Shown piece after piece: positions 1 through 64,000 of a stretch of DNA of 64,000 bases (positions within the stretch are counted from its first letter, which is position 1; the number at the start of each line of letters is the position of its first letter). The DNA is from Sipunculus nudus. Lineage: Eukaryota; Annelida; Sipuncula; Golfingiida; Sipunculidae. The position numbers and the translations under genes are program-made. The stretch spans positions 31,127,456-31,191,455 of the forward strand of contig CM049312.1 of NCBI GenBank assembly GCA_026874595.1. Direction: 5' to 3'. A model generated the notes under the pieces. That model ran no database searches and had not been told where the DNA came from. It was given only the letters and a program-made list of their open reading frames with translations.

Positions 1-158
1 GTCCTAACTCGGGTTCAAGTCCATACTCAGTAATACATCACTATCCTTAGCGATTGTTCTCACGAGATCCTATTAGATATGCCGTTTCCCGTTTATTTTT
101 AATTTACCTATGATCTTCTGATGATATTGTATTATCCTCCATATTTCTCTGTATATTT
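1..158. other. Unassigned non-coding DNA at window start
   Basis: No frame, repeat or RNA gene is recognised. A GGGTTCAAGTCC word at 11-22 resembles a Pol III B box, but the flanking bases cannot form a T stem and any A box would lie outside the window. Confidence 0.5.
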
Positions 159-263
159 GGATGATCTTGTGGGTGATCCGGTGTCTAGACCTCATATACC
201 GTCATCTTGATGGGAAGTCTAGACCGATCCTGTCTTAATCCATGGAGACCACTAATTACCGGG
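159..263 (+). promoter_or_regulatory. Highly conserved 105-bp core with hairpin, copy 1
   Basis: It differs from 60311-60417 at six bases and two single-base indels. GTCTAGAC occurs at 183-190 and again at 217-224; because the word is self-complementary, the two can pair as an 8-bp stem over a 26-nt loop. The outer stem (GGGTGA 171-176 against CGATCC 225-230) is imperfect here and perfect in the other copy. Downstream are TAATCC (236-241, bicoid/Otx-like) and TAATTA. A single-base indel between copies argues against coding. Function is unknown; an enhancer core or structured RNA are both possible. Confidence 0.6.
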
Positions 264-440
264 AACACGGGAGATATATAAATGAAGAAATGTAATAAAA
301 TAGGACGCCTGGAAATATTTACGAATGTAAACATATTTTGATAAAAGTGTTATAGAAAAGAAATTACTCTGCATACAATATAAATTGACAAAACAATTGA
401 TGAAAATATAAAAATTAGAAATATGCATAAAGGTTCGTTC

Positions 441-444
<4 letters not shown>
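264..444. other. AT-rich spacer
   Basis: Nothing recognised; similarity to the other copy is weak here. Confidence 0.4.

Positions 445-486
<42 letters not shown>
445..486. repeat. (TA)n microsatellite
   Basis: About 21 uninterrupted AT repeats. A similar tract (61897-61932) sits at the equivalent place in the distal paralogous block. Confidence 0.95.
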
Positions 487-488
<2 letters not shown>

Positions 489-1350
489 TTACATATGAAA
501 AGTGGTAGCATTTATGCTTAAGTAATTATAACATATAACTCAAGAATACCTTCATCCTTTCTTATTCAACAGACAGTGCCAGCGACAGTCCTAGGATCTA
601 TCATTTAAAATAGAAAAGAAATGAGAGGTATCAGGTTGAATGATGATCTGAATGACACGTATACATCGTTGAAAGAAGCATGTTATTTTTGCGATAACAG
701 AACAGTGTGAAGGGGCACGGAGTATTTCTGAAGTGACGACAACTGAAGAAAAACAATATTGATCACTAAACCCTCGTAGAGCCCAGTTTCAGGTGAAATT
801 CAATCTCTGAACGCCTCGTTCTTGTGGATTATAGATAGCTTAGAGGGGATTCCTTTGTGTGCGTGCCCTTTTGCTGGAGACATTATTCCTGCCCTGTAAA
901 GCATGTAAACAAGACATGTATATTAGTATTCAATATAATTATCTTTTTTTTTAAATTTTTGTTATATCTTCCTTCTCCTTTGCACCACTTAAATTCAGCA
1001 CTTCAATATATTCTAATGCTTCCACATTATAATACTACTTAAAATGCCTTTGCATCTATAACGTTCTTTGGCCTGACGTGGGCTTGGTCATTCATTGGAA
1101 ATAGGGCTGCGTTTATTTCCGAAGGTCACCTATGAACCGTGTTAGTGAACCGTGACACAATGAATAACATGGGCAAGTTTAATTAAGCTCATGGAGGGAA
1201 TATCCATTTGGGCTCAGCTCACGGCTTTACTTCCGATAAATAGTTTTCTTTGTAACATCCTTCTTCACTGCATGTGTGACTGGTTCCTTCTGAATGCGTC
1301 CAAATTCTTTTTTTTACATAATTCATACTGCTTCATGACAGGATTCGCAT

Positions 1351-1404
1351 ATCAGCGAACGCCCACACTTATAAATATTCAATTACGTCAAAGCTGATCT
1401 CACT
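1351..1404 (+). repeat. Left arm of a long inverted repeat
   Basis: This arm begins TCAGCGAACGCCCACACTTA and ends near GATCTCAC. Its reverse complement recurs at 2099-2157 with a short insertion and a few changes. A more diverged third copy, in the same orientation as this arm, lies near 62709-62760 inside the distal paralogous block, so this arm is the ancestral one. Confidence 0.85.
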
Positions 1405-1911
1405 TTGGACAGTTTCAAAAACTCACAAATCAATTTTTGTCAGTAGTGTTCAGAGACAGGAATATGACGCACGTGTGTGTTTCCGGTTCTGTTCCATTAA
1501 TGTCATGTCGCAAACAAAATTGTCTATTGGAGCTCGAAGACAGTATATCAAGAAATGGAGCGTGTTCTTTTGTTTTATTTTCATTTCTCGGGTTAGCTGT
1601 ACCGGCTGAGCTGCACTTTTGTATTTGTTGACCGGGAATCGACGCGCCTGTAGGAGTATTGTAATGTTAGACACTGGCTGTATTCAAGAATGGGGTAACA
1701 GAGTGCGCAGCAGGTCGAGTTATGCCATTGTTGTGGGGTTTCGCGTGTATTTTCCGAGCCTATTTAGTTATCAGCGGGCTCATGAATATAGATGGGCCAT
1801 AGTAGAATAAGCAGGCCAGGCTTTGTATTAGTCTTATAAATATTAATAAGCCTCAAGGGTAGAAGGGTATTTAAATATGTGCATACGCAGTATTGGGACA
1901 CAACCTGTGGA

Positions 1912-2083
1912 GCCTGCAGAGACCAGAAGTGCCGACCGCCTGTGTCCGGAGATGTGCCCACCCAGTAACCAAAGAAATGCCCAGAGAGGTGCTGCCACCC
2001 AGTGACCATAGAAGTGCTGCGAGAGGTGCTGCCGCCTATCGCCTAGAGAGATGCTGCCGCCCATTGTCGGGAGGGGTGCTGCA
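1912..2083. repeat. GC-rich degenerate minisatellite
   Basis: About four degenerate units of 26-45 bases share words such as GAGAGGTGCTGCC, AGTGACCATAGAAGTGC and AGTAACCAAAGAAATGC. The array is much richer in G+C than its surroundings and lies between the two inverted-repeat arms. It keeps several short frames open on both strands, which are not convincing genes. Confidence 0.75.
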
Positions 2084-2098
2084 AGAATATAGTCTCCA

Positions 2099-2157
2099 GT
2101 GAGAACAGCTTTGACGTAAATGAATATTTTCCATGATAAGTGTGGGCGTTCGCTGAT
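2099..2157 (-). repeat. Right arm of the inverted repeat
   Basis: Reverse-complement partner of 1351-1404, with a perfect 20-base match at its outer end. The similarity stops abruptly at both ends, as for an inverted duplication or a foldback element. Confidence 0.85.
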
Positions 2158-3228
2158 TTTATTACAGGAAACTCCTTGAAATATAATTGACTATGTCTGC
2201 TGCCAAGCCTGCAGACAATTCTGACATGGAATAACCATGGATCGTTAACTTTAAATCTGCAAATATGACATGACCGATTCCAAAAAATAGAATGACTGCA
2301 CTGTTGCAGTTTTACTATTTCCCCAGTGGATTGTGCAAGCTTGCTATTCAGTGTAAGATTTAAGTACAGGAAAGGGTTATTTTTAATTGGATAATATAAT
2401 TCAAGAACCGCAAAACCTTGAAGAAAGTTACATTTTGATCAGAGCAAATAAATACACGTAATGTATGCAGAATGGCAAGAAAAAATGCTCGACTGCCTCA
2501 TAAGATTATTCATAATAACGGCGACACAGGCTCCATGAATTGTTCAATATGTATACATTTTCAAGGTTCAATCACCTCGTCTAATATTTTTACTCGGCGA
2601 CAATTGTAATTTGTTCATTCATTTTTCTTGTAAATATGCAGATATAGGACAAAAGTGAAACCTGTGACAAACATTGATCAATGTCCCATTTTTATTAAAA
2701 TGGACGAAGTACAGTTCTATCAAGCAAAATACATGTTTAGTAGGTGGTTAGCAAATATATTACGATGCACAAAAAAATGCATTCAAACTTAACATTTCCA
2801 GATCTGTCTCACCCATTCTGTGTAAAAAATCCGAGTTTGTTTAACATAGTCATTTTGACAAGAACATATTGTCGGACGGTGCATGTTATTTATATTATTT
2901 CATTGACCATATAAAAACTTATGACTATTTTTCTCGTTTGTTTTGTTAATTATAAAATTGTTGAAAATATTAATGATGATGATGATGGATACGAAATTAT
3001 TATTCTTGTTTCGTGAGATAAACAACTATCATTTATGTCTACATAATAATAGTCATATCTAATTTTCTTACAAATGCCTCACTTACATACTAGTGAACAA
3101 ACGTATACGCTATTGAGAAAAGCAACTAATAGACAGCCGACGGACCGGAGCCGCACAATAACCAAAACCAAAGGTAAACTCGAAATTTGTGAAATCACTT
3201 GATGCTCACGCAGAATTGCGGAGACATG
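2158..3228. other. AT-rich intergenic DNA
   Basis: No gene or repeat family is recognised. A short (ATG)n run lies near 2972-2986. Confidence 0.4.
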
Positions 3229-3230
3229 TA

Positions 3231-4535
3231 CAGTCGAACCTCTATAATGTTGGCACCCTTGGGACTAGACCAAAGTGCCCACTTTAAAGTGCTGCCCCCT
3301 TGTAAGATATATTGCTATAATTACTCATATTTTGAGATTGCTAAATTAACTTATTTCATGTATCATCTCTCTATATTTAATGACAAGTTTTTCAGTGACA
3401 ATTTGTTTTTAATTTTCAAGACATTTGTTAGAAAATATGTATTTTATTACATAAAAGTATGGAAAAATAGGCACAATAAAACGAAGCTGTGTGCAGATGG
3501 TCCATAAGATAGCTGAAGATGTATATATTAATTCATTTTTTATATTTTATAAGCACAAAATGGCAAAGCAGCATGCGGTATTTCACATATATTCTTTGAA
3601 AACTAGTCATTTTCTGATTGAAAAAAAAATACACAAGTAAACAAGCAAAGATAATGCGTCACTAATCTAACATTCTTTATCAAGTAGACAAGTAAGTAAA
3701 TCACAAACATTAATCCGGTAACTGGAAATCCATTTAACATTTGAAGTGTGTGGTACACTTTGAATGAATGTGTTAAATTGTGACAGTTCTTATTCTTGGT
3801 GAAAAACTCTTTGATTGTAGATATTTTGGAGCAAAGTGCCCCTTGTAGGTTTACATTTGCTGTTAGAGTCCAGGTTAAACACCATTTCAACAGTATGAAT
3901 CGTTATGTAACAACTGTTAAATAAACAGTGCCCTGGTCTGGTGGGCATATACCTGACTACCTTTGATGGGCAAGAGGGACATTAAGCTGTGTCACCTTAT
4001 CACAAAGTATTAATTGGATGAAGGAACAGGGCTTCCTTCCACTCTTGGTAGCCAAACAAACAAATATTAATTAATTAGCACGGGGCATATAGTCCGGGGT
4101 GATCTCTGACTTGATCCGGTGCAGGCATATTAATCTAGTTACTAGTATGCATGCATCCCAAGCTAAGTCTTGAGTCAAGTATAATCTTTATTATGCAATG
4201 TTCACTCCTACACCTCTAAATTTGGTTCCTTTTGTTTTGAATGTTATAATTAAAATTTATTAATATCGTTATTAAATAATTAAGAATTAATATTAACTGT
4301 GAGTGCTAAAAAGTGCTATAGAGACGGCTTACAAAGTTTCTGTAAGAAGATAGTTCAACGTTGAAAATCCATGAAGTGTCCACATTAGCTCTGGAAAACT
4401 GCCCAATTTACAGAATATAGAGGTGCCCACATTAGCTAAACATAATAAAGAGAAGAAAAAACAGGACTGCCTAAAAGTGCCCACTTTATAGAGGTACCCA
4501 CTTTATAGAGGTGCCCATTAGCAGAGGTTCCACTG
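3231..4535. mobile_element. Tc1/mariner-type non-autonomous DNA transposon (MITE)
   Basis: The left end is CAGTCGAACCTCTATAATG and the right end, reverse-complemented, is CAGTGGAACCTCTGCTAATG. Both are flanked by TA (3229-3230 and 4536-4537), the target duplication of the Tc1/mariner/pogo superfamily. Words like GTGCCCACTTTATAGAGGT are repeated just inside both ends (around 3280 and 4470-4520). The 1.3-kb interior encodes no recognisable transposase and differs in sequence from the 165-bp relative at 31469, so other sequence may be nested inside. A 13-base G run lies just outside, at 4605-4617. Confidence 0.85.
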
Positions 4536-4619
4536 TATAGAGATGACGTTCATTCTGAACATTTCCGAAAAGCTCGTGGAATATCATGTCAAAGTGAAAA
4601 AATTGGGGGGGGGGGGGCT

Positions 4620-5117
4620 GGAAACTAGACGCTGCCCAAACGGAGATCATATGAACACAAATATTGTCTAACTTCTCAAAATATCGCAGCAAGATGCCGA
4701 TGCTCAGTTCAAAGCAATACTCCTAATTCAGATCGGTGTAGTTGACTCAGAAATTCTGTCTCTCGTACGGAGATCAAATAAAATGAAACCTAAGCAGGGA
4801 ACATACTAGCCCCCCAGACCTGTCTCACAAAATCATCAGAATCAAAGGACGCAAGTTCCGCAAGAAATAGATAGTGTGAAATCCTCGTCAAACGATCCCG
4901 TTCTCCCCGGAATTACAGTGAGATTGTAACGGCAACATAATATAGGTCACCTATACGTTCTGTTGATTAGTATATGGCTAGCCTGTATGGAGATTTGGTA
5001 AAGCAGTACAAAGAGAGTGACATCATTTCTGGTCATTAAAGGTCTTTGTACTCTGACTTCATTCAAGTTACCATTTATTACATCCAAATAAGATTTATTT
5101 GTAATTTTGTAATTTTT
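4620..5117. other. Unassigned intergenic DNA
   Basis: Nothing recognised on either strand. Confidence 0.4.
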
Positions 5118-5452
5118 GTGTTTTCCTCTCTATTATATTGACATTGAAGAAACCAGTCCCTATCGTCTCAGTCATATCTTTCTTTAGGGATAGCCTCTAC
5201 ATAATATTAAGACAAATGTTACACACCATCAAATTGATGAAAAAAGGAATCCCCATCTTTTAAGAATAAGAAAGTAATGTTTGTGTTTACCTGTCGATTA
5301 TATTGACACTGATGAAACCAGTCCCTCCCATCTCAGTCATATCTTTCTTTAGGGAAAGCCTCTACATGATATTATGACGGCAACAGGACAATTGTTACAC
5401 ACCATCAATTTGATGAAAAACAGGAAACCCATTTTTTATATTAAGAAAGTTA
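5118..5452 (+). repeat. Tandem dimer of a 165-bp unit
   Basis: Copy 1 (5118-5279) and copy 2 (5283-5452) share ATTATATTGACA, GAAACCAGTCCCT, CTCAGTCATATCTTTCTTTA, GCCTCTACAT, TTACACACCATCAA and TTGATGAAAAA in the same order. They differ by scattered substitutions and a roughly 12-base insertion in copy 2. It is a local duplication with no coding content seen. Confidence 0.85.
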
Positions 5453-5619
5453 TTTTAATATATCTGGTACTTGTCCAATACCCAACACCAAAAAGTGAGA
5501 TCATCATGGTTCTTTATTAACTACATTTAGAGCAGGGCTTACCACCTTCAAATTTCAGTGCTTTCTTGCTTATCCTAGATGTATGTACATCTGCAGATCA
5601 TAATTGTGATAAGAAACCA

Positions 5620-6420
5620 GATGACACGTCCGTAACCAACAGTTTCACGCGGTCTACGTACCTCTCGGTCCTTGGGTGTCATAAAGGGGTCGTCGCATAT
5701 CCAAAACGGAGCCCGTCCGACCTCTCTGCGAGTTTAAAAGGGCATTTTCGGCAGGAATACGGCCGGTGTTTGCTCGATCACTGCGGCTCCGCCGCAAATT
5801 TTAGTGTTCGGCCAACGTTAATAGGGCACCGAAGCTATTATTAAATCAGCAATTTTCCATAAGCGATTTTTGAATTTGCAGAGCTCGTAAACAGGTCACC
5901 CGTAGATCGCACGGGCAGCGGCTAACATGGGATCGATATTCAGGCAGCAATCCGAAGATTTTAGACGATTTTTTTACTTTTCAATTCGGACGGAGGTCGG
6001 CAGAGCTGGCGGCCGACTCACGGGCTCCCTACGATAATCGAACGACCCCCTCTCGTATCCCGCCCGACTTGTACAAAGTCAAAAGTGCTTCGAGCGCGCT
6101 CCGTGCTGGTGTCGGGCCGGCGTCGGGTGGCTTCTTCGGGCCCCGGCCGGACTCCTGTCAACTCAGGAATTTGAATATATCCCCTGCATTTTGAAATACT
6201 TTCAACATTCCTCGGTGCTCTGCACTCTCTATGATGTGTGAACAGTTTTACATGCGCTATATATATACACGAGGCGCGGACTTCGGGCAGAGCCCACCCG
6301 GGCGCCGGCCCGGATATCAAGCGGGCATTGACAGACCAGTTCACCATCGACCGAAACTCGGACGGCGCCAGCCAATTTTTTTTGTTGGTTTACTGACGGC
6401 CGCGGGACGATTTGCGATCA
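5620..6420. promoter_or_regulatory. CpG- and GC-rich island, candidate promoter or regulatory element
   Basis: Base composition shifts sharply from the AT-rich surroundings. I counted about 21 CpG dinucleotides in 6001-6180 alone. TATATATATA at 6258-6267 is embedded in GC-rich sequence (preceded by CATGCGC, followed by CACGAGGCGCGG), as expected for a core promoter. GTTTAAAAGG near 5731 could be a second weak TATA-like site. Palindromes such as GCGGCTCCGCCGC (about 5782) occur. Frames open here (5566-5844 plus, 6018-6347 minus, 6231-6446 plus) are explained by the low stop-codon density of GC-rich DNA and match no family I know. A solo LTR or other GC-rich transposon fragment is an alternative. 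Confidence 0.5.
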
Positions 6421-7634
6421 CTGTTATTCTAATATGTAAATCTTAAATTAATTGATTAAAATAGTGTATAATTGTGTCTTTTGTTTACCAAGACAAATAA
6501 ATATGACACTTCTGGTTAAAGGACCATACCAGATGTGATTCAAAAGAACAGCATATCACCTTTAATGACTTTTTTTTTCATTTTTTATTGTTTTGAATTA
6601 AATATTATAATCAGGGTTTTGGGGCTTCTTTTACAAGATATATGTTGCCTTTAGCAGAGAAGATTACTTCAAAGGCTAACTGTATTTAAATGAAGAAAGC
6701 ACCTCCAGATAAAATGATTGCTGGGGAAAGGGATTGTGTAAACGACTCAATGGATCATGTCCTTGAAGTTGGACGACTTTTGCTAACGTATCACTTGTCT
6801 GCCTACCTTCGTTTTACTCAGTGATGTAATATGGATAAAGCAGAGAAACCAATGATGTGAATATAAAGAAAAAAGCATATCTGCTTTAATAACAACTATT
6901 CTTGAATATAACCGTTGTAGTTTACCTTGAGCTGACCAAAGCAATATAATTTTCGAATATCGATCAGTTTTTCAATATTGATCAGTTTTCCAAATAGTCA
7001 TATGAATTGCGTTCAGCAGAACTAAAGTCCGAGTTCTCTTTTTTTCAATTTTTTTTCAAGAAAACTCTAGATTTACCTTTATAAATACACGGTTAAATAA
7101 CTTCGGATCGTGTGATCAGTACATGCCGTAAAGGTTTATGAAGTGTTTTAAATTTTGTGTTAAGTTTAATATATATGAACAACGCATAACACGTAAGTCA
7201 GATGATGGGTGTTTTACATATAGTGCATCCAACTGATTAAATTTTTCTTCTTCTGACCGTTTTTGGGCGAGATATCTCCACCCGTGCTGACTCACTAAAA
7301 CTGACCTTGATGTAATTTATTTATTTATTTTTTAATTTTACTCCAATTTTTTTACACCATGCCTTTGATCAAATGGGTTCTTACTCCCAAGATGTTTATG
7401 TATCTATGTCATAGTCATATACCAAGGTACCCTGGATATGTACTTTCCCAGGCATGGCCTTATATCCCTGCAGCGTCGGCGTCATCTGGATATTGACACA
7501 TTGTGACACATAAATATTTGAAGCCAATTGGAAAATGGCTTTAACACTAATCTCACAGAAGAATCCGGCAACCCGCAGGACTTGTAGAAATTACCAGCAA
7601 CGTGGATGAAGATAATTAACGAGTTTAAAGGCCC
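6421..7634. other. AT-rich intergenic DNA
   Basis: No genes recognised. Near 6955-6990 a short direct repeat (ATCGATCAGTTTT, ATTGATCAGTTTT) is seen. Confidence 0.4.
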
Positions 7635-9100
7635 AAGTCCACTGACGGATGTCATACTGTGTTGGTGCGAGTCTCATCGAAGACCATGTAATGATTATAG
7701 TCAACGAGGGGTAGCGGGGAAAGTCAGCTGTCCGAGTCAAAGATGATTGGTCTATATGACTGTCATCCTGCCTAATAGGCCAAGTTTTAACCTTTTGTTC
7801 TTAATAGACATTAACTGTATCAGGTCATATTTGTAAGAGGCATGCGTAGTTTTCACATGGATTTATCCATTTTGGTTATTGAGGTGTTGGAAACAACCAA
7901 AGAGGTCATTTTTCATGTTTCCCTATGAATTTAGAGGAATTTGACATTTTTTGGGGGGGAAAATGCGAGGCGTCTGCTGCAACAGGACCAGCAACAGAAG
8001 CTAGGCCAGTGTTTCCAGAGGGTTAGTTCGGACCTTGGAAAATCCGGGCTTAAACATGAAACACAACCATTGTTTTGTGTATTGTGTTATAGTGAGGTTT
8101 TACACCACCTCAATGGGATTTACCCCTGCTCAGCAGTAACCAATCCTAACGTTGGAAGCATAGCGTTACATGATATTTCAATAAACTAAATCTTTAGGAA
8201 TAGTTCACCATAAGTCCACTCATGAATAACATACAGTGTCGGTGCGAGTCTCATCAAAGAACATGTAAAGATTATAGTCAAAATGAGGTGGCGGGGAAAA
8301 TTTGCTGTCCAACTCACAGATAATTGGTCTAGATTACTGTTACCCCAACTTCACTTATTATATTAGGTGTTATCAAACTAAAGTTGAGTTTGATCTTATC
8401 AAACATCGTCTTTTTGGAAATCAAATGTATCTAAGTCTAAGCTCCTAGACCAATTTCATTAGGCATATCTTTATTTTAAGAAGATTTAACATTATAAGAG
8501 GAAGCAGGATGTTTTTATCTATTGCCACTCCCATGGTGTTTTAATGGGTTATTGCGAAGCACAAGCAATCTTTCCTCATTGGCCACGTTATACCTGTTTT
8601 TTTTTTTTTGTTTTGCCATTCACTGTATCAGGTTATATTTGTAAGTGTCATGCGTGTTTTTACATGGTTTATCCATGTTGGTTATTGAAGTGTTGGAAAC
8701 GATGCCACATGCTCACTTTCATGTTTCCCTACAAATTACGAGGGATTTGACATTAATAAAAATGAAATGCAAGGGCTCTGGTACAGGACAGGCAACAGAA
8801 GCTTCGCCAGGGTATCCAGCGGGTGAGCTCGGCCCATGGAAAACCTGGGCTTAAATTCCGCCGACCAGTTTAGGACAACAGGTGGTATGAAAAGTTATAA
8901 TAAAGCTTGGAAAACGTTGTACATATATGTTACAGCTGAAATACGTACGAACTCAACCATTCGATAGTATAGGGTGTTTTACATAACCTCAATGGTATTT
9001 TCCTCTGTTCAGCATTAACCAATCCAAACCTTGGAGCCGTAGGTTATTCGGCGTGACCAGATATATCATTTAAAATACATCTTAAGGAGTAGTTCACCAT
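7635..9100 (+). repeat. Diverged tandem duplication (two units)
   Basis: Unit 1 (7635-8211) and unit 2 (8212-9100) share in order AAGTCCACT, GGTGCGAGTCTCATC, GATTATAGTCAA, GCGGGGAAA, TTGGTCTA, ACTGTATCAGGT, TTATTGA-GTGTTGGAAAC, TTTCATGTTTCCCTA, GGCAACAGAAGCT-like sequence, GGGCTTAAA, ACCTCAATGG, TAACCAATCC and AGTAGTTCACCAT. Unit 2 is about 300 bases longer. Open frames at 7941-8189, 8544-8750 and 8645-8854 do not correspond between the units, so they are not real genes. Confidence 0.8.
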
Positions 9101-10955
9101 ATGTTACCAAGTATTACGATCTACTCTATGAAACTGGATTGTTTACTCCTAACCCATCATGAGTTTACTTACTTAGATCTGACTATAAGACGCATGTTAT
9201 TTCAACCAGCAGTGAGACTGGTAGTTGAGGACTATCCAAGAATCAGATGTATGTAATAAAGTGACCGAAAATGGATCGAGGGATATTTATCCGGTTTTTA
9301 ATTTACACAAATCCAACAAAAAGCACAGGCTTCAAAGATCGCTTAATGCCAAACACAATATTCACATTATAAAAGGGCAAAAGTTATCATCCAAGACTCA
9401 ATATTTCTTCAGCTCATTTACAGCCTTATATATAAGTTGTCCTTTACATCTATATCTCTTGATGGGTGTTGCTCAAAGCAAACAAAAAAAAAACAACCAT
9501 CAATGCTTTAGGTAAATTCTCTCAGGCGATATTCAAAGTAAAAAAAATCATAATTCCAAGCGATGTAAGAAGGTCTATAACTGTAAGAACTAAAGCTATC
9601 TGACATAACATATAAGCTTGGAATGAGTAAAAACTTTTTGAAAGTACGGCAAATTTTAAACCATATATGAAATACCGATATTTCACCTATTAAGCAGCTT
9701 TACGGTTTCTCACAGAATTATTATGATAAACTGAAACCATATATGGTCGCTAGTGTTATTTATCATAGGTGCTGTAGTTTCTATTATTTGCAGTATCACT
9801 CCCGACACCTGAGCGCCATATCCTCAAAGAGATTACTTAATATTTTATTCATAAAAATAATAGAAAGATTTTGCATGGCCAGAATTATGGCCAAATAAAT
9901 AACATAAAGGAAGCGACTATGCATGTCTGTTTACTCGTTTTGCTTACATTTTTACACTTTTATGCAAAATAACATTATTATTTTCATTGTCATTCAGTAG
10001 ATGGTGCCACCGACAGACCATGGACCAATTCTTAAAGCGGATAAATGTCAACTGTTGTTATGTCGTATTCATTTTAACTGTATTATATTATTTTTAACCC
10101 TTAGCTAATATTTAACCCTTAGCTGATCTGTCCTTTTGCAACTCTACACGAAAACCTATGATTGGCCTTTGATGATATTCAGTTGAGAGTAGGATATAGA
10201 GATATAGCATTTATAATCCAACCCATCAGGGAAATAAATTGATATTAACCCTTGTCTACTTAAGTTTAAAGTTTTCGACAATTGCTTTCTTTTTCACCCA
10301 GCAGCTAGAAATCAGGACTTTCGAGCAGAATGACCAGAAACGTCAAAGATTGCTATTTAAAAAAACCTCAGGTCAGTCTTATAAGATCTTCTTCCAGGCA
10401 ACACACTTAGCCACCCTGCTGGAGGAAGAGGCCTTGTATTAACCAACAGACGGAAGACGATGCGTTACTAATCTATATCTGTCAGCATCTTTGAGGCCCT
10501 GTCTACCCCTTGTCTGGGCTCAATAGAAGATCAAACTCAGGTCACCTGCTAGATAAATCACAAAGGGAAGCGGAGGTGCGTTTAATGTTATGAGGAAGGA
10601 AAATTGGTCCAACTGCAAGTAATTGCTACATGATTATTTAGATGGTCCTTTGTTATATTAACGTTATCACTTAGATAATTAACCAGAACATTGATATGAA
10701 CGTTTTCTTTCGTGAAACGTGAAAATTTAGTCTATTGACGCAGAGAATGTAATCTAATGCACCGGAAAACCATTTCTGGTAATGACATTTAATAAAGAAA
10801 AAGTTATGGTTTGTCTCGTAGGTTTAAATCGCACTTCAAATAACACAACTGCCACCCCCTCCCCATCTTCCATTTCCTAAAATATACTGCCAGATAAAGA
10901 ACGATTGAATTTAAGGATGAGCACTCTTATTAATTTTGTCCGGTATTAACTTCCT
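9101..10955. other. Intergenic DNA without recognisable genes
   Basis: Only a short direct repeat of TTAACCCTTAGCT (about 10096-10125) is evident. The 96-codon frame at 9225-9515 has no familiar motif. Confidence 0.4.
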
Positions 10956-10959
10956 TTCA

Positions 10960-11205
10960 TTTTTGAATCGAAACAAGATGCCGTGTCTATTGATGGGAAG
11001 GGGGCTCCATAAATATTGTTCTTAATGTCGCCACGAAACGTGCCGTAACTCCCCATACAGGTGACCCGTTTGATCACCCTTAATCCACTTTGTCGTCTGC
11101 GCTAGTTGCATGCACTTCTAAACTGTCATCACCAGGACAACAAAGGTCCCATTATTTGACGTTGGGCGCAATTATAAAATCGGATAGCTGTCAATGTGCC
11201 TGGTT
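10960..11205. promoter_or_regulatory. Candidate regulatory element with homeodomain, HMG and TGACAG-type motifs
   Basis: A patch less AT-rich than its flanks. It contains CCATAAATATT, a dyad GGAC-AACAAAG-GTCC at 11135-11149 whose centre is a TCF/Sox-like AACAAAG, then TTATAAAAT and AGCTGTCA (11186-11193; TGACAGCT on the other strand, a Meis/TGIF-like site) 20 bases apart. The motif assignments are from family consensus; conservation is not shown here. Confidence 0.25.
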
Positions 11206-12829
11206 GCATATTTAAAAAAAGTATTCTTCGTAAATCGCAAAGGATGCCACCACAGGCTGGGCCCTAGACTCCCAGTAGCATCTTTTATGACATTTGGACT
11301 CCTGGCATGATCTGCCAGAAACCGTTAAGATTCTGATCTAAAACGAGAAGTCGATTAAAACAAGCCAAAAAGTAAATCACCACTCGTCATTTGAATTTGC
11401 CATATCAATGACTTATAAAATATTTCTGGAAGGTTGAACTTTATATTACGTTTACATTTACCTGTTTTGATTAATTTAGACTTGTCTTGCCTAGATATAC
11501 TTAAAAATTGTAAGCTGTAAGCTAGCTTATAAGCTATATCTCTTACTTTTAGAATTTTGCGTTTCTCAGCCATATTATTTTTTATATTTAAATCAAACAC
11601 AAGTGGATAGCAATATCTCTCAACACACACATACATATATGTATATGTTTTATTATTTATATGTAATATTGTAGTGCTGCTAGGTTATCTCGATTTACAT
11701 CTATAAATATCATATACATGATTCAAGTTGATGCTAAATTACGTTGTCTTTGATCCCAAGCCTACAAGGGAAAAGTTGAATTCAGTCAAAATGTCCCCTG
11801 GTGACCACGGCTACTCGCTAAGAAAGAGAGATCTTACTTATGTAGAAGGAACTTTATGGTTTGACAAAATTTATTTGTAGTGACATCATATTTTTACCCA
11901 CACCGGAAAAAGTGAAATCCCGCTTTTTTACTTCCGACTCTGTTTTAATGTCTATGTAGCCAGTGGATACGGTTAAGGGGAACTTTATTTTTGAGTAGAA
12001 ACTTCTTATCAGAGTTGACACATTATTTAATTTTCCCTCGAACGTCCTTGAATCTGGAATAAGGTTTAATGTTATATGTGCAAACGCAATGTAATCAAGA
12101 AATTAGAGAAAATATATGTCAACGTGAAAAAAATGGTCACTGAGGTTAGCGTTTCAGATTTGAACAGTAATTATTGTATAGTTTGTGAGAAGTACTCTAC
12201 ACTTCAACCTATAAGGCTATAGCAACTTTCTTTTTAAGCCATTTTATATTTTTTTCAGATTCTCATTTTATAAAAAAATGAATGTCAGAACTCTGATAAC
12301 ACCCCTGGGACGGGTGTATGAGCCAGTTTTATATGAACTGTTAAAAATACGGTTTCCCATATTGAAAATTTTGTTGTTGACACGAATGCCATATTAACAG
12401 GCCCCTCACATGTTATTAACATATTGATGTAAACAATACGGATAACGAGTGTATTCTGGGATCGGCAGGTTTTAGCTTATATTGGTATAAGATTCAAGAG
12501 ATATTCTTTATTAAATACACATTAGGCAATGCCATGGGCCCCTTTAAAATGTTTTTATGTTGATCTTTTTCAATGTGATGTGTTTATTTATTCAATTACA
12601 ACGAATTTTAGTTCCATAGAACCGAAACAATGTCATCTTTAACGAAGTTATGCCGCCAGAGAACAATAGTTTCTCGCATTTTCAGAGACCGAGGAGGGGA
12701 AAATAGCTCATTGCAATTTTGGGCAGTTAATCCGTTATTGTCATGACAATATCAAGAAATATTTGCCATCATGATGCTTATTCTCGTATCTGGACATTAT
12801 TTACCAATATCACCAACCCGCAAGAATAT
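11206..12829. other. AT-rich intergenic DNA
   Basis: The 93-codon minus frame at 11355-11636 is the only notable one and shows no known domain. Confidence 0.4.
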
Positions 12830-13100
12830 CCAGCCAACAGTGCGCTCATAATAAAAGACCCCTAATACGAGTTTGTTTGGTTGGTTGGCAACAGGTTATG
12901 GCTGAGTCTGGCTAACCTCTTGTTAGTTCACACACATCTCTGACAAGCTAATGCCGAATCTGTTCTAACTTATGACCTCCCGGGGAGTCAGAGCCGTCGA
13001 AACAGCTCACTCCGGCCATCAATGATACTTTCATGCTTCACCCGGCTCATATCACTTCATATTGATAATATTAGCTGCCGGGAAACGATATGCTCCAACG
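12830..13100. promoter_or_regulatory. Candidate non-coding regulatory patch
   Basis: A mixed-composition stretch holding TCATAATAAAAGA (posterior-Hox-like TTTTATTATGA on the minus strand), GTTTGGTTGGTTGGCAACAG, CTCCCGGGGAGTC (a dyad) and ATTGATAATATTAG. No frame is maintained. The interpretation as an enhancer is inference only. Confidence 0.2.
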
Positions 13101-14869
13101 TTAAGGCTGTTGGGATGATTATGTATATAACTTTCGCTCAGGAGATTAAACAATGAACATTGAAAACCAAATAAGCCTCCAGTATGACCGCCTTAGCAAC
13201 ACAGTAAATGATTATAAGATTTAGAATAAAACACCGGTTTCGACCAGCCTGGCAAGTGCTCGCAGGAGACATATAAAATTAAAGTTAGATGGCCGAATCT
13301 GGTTAGGGGAAGTGCAGTTATCCTTATCAGCTGACCCTTTGAGTAGAAGGGTAACACTCTGACTAAACAGGGCATTAAGTAACACCAATCTGTGAGATAA
13401 TGCATGGTCTTCTGCACACAAAGTTCTTCAGGCCAAAACAGGGTCGTTCGACTGCCAGATAAGTCCCGATAAATAATGTAAAGTTTTATAAGCGGATTTA
13501 CCGGCACGAAGAAATAGGCAAACCACGTCACATGTTATACGTCACGATTATATGGTTTCATATGATTCAGCCATTTTCCTTTAAATGTTTTTGGAACATA
13601 TTTGTCACAGAAATGTGTATATTTAAGATCATCTTTGGTTTATTGTTTATTTTAAGCGACGGTGCCTTACGCAGCAGTCAAGGAAGAAGAACAACAAACA
13701 ATCAAATGGACAAAATTAACTATTTATACAACAAATAAAACAAAATGCATTTCATATGATACCAAAACCAGCATAATTCATGTTGAACACAAAGGTCAAA
13801 TTACAATACCAGTTATCAATCATTCTCCTAACGATCTGTAGATTGTGTTCAAACAATACATATATATTGTAGTCACTTACACCAAACAATCTTTGATGAT
13901 ACATTTATGGCTTCCTTCTGGCATTGTCTCTCCTGTGGGTCCAACGCACACACAAAAAGTTATTTTTGAGTTCACAGACACAATACACTCTTATACACAA
14001 ATACAAAATTCCGCTTGTATAGCTTTCCTCTTAATATCCCCAGGTATTTGAAGACGCGAAAAGGTACAGTTTTTCATTTTGATCTCATAAGTACTTGCTG
14101 CTACTGGTACCTCTTTATTTTAATAAAACTCACTACATTGGAACCTTCTTTCTCTGTTGGAATCCCGACAAGTACTGACAACACTCATGATGTTACAGCC
14201 ACTTCGAGGCTATATCCTTGACACATCGTCTGACCTGTCTGTAACAGCACAGACAGTACTGCCCTGGTCCATTTTGACCTTTGACCTTGTGTCCCCGCTA
14301 CACATGTAAATACAGCTTTTTTGCTCGGAAGCATACTTATCCCTCTAAACAGCCATATTTATTACATGCTTGTCCTGCTCCCAAGGATCCTTTATGGACT
14401 AAGCACAACAACCCATAAAAATACCAAATAAATACCCTTTTTATAATATCTTAAGCACATAAATATAACATTTCTTCACAACACCTTCACAACACATGAT
14501 TTTATCGACAATATTCCTTTTTTTATATTCTAATTTTTCGGCTGCTTGCATCCAAAGCAAAATCAGAAGTGCCTGTAGTGGTGCCATTTAAAAAAAATGT
14601 CGCATTTAAAAAGGGTTCATTGGTTATCATGGGTAGCATGTCAATTTATCACCCACGTCGCCTGTTTTCATACTTTTATACAGCTGTGCTCCCTAAAATG
14701 AAATATTGAAAAATAAAACTCGGAAAATTTTATATATTCATAAATATATATATTTCAAAGAAACTTTAGATAAAGACCAAACGGCGATGAGAATAAAATC
14801 ATAATTGCCATAAAAAACAGGTTGTCTAGGCCAACATTTTCCACATGGAATTGGATGCAGCCTCGTATA

Positions 14870-14873
<4 letters not shown>
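13101..14873. other. Intergenic DNA without recognisable genes
   Basis: A 112-codon minus frame (13193-13531) overlaps a 66-codon frame in another register. Neither has a recognisable domain or a convincing splice context. Confidence 0.4.

Positions 14874-14911
<38 letters not shown>
14874..14911. repeat. (TA)n microsatellite
   Basis: Uninterrupted AT dinucleotide tract. Confidence 0.95.
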
Positions 14912-14915
<4 letters not shown>

Positions 14916-15279
14916 GTAAGTAAAACAGAATATAAATTTGTTCTCCAGTTGTCATTAAAAATAAATCAATTATAGAGATCGCCGCTTACTTCTTTTGCTT
15001 ATTCTCAACCAGAAAAAAAAACTGTTCGGTTTCTTATAACCTGGCTTCATTCCGTCAAGTAAAGTTGCTGCGCCAATATATAGACCTACAAAGCGCGCTT
15101 TATAATATCCATGTTAAAATCTCTTGATAAAAAGCACGTCAGTTGCTTCACTTTGCGTGGTAAAATAATTCCTGTATAGTGTTAAAAAAATGGTTAACAA
15201 CTGATTGCTTACTCATTGATTTCCACGCATAATTTACGCTCTTTACACAGCGCTTTACCTATAGGGCTACTTCCTATAT

Positions 15280-15970
15280 CGTAAGGCGCTGTTTGTTATG
15301 ACCTCGTATCCTGAATTGCAACACCAGAGGGGAGCACTGTATTTTTGTCCAATAAGATGAGACCTTGTGCTAGAAGACAAAGCCAAGCGAGGAATACACG
15401 GAGCCAATCATATTCATTTCTTTTTGAGTGACAGCTCATCCCCCAGCGTAACCTTCTGAACAGGCCACAGGCTCAGAGAGAATTGCCCCTGACGTGGTTT
15501 GCTTAGGGCCTTGGGCACAAAGGATGCTCGGCCGGTGAGCTGTAATTCAAACGAAACGTAACAACAAAGACTGCGTGCACACCTCGCTGGCTGGTTTCAG
15601 TCCTGCAGACAACAGATACATGGCCACGCTAACACAGTCATAATGTCATAATCGAATCGGTCGATGATGCGAGAATGCAGAGGGAGCAATTTAAATTCGA
15701 CCGGAAACTCCTCAAGCGGCGCTTGAAGCGCGGCAATGGGCGGAGCCAGGATGCCTGTCGAGTGTTTGTTTATTGGCATCTGATTGGCTGCTTGTCACAT
15801 CGTACGCACGTTTATTTCAGTGGACAACAAACCGCCATCTGGTGTCTAAATATATCATAAACAGGCAAAGCTGGCAGCGTGAAAATCAGTTGCTTCTTTA
15901 GAAGCGCAAGATTTCCGCTGCCTCGGGAGCGTACGCATAATTTGCCATGTAAGCTGAGTAGACACATGAC
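15280..15970. promoter_or_regulatory. Promoter-like block with GC box, CCAAT boxes and CTCF-like motifs
   Basis: This is one of the few G+C-rich stretches. It contains GGGCGGAGCC (15738-15747, Sp1/KLF-type GC box), CCAAT at 15349-15353 and 15404-15408, and inverted CCAAT (ATTGG) at 15772-15776 and 15783-15787. It also contains CACCAGAGGGGAGC at 15322-15335 and, on the minus strand at 15832-15845, CACCAGATGGCGG; both resemble the CTCF core CCASYAGRKGGC. Two overlapping frames (15597-15779 minus, 15675-15860 plus) are short and unconvincing. A promoter with insulator sites is a reasonable inference, but direction and target gene are unknown. Confidence 0.35.
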
Positions 15971-16452
15971 AGTGAGAACTCATTGGGATTTCTATCAAGG
16001 TTAGGACTTGCTACTCGCTTTACTTGGAGAAATACCTGTTGCGATTTTTTTCTACCCAATCCCCTTTCAGTCCCATCAAATTTAAGGTGTAAGGTGTAAG
16101 GCTACTGTCCGTCCCTGTTAACCCCACTCTTTCAAAAGTTATGGGATTTTTTTTTATCTTTTCTGCTTTGAATACGATCAATCAAGGTGCATCGTTGTAC
16201 CAAATGAGATTTTCCTGTTTTGTTTTATTATAAAAAAGGCAATTTGATTCTGTATAACAGGTAATAAAGAACTGCCGACGAATGCTTTTACGATTTCTCG
16301 CATTACTTGATGATGTATGTAAACTATCTGACTAGAATGTTATCTGAAAGTGTTTCCAGATGATATACGCCATCATGTTCTGTATTCATTATACTGGGGT
16401 TGTACTATCAAGCGTTCAACTGAGGTGATGATTTTATTGAGTTTTAATCTTT

Positions 16453-16456
<4 letters not shown>
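15971..16456. other. AT-rich intergenic DNA
   Basis: Nothing recognised apart from a tiny direct repeat of AAGGTGTAAGGTGTAAGG near 16083. Confidence 0.4.

Positions 16457-16489
<33 letters not shown>
16457..16489. repeat. (TA)n microsatellite
   Basis: Uninterrupted AT dinucleotide tract. Confidence 0.95.
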
Positions 16490-16493
<4 letters not shown>

Positions 16494-16969
16494 AATGGTA
16501 CTTTTATAGTACATGTAGTCATTTGGCGGCATTGTATAATTTAATATTATATCGTACCCTAGCTATTTTATTGGATCATATTCAAATATGCAATTATATC
16601 AAATTACATATAATTATATCATGCTATTCAATACCGCATTATTTCATAATTCAGTTCAAAATTGGTAGTGTTTGCACTCAAAAATAACTTACTGAAAAGA
16701 ATTCTACCTAAGTCAACAGATTTTCTCATACAAATGTAAAATTCATTTTAAAATATGAACTACCTTAGTGTGTTATTTGACATATGTCCGTTGGTTTTCC
16801 AATATGTCACATGTGAGCATGCAATATAAACGTTACCCTCTGGGCATTAGAGATTTTCCATAAATCTTTTCTAATTCCTATGTCCTAATGCACCCGGTAT
16901 CTAGAACAAAAGAATGATTAATCAAAACAAGAGTTACATTAATCCTAAATGATTGATACGAGCTGGGCA

Positions 16970-17190
16970 CTGTACTGATTGTTCCTGCTCCTATAATATA
17001 ATCGCTTGGATAGGCGGGGAAAGCAGCGCCATTGAAGTCTAATTAGCTGAAGCAGTTAATGAACTCGCAGTGATGTTTACGCTTGTCACTTCAATGCAGA
17101 AATTACTCTGTGCCGGTTGACCATGTTGTGGTCCTATTGACGCCCAGAGAGCGCCTTCAATATGCCACCTGCTATGTCTTATCAGGATTA
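16970..17190. promoter_or_regulatory. Candidate enhancer with homeodomain, FOX and CTCF-like sites
   Basis: TAATTAG (17040-17046) is followed by AGTTAATGA (about 17054), TGTTTAC (17074-17080, forkhead-type) and, at 17163-17174 on the minus strand, AGCAGGTGGCA, a CTCF-like core. The patch is compositionally unlike the AT-rich DNA around it and keeps no frame open. Confidence 0.25.
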
Positions 17191-17624
17191 CTAACGTGTA
17201 CCATAGCAATAGATAACATCGTGAAGTCGATAGTGTAGCACAACCATCATATTTATCAAGTGCTACAGAAGCTATTGTTCCTTCACGGTACTAGGAATTA
17301 CACTAAACCAGTTGGGGTAATTGGCTATCGGCTGAGGCTCTTTTTCTACGGGTAAGCTAATCACTTAATCAAATTTTGAATTAATTATGCATATATTAAT
17401 CGATTACAAAACATTGCATACGCATCAAACGGCTCTAGGAGTATGTCAGTTTTTGTTTCGAAACGAATGGGGATGAACTAATTGAGTCATTATTAACGTT
17501 GGCAGAGCAAGGGTGTTGGAACTGTAATATCTATTGCTATGTTTTCTGAATAAATAATACGTCAATATATTAAATTGATCCAACAATGCGACAATGAGTC
17601 ACATATATACTAAACATATGGGTC
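17191..17624. other. AT-rich intergenic DNA
   Basis: Nothing recognised. Confidence 0.4.
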
Positions 17625-17740
17625 GCAAAATTAAGCAACGTTCACTAGCGAAGCCACGGGATGCAGAACATGGGTACACTTCGGAAGTAACATCCGTATA
17701 GTGGGCGGAACCACTCGACCACCCACAGTTCCCGTCGCAA
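17625..17740 (-). mobile_element. tRNA-derived SINE head (Leu/Ser-like)
   Basis: On the minus strand TGGTCGAGTGGTT (17709-17721) matches the A box of type II tRNAs. GTTCTGCATCCC (17658-17669) sits where the B box belongs, with two or three changes from GGTTCGAATCCC. No tRNA cloverleaf can be completed, so a SINE relic is more likely than a functional tRNA. Confidence 0.5.
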
Positions 17741-19213
17741 TGTGACATTAGTAACAGGCGCCCTTATCTACCAAAAAAAACCTAATCCACTCGGTTTTAC
17801 ATTAATGTTCCACAGACAGGTCAGGGACCAATCCTTAAAAAATATAATTAACGTTTGGAAAGACAGCAGTGCTCAGCGTAGTGCTCAATGCCAAAGTATT
17901 TTATTGCAAATTTATTTCATGACTGATGGCCGACATGAATATGAATATGATTCTATAATATGGTCACTCATGTTTAAATATGCCAAATTGCATCTGGCAT
18001 AAATTCCAAAATACTTATCGAAAACTCGACGGATCTATTGTAAAGAGGGCCATTAAAAAGGGAATTAAATTTAATTTTGCTCGGAAGAAAAGTGTGTATA
18101 CCATTTGTTAAGAAAAGTATCTTTGCCAAAACGTCTGAAAGCAAGTTGTTAGTGTCATCCGTTTTGAAGTGCCAACTGAAAAATGCCCTGATTTTTAAAG
18201 CAAGTTCATTCAAGATTCGTGGAATATAAAAGTCATTTTGAGTTATAATGGATAAAGGTAATGAAAAACGCTAGTATTTGCATTATGAATGATTTCTGCC
18301 GGAGCAGAGGGTTTTCGTGGGGCAATTAAATCTACCAGTTTAGGTCACGGCAAGTCGTAACGGCATTTGTTCATTGGGATGATGTAGATTCAAGTTCGGA
18401 GAAAAACAAATCCCAGCATGACACACGGATTTCTCTGGGCCCTTGAAACCACCGTTAGCTTTTTCATTGGTGGTGCCTGGCTACATTCCCTGGGTTCGTG
18501 TGCCCCATAGATGTCATGGAGCGTCCTGGCAAAATCCCCATTTTATTATAGTAACTGCTGGAGACTGTGATGTAGTCCAAGCTCGAAGCAAAATGGTCTC
18601 TGTCACCTTTTTCCGTCTCTATTCCGAGACCAAGAAGAAATTTATAGACAGGAAATATGTAACATATAATGTTGACTGAAACAGCCGGTAAACAAATGGG
18701 ACCTGCTAATATGGCTATTTTGCAACTTGTACTGCCACCTGACGGTAACTGTTTGGTGCTTTGTCGTCGAGCCATACTGTCCGTGTATGAAGAGATGCAA
18801 CTCAGGATATGGTGACGTCTATCAGCGCATTATTGCAGATGGGGCTGTGTATAAACCTTCAAATCTGGTACTATCTTTCCTTGAATCACAACTTTAGCAT
18901 TTCAGTAGTACCTGTGTCTACGGCGACCTGATTAGTCTCTTGCTTGAATGACAGTAAGAAATTAAGAGTTTATCACTTGCCTTTTAGTTTACCGACTCTG
19001 TATTTGGAACCACGCACTTTGTTTTACGGCTGCATATCTGACATAAAGTTATAAGTGGGGTCGGTTTATGGCCATAAATTGGGGTGGTGGTAAAATTGGA
19101 TGTAACGCCATAGATCAAAACGGCGACACGTTCCACCATGAGGATCACTCAAGATGAGCCTGCGAATTTAAATTAGTTCAGTAGAATTTTTAACATGGTC
19201 TCATTCCTGTTAA
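17741..19213. other. Intergenic DNA with unassigned open frames
   Basis: The 18440-18900 part is less AT-rich. It keeps a 103-codon minus frame (18464-18775), a 78-codon plus frame and an ATG-less plus frame running to about 18898. No domain is recognisable and the frames overlap in conflicting registers, so a decayed repeat or old coding fragment is as likely as a gene. Confidence 0.35.
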
Positions 19214-19495
19214 CCGGCTCCCGTAGCTCAGGGGTTTAGCACGGGACTCAGGGCCAGGAGGTCATGAGTTCATATCTCAGCCGAGGAGCGTTAAGATTTT
19301 CACGGTCGGCCCCAACCCAGAGTGAGCGCTCTGCAGGCTTAATGGGAAGGCTGTTCCCAACAGCCGTGTATCACTCACAAACAAGTGCGTTTCAAGGAGG
19401 TTCCTCGGTGTTATGACCCAGCAACAGGGTTGATTCAACACCAAGGACTGTGGGTGCGGTAGACATCGGACCTTGGTGACACCAGGATGCAAAAA
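19214..19495 (+). mobile_element. tRNA-derived SINE, family A, plus-strand copy
   Basis: CGTAGCTCAGGGG (19221-19233) is a good A box and GAGTTCATATCTC (19266-19278) a degenerate B box. The body then matches the minus-strand copy at 53872-54158 almost throughout: CACGGTCGGCCCC, GAGCGCTCTGCAGGCTTAAT, CAGCCGTGTAT, TTCCTCGGTGTTATGACCC and GGTGACACCAGGAT. The 3' end is marked by a short A-rich tail. Pol III transcription is implied by the head; the element itself encodes no protein. Confidence 0.85.
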
Positions 19496-19639
19496 CAAGT
19501 GACCCATGGGTCATGACGCTCAGCTGACTGGGAAGAGATTTGCAAAAGGAAATGTTATCATCTGAATCGTAGTATATAACCATTGAACTGAAGCATCAAA
19601 CAGATTAACCAACAGGCTGAGATTGTGTCTGTATTAATA
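19496..19639. other. Spacer between SINE and satellite array
   Basis: Short unassigned stretch. Confidence 0.4.
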
Positions 19640-22303
19640 TATCTCAAGAATAGAGAAAAAAATGCGTAAACTTTAAAAAAAATACAGGTGGCTCCACCAG
19701 TCTGCAGAAACTAATAAAAACAATATCCATGCAAAGGAGCATGGTGGTCTCTGGATTAGTTGTTCAGATATTTCAGCTTTTGTATCAGATTTTCCATTAT
19801 TCTGAGAGATACTTTGGAGTCCTGTAGCTTGAAGGATATGGGCAACAGAGACCTAATTTCAGGTTTCCACAAACACTTTTAAAGGTCTCCTTGCATGACA
19901 AGAATGAAGATTCTAGGTCCAGTTGTTACAATTTGTACCCTGTTGACGGATAACCACATCTTTAAAGGTCTCAAAAATAGAGAAAATAATTTTAAAAAAT
20001 TGAAAAAAATAGAGGTGGCGCACCCAGTCTGCTGAAACTGATGGGACACGTCATGATCAATATGTATGCCAAACGTCATGAGCATCAGTGTTGTAGTTAT
20101 TGAGATACTGGAGTTTTTGTATCCAATTTTTCATTATTCTGGGGGGTACTTTGGAGCCATACAGCTTAATGGATATGGGTAACAGAGACCTTATTTCAGG
20201 TTTCCATGGAGATTTTTCATGGGTCTCCCTGTGTGTAAAGAATGAAGATTCTTGGGCAAGTTGTTATGATTTGTGCCCTATTAACAGATGTTCATATCTT
20301 TAAAGGTCTCAAAAATAGAGAAATAAATTCGAAAAAAGCCCGAACAAATACATGTGGTGCCACCAGGCTGCAGAAACTGATGACACACTCCGTGATCAAT
20401 ATCCATACACACAATTATGGTGATCTCTGCATTGGTTGTTCAGATACTTCAGCTTTTGTATCAACATTTACATTAATATGAGCTGTACTTTGGAGTGCCA
20501 CAACTCAAAGTATATAGGTAACAGAGACCTAATTTCATGTTTCCATGGAGACTTTACATGAGTCTCCCTGTGTGCCAAGAATGAAGATTCTAGGTCCAGT
20601 CGTTACAATTCGAACCCTGTTGACAGATAACTACATCCTTAAAGGTCACGAAAATAGAGAAAAAAAATTGTAAAAATTTGAAAAATACAGGTGGCGCCAC
20701 CAGTCTGCAGAAACTGATGAAACATCTCATGATTAATATGTATGCCAAAAATCATGACCATCAGTGATGTAGTTAATGAGATATTGAAGTTTTTGTATGA
20801 ACTTTTTCACTATTCTGGGGGGTACTTTGGGGCCCCATAGCTCAAAGGATATAGGTAACAGAGACCTAATTCCAGGTTTCCATGGAGACTTTTCATAGAT
20901 CTTTTAGAATTTCAAGAAAGATGATTCTAGGTCCAGTCTTTACGATTTGTGCCCTGTTAACAGATGTCCACATTTTAAAGGTCTCAAAAATAGAGAAAAA
21001 AAAATCTAAAAATACAGGTGGCGCCACCAGTCTGCAGAAACTGATGAAAGATCTCATGATTAATATGTATGCCAAAAAATCATGACAATCAGTGATGTAG
21101 GTAATGAGATATTGAAGTTTTTGTATGAAATTTTTCACTATTCTGGGGGGTACTTTGGGGCCCCATAGCTGGAAGGATATGGGTAACAGAGACCTAATTT
21201 CTAGTTTCCATGGAGATTTTTCATAGGTCTTTTGGAATGTCAAGAATGAAGATTCTAGGTCCAGTCTTTACGATTTGTGCCCTGTTAACAGATAACCACA
21301 TCTTTAAAGGTCTCAAAAATAGAGAAAATAATTCGTAAAACATTGAAAAAAAATAGGGGTGGCGCACACAGTCTCCTGAATCTGATGGATAACGTCATGA
21401 TCAATATGTATGCTAAAAATCATGAACATCGGTGTTGTAGTTATTGAGATACTGGAGTTTTTGTGTCCAATTTTTCATTATTCTAGGGGGTACTTTGGAG
21501 CCATACAGCTTAATGGGTATGGGTAACAGAGACCTTATTTCAGGTTTCCATGGAGATTTTTCATGGGTCTCCCTGTGTGAAAAGAATGAAGATTCTTGGG
21601 CAAGTTGTTATGATTTGTGTCCTATTAACAGATGTTCATATCTTTAAAGGTCTCAAAAATAGAGAAATAAATTCGAAAAAAAGCCCGAACTAATACATGT
21701 GGTGCCACTAGGCTGCAGAAACTGATGACACACTCCGTGATCAATATCCATACAAACAATTATGGTGACCTCTGCATTAGTTGTTCAGATACTTCAGCTT
21801 TTGTATCAAAATTTCCATTAATATGAGCTGTACTTTGGAGTGCCACAGCTCAAAGGATATAGGTAACAGAGACCTAATTCCATGTTTCCATCGAGACTTT
21901 ACATGAGTCTCCCTGTGTGTCAAGAATGAAGATTCTAGGTCCAGTCTTTACGATTTGTGCCCTGTTAACAGATGTCCACATTTTCAAAGGTCTCAAAAAT
22001 AGAGAAAAAAATCGTAAAAAAATTGAAAAATACAGGTGGCGCCACCAGTCTATAGGAACTGATAGAACATCTCATGATCAATATGTATGCTAAAAATCAT
22101 GACCATCAGTGATGTAGTTAATGAGATATTGAAGTTTTTGTAGGAAATTTTTGACTATTCTGGGGGGTACTTTGGGGCCCCATAGCTCAAAGGATATGGG
22201 TAACAGAGGCCTAATTCCAGGTTTCCAAGGAGATTTTTCATGAACCTCTCTGGATGTAAAGTTAAAAGATTCCAGGTCCAGCGGTTACGATTTGTGCCCT
22301 GTT
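19640..22303 (+). repeat. Tandem array of about eight 335-bp monomers with higher-order structure
   Basis: A recurring landmark GTGG(C/T)(G/T)CCAC or a variant starts at 19688, 20015, 20354, 20691, 21018, 21359, 21699 and 22036, giving spacings of 327-341. Other shared words are AGAATGAAGATTCT, AGGTCCAGTC, TTTGTGCCCTGTTAACAG, AAAGGTCTCAAAAATAGAGA, TACTTTGGAG/GGGC and GGTAACAGAGACCTAATT. Monomers fall into types A (20015, 21359), B (19688, 20354, 21699) and C (20691, 21018, 22036). Same-type monomers 1344-1345 bases apart are much closer to each other than to their neighbours, for example 20100-20303 against 21444-21647. Translated frames in the array are by-products. Confidence 0.92.
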
Positions 22304-22430
22304 AATGGACAGACGCCCGGACGGCCGGACAACCGGACGGACGACGGACAAAAGGTGATCCCTATAGTCAGATGACTTACAGTCAGCTGAGCTAAAAATT
22401 GATAGGAAACAAGTGCTGCGCCCTGTTACG
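22304..22430 (+). repeat. CGGAC-rich tail terminating the array
   Basis: The last monomer runs from GTGCCCTGTTAA straight into a GGACGG/CCGGAC-rich run (22306-22350) followed by AAAAGGTGATCCCTATAGTC. The join suggests that the monomers are internal units of a larger interspersed element of which this is the 3' part. From memory, similar CGGAC tails are common in bivalve repeats. Confidence 0.6.
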
Positions 22431-23339
22431 CAGTGCCAAACCGAAAAGGACCTCTGCAGATGCAAATACTTAGATTAAGAATTAGATAAGTCAGCACCAC
22501 ATAAAATCGAGGTGGCTACGTCAAACAAACTAAATAAAAAAGTGTCCTGTCATGTGCATTAAGGATACGTTGTACTTTCATAAAGAAATATTCATACTGA
22601 GGAAATTATAGAACCTCTAAAACTTAAAATTAAGCATTCCCCTGCAAGTGTACATTGAGGCCTATATTTTAAAAGCTTAAAGCCGTTAGAAACTCTGATT
22701 TGATGAATATTTCGTAAATAATTTAGATTTACTGTAACATTGATTCGGTAAGGTATACATCATATCTAAGTTGATTGTCGCTGTTACCTCAGACCCCGCT
22801 TACAACTGTTTACAACACCCTGGAATTCATGTTTCGATGGTTTTAGGATCGTGGTCTTAAGCAATCCACACTCTATGTTTGATGAAATAATAAAAGATAT
22901 ATGTATACTATAAAAGAAATAACTGAAATGGCCCCTAAATACCTAAAAGTAAACTAATACTAATGCGTTTACCAAATTCAATGGAGCAAATTATTCTTTT
23001 AAATTGACAGTATTCAGAGGCCTTATATATACAGTCACTTATTTCTTAACAAAAATACCGCTTGTGTTGCACAAAAAAAATGTCACTGATCTACAACTAC
23101 ATAGTAAGATAGCAGGTGAACCCTGCTTGCTAGAACAAATTCACCCGATACTAACAGTGGGTGTCTCAGACCCACGACCGGGATATTCAAATGCCACAAA
23201 ACTCACTATGCTAAATTATTATGGGACCAAAAGCTTCTATTAAATAACGTGAACAGGGTTTTAAAATAGGACACATAATTGGTGATTGTATTAAACATAT
23301 ACGGACGTTTTACTCATCAATGTGCCAGACTGAACAAGC
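22431..23339. other. AT-rich intergenic DNA
   Basis: Nothing recognised. Confidence 0.4.
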
Positions 23340-23560
23340 TTAATAAGAGTATGGTCTATGTTTTCTTTTGGGTAACGGATTGTCTCACGTGGCGCTTATT
23401 TGACAAATAGATCTCGCACCTCTTTCATTACTTTTGTATTTCCGCCTGGCGGCTGTCAGCGCTAATTGATTTCAGGACTGAAACAAGTAAATGATAGGTT
23501 GGCAAGGCACATTCTCACCCAGGAGTGACGTAATGTCATTCATAAAGAAGTCTTTATCAC
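23340..23560. promoter_or_regulatory. Candidate regulatory patch
   Basis: Contains an E-box CACGTG (23386-23391), CTGTCA next to TAATTGA (23453-23469) and a CRE-like TGACGTAA (23526-23533). No frame is kept. This is only a motif-density argument. Confidence 0.25.
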
Positions 23561-25350
23561 AACGTGACATGCAAAAAAAAAGAGGAAGTTCTGCATGTCG
23601 GTCCTGGTGGATTTGACGATTTCCGAATAGATTGTTCAAATTACTGCACCATGCGATCCGCCATACCCTTTGTTTAAGAAAATATAGAATTCTGTGAAAG
23701 CTGATGTTTAATTTCTTCCCTTCAGATACTCAGGCAGCTGCTTGTTCCTCAGATTCTTGTTTTTTTTTTTTCGTAATTTATCACTAATTTTTTTTATTTT
23801 CAAAATTTTTATAAATCACACGCTAAAGTCTTGCTTGATTTCCGAACACAGTTTGCAAACTTCGCAAATGCTAAAATATTTTCATGAAATAGAAGTATGT
23901 TAAGGCCTATGACTTCCCCCTTATAGTTTTGTCAGCACACAACGCTCATGATAACATGACTTACAGATTGTTTAAGAATAACATTAACTGAACGGATCAA
24001 TAACAAGTATTTGGTACATAATCTACCAGTCTCGAAATGTCACAGGTATGAATAAATCAATTTTATCGTTTCTATGGGCCATTTTTTGTATAATGTCTCT
24101 GACAAATATATTGCGACTCTGTGTACCTGAACGTCTGACGGTCCCAGACTCTCTTGGCAATAAACGTAATACTCGGCGTTTTAGTAGCCAACCTCTAAGG
24201 AGTGTCAGTTGCCTAGCTCTGATCAAGTATCAATACAGACCTGTAACAGCTAGGCCGTCATATCACTGGACTGAGGTCGTAACGAGTGAGGGTCTCACTG
24301 GTTAACCCTGTTTGAATCTTTATATTATTAATATATACCGCAAAACTTAAAAGACGATAACAATTTAATTTTTTTTTTCATATAACTTCATGGATTTCAT
24401 TGCTTTGTAAGAAATAAGCTGAACCAAAAAATGTTATGTAATATATCGGAATTCTTCCGGTAACACCGCACCTCATTAGTCTGAAGTGTCCTTGTAAGTT
24501 GTATTTGAAAAGGGTTACTTAAGATTAAACTGCCCATTTAATTAAATTCTAAGATCATAACGAAAATAGACTGATATATTTTTCCGAAATTAATAATTAA
24601 GGTGTATTATATGATGTTGAATTTATCCATCGGCTGCCCACATCGCACGGTCTAAGAACATTTTCATTTCCTGTTTTTTTTTTAACTCATGTTACTCAGG
24701 AAGAGTAAGAGAACAAATATGCTATATAATCTGATTAGAATTTTCACGCTTTGATCACATGGCTGTTCTATATGCTTATGGGCCAGAGTGAATAATTGGC
24801 ATTTAAAAAAAGATATAGGGCCTCTGTAGCATGGAGCACCTGGCACACGTCAGGAGATTCGAATATGGGTAGAGCCACCCAGCAATAAAGAACGCTTTGC
24901 GGCCACACAACCGAGTGAGACTTTCGGGGATGTCGGATGCAGTTCACCTTTGCGTAGTTTAACTTAAAAAAATATGGGTCGGTCAGCTTACGCAAGGAGT
25001 GCTATAAGGGTGCGCAATATTATCGGTATATGGAGACACGCTGATGTCGCATGTTGCGTATGGTCACACATTTTTCAAATATCGATCTTTTTCCATTTGT
25101 TTAAACCTGTATAAAACTGATTTTTGTACTAAAAATTTTATCTCTAATGGACCGGGATTAACGACACGATTATAATAAACGCCGTTATCTTATCTGTATA
25201 AGTTTAGGAAACGTCAAGAAGGCCTGATATACCTAAGATCACAGGCACCGCGCCAAAGGTAATTCGCATGTCCACTCGATGGCTGCCAGAAATATTTCAA
25301 TTCAGCAACATGAAAGTCGTGCTGAACACGGTCATAATAATTAATCATTC

Positions 25351-25353
<3 letters not shown>
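23561..25353. other. Intergenic DNA without recognisable genes
   Basis: Open frames at 24048-24305 (plus) and 24023-24226 (minus) overlap each other in a slightly GC-richer patch and match no family known to me. Confidence 0.4.

Positions 25354-25402
<49 letters not shown>
25354..25402. repeat. (TA)n microsatellite
   Basis: The longest uninterrupted AT tract in the window. Confidence 0.95.
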
Positions 25403-25404
<2 letters not shown>

Positions 25405-26717
25405 CAATATCATCCTAATATTTTTTTTATAAACAAAAATAATTTGACCTTTTTTGTGAATATAATTTGTTCCCGATTGCGAGAGCCTCGGATTGAAAGG
25501 TAAGCCCATCCCTAGTCTGTATAAAAAATCAATATTCACCGTCGTAACAGGTCAGCCAGTACAGTTGTAAACCATACATAAACGGGAGCTCATTTTATGT
25601 AATAACTTTAAAGCAGTAGCTTTTCCGCTCTGTAAATCAAAGCTGGGTAGGACGCAATAACTGCATAATTGTTCCAATTTAATGCCGCACTAATCATGGA
25701 CTCTTAGATTATCTCATAAGAAGAGTTAAAATAGGCAAAATTATAGAACAAGAACTAATTACATGGAGGATCGGAGGAGATGATAGCCCTCAACGACCGT
25801 TTCTTTGAATTCACATATATAATTGCAACATTATTAGGTATCCCTTCCGTAATCTGCTCCGTATTCCGTAATCTATTCATAAAAAAATTAGGTGGAATCT
25901 TCCTTCGACATTTTTTAAAGTAAAATATTAATGTGAGTTACCATACGACCAAAAAAAGTGTATTAATATAAATTAAATCAAATTATCAAATAAATTAAGT
26001 TTAATCAAATTGAAAGAAGTTAAAGTAAGTTTTCTAGGAACAGATGGATTGCGCTTATTATTAGGCAATGGGAGCAGCGCCCGACTAATTTGCACAGAAA
26101 GCTGCTGGGAAAAATAGCACTATAGATTATTTTGGATATTTGTTTATGTATACGAACTTCCGATACTTTACGCCATTGTCAGCTCACTGCATCATAATTT
26201 TCGTGTTTTTTTTTTTTAACAATTAAAATTTACTGAATACTCAAGTAAAAGGTCTCAGTTTTAATATGATTTTAGTAATCTGGTGTTCTGCATCCATTGA
26301 TTCTGTATTTGCAAATAAATTATAAGAAAAGTGAGTTAAGGATTTCCTTTATATCCTGGCCTACTGATGTTTGAGTTTATGGACTATAAGATCATTAGTT
26401 TTTGCTCAATGGTTACAATGTTTAATGAATGATCAACATCAGAATCTAAAATGAAGAACAGGGTGAATGCAGCAGACAACCGGTACACTCCTAATACATG
26501 AGAAAGTTAGTGATTTCGTGTTTTAAGTATGAATTACTTCACAATTCAACACAATCCTATGAAACGGAGAGCAGATTAAATCGTGTGTCTTGTGATGATA
26601 GACTTGTAATCTTATAAGCCGTATGACAAAACAGAATTTCGAAAGCATTCCAGCATCACACAATACTTGCAAGTTTAGTGTCAAAATTTTTATTTTTTAT
26701 AGTCTGATCTTAAGGTA
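25403..26717. other. AT-rich intergenic DNA
   Basis: Nothing recognised. Confidence 0.4.
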
Positions 26718-27324
26718 GTATCTCACTGGGCTGCGACAGCTTGCGACTAGTTAGAGACACGACAATTGCGAGAAAATACGCGAATTAGCGACAATTTTCC
26801 CTGGCAATCACACTGAATCGTATTTACGACCTGTTTGCGAACATCGTACGAGTGTTTGGCCCAAAATTCGCCTGACTTCGTATACCCGTCGTGCGAATGT
26901 CGTGCGATATTCACAAGACATTCGCACGACATTTGTGAAATATTCGCACGACAATTCGTGACCAGAATGTCAGATTCTCATTTTTATCTCCAAATATTCG
27001 AAATCTAGTTGCATAGGTCGCAAACCCCTCTCGAAGTAGTCTCGCAGTTCTCGCAATTCCTGACTCGCAGAAACTGACTTGAGAATAGTTCGAGACATGT
27101 TTGAGACGGGTTTGAGACACAAGCGACGCCTCTGCGACTATTTTGCGAGAAAATATGTTTGCGAATTTTTTGAACATGTTCAAAATTTGGGCGACAAGTT
27201 GGCGACACTTTGCGAATCACGCGAGGAAATTGAGAACCGCCGCGAATGTTTTAAGACACTTTTGAGACTCTCTTGCGAATGAATTCGCAATATGTCGCAA
27301 AGCTGTCGCAGCCCAGTGAGATAC
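26718..27324. mobile_element. MITE with long terminal inverted repeats and TTCGCA/TGCGAA-rich interior
   Basis: The left end GTATCTCACTGGGCTGCGAC and the right end are exact inverted copies. The match continues into CAGCTT, then GCGAC with one indel. Left flank TTAA and right flank TTTA could be a degenerate TTAA target duplication if the element extends about four bases further (26715-27327). The 607-bp interior is packed with GCGA/TCGC words on both strands and has a perfect 14-bp hairpin at its centre. Frames of 61-90 codons on both strands reflect this periodicity. No transposase is encoded. Confidence 0.85.
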
Positions 27325-27886
27325 AGGCTTTACGTGTGATCACTATTCAGAGTCTGATTTGTTTTACACCAGGTCTTTGCGTGAAGGGCAAGGCCTTAAT
27401 ATTTACTCTCTCCCTCTATCAAAAACTCGATACATATGACTTATCAAATACAGGATAATTCTTTTATAAGTATGATGTTTATATAACTATTCTTCCTCAC
27501 ACCTGTAAATAATCCTCGTACATACAGTCGCAGTACATAAATGATTAAACAGACAAAAAAGAGCATTGACTTTGGCACGTGATTTGTATGTTTGGTAACT
27601 TTTACATTAAAAGCTGATCTCAAATTAACCTTTAATATGTTTAAAATGTTTATAACTTTGGCTTAGATGTTTTTACATAACAAAGTTCAGAATCAGACCA
27701 AATAAGCAAATCAATTTCTTTTGCATTGATTTCTCTTCATTGACCCCCCCCCCCCTTTTTTACCCCCGCCCCGCTCCACTTAATCAAGTTCTGGGTTGGT
27801 CCCTGCCTGCTGAGCGAATCGTAGTGACCTTTGATGGATAACGCCTTAGATCTTGTACACTGAATCACAGCGCCACCTTACACGTA
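27325..27886. other. AT-rich intergenic DNA
   Basis: A C run at 27744-27755 followed by a short C-rich patch is the only feature. Confidence 0.4.
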
Positions 27887-28109
27887 ATGCTAGCTGACAA
27901 TATTCTTGCTGCCCAATTTGTCGTCACTCTTTTTCTTAGACGAGACGCCAGTGTACCAGGACGTACGTCTCCGATTGAAATGCTTATAAACAAAGGTGGC
28001 AGTGGAAACCTTTGCCCCTTCCCTCACAGCCAAATACCTCGTCTTGCTCTACCATTACCCGTTGTCACGGAACCTAATATAAACAGATCCCGTATGCGTG
28101 ATGAACACA
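27887..28109 (+). other. Unassigned open stretch preceding an LTR-like repeat
   Basis: A 117-codon frame starts at 27887 and runs into the repeat to 28240. It has no recognisable domain. The part before 28110 is less AT-rich than its neighbours and may belong to the same mobile element. Confidence 0.25.
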
Positions 28110-28820
28110 AATTCTGTAACGGTGATAAAAAATTCAGATTCTGTAACACTAGGCAGCGTGAAATGTCTAGGGGAATGAATAAAGAAGTCGGTGTTTTTTT
28201 GTTAACAAATAACTATAATTTATTCTTAAAACAACCCTAACAATACAATACACTAAATCAATACAATTATACACTAAAACAGCGGTATAACAACAATGCA
28301 ATACAATCACACAGGAAAATAAAAAATGTGCACAGTACCTGGATACCAACACCGTCACGACGATAAGTTCTTGAAATGTATACTCTCGGAGAATGGCAGC
28401 CCAGTGTAAAGCTCTTGTAACAATCCAAAAAGTAAACTGAAGTCCAAATGCATAAATCCAAGAGAAAGTCTTAGAAAATCTATAATTGTCGCATTCGTCG
28501 GATAAGGTCCTAGAAACTGACACACGCTTCTGCGTCCGCTGGAATCTGCTCTGCTGCTCTCCGACCGTTCTAAAACACAGCCCCTTTTTAACTTCACACC
28601 TCAAGCCGAAAATTTTCCACTTCTCGAACAGTCCTAAGGATTCTACATAACACAGTAAACACGCGTTTCAGGAATTCTCTATAAAACATCGCTGTGTGTA
28701 TCTCTACATCACGTGACCTTGGCTAGGCGTGAAAACCTAAGGCTAACATGACAACGAGAGTTCAACCAGTACGGATTAAACATGGAATGTAACAAACGGC
28801 CCGGCGCGGGTGTCACAACA
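28110..28820. mobile_element. Possible solo LTR or unclassified repeat
   Basis: The stretch is bounded by TGTAACGGTG (28114) or TGTAACACTA (28143) on the left and GGTGTCACAACA on the right, so it has TGT...ACA ends. It contains AATAAA near 28177. I could not find a matching 4-6 bp target duplication or a primer-binding site, so the LTR call is weak. A 145-codon minus frame (28167-28604) is inside and has no known motif. Confidence 0.3.
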
Positions 28821-28837
28821 CGAGATACGCCCGCGCC
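28803..28837. other. GC-rich hairpin
   Basis: GGCGCGGG (28803-28810) and CCCGCGCC (28830-28837) form a perfect 8-bp stem with a 19-nt loop in otherwise AT-rich sequence. Confidence 0.8.
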
Positions 28838-28839
28838 AC

Positions 28840-29908
28840 ACACAAAAAAAGAGCACCTATAACACCGTAGATGCTTTAGAAACATGTTTAGAAAGATGAA
28901 CGTTGACTTATTATATGATATAACTAGGAACTGTTATATCTAGGAGCTCTCATATATTGTCCTATTTTAATTAAAGATATATTTGATGATCAAAATTCAT
29001 TCATGAATTCATAACATGAAGCTCTCCGCCAGCGTGTCAACAGGTAAAATAGTTAAATTTCTACATCCCTAGAGGTTTACTCAAAATTATTTTATGTAAC
29101 TGCATGTGACTATGACCTTTGTATTACAACAGTCCATTTCGGGTTAAAAGCGGAAGGTTATGAAACCTTATAAAGGTAAGTAATAACATACCGTTACTAT
29201 TGTTTGATTACCTTCATCATCATAAACACTAGAGTATTGCCGTTTTACGACGGACTGAGTTCGTTTGACTTCAGCCTGATTCGCCGGGGACGGGCTTTCA
29301 TATGAGCCCACATCGCCCGCTTGATACATTTCCCAAATTTCTGATTGATTGACTTCGAAAACTTCTTCCAGAAGTTACCCAAACAATGTCAAAGTTCTCA
29401 GAAATTATGTGAATTAATAAAAAATCCCCCTATGATACACTTGGTATCGTTTCCTACAATTCTAGGGGATAAACGGGCATTACCGAGGCCTGGCCGAAAA
29501 GTGTTGCATAAAAACGGATAATGACTACTTTCAACTATAATATAGATTGCAACCCACTTGGTATTGGTCTGCCTTTTTAAAGCCCATCATAGTTGGTTTA
29601 TACGGGAAGAATATCATTTTAGATCACCCACGTAACATTGTAAAGTTGATAATACACAACGTGACGTCAGCAGCTGAGCAGGATGTTTAAACTCAGTTCA
29701 TCATAGAACATCAGTCCAGTCTTGTGTTTCTTGGACAGGGCGGATTCTAAATTTAACTGAGAGAAACAACGTGTTATTTTGGTAGCCGAATGTTGAGTAT
29801 ATAAAGCCCCCACTCTGTTTACTCACCAGATGAAAAACCCTACACAGGTAGAGGCATACTCAAGCCTCAACCCAAACAACCCCGCAAAGAGGGAATACCA
29901 GCCCCACA
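28840..29908. other. Intergenic DNA, one GC-richer patch
   Basis: 29230-29370 is GC-richer, with GTTTTACGACGGACTGAG and GATTCGCCGGGGACGGGC; its role is unknown. Nothing else is recognised. Confidence 0.35.
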
Positions 29909-30108
29909 CAGGCGCGGATCCAAAGGGGGCGGGGGTCCAAACCGTCCACCCCCCCCCCCGCTTTTTTGACAAATCATATGAATGACGGTATTTGTGGGGG
30001 TCGAGACCCCCCCCCCCCCCAAGCTCTTAACCAACGACCTTTTTTTGACCATTTGTATGCATGACACCCGTTGACCCCTCCCTGCAAAAATCCTGGATCC
30101 GCCCCCGG
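29909..30108. mobile_element. Short repeat with GGATCC-containing inverted ends and poly-C tracts
   Basis: The ends are GGCGCGGATCCA and, reverse-complemented, GGGGGCGGATCCA. Inside, a unit of TTTTTTGAC, an ATG-rich stretch and a C run (29949-29959, 30007-30020) occurs twice with divergence. It resembles widespread marine-invertebrate repeats from memory. The 120-codon minus frame across it is an artefact of the G/C runs. Confidence 0.6.
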
Positions 30109-31466
30109 TGGCACAGGTTAGTGTGTCAGGCGTCGAAATATCGCGCGTTCTCAATTTAGCGCAAACCTTGTTCCCGCTAAAAGCGCAAAAATTAAAACCC
30201 CGCGAACAAACCACTTCCACAGTATCCATTATTTCTTTATTAGGATTATGGGGCCTCGTTCTAATAAAATATATCTTTCAAAGACAATTGTTATAATAAT
30301 AAATATACGTGGCAAATGAAATACGCATCGACTCAATATAATAACTGATAATAAAATAAACTATTTGATGAAATGGTTATAACTATTACAAAAAAAATCT
30401 GTGTATTTATTTTTGACAATCAAAGTTCGGAGGAGGTGCTTGATTTTTAAAGGATCCATTGCTATTTTAAATTAATCTACTTACAAAAAATTTATATATT
30501 TATGATTTTTCACAATAATTTGTGTTAAATAAAGGTAACCGTATTCTGACAAATGGGTTAATCATCTCTGCTGGCTCACACTTTGCACTGTTTGATGACC
30601 AAACTGTAAATTGATCTTTGTTAAAATTAAAATGCTTTTTATATAGAGAAAAGCAGTGGTTTCAAATCAAAGGAAATTATATCTCTTGGTGGCCTAGAAA
30701 GTGGATAGATTATCAACTTTGAAGTTGAAAATCAAATAAGTACATAAGACTTTATAATTCCTGGGAATCGAATAATTATTTAGAAGACAGTACTTAAAAA
30801 AATGGCGAATCTGGTTGAATCTGCAGTTGATTATTTTCAGCGCGTACCGGACCCAATTTAACTCCTCATGAGGTTTTAAATTGGAAAAGATTTGAAGTTG
30901 TCAGTCTAACACTATATGCACGTTAATGCTTTAATAAATATATGATTTTGCAAGTGTGTAAATCAATTTTGTCCTGCCGGGAAATAAAAATCATTACAGG
31001 AACAATTGTTCATGCATAGAGTCTTAAATAGCCTAGGTCCATTGGCTTGATGGGCCAACAAATCTATGTGCTCGTTTAACTACTAGAAACAATGGGTCTG
31101 GGGACATTTTTCACACATATATGCACACAATGCACACATGTATAAGCCGACATGGGTTTTAAGAATACATGCGTATAAGTAAGAAAATTATTTAACATTT
31201 GCCTAAGTATATGTGCTTGAACTGGCAGAGGATTGCCGGGGTACGTTGAGCACCGCAACCCGAGCAATGAAGCTTTCGAATCGCCTATTTCACACATCGG
31301 GTTTTACAAAGCTACACTATGCTTTTAATGTGATGACTCGGTTAAGCATATATGCGTATTTTAACGCCGGTGCTAAATGCAATGTCTTTTCTTTACAAAA
31401 AAAGGACCATCGCTGTGTGCGTCGACTTTTTCAAATGCATTACAGTCCTGAATGGGTCAGATCATC
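30109..31466. other. AT-rich intergenic DNA
   Basis: Nothing recognised. A 101-codon frame (31213-31518) runs into the next MITE and is not credible. Confidence 0.4.
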
Positions 31467-31468
31467 TA

Positions 31469-31633
31469 CAGTGGAACCTCTCCTTACGGGCACCTCTGTC
31501 TTAGGGTACGTCCTATAGAGCAGTCCAACCAAAACGTAGGTCCAGAAATCTATAATCACCCTACGAAGGGCACCTTTCTAATGCGGGCAAAATGTCCCGG
31601 CCCGTTGTTGTTCGTAATTTGGAGGTTCAACTG
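31469..31633. mobile_element. Short Tc1/mariner-type MITE
   Basis: The left end is CAGTGGAACCTCTCCTTACG and the reverse-complemented right end is CAGTTGAACCTCC. It is flanked by TA on the left and by CA (a mutated TA) on the right. The subterminal GGGCACCTCTGT and GGGTACG words match those of the 1.3-kb element at 3231-4535, so both belong to one family. Confidence 0.75.
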
Positions 31634-33229
31634 CATTTATATGATACAAATGCGCGATTATATCACTTTTATTAAATGTCGGGTGAGAAATAGACCTACC
31701 AGCAAAGATCGCTATATATTTCACAATACAGCTTTCCTTGCCATGGCCGCTTAAACAGTTGGATGTCTAGTAAAGTGTACCAGCTGTACCCTCGAGGCCT
31801 TTACCGGACTAAGACCTGTAACAACAAGCCACAAGGACCCACCCAGTAAACCGGTCCGTCAAAATGCCAAGGGCTCTTATGACATGCGGAACTTATGATT
31901 AAACATGTATGGCAGTTACATAATGAATCGTAAATTGCCTTTTTTTCCCTTGAGCAAAGTGATTTTATCTGAGCTGCTTTAATACTCTCGTGCCTGTCAA
32001 CCTCCGTGATAAGTTAAAATTCATTTGGCTTGACCTCAGGAGAACAAACAGAAATGCCTGAAAATAATCACATTTTAAAGTTTGTTTGATTAAACATACC
32101 GCTAAACCTCTTGAGTTCGTCATCGGCCTTATTCTTGTGTTTAGCACATCTTAATGTAGTTTTTTTTTTACTCTTAAATAAGACCAAGCATCGTGTTTAA
32201 TAACAATGTTGTTAAAGTTCTTCTCCCTATGCTTACAAATAGAATGACACAAAGATGTGCAAGATTAATCTGTCAATAATTGGCATTGATCTTGATGAAA
32301 TACATTGTAATCAGGGTGTTTCGGGATTGGCTTCAAAATATTGCTCGGTCTGTTATACTGATCGTAACTCCATGGTTGTGCTCTCTGTTTACCAAAAGAT
32401 AATTTTTTTTATCCAGAGGAACTGGAGTTTGACAGCACAAAGTCGGGCCATGTGATGCTAAGGATAATATCTCCGAAGGAAGAAGAATATTGTGAAGAGC
32501 TAGGATAATTCACCCGAAACAGCCCAATCATAGTTTGAGGTACGCAGGATCACATACCATTTGTTAAAGATTGTGAAGACAATTCGTTTTTCAATTGCCA
32601 GGGTGGTATCTTAGTACTTTCAATAATTAATTAAATTGTAATTGTACAGAAACCGGATGGTATTGTATAACTGATCAGTTAGAACCTGTCCTGAAACTCT
32701 TATGCATTGTGCTCTGTTCATACAGTACAAATTACACTCCGGGAATAATCAATTCCTGTCTATCATGTGTTAAATTAAGGTAACCTAGGGCAGCATTGTA
32801 AATGAACATCCATCTTTTTTTATAATTCAAACAGGTCAATAAAAATGATGTTTCCCAAAATAAAACAGCGAAACGGAATTGAGATTCGACATGCCGTTCG
32901 GAATGGCGCTGAGAAAGAATAAATAAAACGGCATTTTAATTTATTATAACATCATGAGTAACATACAAAGAATACACGGAATAGGTTTACTTCTCAGACA
33001 GGGGCGACGCATTGATCCAATACGCCAGTAGCCTTGATCTGTCTGTTGACCCTGTATATGACAAAGGGATTTCCTGAATCCGCAACCATTGACACAGGGG
33101 CAACTTTTCGTCATCAAATGTCTAAAAGTCATAAGGATGATGATTGGAAGGGCCACTTGAGTTAGTTTACTGAAGCTATTTCTTTCTATGCTGGAAACTG
33201 ATTGGCTCGGCTTGATAGGTTCAGAGCTA
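31634..33229. other. AT-rich intergenic DNA
   Basis: Nothing recognised. Confidence 0.4.
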
Positions 33230-33480
33230 GGATAACTACAGGCGGAGTATCATCAGCTTTTGGAAACTCAGCGGGCCGAGCAAAAATCGGCCGCAAAGAC
33301 TAAATTGACAAAACGGAAGGCGTTTGGGGTGTTTAAGTGGTTTAGCCTTCATTCTTTTCCTATTCCCCTTTGCTGTGGCATGTAAGAGAAGAAAATAAAG
33401 CAAAGGCTTGGGACCATCAAGGGTTAATAACGCTCATTATTCTCTCCGCTTGAATGTTTTCTCTCGTATAAAACAATAAA
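33230..33480. promoter_or_regulatory. Candidate regulatory patch
   Basis: A mixed-composition stretch with CGGGCCGAGCAAAAATCGGCCG, CCTATTCCCCTTTGCTGTGG and GGGTTAATAACGCTCATTAT (homeodomain-like TTAAT and CATTA cores). No frame is kept. Conservation is untested. Confidence 0.2.
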
Positions 33481-35585
33481 CTGTAAATGATACATTGGGG
33501 TATGGTTTAGGGTGTAAATCCATCGACATATTTATACATACGAGAATTAAAAATACTCGGTTTAGATAGCGCTCGTTAAATCCAATAAAGTCGTATTATT
33601 CTGTTATAGGTCTTTTTCGATAAAGTGTGAACTTTCACGAACGACAATATAACACGTGTGTATCAGAACACACAAACACACGCACATATATATACATTTT
33701 AGTGAATGCTTTAATGGTGTTTTGTGGCAAAAAAGGGACCGATTAGCCACCTGCTTTAAGAAAACATAAAACTGAAAATTTCGATGTGAAAACTCCTTTA
33801 ATGTAAGACTTTAGGCATATCATTTCCACAGCTTCACTCTCTTTGCCGCAAGACCCGAATTTTTTTTTATGATATATGTAAGTAGTTTATTTTTTATTAG
33901 GATAACACACAGGAGTTCTGTGAAAAATAACTTCTATGAAGATGTAAGGAACTTAATTTTAATAACATGTTTTGATATTTTTTTCATTTTATGAAAAAAA
34001 TGAATGTGCATGTAGTATGTTAATACTGGGTCGATAGAGCTGTATAGTCCAATGGCAGACAAGATGGATTCCACTTAGTCAGGGTCGTACCTGGGCAGGT
34101 GAAGCAAGCCACTGTTAATGATTGGTGACACGATGCTTTTCGTCATCTAAACATTTATTAATTATATCAAACGATGAAGGAAACACAAAACTAGTCCACG
34201 GAAGGTGACAGCTAGCTAGCGAACGGTGTTATGCCCATAACAAAGGTGGGCATGCTGAATCCATATACCTAGCTGTTTAAAAAAAATAGAAAACTGCTCG
34301 ATACGTCATTGAGGTGTGAAGAAACTCTTGTTGTGTAGGGTCTCGTTCTAAATTACAATAAATAATTGACAATGATGCATATGGCATCGGTGGATAGTCA
34401 TAATTAACATATAGGTAATTTTCACCTTTTTGAAATTGTTAATAGCGGTGAGATAAAGGTTCTTTCTCTTTTAACTCCTGGTTTATTTCCACTGTGTTTT
34501 AAAAACGTGTCCTTGAAGCAACAAAAACTTTTGTATTTTAACAAACCTAAAAAGACTTACTCTAACCTTAGTTGTGTGCTTAAATTTATACTTCGATTAA
34601 TTTGTGTAAAGCTTTCATTTAGTTAACATGATATTACATTACTGGTGAAAGTGTTATGTTTTATATGATGTCAAAGACGAGACCAGTAGGACCCTGGTTC
34701 CTTATAAGATATGTCAGGCGTTTTCCATGATATGATAGATCCGTGGTATGCCCAGCCAGTTTCTCTTGACGAAATTCATTTTGAATGTTGGGGTACAACA
34801 TATCAGTTAAGTTAAATTATGCGAGAAAATGTGGTCCCAAATTGATTCCTTAAATATTCTTGAAGGTTTGAAGTTTGTTCCGTTGTTGAATATACATTTC
34901 ATGTTTCAGTTTTATTTATTTATTTTTATACTGAACAAATTATCTATACAATAGTTAATACTGTTTAACATTGATGTGTTGAAAAGCAGAATATAGTGTC
35001 ATACATGCAATGTCTTAATGATACTTTTTTTCTTTAATTTTCTTTGTAATCTTATATGGCGTCATGGTAATACCAGTATACTATCCGGATTCGTTATTAC
35101 GCATAATAATTTCGTGATTATTTACTGCAAACATACAACAATAGTGCAAAAGTATCCAAAGGCCTACCGCACCTTTTAAGCATCCAATGTGGAGAGTATT
35201 CTACGCCCAAAATAATCAAATGGAATGATGCTTCCGGAGAACATTCTAGTGATGTAAAATAGGGACTAGTTTACAAAATATCTGGATGAAATTTTAAAAA
35301 AGGAGTCCCACATGACAAGAGTACAATATAATCCCACTAAGCGCTTGGCGTAATGGAATGGAGTCTTCACAGTGTCATCCCCAGGTGAAACACTTTATGG
35401 CAAAGTTCAGTGGCTGTTTCATGGAGTCAAAGTGTCTTTGAATGTCTTAAAATACCAAAAGCAATATAGATTTTTTAATGTTATAACTGCATAGAAAGGT
35501 GAAGTGTTTGAAGTGACATTTGCGGACAGGAAGCTATATGATCTCATATATTCAACGATAGACCGTCATTAATGCCCCTGCACAG
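33481..35585. other. AT-rich intergenic DNA
   Basis: A short CA-rich run (about 33668-33690) ending in TATATATA is the only simple repeat seen. Confidence 0.4.
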
Positions 35586-35730
35586 TTTATTTTTTTACCT
35601 CGGATTTGAAGGTTCTTTTATTTTGGCGGCCATCATCAGTTTTATTTCCAAGCAAAATGATCATTGATATTTATAGTGGAGCCTTATCCGTCATCCGAGT
35701 GATGCGGGCAGATAAAATCATGGGAAATAG
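35586..35730. promoter_or_regulatory. Candidate regulatory patch with paired GATA sites
   Basis: CTTATCC (35683-35689) and AGATAAAA (35710-35717) are oppositely oriented GATA-type sites about 25 bases apart, flanking CATCCGAGTGATGCGGGC. ATTTTGGCGGCCATCATCAG lies upstream. Confidence 0.2.
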
Positions 35731-38700
35731 CAAAATAGGTGACAATGAACCTTGGATATTATCGTAATTTATTTTTAAAATTCCATGGCCATATATGTGA
35801 AATATAAGCCTCGAAAAATGACAAACGCTTAAGACTTACTGGAGATTTATGTCTGACATACACATTTAGCAGTAAAGAAAGTTTATTCCTGAACTCGCTA
35901 TATTCTATTACAATTAACAAACAGTTTTTTTTTTCAGATATAATCAAATTAATGACTTAAAAAATGTTTCCATTACGATGGAAAATAATTCCAGCTTTTT
36001 ACAGTAGTCATACGTGAGCTTTTAGACATTTGGCCCTTGTTTGTTGATCTGAGGTAGTGTTCTCAAACTCTCTGGCTTTGTGCTGTTTTAAAAGAAAAAC
36101 GACTCATTTTCAATTCCCCCACCAATTGTCGGTTTAGCAGAGAAGCCCCACATAACAGGAATTTGAGAAGTAAGAGCGAAACTCAAGATATTTCACTATT
36201 TTGCCTTTCCGGCATTTGCTGATGAAAAAAGCATATGTTCTTCTTTAGTGCTTATAACTGAGATATAATTCACTCATCTAAACTCTACGTTAGGAAATGT
36301 GTACCAAAGAAATTTTTCGACACAACTCTACCTGATTGTAAGTATCATAAATATGATGTCGTGGGCCGCTATTTCAAACTAGAGACTACTTCGTTTCTAC
36401 CCTTCACCTAAACAAGGTTAGAAAACCTCACCTCACTGACTGACGACCAAGTTAGACTAGGTCCAAGCTGCCTGAATACAGGAGAAATCAATCGTTACCT
36501 CCTAACTTTGTAACCCACGCATCATGGCTCCGTGACAACATAGGTCGATTGTTGCGGATTTTTTCCTGACGTGTACACCATATTTTACCCCTGGTTATTT
36601 AATTTTTCTTTGTGCAATATTGTTCACATTTTTGTTGGCTGTTATAATAACAATCAATAAACAAGCCATTACAGTTTGAAGAGTATCTGGATCACCATCC
36701 TATGGTATGCATCACAGTCTCCCTGTCCACTGTGCATGAGACATACGGGTATCGCTTTGGTCCTGTCGAAAGCCAGAAGCATTTGATAGGAAGTCCAATA
36801 AAAGTTCTAGAAAAGTTACTGGCGAAGGTTGCGGTGTCTAACTGCATTCTTCTTTGGACTTTTTCCTCTCGGGATGCCTGGTAAGTTAACCTCCACTTCG
36901 AAGGGCCAATTCGTATTCGCCTAGCACTCTGAAGGACATTGAATAGGTAATCTGATCCATTTAGGGAAAGCCTGTATTAGTTACGGCTGTCATTAGCACA
37001 TAGTCACAGCGAGGTATCTGGCACAATTCAATACTTTGTTTCTGTTAAATGGATTTCCCCCGGGCAAAAGAGAAAGACTTTACTCTCTTCAGTAGGCAGA
37101 AGGTTGCCAAGTACAATCATGTTCAGTGAGGACTCTGTTGCTTATTTACCAGTAAAGGATCTCTTTTGTATGACAAGCAAATTTTCAGTTTTTACAGTAA
37201 GGTCATAAAACGTTCATTTCAATGAAAATGAACGTTTGCACGCTACCGAGGGTTGTATTGTTTAGGAAAGGCGAAGTGGACTGAAGAATAATTATATTCA
37301 GTCATAAATAAAGTGGTTACTGTGAAACAAAGATCTTACACATCTAACAAACTGGAGAAAATTCACATAAATATTTTAATTGTTGCGGTAGCATTTAATT
37401 ATGTTACATGAACCTTAGCCTGTATTCCTTTGACAGCGTTTTTCTTAATAACGAGTAAACAGAAATATGGGCAGCTGAATAGTACAGATATAAAAGTCCC
37501 AATACCATACACCCCGGTAGCATAAAATTGAAACCAAATGATGCATCATACAGCAGGCGTTTATTGCAACTCGCCAATTAACATCGGGCTAAATCGTAAA
37601 ATACCTGGCGTAATATAATAAAACATCTAGAGAGATCGGGAAATATTGATATTCACCAGGTATAATATGACGTCTACCGACGTATTCAAACGGCCTGATG
37701 CTGGTATCCATGTTATACACAGGATTAAAAAAAACAGATAAGTTTGCAATCTTGTTTCTTTTCCTGATTTCTTCTCAAGGTCTTAATTCAAAATGAGAGA
37801 TTATGCATTTTGGATAAGTACTGACCCCGATATATAAATTTTGAAACAGAGAAAGAATAAAAACAGCCTTCCATTCTTATCGCATCTTTATTCATTTGAA
37901 AAAAAAGTAACTATAATAATGACCTTGCAGACCTTACGGACCACAAGTATTGCTAAGGCTTCTTAGTAACATGGCTGTAGTATAATTCCTTAAGTCAACC
38001 GAGTTTTTTTATAAGCAACATATGAAAATCAATGCGGTTGGGAAAACGTTGGTATATTTTTATACCTCAACACAGGACAGAATGGCAGTGACACACCTGA
38101 TTAGAAACATGCTCTACCACGCCTTGCAGATGTTCCTCTCTACGTGCTCGCCTTCACAAACATGTACACAAAGGAAAAAGCGCTGTGTCATGTGAATGCA
38201 TCTGTTATATATTATCCCCATCCAGCCCACGTCTTGGGTGCCATCAATTGGATGTTTCTCTGCCAGAAAACTCAAGAAAATATCACTGGCTTAAGGAAAG
38301 TCATAAAAAAAACTGCTATGATGTTTTCAACGCACTCGTATTCTCTTAATATCAGATCGGTTCCAAAAGAATCAGGTTGTCTGAAATATTCTGGTATATT
38401 GTGTTTGCCGCAGTTACATGTAAATGGTTCATATAGAGAATGAGTATGTTTATTTTGCACTTAAATCATTTTTACGATACCTAGCTTTGTGTAAAAAAAA
38501 GAGGATTGCTTCCGAATAACAGATACAAATCGCCCAGGCTGAGAGGGCTTTGTATAGGAAATGTTAATTTTCATAATCTTATATATGAATTTTTAACCTT
38601 TTTGTGTCAGTTGTCTGAAAAGCTCAGGTTTCTCTTCGCTGTACGGACTGCATTTACCCAATCAAAGCAATGGTAAGACATTCATGCACTGGAAACATGC

Positions 38701-41700
38701 AGAACACATAAAACAATATAGTTCAGGATTATCGGACATAAATTATTTGTTTAGTTGCATAGTAGTTAAAGTTCTCGTCATTTGATACCTGATATTATTA
38801 TCATACAACATATAAGAGACGGTAAACCTTTTGTAAAATTATACAGCGAATAACACAGTACCTTAGTCAAAACACTTATGAACATTGGCGTCTGTATCTT
38901 TTCACAACTTATGGTTAATTTACTAATAGCCTGAGCCTATTAAGTTTGGACCTAAGTATATATTACCCGGCTTCATAGAGGGGTATCCAAACAATATACT
39001 TGTACTTGCCCCTGCACTGATAGAACCTGCATTCATATCTTTATTCCTTAAAAAAAACATTACTTAATGTTTAGATATCAATCTCTAGCGCAAGTGCTTT
39101 TTGTCACAACGCACTTTGCGGAAAGTGACAGCACTGAGCATTGTCTGTATTACTTATTGAGAAAAAAATACTGGACAGCAAATGCTTGATGTAAAACGGC
39201 CCTGTAACAAGGAAGAGCGTTGAAAATAACTGGGTAGGCTATGTACTGTTTCGAGTAAAGGCCATGCACAACAAGTGAACAGTCGACTCTTACGAAGTAA
39301 TTTATATAGCCCAATGGTAACTCAAATCCTACAATTTTAGTTGTGGGGGCCAATTTAAAACTGTTGTGTTTTAATGAAAGCCGAACTGGCATACACAGGT
39401 CAAGATACCAACAATAAAACTTCACTAGATATTGTTTATAGAGGAATTCGCTTTGTAATTTCATAATAACCAATATTGTGGAATATCGCCGCTTTGATTT
39501 AAAACGGCCTTTATTCCCTTGAAACCCCAGACTCTGGAAAACATTCTTAATCTAAGGGTTTACGGGCGATTCTGTGTCACTCTTTCTGTCTTTAATTTGT
39601 GGTTATTCATCACCCAGATAAAAAATATATAAGAAAGTGAAAAATTGATACCCTAAAGGAAGGCTCGTCACTATATTTTGATTTTTCATGGACATCAGTC
39701 ATGGACCAATGATTGTCGGATTTTTTACACACTCGTCGTACGTTTTTAAAGGGCGACTACAAGAAACGTTATATAAATACACAGATTGTTTTGAAACACA
39801 AATATGAATATAACTGTTACAAAATTGGACTATTTTATGAGATACAAAGCAAATTGTGCAGATCGTTTCTTTGGCTGTACATTAATTCGTTGACGGTTAA
39901 AGACGGAACACATTCTCGTAAGCTTGCAAAAATGGTTTGTACTCAAACCGTTCAAGCTTTCAGGTCCCCTTTACAAATCGATGTATTTGATTCAGTAAAC
40001 CGGTGGTAATAGGATACAAAACATATATTACGATGTACAAGAACCATTTCTCAAATGCTGGCCATCTGGAGCACTGTTTATAGAAAACACTATTGCGGGT
40101 ACCGCACTATACATTGGTACTCTATCATTTTGGTTCATTGGTTTATTGGAGCTTAGAGACGGCGGCTTTGCCCTGTCTGCTGTTTAGCTTATACAACATA
40201 GTTTGCCGTGTTCTTGTTATTGTAAATCATTCCTGAATGACACTGGAAAGGATTTATTAAAACGTCCTTAGTGGCAGCTGGGACTTCAAACCAGGTGAAA
40301 TCCTGACTATATATTATTGGTGGATTTCCTGATATTTGTTGAATGTCCTCGGGCTACTTCTAATGAACTTCTTCTGTCAGCTAGATACGTCCATATATAA
40401 TATGTATTGAAATTTGATATTCATAGTCATGATTAGGAATTGTTCTAAATGTTGAGCTACCATATCCAGATAAAGATTATTTTGTTATCCCAACATACTA
40501 TGAACAGTGTAAATCCAAATGTCACCATGTGTATCGGTCCAAATGATAATTGGATTTTAGGGGAGTTTACCTCTCTGTGAATTGCCATATTTACTTAGGT
40601 TTTATATGGTAGAAAGAAATGATTAAACTATTAAACATTGCAGCGTTTCCGTTTATAATATACAATGGAAAACACACAGGTGCGCATTCTCTATGTATAT
40701 TTAGCTGATTGTTCTATTTGTTAAAATACCATATTATTGACAAAGAGGTAGCAGAAGGAGGCAGAAGGAACACGTCCACGGTTCACTATACGGCTGCATG
40801 ACAAGGTATAATAAAAAAATTAAACTGATCAGGTTAATACTTTTTTTTTCTAAACTTAAATGTAAATTTATTCTAAAATATAAAATTGATATACCAAAGC
40901 ACCGTAAAAAATAAATATTTCTTTTCCTTTTTAGTTCCTTACGTGTAAACATTTCTTACGGTGGCATTTCTGTAAAGGTGTGGTTGAAACATTGTACTGA
41001 TGTATTGATTAACTTTGGAAGTGTATCTAAGCAGTTGATACTCATAAAGGTTCACAAAATGAAAAAAAAAAGATAGATTAATTATGATGCCTTATCAAGG
41101 ATTCACCTGGTCGTTAAAAGCAAGCTTTTATGTCACCCCAACAACATGGCATAAGTGCATCTTAGGAAATACAATGCAAACCCAAAACCTGGATGGCGAG
41201 ACATATATTGATGATCGGACCAATTAGAAGTCAAGATTTTATCAGTGATAATCCACTCTTAAAACCAGATTTTTTGTAAAAGATTGGACATAATTTTATG
41301 GTTATTTATGTACCTATGGATCTAAAAGAATTTGATTTGCTGCATAAGACCAGATGCTCTAGCTGCAATTTACCTTTTACACACTTGTACTTGTATTTCG
41401 TGTATAACAGGCTAAAGCCATCGTTCGGATCATAGGGCAGTTCACACGTTTGAAGTACTGAAAAAAATATCTAAGAAAACCGGCTATTTTACCGGGATTT
41501 ATACGACTTATTTATACAACTTATATTTATACGAGATTTGACTCTTCCTATTGGTCAAATTAAGCTCGACGTCTTGGACATGGGCCATATTTTATTATAC
41601 ATTTCAGTTTTCGTCTTGTGTGGTTATGCTATTGTGGGAATATTGCAGGTTTAAGTTCAGCATATGTGATATCAGGACATTACACAGACGTGGATGGTTA

Positions 41701-43059
41701 CAAGTTTCACTGTGTGGGTCGGTGATACGAAAAAAACCCAGATTATTTCTTCTAGTATTGTTACGAATATGTTCATTAACTGCTTTTCAATCAAGACAAA
41801 AAGAACCAAAAATTTACGAAAGGTAGGTTCTAGTCTTATTTTCAAAAAAAAGTATTCATTTTATTTCAATCAACTACCAACAATTCCTGTTAGGTGAACG
41901 ACTCCTCAGATCTTTATTAGATTGATAACTTTACAAATTATATCACACTCTGGTTTTTCTCTTCTTTTTTAGCTCTCCAAAACTACTTACAGGTCAGGCT
42001 TCTGGACACAAACCGCGAGTTAGCTCTAGTTGTTTCAATGTCATTTCCCAGACTGTTATCATCATGTGTAGTAGAAAACATCTTTATTAAATTTAATCTC
42101 ATGTTTTGCTGTTCTACCGGTGGCAGGACACATTTGTATTGTAAATGTTCTTGAATTTAAATGGTGATTGCAGGAAATAAACCTGTTATGTAAACTCTGT
42201 TTGATATATAAGAATAGCACGTTATGAATTACTTTAAGGCCATTGGGAAAAACATTCTATTGTCCTACTGACTCAAAATAGGAAGCGAGGCTATTGATTT
42301 TGAAAATTTTCTTTTTTAGAAAATTATGGAGTGTTTCTTACTTTATGGAAAAAAAACTAGAATGTGCTTCAAGAATACAAAATAAAATTACATTAATTTA
42401 TTTATTTTGTGTCTTACAAGTGCAACAACCCGGGAAAGTCATATCACTGTATGTCCTGAAAAGACTTTTTAATATTTTGACAGTTTTGAATTTGCGATAT
42501 GATGCTAACTTGTTAGCAGTCCTCATCATACTGTCATAGTTTTTTTTTTCCAAAACTGTAACCTCAGACGGCTGTAATGCCTGGACACCTAGCTTTTACC
42601 TCATAACTAACTTCCCATGCATAAAATCTATAGAATTAAATAAAAAAAATTGCCTTATTGTATCCCATTGCTATGTATTTTTAGGATTTTTCCTCTTTTG
42701 CAAGGGCAACTCGAGAAATGTATGTTGCTATTATTTCCCACATAATCGAATCTCTGCGCAAAACATGCTACCAAACCAGACCCACGCCAGCAGATAATTA
42801 AACAGCTTATTTCACAAACCATCGAAGGAGGTAAGGATGATTCGAATAGATACTCATTAGGAGCTCGCATGACTTAGTCCTTATAGCTGATTTGATTCAA
42901 CTCAAGTGAGAAAACAGTGTTTTATGAATTTCACATTGAAAAAGTTAGTCTTATTGTCAGTATACTTCTCTCAAACCGTAGACAGGTAAAAGGAGAAAAA
43001 AAGGGCTAATTCTTGGTACTTCCTTGTTTTTTTCCGAGTTAAAAAAGATTCTCCGTGCT
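35731..43059. other. Long featureless AT-rich stretch
   Basis: No gene, SINE head, TIR pair or tandem array was found by eye over about 7 kb. Frames of 99 codons (38144-38443 plus), 107 codons (39150-39473 minus) and 98 codons (39713-40009 plus) carry no recognisable motif. Confidence 0.4.
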
Positions 43060-44849
43060 AGGAGTGAGAGTCCAAGTGTACAAAATAGCAGGACTATTTA
43101 AAACACCAAAACACCTCGTCAAGATTCATTTAAGGTCGTTGAGAGGCAAAGCAAGCGGAGGAGCTGCCTAACTTGTATATCAGCCAAAGATATACCAGTT
43201 GTAGCTTATTCTGCCTCAGGAAATAATTCAATCTTCAAGAGAAAGAATTGGGGACGTTGACCTCTTAGTCTTCTGAGACACGAAAAAAAGTGATAGAAAC
43301 CAAAGTTAAAGGTAAAGGTAAACATCCTAAAACCTTCTATATACAGTGTATCTTAATAAGCTTATTTGGCTATGCTTGTATATGCAAAACACGGAACAAG
43401 TCTCTCGCATATGAGATCAGAGGAGAAAAGCGTGTTTGATTCCTCTGGGCTGTTCTGCTTGTCTTGAAAAGCTCATTTATAAACGGCATAGGCTGATTAT
43501 GCAGTGCAAAGTTGAGAGGGGCAATCAAGAGGAATACCGACAGAACCTCCCCGTTCCCGGGAATGGTCAAACCCTCAGAACAACCCTATCCCTTGCCTTA
43601 CGACAAACAAAAGAAATTCCCTCTCTAAGTACACCATCATTGTCATAACTTCAACCGCATATTCTGACGTCTATATATTCATCATACAAAAACAGAAGTT
43701 GCCCAGTTTACAGCATGTTATTATTTATATTGTACACCAATATTAATCATTCAAAAACGTTTTACATTTATGATACTTCAATGTTGCAATTAACACATGT
43801 AAAGTAATCAGTCTTTAGATAGACGTAAAATTAAAACTATTTTAGGAAAACATGAGGGATTATTGTGAACTGATTGATGGAATAATCTGATAATTATATT
43901 ACGGTGAAAGGTGCAGGCCAAAGGATATATTGCCCTCAGCCGTAAATAGTGAAGTTGACATTTCCCATTAGCGTCATTTAATCGAAGCCTATATTTAATT
44001 TACAGCATACCTAGATATCAGATTCATGCGTGAAAATCATGAAAGGTATTGAATTGACAATGTCTGACTTTGATTTCTATGTATTTCGGGAGGCTCCGCC
44101 AACCTCTCTTACATTAAAGAGTTTGCCATTTGAGGCACAATGAAACAGTGAGAAATAGGCCGTTTATTTTTAATATATGCTGCAAGCAGAGATGCAAACA
44201 TAGGAAAAGTGTTATATAATATATTCTCATGGGTCCTTCGCCGAAGACGTTGGCACTATGTTGCATGGTATGATGAAGCGCTGTATAAACAACAAATTTG
44301 ACTGGCTGCCAGTTTCATTATGAGCATAATACATTTCCGCTCATTCCTCCCACTGTGGGATGTAAAAACTCACACAATCCCTAAAATGGCACCGTATTGT
44401 TACAGCCAAATACGTTGTCTTTTCGCTGCAATAAATTTGAATATTTAGTAATATTTCTGTTATTTATTTTTATTATATAAACGCCTGTCTTCTGGGACCC
44501 TGAGCTCTAGAAACAAACTGGTTAAAGAATAAAAAGACATATCTTTGTTCGCATGAAATAACAACTGGCACACCTGGATAACTGAGAAAGGTGTCTATAA
44601 AAATCAGATACACATAGGTCAACCAGCTGCACCCGTTGAAGTAGATTATAGCGTTATTATTAATAAGTTGATAAAGCGAGTACTAATTAAATCTGATCAT
44701 GTATTCGTAATCTTGTGAATGTAGAAATATGGGAGGCGAACTTGCCACCAATTTTACATGCGCTTTCCCTGCATACAGTCTAATTGAGTGTTATTATTTT
44801 TTGTTATTCCTCCTCTTTTGCTTCTTATTACTGGAATTTTATACTTTTA
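43060..44849. other. Intergenic DNA without recognisable genes
   Basis: 43120-43270 is slightly GC-richer; otherwise nothing stands out. Confidence 0.4.
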
Positions 44850-44957
44850 TAATTAGTAACAGTAGTATAATTGGTATTAGTAGAAGCATTAGTAGTAGCA
44901 GTTGTAGGTACTGTAGTGATAGTTGCCGTGGTAGAAGTAATAGTAGTATTATTAAGT
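44850..44957 (+). repeat. Degenerate (TAG/AGT)n trinucleotide tract
   Basis: Imperfect repeats of AGTAGT/TTAGTAG with substitutions over about 100 bases. The serine-rich frame read across it (44729-44959) is a by-product. Confidence 0.85.
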
Positions 44958-46699
44958 AACATGAATCTATACTGGTCCTTTACAAATTTCCTTCGTATTC
45001 AATTAATTTTTTTTTTATTTTTACCCTTAAGATCTTTATAATTCTATAATACTCTATCTACAAAATAATAAAGGGACCAACATGTTGCTTTGCAATGACA
45101 ACTTTATAGCGAGTTTGAGTAATTAGAGAAATAAAATGGCATTTATTGACTTCCGATTCCTTTATAATGTAAATTAGTTGCAACAATGTTCGAACGAAGC
45201 ACAAATGCATTATGTCCGAAAAATCTCTGTAATACGGGAGGAAGGGGTTCTCCTGAACTGGGAGTATTTACAAACCAGAATCAAACCGAGTACTATTGGT
45301 TTTGAGTTAACTAGAGAATTCCTGCAACGCGATATTAGTACATTTTACTTTCGTCGGCAGCCGAGCAAATATATAAGCATAACTGGATATTAAACAGTTT
45401 TTTATCATGAAAGAAAATAAATATGCTTTATTATTCCACAAAAAAAAACATTAAAATGATAAGAATATATACTGCAGACACAGCTTTCAACTGCCATGTA
45501 TGTGAGTTATTCACCTATATGTGTTTTTGCTGTGTTTGTCTAAACTTACGGAATGATTTATTTGCTTAAATTAAGCAGGGAATGAACATTACATTGTTAA
45601 ACAAGGAAAGATGAAATATACATATTTTATCTATCTGTGCTATCATATTATACATTCAGGATCGAATGATATATCGTAGCAATGTCTCATGTTTTTATTG
45701 TTAAACAACTAGTTGTCCCGAATTTAATGACGAATGGATTTTTTCACCTTTTATGGTTCTTATGATTCTGTCGGCATTTTTCCATGTTATTCTCTGTGAT
45801 GTCACTGCATTCAGACCAGCCTACATTTCGTGTATATAGGCATCTTTACTCGTTACTAGCAATAACAGCACCGTGCATACATTCCATCAACACTGTATTA
45901 GCCTGTCAAAGCGGGAGGCCTATTTTCTATTTTAATTAATCCACTTTTGTAACTTTCAGATCCAAGCAAGTTTATGTTGTTGTTAAGAACACCTGTTGTG
46001 CATTTTTGTACATCTATGTGATATAATTTTTCCATTCAGTAATATTTACAGTTCAGGTTTCTGAAATATATTTTAGAACATTATTTAGGCATATATGAAA
46101 TATTAAAATCCTTAAGCGTGTTATCTTTTTAAAAAACAAAAGCTTCAGTAAATCAAGAGTGGAGCTTTTTAATTCATGGCATCTTTTACTCTGTAATAAA
46201 GACCTATCCAAAGCGAAAAGTTGAATAAAATCAGAATGATAAATATTGAAGGAATTGATTGGATGGCTCAAATATCGCATAAACTCGGCAGTGTCAATGT
46301 ATGCCCCTGTTAAACTGTAAAGCCCTTACTTTGCTACAACCCTGTTGTCTAGGAAGAATAGGACAAGTAAAAATTGGATTGTATAAAACAAATAATTTCA
46401 GACATTTATGAAAAATATCATAGCCTTAGAACTAATGGTCCATCGTTGGACTGACTCCTTGCAATCTAAAGTCTCATATTGTTTTAGCTTGGTCTGATCG
46501 TATGCGTGGTTGCATCTTTTTTGTTTATTATTTTGACATAAAGGTTAATGTTCCTAGCCTTACATTATATGATGTAAAATGTTATCTTTTAATCAATAAA
46601 GCAAAACATTGACTCTGAATGTAAACGTCGATAGATTTAATTTATATCTTGATCTGTATCTCTCACAATTTAAGTATCGCTATACGTATCGAAACGTGA
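44958..46699. other. AT-rich intergenic DNA
   Basis: Nothing recognised. Confidence 0.4.
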
Positions 46700-46776
46700 G
46701 CTAATGTATCATTAGATTCGGAACAGTCTTGTTCTGCTTCAAACTTTTAACGCACTAACCACTTGGCTATGTCCTT
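46700..46776 (-). mobile_element. tRNA-derived SINE relic (Ser/Leu-like head)
   Basis: On the minus strand TAGCCAAGTGGTT (46757-46769) matches a type II tRNA A box and GTTCCGAATC (46715-46724) is one insertion away from a B box. Their spacing is plausible for a tRNA head. The body cannot be assigned. Confidence 0.4.
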
Positions 46777-49700
46777 CTCCCTCAATCTCACGGTTTGCTT
46801 AGAGCGCCAGGTTGAGAACTACGTCTGAAAAGTCACCGTTCAAGAAATAAGTTACCTTTCCTTAGCCAGACGTGATAAGTATAACACGGATTGAGAATTT
46901 AAACAAGAATTTGGCCCATGTTAACAAATCAATGCGTGTCTGATGAGCAGGCCTCATTTGCAACGACACTTCCTGCTAAATAAATTGACCAATAATATAT
47001 TTGATCAGATCTGATCTTTACTTAATTTTACAAAAATGAACTTCCGACATGAGCAAAATGAACTTTGGATCCAAAATCCAATAAACACAAAGGACGCTAC
47101 CCGGGGTGACATAAGTACTAACATGGTATTGAAGTTCCAGATTCGTTACTTTGGCCTGTCCTACTGTTTTCTTCAATCAAATCTAACTTTTCTGTTTCAA
47201 TAACATTTATTATATCTAGGTAGGAGCCGGTGCCTGAAACACTTTTTTATTCCGGGCCAGTTTTTTGGTCCTTTCTGGGCCAGCATTTTTGCAGGAACAA
47301 ATGAAGGTAGGTACAATATTAATGATCTTTAATGTTCTAATAATATTCTCTATTATATAATGTTTTAAAATATTATGAAGTTGCCATCGGTTTCATGAAA
47401 ACAATTACGCGCTTAACCGGACATATTCAGGCATTGTTACAAAGTAAAGATTAGTCCTGTAAATTGTTCGATGCTAATATGTAGATTATAGTGTGCCTGT
47501 TTATACTGACCAAGTAATGGGTTAATCTTTAGATGCATTCGTGTGTCGATATCAATAACGTAAAACAACGGGATAATATGTGTTTTGAAAAGTTTCAATT
47601 TTAATTCTCTATGCATTTCGATAACATAACTAGGACAATTAATGTAAACGCTGTATTACCGCGTGGCGGTAAATGTGTGCTTTATGATGCAATAAGCTTC
47701 AGGGTTTAAATTAAGTATTCTAATTAGCGCCTGGTTGTTAATTAATCTGTTCTTTATCGCAGGCCTTCCGTCCGCTATCCAAGCAATTACGGTCTGGGAA
47801 GCGCATTTAGACAATAGAAATAATCTCTTCCATAGCTGATAAGCTCTTCAATTATTGGACACTATATATATATTCTTGTTTGGGAAAGGCCTTCATATTT
47901 TTACACGCAATTTCATGGGTACAGTGCTAACCATGAGACCTCTTGGAAAGAATAGCTTATAATATTTGTCTTGTAGGACCTGATTATTAAGGTCTCTGTT
48001 CCTAAATGCTCCGTCTGTGTGAACGACATTGTCACCTTGAGCACTCACATAAAAATACATTCTAGATTGTTTTCCAGTATTTGACTTTTATATTTGATAT
48101 TCGAAAATAAATTTTAAACTTCACAACAAAAATATGAAGTACTTGGGTTGTATTGTTACTAGTCTCTGCTTTGGCAAGTGTGGAAATTTTAACATCTTAT
48201 TCAATGTCCTTTTCAATAGCTAAATCCTTGGATTTGAATTAGATTATTCAGTTATATTGCGTAAGCTCTCATTTGTTTAGTCAAGGAATGAGTTAAGCAG
48301 CACCCCGGCATTTATATGCCCATTTCTTTTCATAGCCAGGACTTTCCAACGTAGGTAATGCAATCATAACAATAATGGCTACTGGACAGAAAGAAATGAC
48401 AGTTCTGTATCCTTAAGACCTACTAAATTTGAAATCGGTGAGCCTTGTGGCGTCAAGTTTTTACACGACCAGGGATACGCCTACTTTAATTAATCATGGT
48501 TTTGTTCAGCTTTTGATTAGAAATGCTTGCAATTAAAAAGTTCAAACCCTATAATAAAATAAGGATTTACGCAATCCTTTAAGTCATGAATTGCTTTCTC
48601 ATAAACATGATTTGATTAATATACCCTGTTTGATGCAGCATGTTGTCTTTGTTTTTAAGTTTTTTTCTTGATTAAAAAAAGCAATTCTTACAGAGTAATA
48701 AATGGGGTTTAAGTCTCAAGATTAGGGATAAAACAAGCCCTTGAAAAAAACCTGGCCTGCTTATGCCTCCGTGAAGTAAATTATCTTCTAGAAAGGTGAG
48801 GTCAATTATTTTTATCATGACGAACCAGAAACATGTCTCATGGCATTTTGTTGTACAGCAAAATACAGGACAGCTGAGTGACCCTGCTAGAATTTAGCAA
48901 ATGTCATTCTGTGAACTGCGCCTATAGCTGTTGTAAATAACATTCACAGTTCACGGAATTCCTGCCGAATTCAACACGTTGAGACATTATTCCGGAGTAA
49001 AACACAGCTTAAAATACAAGTGTAATGGTCAAATCGCGTTTACATGAAAATAAACCCCGTGTACATGTGTGAATGTATAAAACAGCGTGTCCGTGCAAAT
49101 CAGCCGTGCCTGGCTTAATCAAGCTAGTTGATCAACAGACCCCGAAACGCATCACAACAGGTTTGCTCTGTTGGCCTTGTAAAACATGCTTATACTGGAA
49201 TCCCATTATATTGAACGACAGGATATTTTCCCCAATGTACTTATTAATTATCTTAATGTTCTTAAATTTGTTCCATTCACTCTATCTCTTCCACGTCCTT
49301 CGGTCTGCATTACTGTTTGCTTGTGTCTCTCTAGATGTCCCTTTCTGTCTGGGTGCAAGGGATGCACGTCGCTTGCTCACTTTCTCGGAGACAAAATGGG
49401 CTACAGATATTCCATTTTATGCTTTTTTCAAGTTTATATCATCAGTACCGACTTCGATGTGAATGCTTTATTTGTAGCATGGCGTGGGTCTGGTGTTGAC
49501 AACAATGTATAGCTGAGATAGTCCCTGAGGGATATCACATAAAACAATTCACAAGGACCTACAAAAGAAACTGTAGACAGACAGTACTATATAAATATAT
49601 CCTCTATCATTTTGAAACTTCTCAAGTCGCGCGCCGCTGGCTTTTAATCCATGGGTTGCCGACTGCACATGGAGAAATGAATGTTCTGCATTCCCCTTCT

Positions 49701-49867
49701 TTTTTCTAAAGCCTATTGACTGAAAAGCAGTGACTGTCATAAAAGTGGTCGCCCTTAATGGACAGATATTTTGCTGAGCAGAGATATCTGGTCTTTTTTG
49801 GTAAAATATATTTCCTTTGAGCAATGCAAAACACCGCACTATCGAGAGCTTCTTAACTCACTTGAAA
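46777..49867. other. Intergenic DNA without recognisable genes
   Basis: Overlapping frames at 49073-49462 (129 codons) and 49186-49512 (108 codons) in different registers have no known domain. At 47220-47300 GGGCCAG words are repeated (TCCGGGCCAG, CTGGGCCAGC). Confidence 0.4.
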
Positions 49868-49916
49868 GATCGCTCCTTCCAGCGACATGTGCCTGAGCCT
49901 AGCCACAGGAGCGATC
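49868..49916. other. Perfect 10-bp inverted repeat (hairpin)
   Basis: GATCGCTCCT (49868-49877) and AGGAGCGATC (49907-49916) pair over a 29-nt loop. The stem is too short for a microRNA precursor. Confidence 0.75.
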
Positions 49917-51363
49917 ACATTTACTGCATTTACTGATGTATTGGTTACTGCAGAATTTTCTGCTTTTGTGACAAAATTGCAAGTCACTCGTCCGAGTTTA
50001 TGTGCTAACCGAAACTTGAGATGCACCATATAAACCCTGAATAGAACGTGTAGGACTGCTTAGATAAAAAAAACTCTTGGTTATTCGGATAACCGTACGT
50101 AGCTTATAGAAAAAAAGGTTCAAGTAGGTAAAAGTCGATCCAAGTCAGTTTGCCAGTGAGATTAACCAGTTTGGCACTTTTTTGGGGGGACAATTAACCA
50201 CATTATAGAGCGGCTCTCCAATAATCATGTGAAACAAACACCTTAACAGCCAGAAAGTTTAGGATCTAAAAAAATAAAATTAATGGGTTATCTGAACTTG
50301 ATCGAGACGTGGCCTCATGATTCAGCCTTTGAGAGGCACAAGGGTTGTGGAAGCGTGATTCGTAGGTTGTGAGGAAAGGCTTTGTAAGGCCAATAGGTAA
50401 CACTTGTAAAAGGTGTAGGTTGAAAACCTCATGACCCTTACTAAAAAAATAAGTTTTGATTCTGTCAGATTAGAGAAGCAGCCAATGATAAACTGAAAAG
50501 TTTTTACGGCATGTGCTGGCTGTGTGTTTTGTTACTCTGTCTGAATATTCCTAAAGATACCTATGGTTTTAGTTGATATTGTCGATATAAAATGCGCCAC
50601 TTGTACTGACATATGCTATAACATGACCTGTGTGTAATCCGTCACAGGGCCAACTACCTCGTGACAGCAAGCAATCGCACAGACAGTTCTCTCAGAGACT
50701 GGATCTGTCCAACAACACTGTCGATAGTCTCTCTAAACAGCCTGGTCCAGTAATACGACATAATCCACAATTCCGGGGCCGTTCTGGGCAAAACTTGCAA
50801 TTCAAAGCTAACCCTAAAAAGGATATATGCATATCAATCATGTCACTTCCCTGCGTTTCTACCCTACTGCATCATAAATCCAACATGGTTTAACCAAAGG
50901 CATCTCCTATTCAATGATACAAGAATTAACCTCTATCTTGCGATCCAGTGCAACTATGTAATCCTCAACATAACATGTGTGCCTGAAAATGAGAACGTTT
51001 TCATAACTCGAGCGACTTCTGTTGGGCAACAAATGGAACTAAGTGTTCGGGTGTGAAATTTTGCATAAGAACGATGGTGTAATTTTTATATCATAGATAT
51101 TTAACTTGAAAATAAACAAAACCTGTCCTGAGGATTTTATCTGAATCTCTGAATCTTATTTTGTTTTTGTTTCATTAAACAAACCTCGAATGCTCCCTCA
51201 CCATGCCAAAATCATGCCGGTATATTGATAAAGATATAGGTGACATGAGATAAAAATCTTAAGCGGTAAGACGTGGGTGAGGATAAGAGTGCAAATAACA
51301 CAAAGATAAGGGTGATGTATTCCTACAGGGTGTACTGGTTTACGACAGGAAAATATTTTCTAC
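49917..51363. other. Intergenic DNA, one possible exon-like stretch
   Basis: The frame at 50630-50893 has a polar, Q/S/N-rich composition from 50645 to about 50820 and follows GTCACAG at 50641-50647, which could be a splice acceptor. No family is recognised and no donor was identified, so this is only a weak exon candidate. Confidence 0.2.
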
Positions 51364-51903
51364 TCAATATATGTTGCAATATGAAACTATTGCATCTATG
51401 ATTTCATTTGACATGCCACCAGGTTTTAACAGCTTTGTGACATTGCATTCCATTAGTATAATTTGTATAATGATATATATGGTATTGTGTAAAAACGTAT
51501 GCAATTCGATGGTGTCAAGTTTGACGTAAGCACCATCTTTTTTCCATATTTCCTCATAAATCCTGGGGAGTACTGCATTATGCAGCGCCTGCGATCGGAA
51601 ACTACACCAGTTTACATACTCTACCCGTTGGTCCACTCGGCAAATATAAATGCCTTTTCCACACGAACGAGTCAAGAAGATGAGTCCAAACGCAAGAATG
51701 TATAATCCAGGTAATAGATACAAGAGATCCCCATCTAATGAGTCAACCTGACCCAGCCAGCAACTGTTTTTTATACACAGTAACGTCAGCGTTTTTCTCT
51801 TAAAGAGAATGTCCTTACTGGTCGCACATTTTGTCCTAAGAAGTCTCCGGTTACTCTTGAGCTCAGAAAAAAAGTCCAGGAGGCAGTGTTGTTGCACTGG
51901 CAT
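51364..51903 (-). CDS. Longest open frame in the window, hypothetical (179 codons)
   Basis: An ATG-to-stop frame of 179 codons, clearly longer than any other here. At the AT-rich composition of this DNA my rough estimate is well under one frame of this length by chance. The predicted protein has a basic stretch near residues 17-37, a hydrophobic segment at about 60-77 (LLYLLPGLYILAFGLIFL) and a second at about 136-151 (TFLHNTIYIIIQIILM), so a small two-pass membrane protein is conceivable. I recognise no family or catalytic motif. The frame contains a possible donor (CAG-GTTGAC near 51744, minus strand). Its start lies beside a SINE-like head on the other strand. It could be a lineage-specific gene, a decayed transposon frame or chance. 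Confidence 0.2.
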   Translation of the reverse strand: MPVQQHCLLDFFSELKSNRRLLRTKCATSKDILFKRKTLTLLCIKNSCWLGQVDSLDGDLLYLLPGLYILAFGLIFLTRSCGKGIYICRVDQRVEYVNWCSFRSQALHNAVLPRIYEEIWKKDGAYVKLDTIELHTFLHNTIYIIIQIILMECNVTKLLKPGGMSNEIIDAIVSYCNIY

Positions 51904-51906
51904 TCA

Positions 51907-51985
51907 AAAATTAGGGCACACTGGCCCGCTCAGTGGCTCGTAGTATGCTCTAATATTAAAGGTGATTAGGTCATGTTCGACACCA
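51907..51985 (+). mobile_element. Possible tRNA-derived SINE head
   Basis: CCGCTCAGTGGCTCGTAG (51926-51943) resembles an A-box/D-arm region and GTTCGACACC (51975-51984) is a good B box, preceded by a tRNA-like TTAGGTCAT. No complete cloverleaf forms. Confidence 0.35.
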
Positions 51986-52610
51986 GAAAGATTTCTAAAT
52001 AATCGTTATTATTTGAAGACACTGCGTGAAATTTCGCTATTGGCAAAATCCTGGGGCAGTCAGATTCGTACTCACACCTCCCAGTTTAGTAGTACCCAGG
52101 TACATTAACGGGACTGTTTCTGTTGAAAATTATTTTACATTGATTCACTGTAGTACTGCAAATTGTAAAGGATAATTTGAAAGACTGAATGTTCTAAAAC
52201 TCCACTTCTGAAACTACGGACCGCAGAATAAACAACAAACAAACACAAAAACGAACATCAAAGGGATATTTTCGACAAGTTCAAAAGGAAACCGTTAACT
52301 GAGAAAAGGTATTCTGCAGAATTAGACCAATCTCAATACAGAAGACAAGTCATCAAATAAAAATAAAGTTTGTTCAAAATAGAAGCTAATTGAAATCATG
52401 AAAGTTCCAAACTGTTCGAATCTGGATCCGTCTCAACTTGCAAGAGCTGGCCAACACTTTATATATGAAAATTCTGAATGAATGATAAACATTTCTGGCG
52501 ATAAAAACAAAGAATGCGCTAGAGGAGTCCCATATCACTAAGTTTATGAACCCATCACATGTCTCTGTTGGCGTTTTTTAATTCGATGTTAGTTTGGAGT
52601 CAACGCTCTT
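51986..52610. other. AT-rich intergenic DNA
   Basis: Nothing recognised. Confidence 0.4.
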
Positions 52611-52639
52611 ACACACACACACATATATATATATATATA
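52611..52639. repeat. (CA)n(TA)n compound microsatellite
   Basis: Six AC repeats pass directly into nine AT repeats. Confidence 0.95.
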
Positions 52640-53871
52640 AACCTGTTGTTTTGTAGATATTCTACAAAGGTATACACATTTAAAGATTAAAACAAATTTG
52701 TGAAACATTCTATGTCGGCAATATTTGGATAACAACATGCGGCTGATTGAGATTTCCCAAAATGATATATACAAGTGGTATTAAACAAAAACTAATAACC
52801 TGTGCAATGTTGGATCTGTACTTTTTTTTATGACAGGCCAATGGATTATTTTTATTTCAAAGTAAGATTTAAGAATATGCCCCTTTTTGTTTAGGGCGAT
52901 CTACCCCTTTGCTTCCCTAACAAATCTTGGAAATACAACTCTAAACGCATACTAGCAAAAACCACACGTCCCCGACTCCAGTTTGCTCCATTGCAGCCTT
53001 AACCCCCCCCCCATATTTTCCTATAATGCCTCACTGTATCATCTCCCTTTTTTCAAACCCCCTCTGTTTCCCTCTCGGTTGCAGTACATACAACACTGTC
53101 TGTTTGGCTATACTGGTTAATTTGGTGTTTCTCAGAATTACATCTTCTGTTTTTCTACAATAAAAAGAGCGCCCTGGTGATAGTGTATCTGCTACACCCT
53201 GCTATGGTCCCATTACACAAACCATGACTGGTGTATACGTTTTAGCATTAATACTGAAGCTGCAAGACAGGCCTTGACGCCAACATTTTAAAATCAGCTG
53301 AGACGAATAAAGAGGAGTCGAGAGGAGTCGAGAGACAATATGAAATAGCTTCTAGCAGTGGAGCCGCCTGGAAAACTACCCACATGATGCTCATTAAAGT
53401 GACTCAAACTGGCGGGGTAGGCAGTAAAAGTATCTTGCTAATATTCATGCAAGATCAAGACATTATTTTCTGAAGGATTCCCTTGATTACAAAATATGCC
53501 TTTCTTGATCATCTTTATTTCCACAATAAAATAACATCAACAGTGTCTCTCTCTGTATAATGTTAACTCAAGTCAAAATATTACCAAGTTACCGTCTTCG
53601 TTGTGGTGATAGTAAGCTTTTGCGGCGTTTCTACTAACCAGCGCAGCATCCCATGTTCATTGATAACTATTGATCCTAATGTAAAAATAATTGAACAGCA
53701 CACGGCGGGTCAGGAGTGTGAAACCATTTTTATATTTTTTGGTGAAGGTAACCGCCCCCTATCTAATTAACCGCTGACTTATCTAATTCTTAATCTAAGT
53801 ATGTACATCTGCAGAGTTTCCATTTCGGTTTGGGACTTCTTGACGGGGCGATAGCACTCGCTTCCTATCAT
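52640..53871. other. Intergenic DNA without recognisable genes
   Basis: A short C run (about 53002-53010) and a direct repeat of GAGGAGTCGA (about 53311-53330) are the only features. Confidence 0.4.
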
Positions 53872-54158
53872 TTTTATTTTTTGTATCCTGGTGTCACCCA
53901 GGCCCGGTGTCTACCGCACCTACGGGTCCTGGGTGTGTAATCATCCCCATTGCTGGGTCATAACACCGAGGAACCCCTAAAGATGCACTCATATGTTGGT
54001 TATACACGGCTGTGGGGCACAGCCTCCCCATTAAGCCTGCAGAGCGCTCATCCTGGGTGGGGGCCGACCGTGAAAAACCTCACCTCCTCGGCTGAGATTC
54101 AAACTCACGTTCTCTCGGCTTTGAGTCATGCGCTCTACCCCTGAGCCACAGAAGCCGG
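53872..54158 (-). mobile_element. tRNA-derived SINE, family A, minus-strand copy
   Basis: Read on the minus strand it starts at CCGGCTTCTGTGGCTCAGGG, with an A box TGGCTCAGGGGTAGAGC that is better preserved than in the plus-strand copy. A B-box region GAGTTTGAATCTC follows. It then shares the whole body with 19214-19495 and ends in GACACCAGGATAC plus an A-rich tail. The head most resembles tRNAs of the alanine type. A 64-codon frame over it is spurious. Confidence 0.85.
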
Positions 54159-57100
54159 TGCAAGTGAAACCTTATCAGTTATATACATGGCTTCTGTCTC
54201 GCAGATTTCGGATTAATTTACCCACTGCTGCAAAGAGTACACTTTATGAACCTGATGCGTGGGCTATTCTCATTCATGCCATAACTGTACATTTGCCCCA
54301 TACCAGAAACTTCTGGTACTAGAATATGTAGGTGATGAATAAACTCTGTGATATTTTGACGCTGATATTTATTTTGTGAAAATGACACATAATGTCTTAC
54401 CAAATAACCAAATTAACGAACAGTCCAAAATATATCGACGTTGTTTTCTTGTTGCTCTAGGTGTTATTGATACAAATGTGCACAATAGAGTTGCTAAACA
54501 CGCTGGAACATTTAACCAATTTTGGTTCTTCAAGAGAAATACTTGACTAATTTCTTCTGCCTTGCTTCTTGCTTAACATTAGCTGGACATTCGATATATG
54601 TATTTCTGCGTTCCGAGGCATGGAAAGCAAATCGTTACAGTTTCGACGATATATATCGATACATTGGTGTGACGATTCAGCCCTACTGACAATTCTTCAT
54701 AACCACGTGTAATCTTCGATCAAAATCCTTTAAGCGGAAACTCTTCTGTTGTTTTTATTCTGAACCGATTGACTTTCGTTATAAAAATTGCATTGGACCA
54801 CCAGTGGAGTATAAAATATAAGTTTGAATGTCATAGCTCTTAAAGGTAAAAACTGCAAGGCCATCCTTTGAATCCATGGACTTTATTTTCTTATACTAAA
54901 AGACTGTCTAGTAAATGAGGCAAATGCCTGCCTTGTGCAGATTAATATGTCACAATGCCATTGTTGGAACAGGTGATTCCCTCTCAATTGCATATTAGCA
55001 GGACACGCTAAAGGTCAAAACAGCAATGGCTGAATAGCCAACCCTTAATTTGCAGTGAAATGCCCAAGAGAACATCCTCAGTTCAGTTACGCGGTGAAAT
55101 TCGATGTCCACTGACCAGTTCAGTATGCCTGTAGACGTGCTTGGTTCAATATGTTATATACTGGAAATCTGCTCTAACTCATAGGTAAATTATGTCACTG
55201 ATTAATTAGTGTTGTTAAAATTTCATTTCTGCGGTCAATTTACACATCTATTTGATTAATAAAATGCCCCATTTATGACAATATTGGAAGTAAATTGACT
55301 CGTGAGGAGATTGATGGAATGACGATAAACTTGAATAGCGTCAATTTAAGCAATTTGACTTAAGCATTTAATCATGTTTTAGTTATTATTCAGCTTAAGC
55401 TGTCAATTAGCGGCTCCTGTACCCAGCACTGGCAAAAACATCCTTACTCAAAATTTTTTGGAGATATCTGTTATTGGTTTTCCGACTATTATGTAGTATA
55501 AATAAAACTGGTTTCTCGCATGGCCTGCTGTTAAATATTGGTTTTTATACTTGTACTGCATTATGGTCATCCACGCAACATTTTGAATTAGTAATTATGA
55601 ATGTCCAATGCGCGGTTACATTAATAACGTGGCTAATTGATAGTCCATTCAATGTTTAATATTATCTTATTTGTTGAAATATTGTTCATAAGCGAGAATC
55701 TTTGGGATTTGCTTCGTCGGCTCTGATAAATGATACCTAATTATGGACTCACGAAAAGAAACTCACTTAAGCCGTGGTTATACGCGGCATGTTCCTTTCG
55801 TTTAATAACGGCTTGTTTTACCAAACATTGGGGTGGGGCGCTTTCTTGGTAACAAGTGTAAATGCATAACCATGTGTCATGTTCCAGCCACCTGACTGTG
55901 GTATCCAGCAAACCCGGTTTAAGAAGCAGTGGTAATGCGATAGGAAAATCCCTTGTACAAGCACCTAAGTGCAATAAATTGTAAATCACATCTATTTTAA
56001 TAACAAAAATAATTACGGAAAGCGGATGAGCTTTGCCATGTATTGCAAACGAATATTGACCTTAGTTCTGATATTTCTTTCTAAGCTATTGAATCTGCTT
56101 AGTCGTCCAAACCACTGTCAATAAAACGAGGCTATTATTGTCTATTGCAGTCGATGAAATAGGTCATTCAACTAAACTATTGAACTGTAAAAGCCTATTG
56201 TTTGGTAGATATAAACAAAATTAGCGGACACATAAATTAAAGAGACCCTGAAGCAGTTAACTTACGTGTAGTCTTACATTGTTCAACAATTAACGAAGCA
56301 TTAAGGTACTATACACCTAACAAGCACAGATGTTTTAATAGAATTGAAGGTAAAATTTCTCGCCATCACCTAGTTACTGCAACCATACGATACTGATGAA
56401 AGAGCACACGCAGAAAGCACACATAGAACGTTTTGAAAGGAGTTTTGTTTTAAAGCCAATTATTAACATAATCTTTCTGTAGAATTAGGTTTAAATTTTG
56501 CTTAGGATTTTCTGATTTCTGGCTTAAATATAAATAAACTGTAGATAATGCAATAAATAAAATATATTTAAATCGCCTCTGTGACGGATGTATGAACATG
56601 ACGGATGTTTCTCTTTTATCATCTAGACGGTCTGTCCTTGGAAAGGGCAAAACTCGTAACTGTGAGAATCCTAAATCCAAGAGGGTCCTTAGATGGGATA
56701 AACGTCTCCGGAAATTAGAAATCACTCCGAGGGCAAATGAACCATGACCGACCATATCATTACATTGAAACAATAAGATGTTATCGCAGGTAAATATAAA
56801 TTGAAACAAACGCCTATTGTCTATACTTCCACCAGGGGAAAAGAAATTGACAAAAAGCCTAATCATTACGCCATGAACCATAATATGGAACATGTATTAC
56901 AAGAAATTCATCTCAGTTTTACTTTACATTACATGTAACTGCGGCTTGCATATCCTTCGTGAAACGTTTTAACGTCGTAGCGCATAAACCCTTCGATACA
57001 ACATGACTTAAAGGCATAGTGTATATCACATAATCATGATGTACTGCCATGTAGAGATGTAGCACAAAACTAATAAAACACAGACAGTTCTGGCCATAAG

Positions 57101-57535
57101 TCAAGCTCTTCTTCGTCAACTCGGGTCGTACATCATGTATGTATCCCATACACACCTGTCGTACCCAGGAAGAGGCTGTCACGCGCCAGTTGTGTCACAT
57201 CGAGGTTACTTATTGCCAATACTACAGTCAGTGTAACAATGAATCACCTTTCACTAGGTCTGTCCTCGACGTCGCCGACTGATTTATAGGTTTATAGGTA
57301 AACGCTGTTTTAACTGCTTGTAAGATCTCCGGATAATTGACCATATACACGCTCGAATATTCTGTCATGATGTGACATCTGCTATTAAACTTTCCTAAGA
57401 ACAACACTCTGTTTATTTGCAGGTTCTTTGCCTTATTTTGCCTAGCATTTTATTATCAATTATCTTTACATAATAATGATCTGTCATAAATCAAAGATAA
57501 TTAAGTTAAATGATTGCTAACAAATATTTACTAGT
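54159..57535. other. AT-rich intergenic DNA
   Basis: The 147-codon minus frame at 56450-56893 is the second longest in the window. It shows an arginine-rich middle and no recognised domain; chance cannot be excluded. Confidence 0.35.
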
Positions 57536-57583
57536 ACTGATAATAATATCAGTATTAATCATAATAATAATGATAATAATAAA
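57536..57583. repeat. (ATA/ATG)n trinucleotide tract
   Basis: Imperfect ATA and ATG repeats. Confidence 0.8.
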
Positions 57584-59440
57584 ACCGATATGATATAGAA
57601 GATTTGTTATAAATGCTTTGATATTTGCCTCTGAAAGTCTTTAAAAATGAAATTTTAATCGTCATCTGATTCTATCCAGCTGGTCACCGATAAAGACAAT
57701 GGAATATTCAAAGATATGATTAAGAGGACAGAATCAGAAACTGTATCTCCTGGTCTGTGTGGTTTTGAATGCTAATAGGTTGATACATAATAAATAAAAT
57801 AAGCGGCCACCATTGTAGGAGGATGGGGATTGGAAAATAAATTGTGAACATTAAAATATTTATTGATATTTTTTCCCTCGTTTTTAAACAAGGGAAATAT
57901 CCAACTTTATCTATCGGCTTTACACAAAAAGGAATTTGGTCGCAATTTGTTTACATTTCATTTTTCACCTGACATTCATTGCTTTACCCCCTCCACCGAA
58001 ACACTGCTTTGAGCAGCTCCCTGGATCAATGAAATAAAGTCCTTTAGAAAAATATAATATACAATGCTTGCCTTTGTAACAAGCGAGTATATAAAGGCCT
58101 ATATTCACCAAATGCTTGTTTCTCTTAAGCAGAATTTATAATTTTAGCATGACAAATCTCATTCCAGATAAAAAAAATAATAACGGTTACATAATCAAAC
58201 AAAACGACGAATAATATTTGAGTGTTGAAATGGTTGCCTTTGTCGATAAAAAAACTGTTTTAATAATGGATATTTTGGACCTTTTGCCCTTTATTTTGAC
58301 TAAGCCGAAATGTTTTCAAAAGCCCGAAGATTTGCCAATGACTAAATACTTATGTTGCCATTTCAAGCTATTAGAACCATACACTATTGACGCTACCACC
58401 ATGTTTTACGTAACGGCTCATTCAAAAATGAATATGTAATATTATTTATTATTCTCTATGTAAAAGTAAGTTCTTTGGATACTAATCGAAGCACTGGCAA
58501 GACTACCCTCCTTAATGTAAAGCCTTATTATGTTGACGATATGGACCTCCTCGTTTTTAAGGTCTATTATCTGTCTTTGTTGGAAGCTAAATCTATTTTG
58601 CCTACATCTTAATGAACCAAATATCAGGTTCAAATAAGTTGGCGGGTATCAGTGAGAAAGTACCTTTTTATACTAATGATTTCAAACAAGGTGCGAAAGC
58701 TGTTCATTTAAACAGTCTAAAAACCACAGTCAAAAAAATCTTCCCTAAAAAGATCTTCTTCAAATAATTGAGGAAATGAGTTCTCTTTCGAAAGGTGACG
58801 CCGGCATTAAGATTCAAGTCGGTCTTTAAAGTAAGTGCCAAAACAATTGAAAAGAGGGTGACTCCAAAAGTATGACCATTTTCGCTTAAAATGAAAACAC
58901 CTATTCCTCAGTAACAGGTTAAGTGTTTTATGCTATCCATAATGTAAACTATGTCGATGGAAAGCCCCTTTAAGCTTGTCTGACAAATAAAGAAGTATCA
59001 ATGGATATAAAGGGCTTAAATACCCAATGTCATATTTCGACTATATGGGAAGCCAGGTCGATTACCTACCATTGCTTTAATTTAATCTAGAAATGAGAGC
59101 TAATACGGCATCTTGTCAGCAAACGACTGTGTTCTACCTCAGTGATCAAAGCCTTAATTCTCACATATAAGAAACCTCGCCCCTTAACTTTTGTCTTACC
59201 TTATAATTTGACGTTGTGTATGTACCCATACATATTTTTATTCAATCATCAATCTTCACTACAGTTCTCAAAAAGATAATCTTCAAAGTGATACCCATTT
59301 TGCTCAAATAATAAAATAAAACTGTTACATAAAAGAAATGTAAATTTCGCAGAAACACGGTACGACCTCTTGAATCAAGGTTACATGGAGAATCCCACTT
59401 GCTTTTGCGCCCTTAAGAACATATTAATTCAAATTCAAAT
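57584..59440. other. AT-rich intergenic DNA
   Basis: A small inverted repeat (TTTTCCCT and AGGGAAAT, about 57870-57900) is seen; nothing else. Confidence 0.4.
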
Positions 59441-59682
59441 GGAGGCCTTGACAGTCGAGGGGCAAAACGCTCGGCTCTCTCCGCTGGCGACCCGGGTTCG
59501 ATCACCCGCGTGGCTGTGTGAGTTGGTTGAAGTTTCCCGTCAAAGGCCGGTGGTTTTCTCCGGGTTCTCCGGTTTCCTCTACAGTCTGCCGAACGGCACA
59601 GTCTGAGCCACGGAGAGTGCCTAGATTAGTTATAATAACTATTTGTACAATCCATGTAAAATAAATAAGTTTATAAATGATT
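59441..59682 (+). mobile_element. V-SINE-like element with tRNA-derived head
   Basis: The head carries a clear B box GGGTTCGATCACCC (59494-59507) and a weaker A-box region (TTGACAGTCGAGGGGC at 59448). The central part TGGTTTTCTCCGGGT, CTCCGGTTTCCTCTACAG (about 59550-59585) matches the conserved core I recall for the V-SINE superfamily, which includes the molluscan RUDI elements. The 3' part ends in TATAATAACTATTTGTACAA and an AT-rich tail. An 78-codon frame over it is not a gene. Confidence 0.8.
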
Positions 59683-60310
59683 GATTATGTAATTAATCTT
59701 TGATGCGTTGTTTATATTCGCACGTACCTTTGTGCAAGAACACTTGCTACTTTAAACTTGAATATAATACTTTTCATCGTATATATACTGTAAAAATTAT
59801 CGTTGACGACTGTTATATTTATATACAAATTCTATATGAGATGGAGGGATTTAATGTCATAAATCACTCGTAATACGCTTGAAGATGCGGAAGCTTTGTA
59901 GAACTCACCAACCTTCCATCGTACATTTGTGTCCCTTTAAAATCATATATTGTTTAAGCGTCGGTTTCACATTACTTAAAATATTTTACATTCGGAATTT
60001 TTTTCAATTAATCATGGCACTAAACCCGTCAATCACGTTTGTTTATATGGATAGACATGATAAAATGTTGAAGTGTGCACGTGACAGAATGTATACCAGT
60101 AAATCTTTGTTGGATTCACTCTTCATTGGATTCAAGCTAAACTGGCGTCCCTGAAAAAGTGTAAATATAGTCCTGATGCGGATTAAAGCCCTACGTCACT
60201 GATCAGAAGCAATGTTTCCGATGTGAATCGACAGTAACGTCAAGGTTGCCCGTTTATTTTTAAATATTCTATGGTGGGATTTGATTTTTCTCAATATATC
60301 TCGCCAAGGT
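59683..60310. other. AT-rich intergenic DNA
   Basis: The 91-codon frame at 59879-60154 has no recognised domain. Confidence 0.4.
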
Positions 60311-60417
60311 GGAATGATCTTGTGGGTGGTCCGGTGTCTAGACCTCATATACAGTCATTCTTGATGGGAAGTCTAGACCCACCCTGTCTTAATCCGTGGA
60401 GACCACTGATTACCGGG
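60311..60417 (+). promoter_or_regulatory. Highly conserved 105-bp core with hairpin, copy 2
   Basis: Pairs GTCTAGAC at 60336-60343 with 60371-60378 and, outside a 6-nt one-sided bulge, GGGTGG (60324-60329) with CCACCC (60379-60384). This gives a 14-bp stem with a 27-nt loop. TAATCC lies at 60390-60395 and TGATTACC near the end. Confidence 0.6.
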
Positions 60418-61471
60418 TTACTTTAATGTCTCCTTATGCTTGTGTAGTCTCCACGAATTAGGGCAACTTGATAACATACGTCACAGCAACAAATCACTTT
60501 AAATAATAACCAATACGTACATAGGTTTCAGCATATTCATTATACCTCTATTTATACCCAAGCATAGTTATGTGAACCGTGAACAAGCTACCATCCCGTT
60601 AAACAGGCCTTCTTGAGATAAAGTTTACTTGTATTGAATCGTTTCATAAGGGAGTTTCAAAGAATTACTATTTTCCTACTATTTATCAATCCTACTTTTA
60701 ATTACAACTCACTGAAAAGTTGATACATTGAGTGAAACAGCAACGAATAATAAGCACTACAAGAAATTCGCAGAGTTATTTTTGCAGGACGAAAGATTTT
60801 GTTCGAAATAAAATCACAAAGATTGTTCACAAATACAGAAATATTTTATATAAATTAACGAACTAAAGGTGAATTTTTATAAAAAGCATTGAAATAAGGA
60901 TATCATTTCAAGAGATTAACTTAACTAACTGCGAGCGCAACCTCGTTCCTCTGTTGGAAGTAGGTCTTTCGAAATGTCAAAGTGCTTTGATTAATAATGA
61001 CGGGAACAGCACACACAGTAAGCTCGATGAGGATTCAACTGTTTTAGTCATGTTTATACCTCATGCCCTACAGGTGCATTGTCACTTTAAATAACCCAGA
61101 TCAATCGTTATATTTGTGCGTGAACAACACTTACCATATGCAACAAAAATTAAGTTGGTACTCAGCATATTGGTGACCCCCTGTATTTCCATTGAATTTC
61201 ATATAGCATATATACAAGCATGTCTCATAAGAGTTAACTGACGATATCCAAATTGTACGCGAAAGGGAAAAGTCTTTGCTTTTTGAGTTCACATGTGATC
61301 CATCACTTGTAGACTTAAGTTAATGGTTGTTATAGGATAAAGATTTTTAATAAGTCGAATATATGTGTCATGTCACAGCTGCGCTAATCCCACCACCATC
61401 GACTTTCACTGGCTCACATTTCTTGTAGAAATGGTAAAACGATGTCCTCACATCGTCGACGTGTAGTCACA

Positions 61472-61472
61472 T

Positions 61473-61543
<71 letters not shown>
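61472..61543. repeat. (TA)n(GA)n compound microsatellite
   Basis: TA repeats to 61490 then GA repeats with one interruption to 61543. It is part of the extra DNA in copy 2 of the paralogous block. Confidence 0.95.
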
Positions 61544-61892
61544 TTTGGTGAAAGTTTAGTATTGCCTTGTACTCTTTGATATGATTTAATTTTTTTTATT
61601 ATTTATTTATAACAGACTTAACATTTTCCTAGATTATTTACAATTGTCAATCCTGAGAAAGTATTTAAGCTGACGCTGGTTGCTCTTTAGAATTCATAAT
61701 TAATATTTTTTTCATACTTTATCACATAATTTATCACACAAGAAATTTATATTTGTTTACATGGAATACTTTTTTCAACTAATTTATGCTCCTTTTGGGC
61801 TCTTAAAAATAGACAACGCAGTAACGATCTTTTTAGGAGAAGAGGGGTGATAGATTGAGAATTCGCTTTGAAAGAACAAAATTTTTAACAGA

Positions 61893-61896
<4 letters not shown>

Positions 61897-61932
<36 letters not shown>
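61897..61932. repeat. (TA)n microsatellite
   Basis: Positional equivalent of the tract at 445-486. Confidence 0.95.
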
Positions 61933-61938
<6 letters not shown>

Positions 61939-62895
61939 AAAGAAAAGACAATTTGAATAAAATGTTCTATAAGTTTGTATGATGATCTGAATGGCGAATC
62001 TGATGGAACTTCGTGAGATGGACATTGTTTATTTGAATGTATTCAGCAGAACAAAGAACCTCTTTATTATCAATAGGCCCTCCCAGAGCTCAGTTTCCGG
62101 TAGAATTCATGCTTTGGGCATTCCTCTTATGCGGTTCCTTCTTGCGGATTATAGATAGCTTGGATAAGTTTGTATCTGAGTCTTTTTATCTAGGAAATTA
62201 TTCCTGCTCTCTAATATTTCTTTTTTACGTTTGGTCGGCCGGGCGAGGTTTAAAAGTTTTCAGACATACAGGACATCTTAATAAGTATTCAATAAAATTT
62301 ATTTTCATTCGTTATGGTTCGAAGTCTACTAGTTTATCGGATCGTTATTTTTTAGGAAGTGCATTAGGACTTGTATAGCGTTTGCGTCTTCTTTACTCTA
62401 AACATTTTAACACTTCAAATGTATATAATACTACCCTATCATAATACTCATATTATTATTATAATTATACCATTCTCTATCCTTGCGTTGGCTCAGTCAA
62501 TCATCTGTTATGAAGCAGCGTTTATTTTTGCTGTAACCCGTATTAGTCCTACCATGTAGAACACTGGATAATTTGTAAGGCACCTTGCTGGAGTATCCAT
62601 TAAGGATAAGAGTAAACTTTTTTCTATCTTCGTCACTTTATGAGTGACTGGTTCCTTCTGCTTTTAAAGAATTCTATCTTATTTTTATCAGCCTGGATCC
62701 ACGTGCTAGTAAACGCCCACACCTGTCACGTTATATGTTAAATCACATCAAAGCTCATCATTCTTGGAACACTTGGAAAAATACAAAACTATTTTAAGTA
62801 ATCATGGGAGGTAGAAATCTGACTTGCGTGAGCATTTCCGGTTCAATTCAATTAGTATCACTTCGTGCACAACAGAGTCTACATGAGCTCTGAAG

Positions 62896-63248
62896 CCGAT
62901 TACATAATTTCAGAATAATCAGTGAGATCAGATGAATGTAAAACCATTAGCCATTAGTTATGTTATACTTTACGATCCATACGTTTAAAACAAACAAGGG
63001 CCACCGCACATTCATAAAATCACATGAGAAAAAAACCACAGGGATTATCAATGGTAAACAAATATTCAGGTTCATGCAGGGAACTCATTGAAACTATGTG
63101 ATTTATTTCAATCATAAAAACTACCACCAAAAAGAATGCGATGTTGTAATTTTACTATCATTATTCATCAGTGAAAGCTTGCCATATTAATATCGAATGT
63201 ATGTATAGTAATGATTTACGTTTCATTGCCCGAATCCTACAACCAATT
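62896..63248. other. AT-rich intergenic DNA
   Basis: Nothing recognised. Confidence 0.4.
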
Positions 63249-63385
63249 GGGTTCAAATGCAACTTGGTGCATTTAAATACAAATGTGAATGGTTCAAATT
63301 TATCAAATTAATGCAATAAATGATATCATATTCAAATGCAAATGAATTTGCAAGTGCATTTAAAAATGCATTTGCGTTTGAACTC
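63249..63385. repeat. Inverted repeat rich in octamer-like ATGCAAAT words
   Basis: GGGTTCAAATGCAA (63249-63262) is mirrored by TTGCGTTTGAACTC (63372-63385). Between them are several ATTTGCA/TGCAAAT words, including CAAATGCAAATGAATTTGCA. It may be a small foldback element or a cluster of POU-type sites. Confidence 0.55.
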
Positions 63386-63609
63386 TATTTAGTTACAAAA
63401 TATATAAATGGAGTCGGCTTTCCTTAGTTGTTGTATTAAATTCACAACATGGTTGATTTAACACAAGACTTACGAAATAATAACATACATTTTTGCTTGT
63501 ATTTGCCTTAAATATACATTAATTGTGTATTGTATTAAGATTTTTAATGGATTGTTAATTATGTGCCAATATATTATGCCTACAGGGATAAGTCACATAA
63601 GAGCATAGG

Positions 63610-63995
63610 TAACTAATTACCTAAGTTGCCCATTACATCTGGTATATATCAGCATCTCGTGTCTGCTATCTTTTATTATCAAGACGGAAAAGTTTTGTAT
63701 AAGTGATATCAACATCAGATAAAAATTTCGTAACAGACTGTTGGAAATAGTGCATCATCACATTACACCAATAAGAATGTTCAAGCTCAGATCAGAGCAC
63801 TGGACGAGTGTAACAATTAACATCAGATGACCATTACATCTGGTATTCATGAGCATATCAAACTGGCTATCTGTCATATTAGCATGAAAAGGTATTGAAG
63901 TTGTACCAGTTACCGAATGGTGACCTATACGTTCATTTCCATCCGTAATTAGAACTCTTGTATGGAGATTATTTTAAAACCGATCCATAGAGATT
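63610..63995 (+). repeat. Diverged 201-bp tandem dimer
   Basis: CCATTACATCTGGTAT occurs at 63630 and 63831. It is followed in both copies by AGCAT, CTGCTATC/TGGCTATC and a TATTA-rich stretch ending in GAAAAG, and preceded by TAAC-AATTA. The two copies are clearly diverged. Confidence 0.65.
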
Positions 63996-64000
63996 GACAT

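Follow-up and report, generated by a model that had tools for sequence, protein, structure and literature searches.

The window analysed here is the whole stretch of 64,000 bases at positions 31127456-31191455 of contig C7 (+ strand), in a genome of 1.43 Gb in 153 contigs. The window forms part of a head-to-tail array at a single chromosomal spot, whose repeat unit measures about 60,000 bases; the two look-alike blocks of the window occupy equivalent places in successive copies. The GC content of the window is 34-41% in 2-kb steps. A short core (about 106-110 bases, up to 180 in most units) was found in eight copies by a genome search and a pattern search, all on the + strand and all within C7:30.836-31.272 Mb. 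The steps between successive cores are 82.4, 1.2, 72.0, 57.5, 78.7, 60.2, and 84.4 kb, that is, unit steps of about 57-84 kb plus a single local 1.2-kb copy. The array comprises seven core-bearing units (A, B, C, D, W1, W2, and E) and a partial unit on the left, in one orientation and on one chromosome; the half unit left of A is referred to as Z. The features and their coordinates are collected in Table 1.

Table 1. Positions of the cores, the reference unit W1 and its conserved blocks. Positions refer to the window unless preceded by C7; two of the eight core starts were placed two bases back from the match.
Feature	Position	Strand	Evidence and remarks
Core A	C7:30835787 (start)	+	Genome search
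Core B0	C7:30918146 (start)	+	Genome search; local 1.2-kb copy (B0/B)
Core B	C7:30919339 (start)	+	Genome search
Core C	C7:30991383 (start)	+	Genome search
Core D	C7:31048873 (start)	+	Genome search
Core W1	C7:31127614 (start; window 159)	+	Genome search
Core W2	C7:31187767 (start)	+	Genome search
Core E	C7:31272142 (start)	+	Genome search
Core of W1	142..263	+	GTCTAGAC at 183 and 217; eight-copy alignment
Core of W2	60295..60417	+	GTCTAGAC at 60336 and 60371; likeness to A and B on to ~60458
Second conserved block of W1	640..1545	+	Words ATGATGATCTGAATG, GGATTATAGATAGCTT, ATTATTCCTGC, GTGACTGGTTCCTTCTG, AACGCCCACAC, and TTTCCGGTTC; six-unit alignment, word chain
Second conserved block of W2	61979..62895	+	Same words as in the second block of W1 (ATGATGATCTGAATG to TTTCCGGTTC)
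W1, complete tandem unit (core start to next core start)	159..60311	+	Collinear with A and B; blocks recur in C, D, W2, and E
Conserved blocks 10971-11428 and 12755-13499	10971..13499	+	Found in A, B, C, D, W1, W2, and E, all + strand (genome search with window 10.9-13.55 kb)
Conserved blocks 16910-17149 and 18136-18483	16910..18483	+	Collinear in A and B
Conserved blocks 23275-23577, 23991-24308, and 25541-25856	23275..25856	+	Collinear in A and/or B
Conserved blocks 31705-32041 and 32928-33497	31705..33497	+	32.9-33.5 kb: 9 genome matches, all inside the array (A, B in three places, C, D, W1, W2, and E; none elsewhere)
Conserved blocks 36420-36553 and 39967-40257	36420..40257	+	Unit chain against A/B
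Conserved blocks 50568-50865, 52360-52604, and 53140-53715	50568..53715	+	Unit comparison and genome search
Unit-end conserved blocks	56940..58453	+	Z, B, C, D, W1, and W2; weak copy in A; no match in E (genome search with 56.9-58.5 kb)

The ends of the array were approached from both sides. The 50.6-kb block of the window was also found by the genome search at C7:30738776, 30778951, and 30806514, and from these extra left-hand copies the array starts further left, with partial units. On the right the last array block was seen at C7:31307948-31308530. The stretch 31325001-31330000 (L036) contains one 69-base plus-strand match to window 46248-46316 that would be collinear, its other matches having the appearance of dispersed sequence, and the stretch 31338001-31346000 (L035) contains repeats only; the right end is probably located in the interval 31.308-31.338 Mb. 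An ancestral unit with its ends at ~40-50 kb of the window, and with the core inside, would fit the two array ends, where there is a half unit on the left and, on the right, a unit lacking its second half.

The sequence-only reading had proposed that the 60 kb between the two blocks could be one unit of a tandemly duplicated locus, and this was borne out by the collinearity of the whole unit, by the seven units in the same orientation, and by the cores lying beyond both ends of the window (A-D on the left, E on the right). With window 1-60150 as query (blastn, repeats masked, plus-strand matches at E<=1e-3), 24 of 25 matches between W1 and A (the unit at 30.836 Mb) fell on one collinear chain from window 84 to 57101, as did 31 of 37 matches to B (at 30.919 Mb) from 84 to 58453; the controls against A gave two matches for the reversed sequence and four for the reverse complement, compared with 25 forward. 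The closest pair of units is A-B (59 blocks, 37.3 kb aligned) with a mean identity of about 78% over 426 windows of 150 bases, and the remaining pairs are lower. Between the sub-groups A/B/C and D/W1/W2 divergence is near saturation outside the conserved islands.

Within the window the two paralogous blocks were confirmed as collinear and co-oriented by the core alignment, the chain of shared words, and shuffled controls. Window 84-263 aligned to 60245-60417 with 80% identity over 181 columns (E 1e-41), and window 969-1539 to 62382-62895 with 61% over 580 columns (E 1e-28). Scores outside the core no better than those of shuffled sequence would have spoken against the duplication; with the core and the (TA)n tract left out, the best local score was 379, whereas 200 dinucleotide shuffles averaged 99 (sd 10.5, max 136). 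The blocks share 42 exact words of at least 9 bases, 18 of which form one ordered, co-oriented chain, and outside the core the chain retains 10 words with 121 letters (mean of 200 shuffles 5.2 words and 49 letters, max 9 and 82, respectively). The chain of ordered words described by the sequence-only reading therefore exceeds all shuffles, although several of its weaker words are attributable to chance. The observation that indels are not multiples of three also held (seven of eight gaps in the W1-W2 blastn chain). The (TA)n tract noted at the equivalent place is present there in W1 and W2, and in D as well (L030, 5276-5319), but is weak evidence, since tracts of (TA)8 or longer are common (7 in the window, 31 in the 238 kb to the left) and A and B have none between the core and the next block; it was rejected as a landmark of the unit. 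It may be common to the D/W1/W2 sub-group or due to chance.

In every unit the core has been preserved much better than the sequence around it. The eight-copy alignment has 128 columns, of which 65 are invariant, with a mean column identity of 87%. Pairwise identity of the core between units is 72-97%, whereas the block 0.4-1.4 kb past the core reaches only 53-58% between the sub-groups A/B/C and D/W1/W2, which argues that the core is constrained and perhaps partly homogenised. For window 591-1560, compared in six units with E and B0 left out, identity is 73-85% within A/B/C and 61-66% within D/W1/W2. Core alignments of the 21 pairs of seven units had z values of 21-51 (20 shuffles each), and in the region 180-600 bases past the core start z was at most 3 in 19 of the 21 pairs (exceptions A-B, 35, and W1-D, 14). 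Once simple repeats were filtered, W1, A, and B had only four words of at least 15 bases in common, namely words of 26 and 15 bases in the core, one of 16 bases immediately upstream of it, and one of 17 bases at 826-842; the longest is GGTGTCTAGACCTCATATACCGTCAT.

Part of this likeness could have arisen by gene conversion. The core of W1 is most similar to that of A (93%; W2 86%, D 75%) while its neighbouring block is closest to D and W2 (both 61%; A 58%), which conversion explains as well as constraint does. That conversion alone keeps the cores alike in an old duplication carried along passively and having no present function is nevertheless improbable. It would account for the best match of the W1 core and its 75 bases upstream to A and B, and for the end of this likeness at 263 where it continues further in other units, and the local 1.2-kb copy (B0/B) demonstrates ongoing rearrangement; yet the seven other cores span 73-97%, a gradient rather than near identity, and short ordered words are retained in an otherwise saturated neighbouring block. 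We consider the core to be held by selection, perhaps with some conversion. The suggestion that the cores belong to a dispersed high-copy repeat that chanced to occur twice in the window, which the sequence-only reading had named as the finding that would overturn it, can be set aside as having a negligible chance. Small parts of the searched stretches are such repeats (only window ~523-623, ~12388-12565, and ~57517-57596), and in the genome search with window 159-1545 the matches away from the array, among the 40 of 69 candidates scored, were mostly to ~523-623. The core and the main blocks, however, are confined to one locus and one orientation, and the core lacks the genome-wide copies in both orientations of a dispersed family. 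For the core this was confirmed by the mismatch pattern search, where the pattern for the core centre matched all eight cores of the array (0-2 mismatches), a single further site on contig C14 (2 mismatches), and 20 sites at 3 mismatches, and the backward control pattern had 33 matches in all.

In the sequence read, which covered C, D, W2, and E in part and the flanks hardly at all, the copies yielded no protein gene. The test for an excess of third-position differences was applied to 28 pairs of eight unit pieces (gapless stop-free runs of at least 20 codons, repeats unmasked), and none of 1992 runs was significant at p<0.001, with 7 at p<0.01 where 20 were expected; codon-phase conservation, the mark of a protein-coding gene array, was thus absent from the parts read. 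The longest ORF in the window starting with ATG, GTG, or TTG has 179 aa. Stop-to-stop ORFs of at least 55 aa numbered 271, or 243 after two repeat stretches were masked, and 143 of the latter, hand-picked mainly by length, gave only weak single-member Pfam matches (15 at E 0.002-0.097, the best being PIG-U at E 0.002). Another 36 ORFs (32 of the 75 of at least 110 aa, and 4 among the 15 listed for L035) gave one match (E 0.0063; 17.2 bits with a cut-off of 27). Among the tblastx matches listed there was no stop-free block that was taken for an exon. The core was rejected as a coding exon: its frame runs through uninterrupted in A, B0, B, C, and W2 but contains stops in D and E and a one-base loss in W1, and the differences, which number 207/223/156 at the three codon positions, show no preference for the third. 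A protein-coding array was rejected for the stretches read on the basis of codon-position statistics, ORFs, and Pfam. An array of protein genes with exons that escaped notice, being very short or fast-evolving or lying in sequence that was not read, or a large gene carrying the array in its introns, is rather unlikely; the unread parts of C, D, W2, and E and of nearly all the flanks leave some room for it, and a fast-evolving or very short exon could escape a codon test that depends on runs of 20 gap-free codons with an excess at third positions, but the codon test, the weak Pfam matches, and the broken frame of the core all speak against it.

Slightly more credence, though still as an unlikely reading, is given to tandem genes for long non-coding RNAs, in which the core would be the promoter or first exon and the spaced blocks would be exons or RNA elements. 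The single orientation of all units, as in repeated transcription units, and the many spaced blocks that are kept are in line with this, as are 4 of the 33 predicted base pairs of the core, where one copy is changed on both sides with pairing kept. Against it, neither the window nor 11 further loci contained an Rfam family reaching the gathering score, the fold of the core was not supported (z -0.14), and the covariation term was +0.22, with the helix formed by the two palindromes breaking without compensation; a structured non-coding RNA is therefore not supported as far as the core and known families are concerned. The window contained no tRNA. A microRNA was rejected given that only the four words of at least 15 bases mentioned above are common to W1, A, and B.

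A recurrent motif of the core is GTCTAGAC, of which a second copy lies 34-35 bases further. The motif was chosen after the sequence had been seen. All four of its occurrences in the window fall within the two cores, and cores account for 5 of the 10 found in the 238 kb on the left. The word TAATCC, which suits homeodomains of the Otx/Gsc/Pitx type, occurs in five of the eight cores. GTCTAGAC is the 8-bp palindromic Smad-binding element and is given in PMC11607640 as the site recovered most often when activated Smad complexes of three human cell lines select DNA. Compared with this element, the exact 8-bp palindrome is intact in seven of the eight cores, and the second in only four of the eight, whereas one copy (D) is without an intact palindrome; these gaps, the restriction of TAATCC to five cores, and the choice of the motif after the fact weigh against the proposed reading of the core. 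At the level of sequence the core possesses the palindromic sites by which, alternatively to CAGA sites, a Smad-responsive element is recognised, and there is about one chance in three that it is read by Smad proteins via GTCTAGAC.

The best reading, to which we assign a probability of about 0.55, is that a non-coding stretch underwent tandem segmental duplication long ago and that each unit has kept one cis-regulatory core. The sequence-only reading had spoken of an old segmental or gene-cluster duplication that retained shared regulatory elements. The segmental part stands, with large, collinear, adjoining copies in one orientation, while the gene cluster does not, the parts read having yielded no gene either in the copies or adjoining them, with the flanks hardly read. 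The constraint on the core was measured, and its regulatory activity we infer. Under the preferred reading of a segmental duplication, a non-coding stretch of ~60 kb, intergenic or intronic, would have been duplicated head to tail to at least seven units, most simply by repeated unequal exchange, and the units would have diverged afterwards with the core retained. We favour the core as a regulatory element acting at the level of DNA; it would be an enhancer, or else the promoter of a non-coding transcript. Smad proteins might bind it via GTCTAGAC together with other factors, and the array would multiply the core element beside or inside a target locus. The more specific proposal of a gene-free enhancer array, namely a whole non-coding regulatory stretch, and not a gene, multiplied into seven or more units spanning roughly half a megabase, with one Smad-type core per unit and the number of units itself under selection, is unlikely.

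Tandem duplication is mostly discussed for genes; the array described here is old and built of large units, and its best-kept part is a short non-coding core. A single genome thereby offers the presumed regulatory element in eight natural versions with nearly randomised flanks, so that its functional bases are readable without a second species. Among the titles listed in the literature searches, none describes such an array, a weak negative.

Among known systems, the duplicated conserved non-coding elements of vertebrates (dCNEs; McEwen 2006, as reported in PMC2781166) are paralogous elements that were retained while the intervening sequence was lost; according to the same source they adjoin paralogous developmental genes and are traced to whole-genome duplication. 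The array resembles them in having paralogous elements from one ancestral regulatory region with the intervening sequence gone, and the core, like these elements, is non-coding and better preserved than the paralogous sequence around it. It differs in being tandem, in having at least seven copies, and in that the parts read, which hardly extend into the flanks, revealed no paralogous gene nearby, for which reason the array was not filed as a dCNE. With tandem segmental duplications, or low-copy repeats, it has in common the large collinear units arranged head to tail at one locus; PMC3878106 names an identity of 90% for segmental duplications, and the array, with about 78% or less between units, lies well below this strict value, typical of recent duplications, and is far older.

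The core of W1 (the array unit at window 159-60311), i.e., its copy of the best-kept element of each unit, was most similar, together with the 75 bases upstream, to those of units A and B. The similarity ended sharply at window 263, without the approximately 75 further bases retained by other units, and judging from the sequence this pattern may represent either a conversion tract or a deletion. Within the conserved second block downstream of the core, one stretch of W1 recurred in inverted orientation and also appeared in the comparison against the next unit, W2.

The core pair B0 and B is a small local duplication within the array. Inside unit B, the block located at 32.9 kb of the window occurred three times versus once in each other unit. 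At the left margin of the sequence read, the ORF-like stretches recurring in L009-L010 make up a larger tandem repeat. A satellite in W1 had related arrays elsewhere on C7. The copies of window 15235-15939 had a similarity well above that between array units, and this segment appears to be a recent mobile-element-like copy.

Coordinates of the repeated features on contig CM049312.1 (C7)
Feature	Position	Related positions	Details
W1 core and upstream bases	window 84-263		
Second-block stretch	window 1351-1404	window 2098-2157 (inverted)	87% identity over window 1351-1404; ~750 bases downstream
Mobile-element-like copy		C7 ~30954464-30955162; C7 ~30935070-30935774 (inverted)	97%; 90% identity
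Satellite	window 19642-22305	C7 ~30793500-30796500; ~30911600-30914400; L035 (31338001-31346000) 3195-4396	period ~337 bases, 7.9 copies
ORF-like repeats	C7 ~30.760-30.774 Mb		3281-base spacing
B0 and B cores (L024)	C7:30918146; 30919339		1193-base spacing
Block at window 32.9 kb, copies in unit B	C7:30953725; 30955344; 30965479
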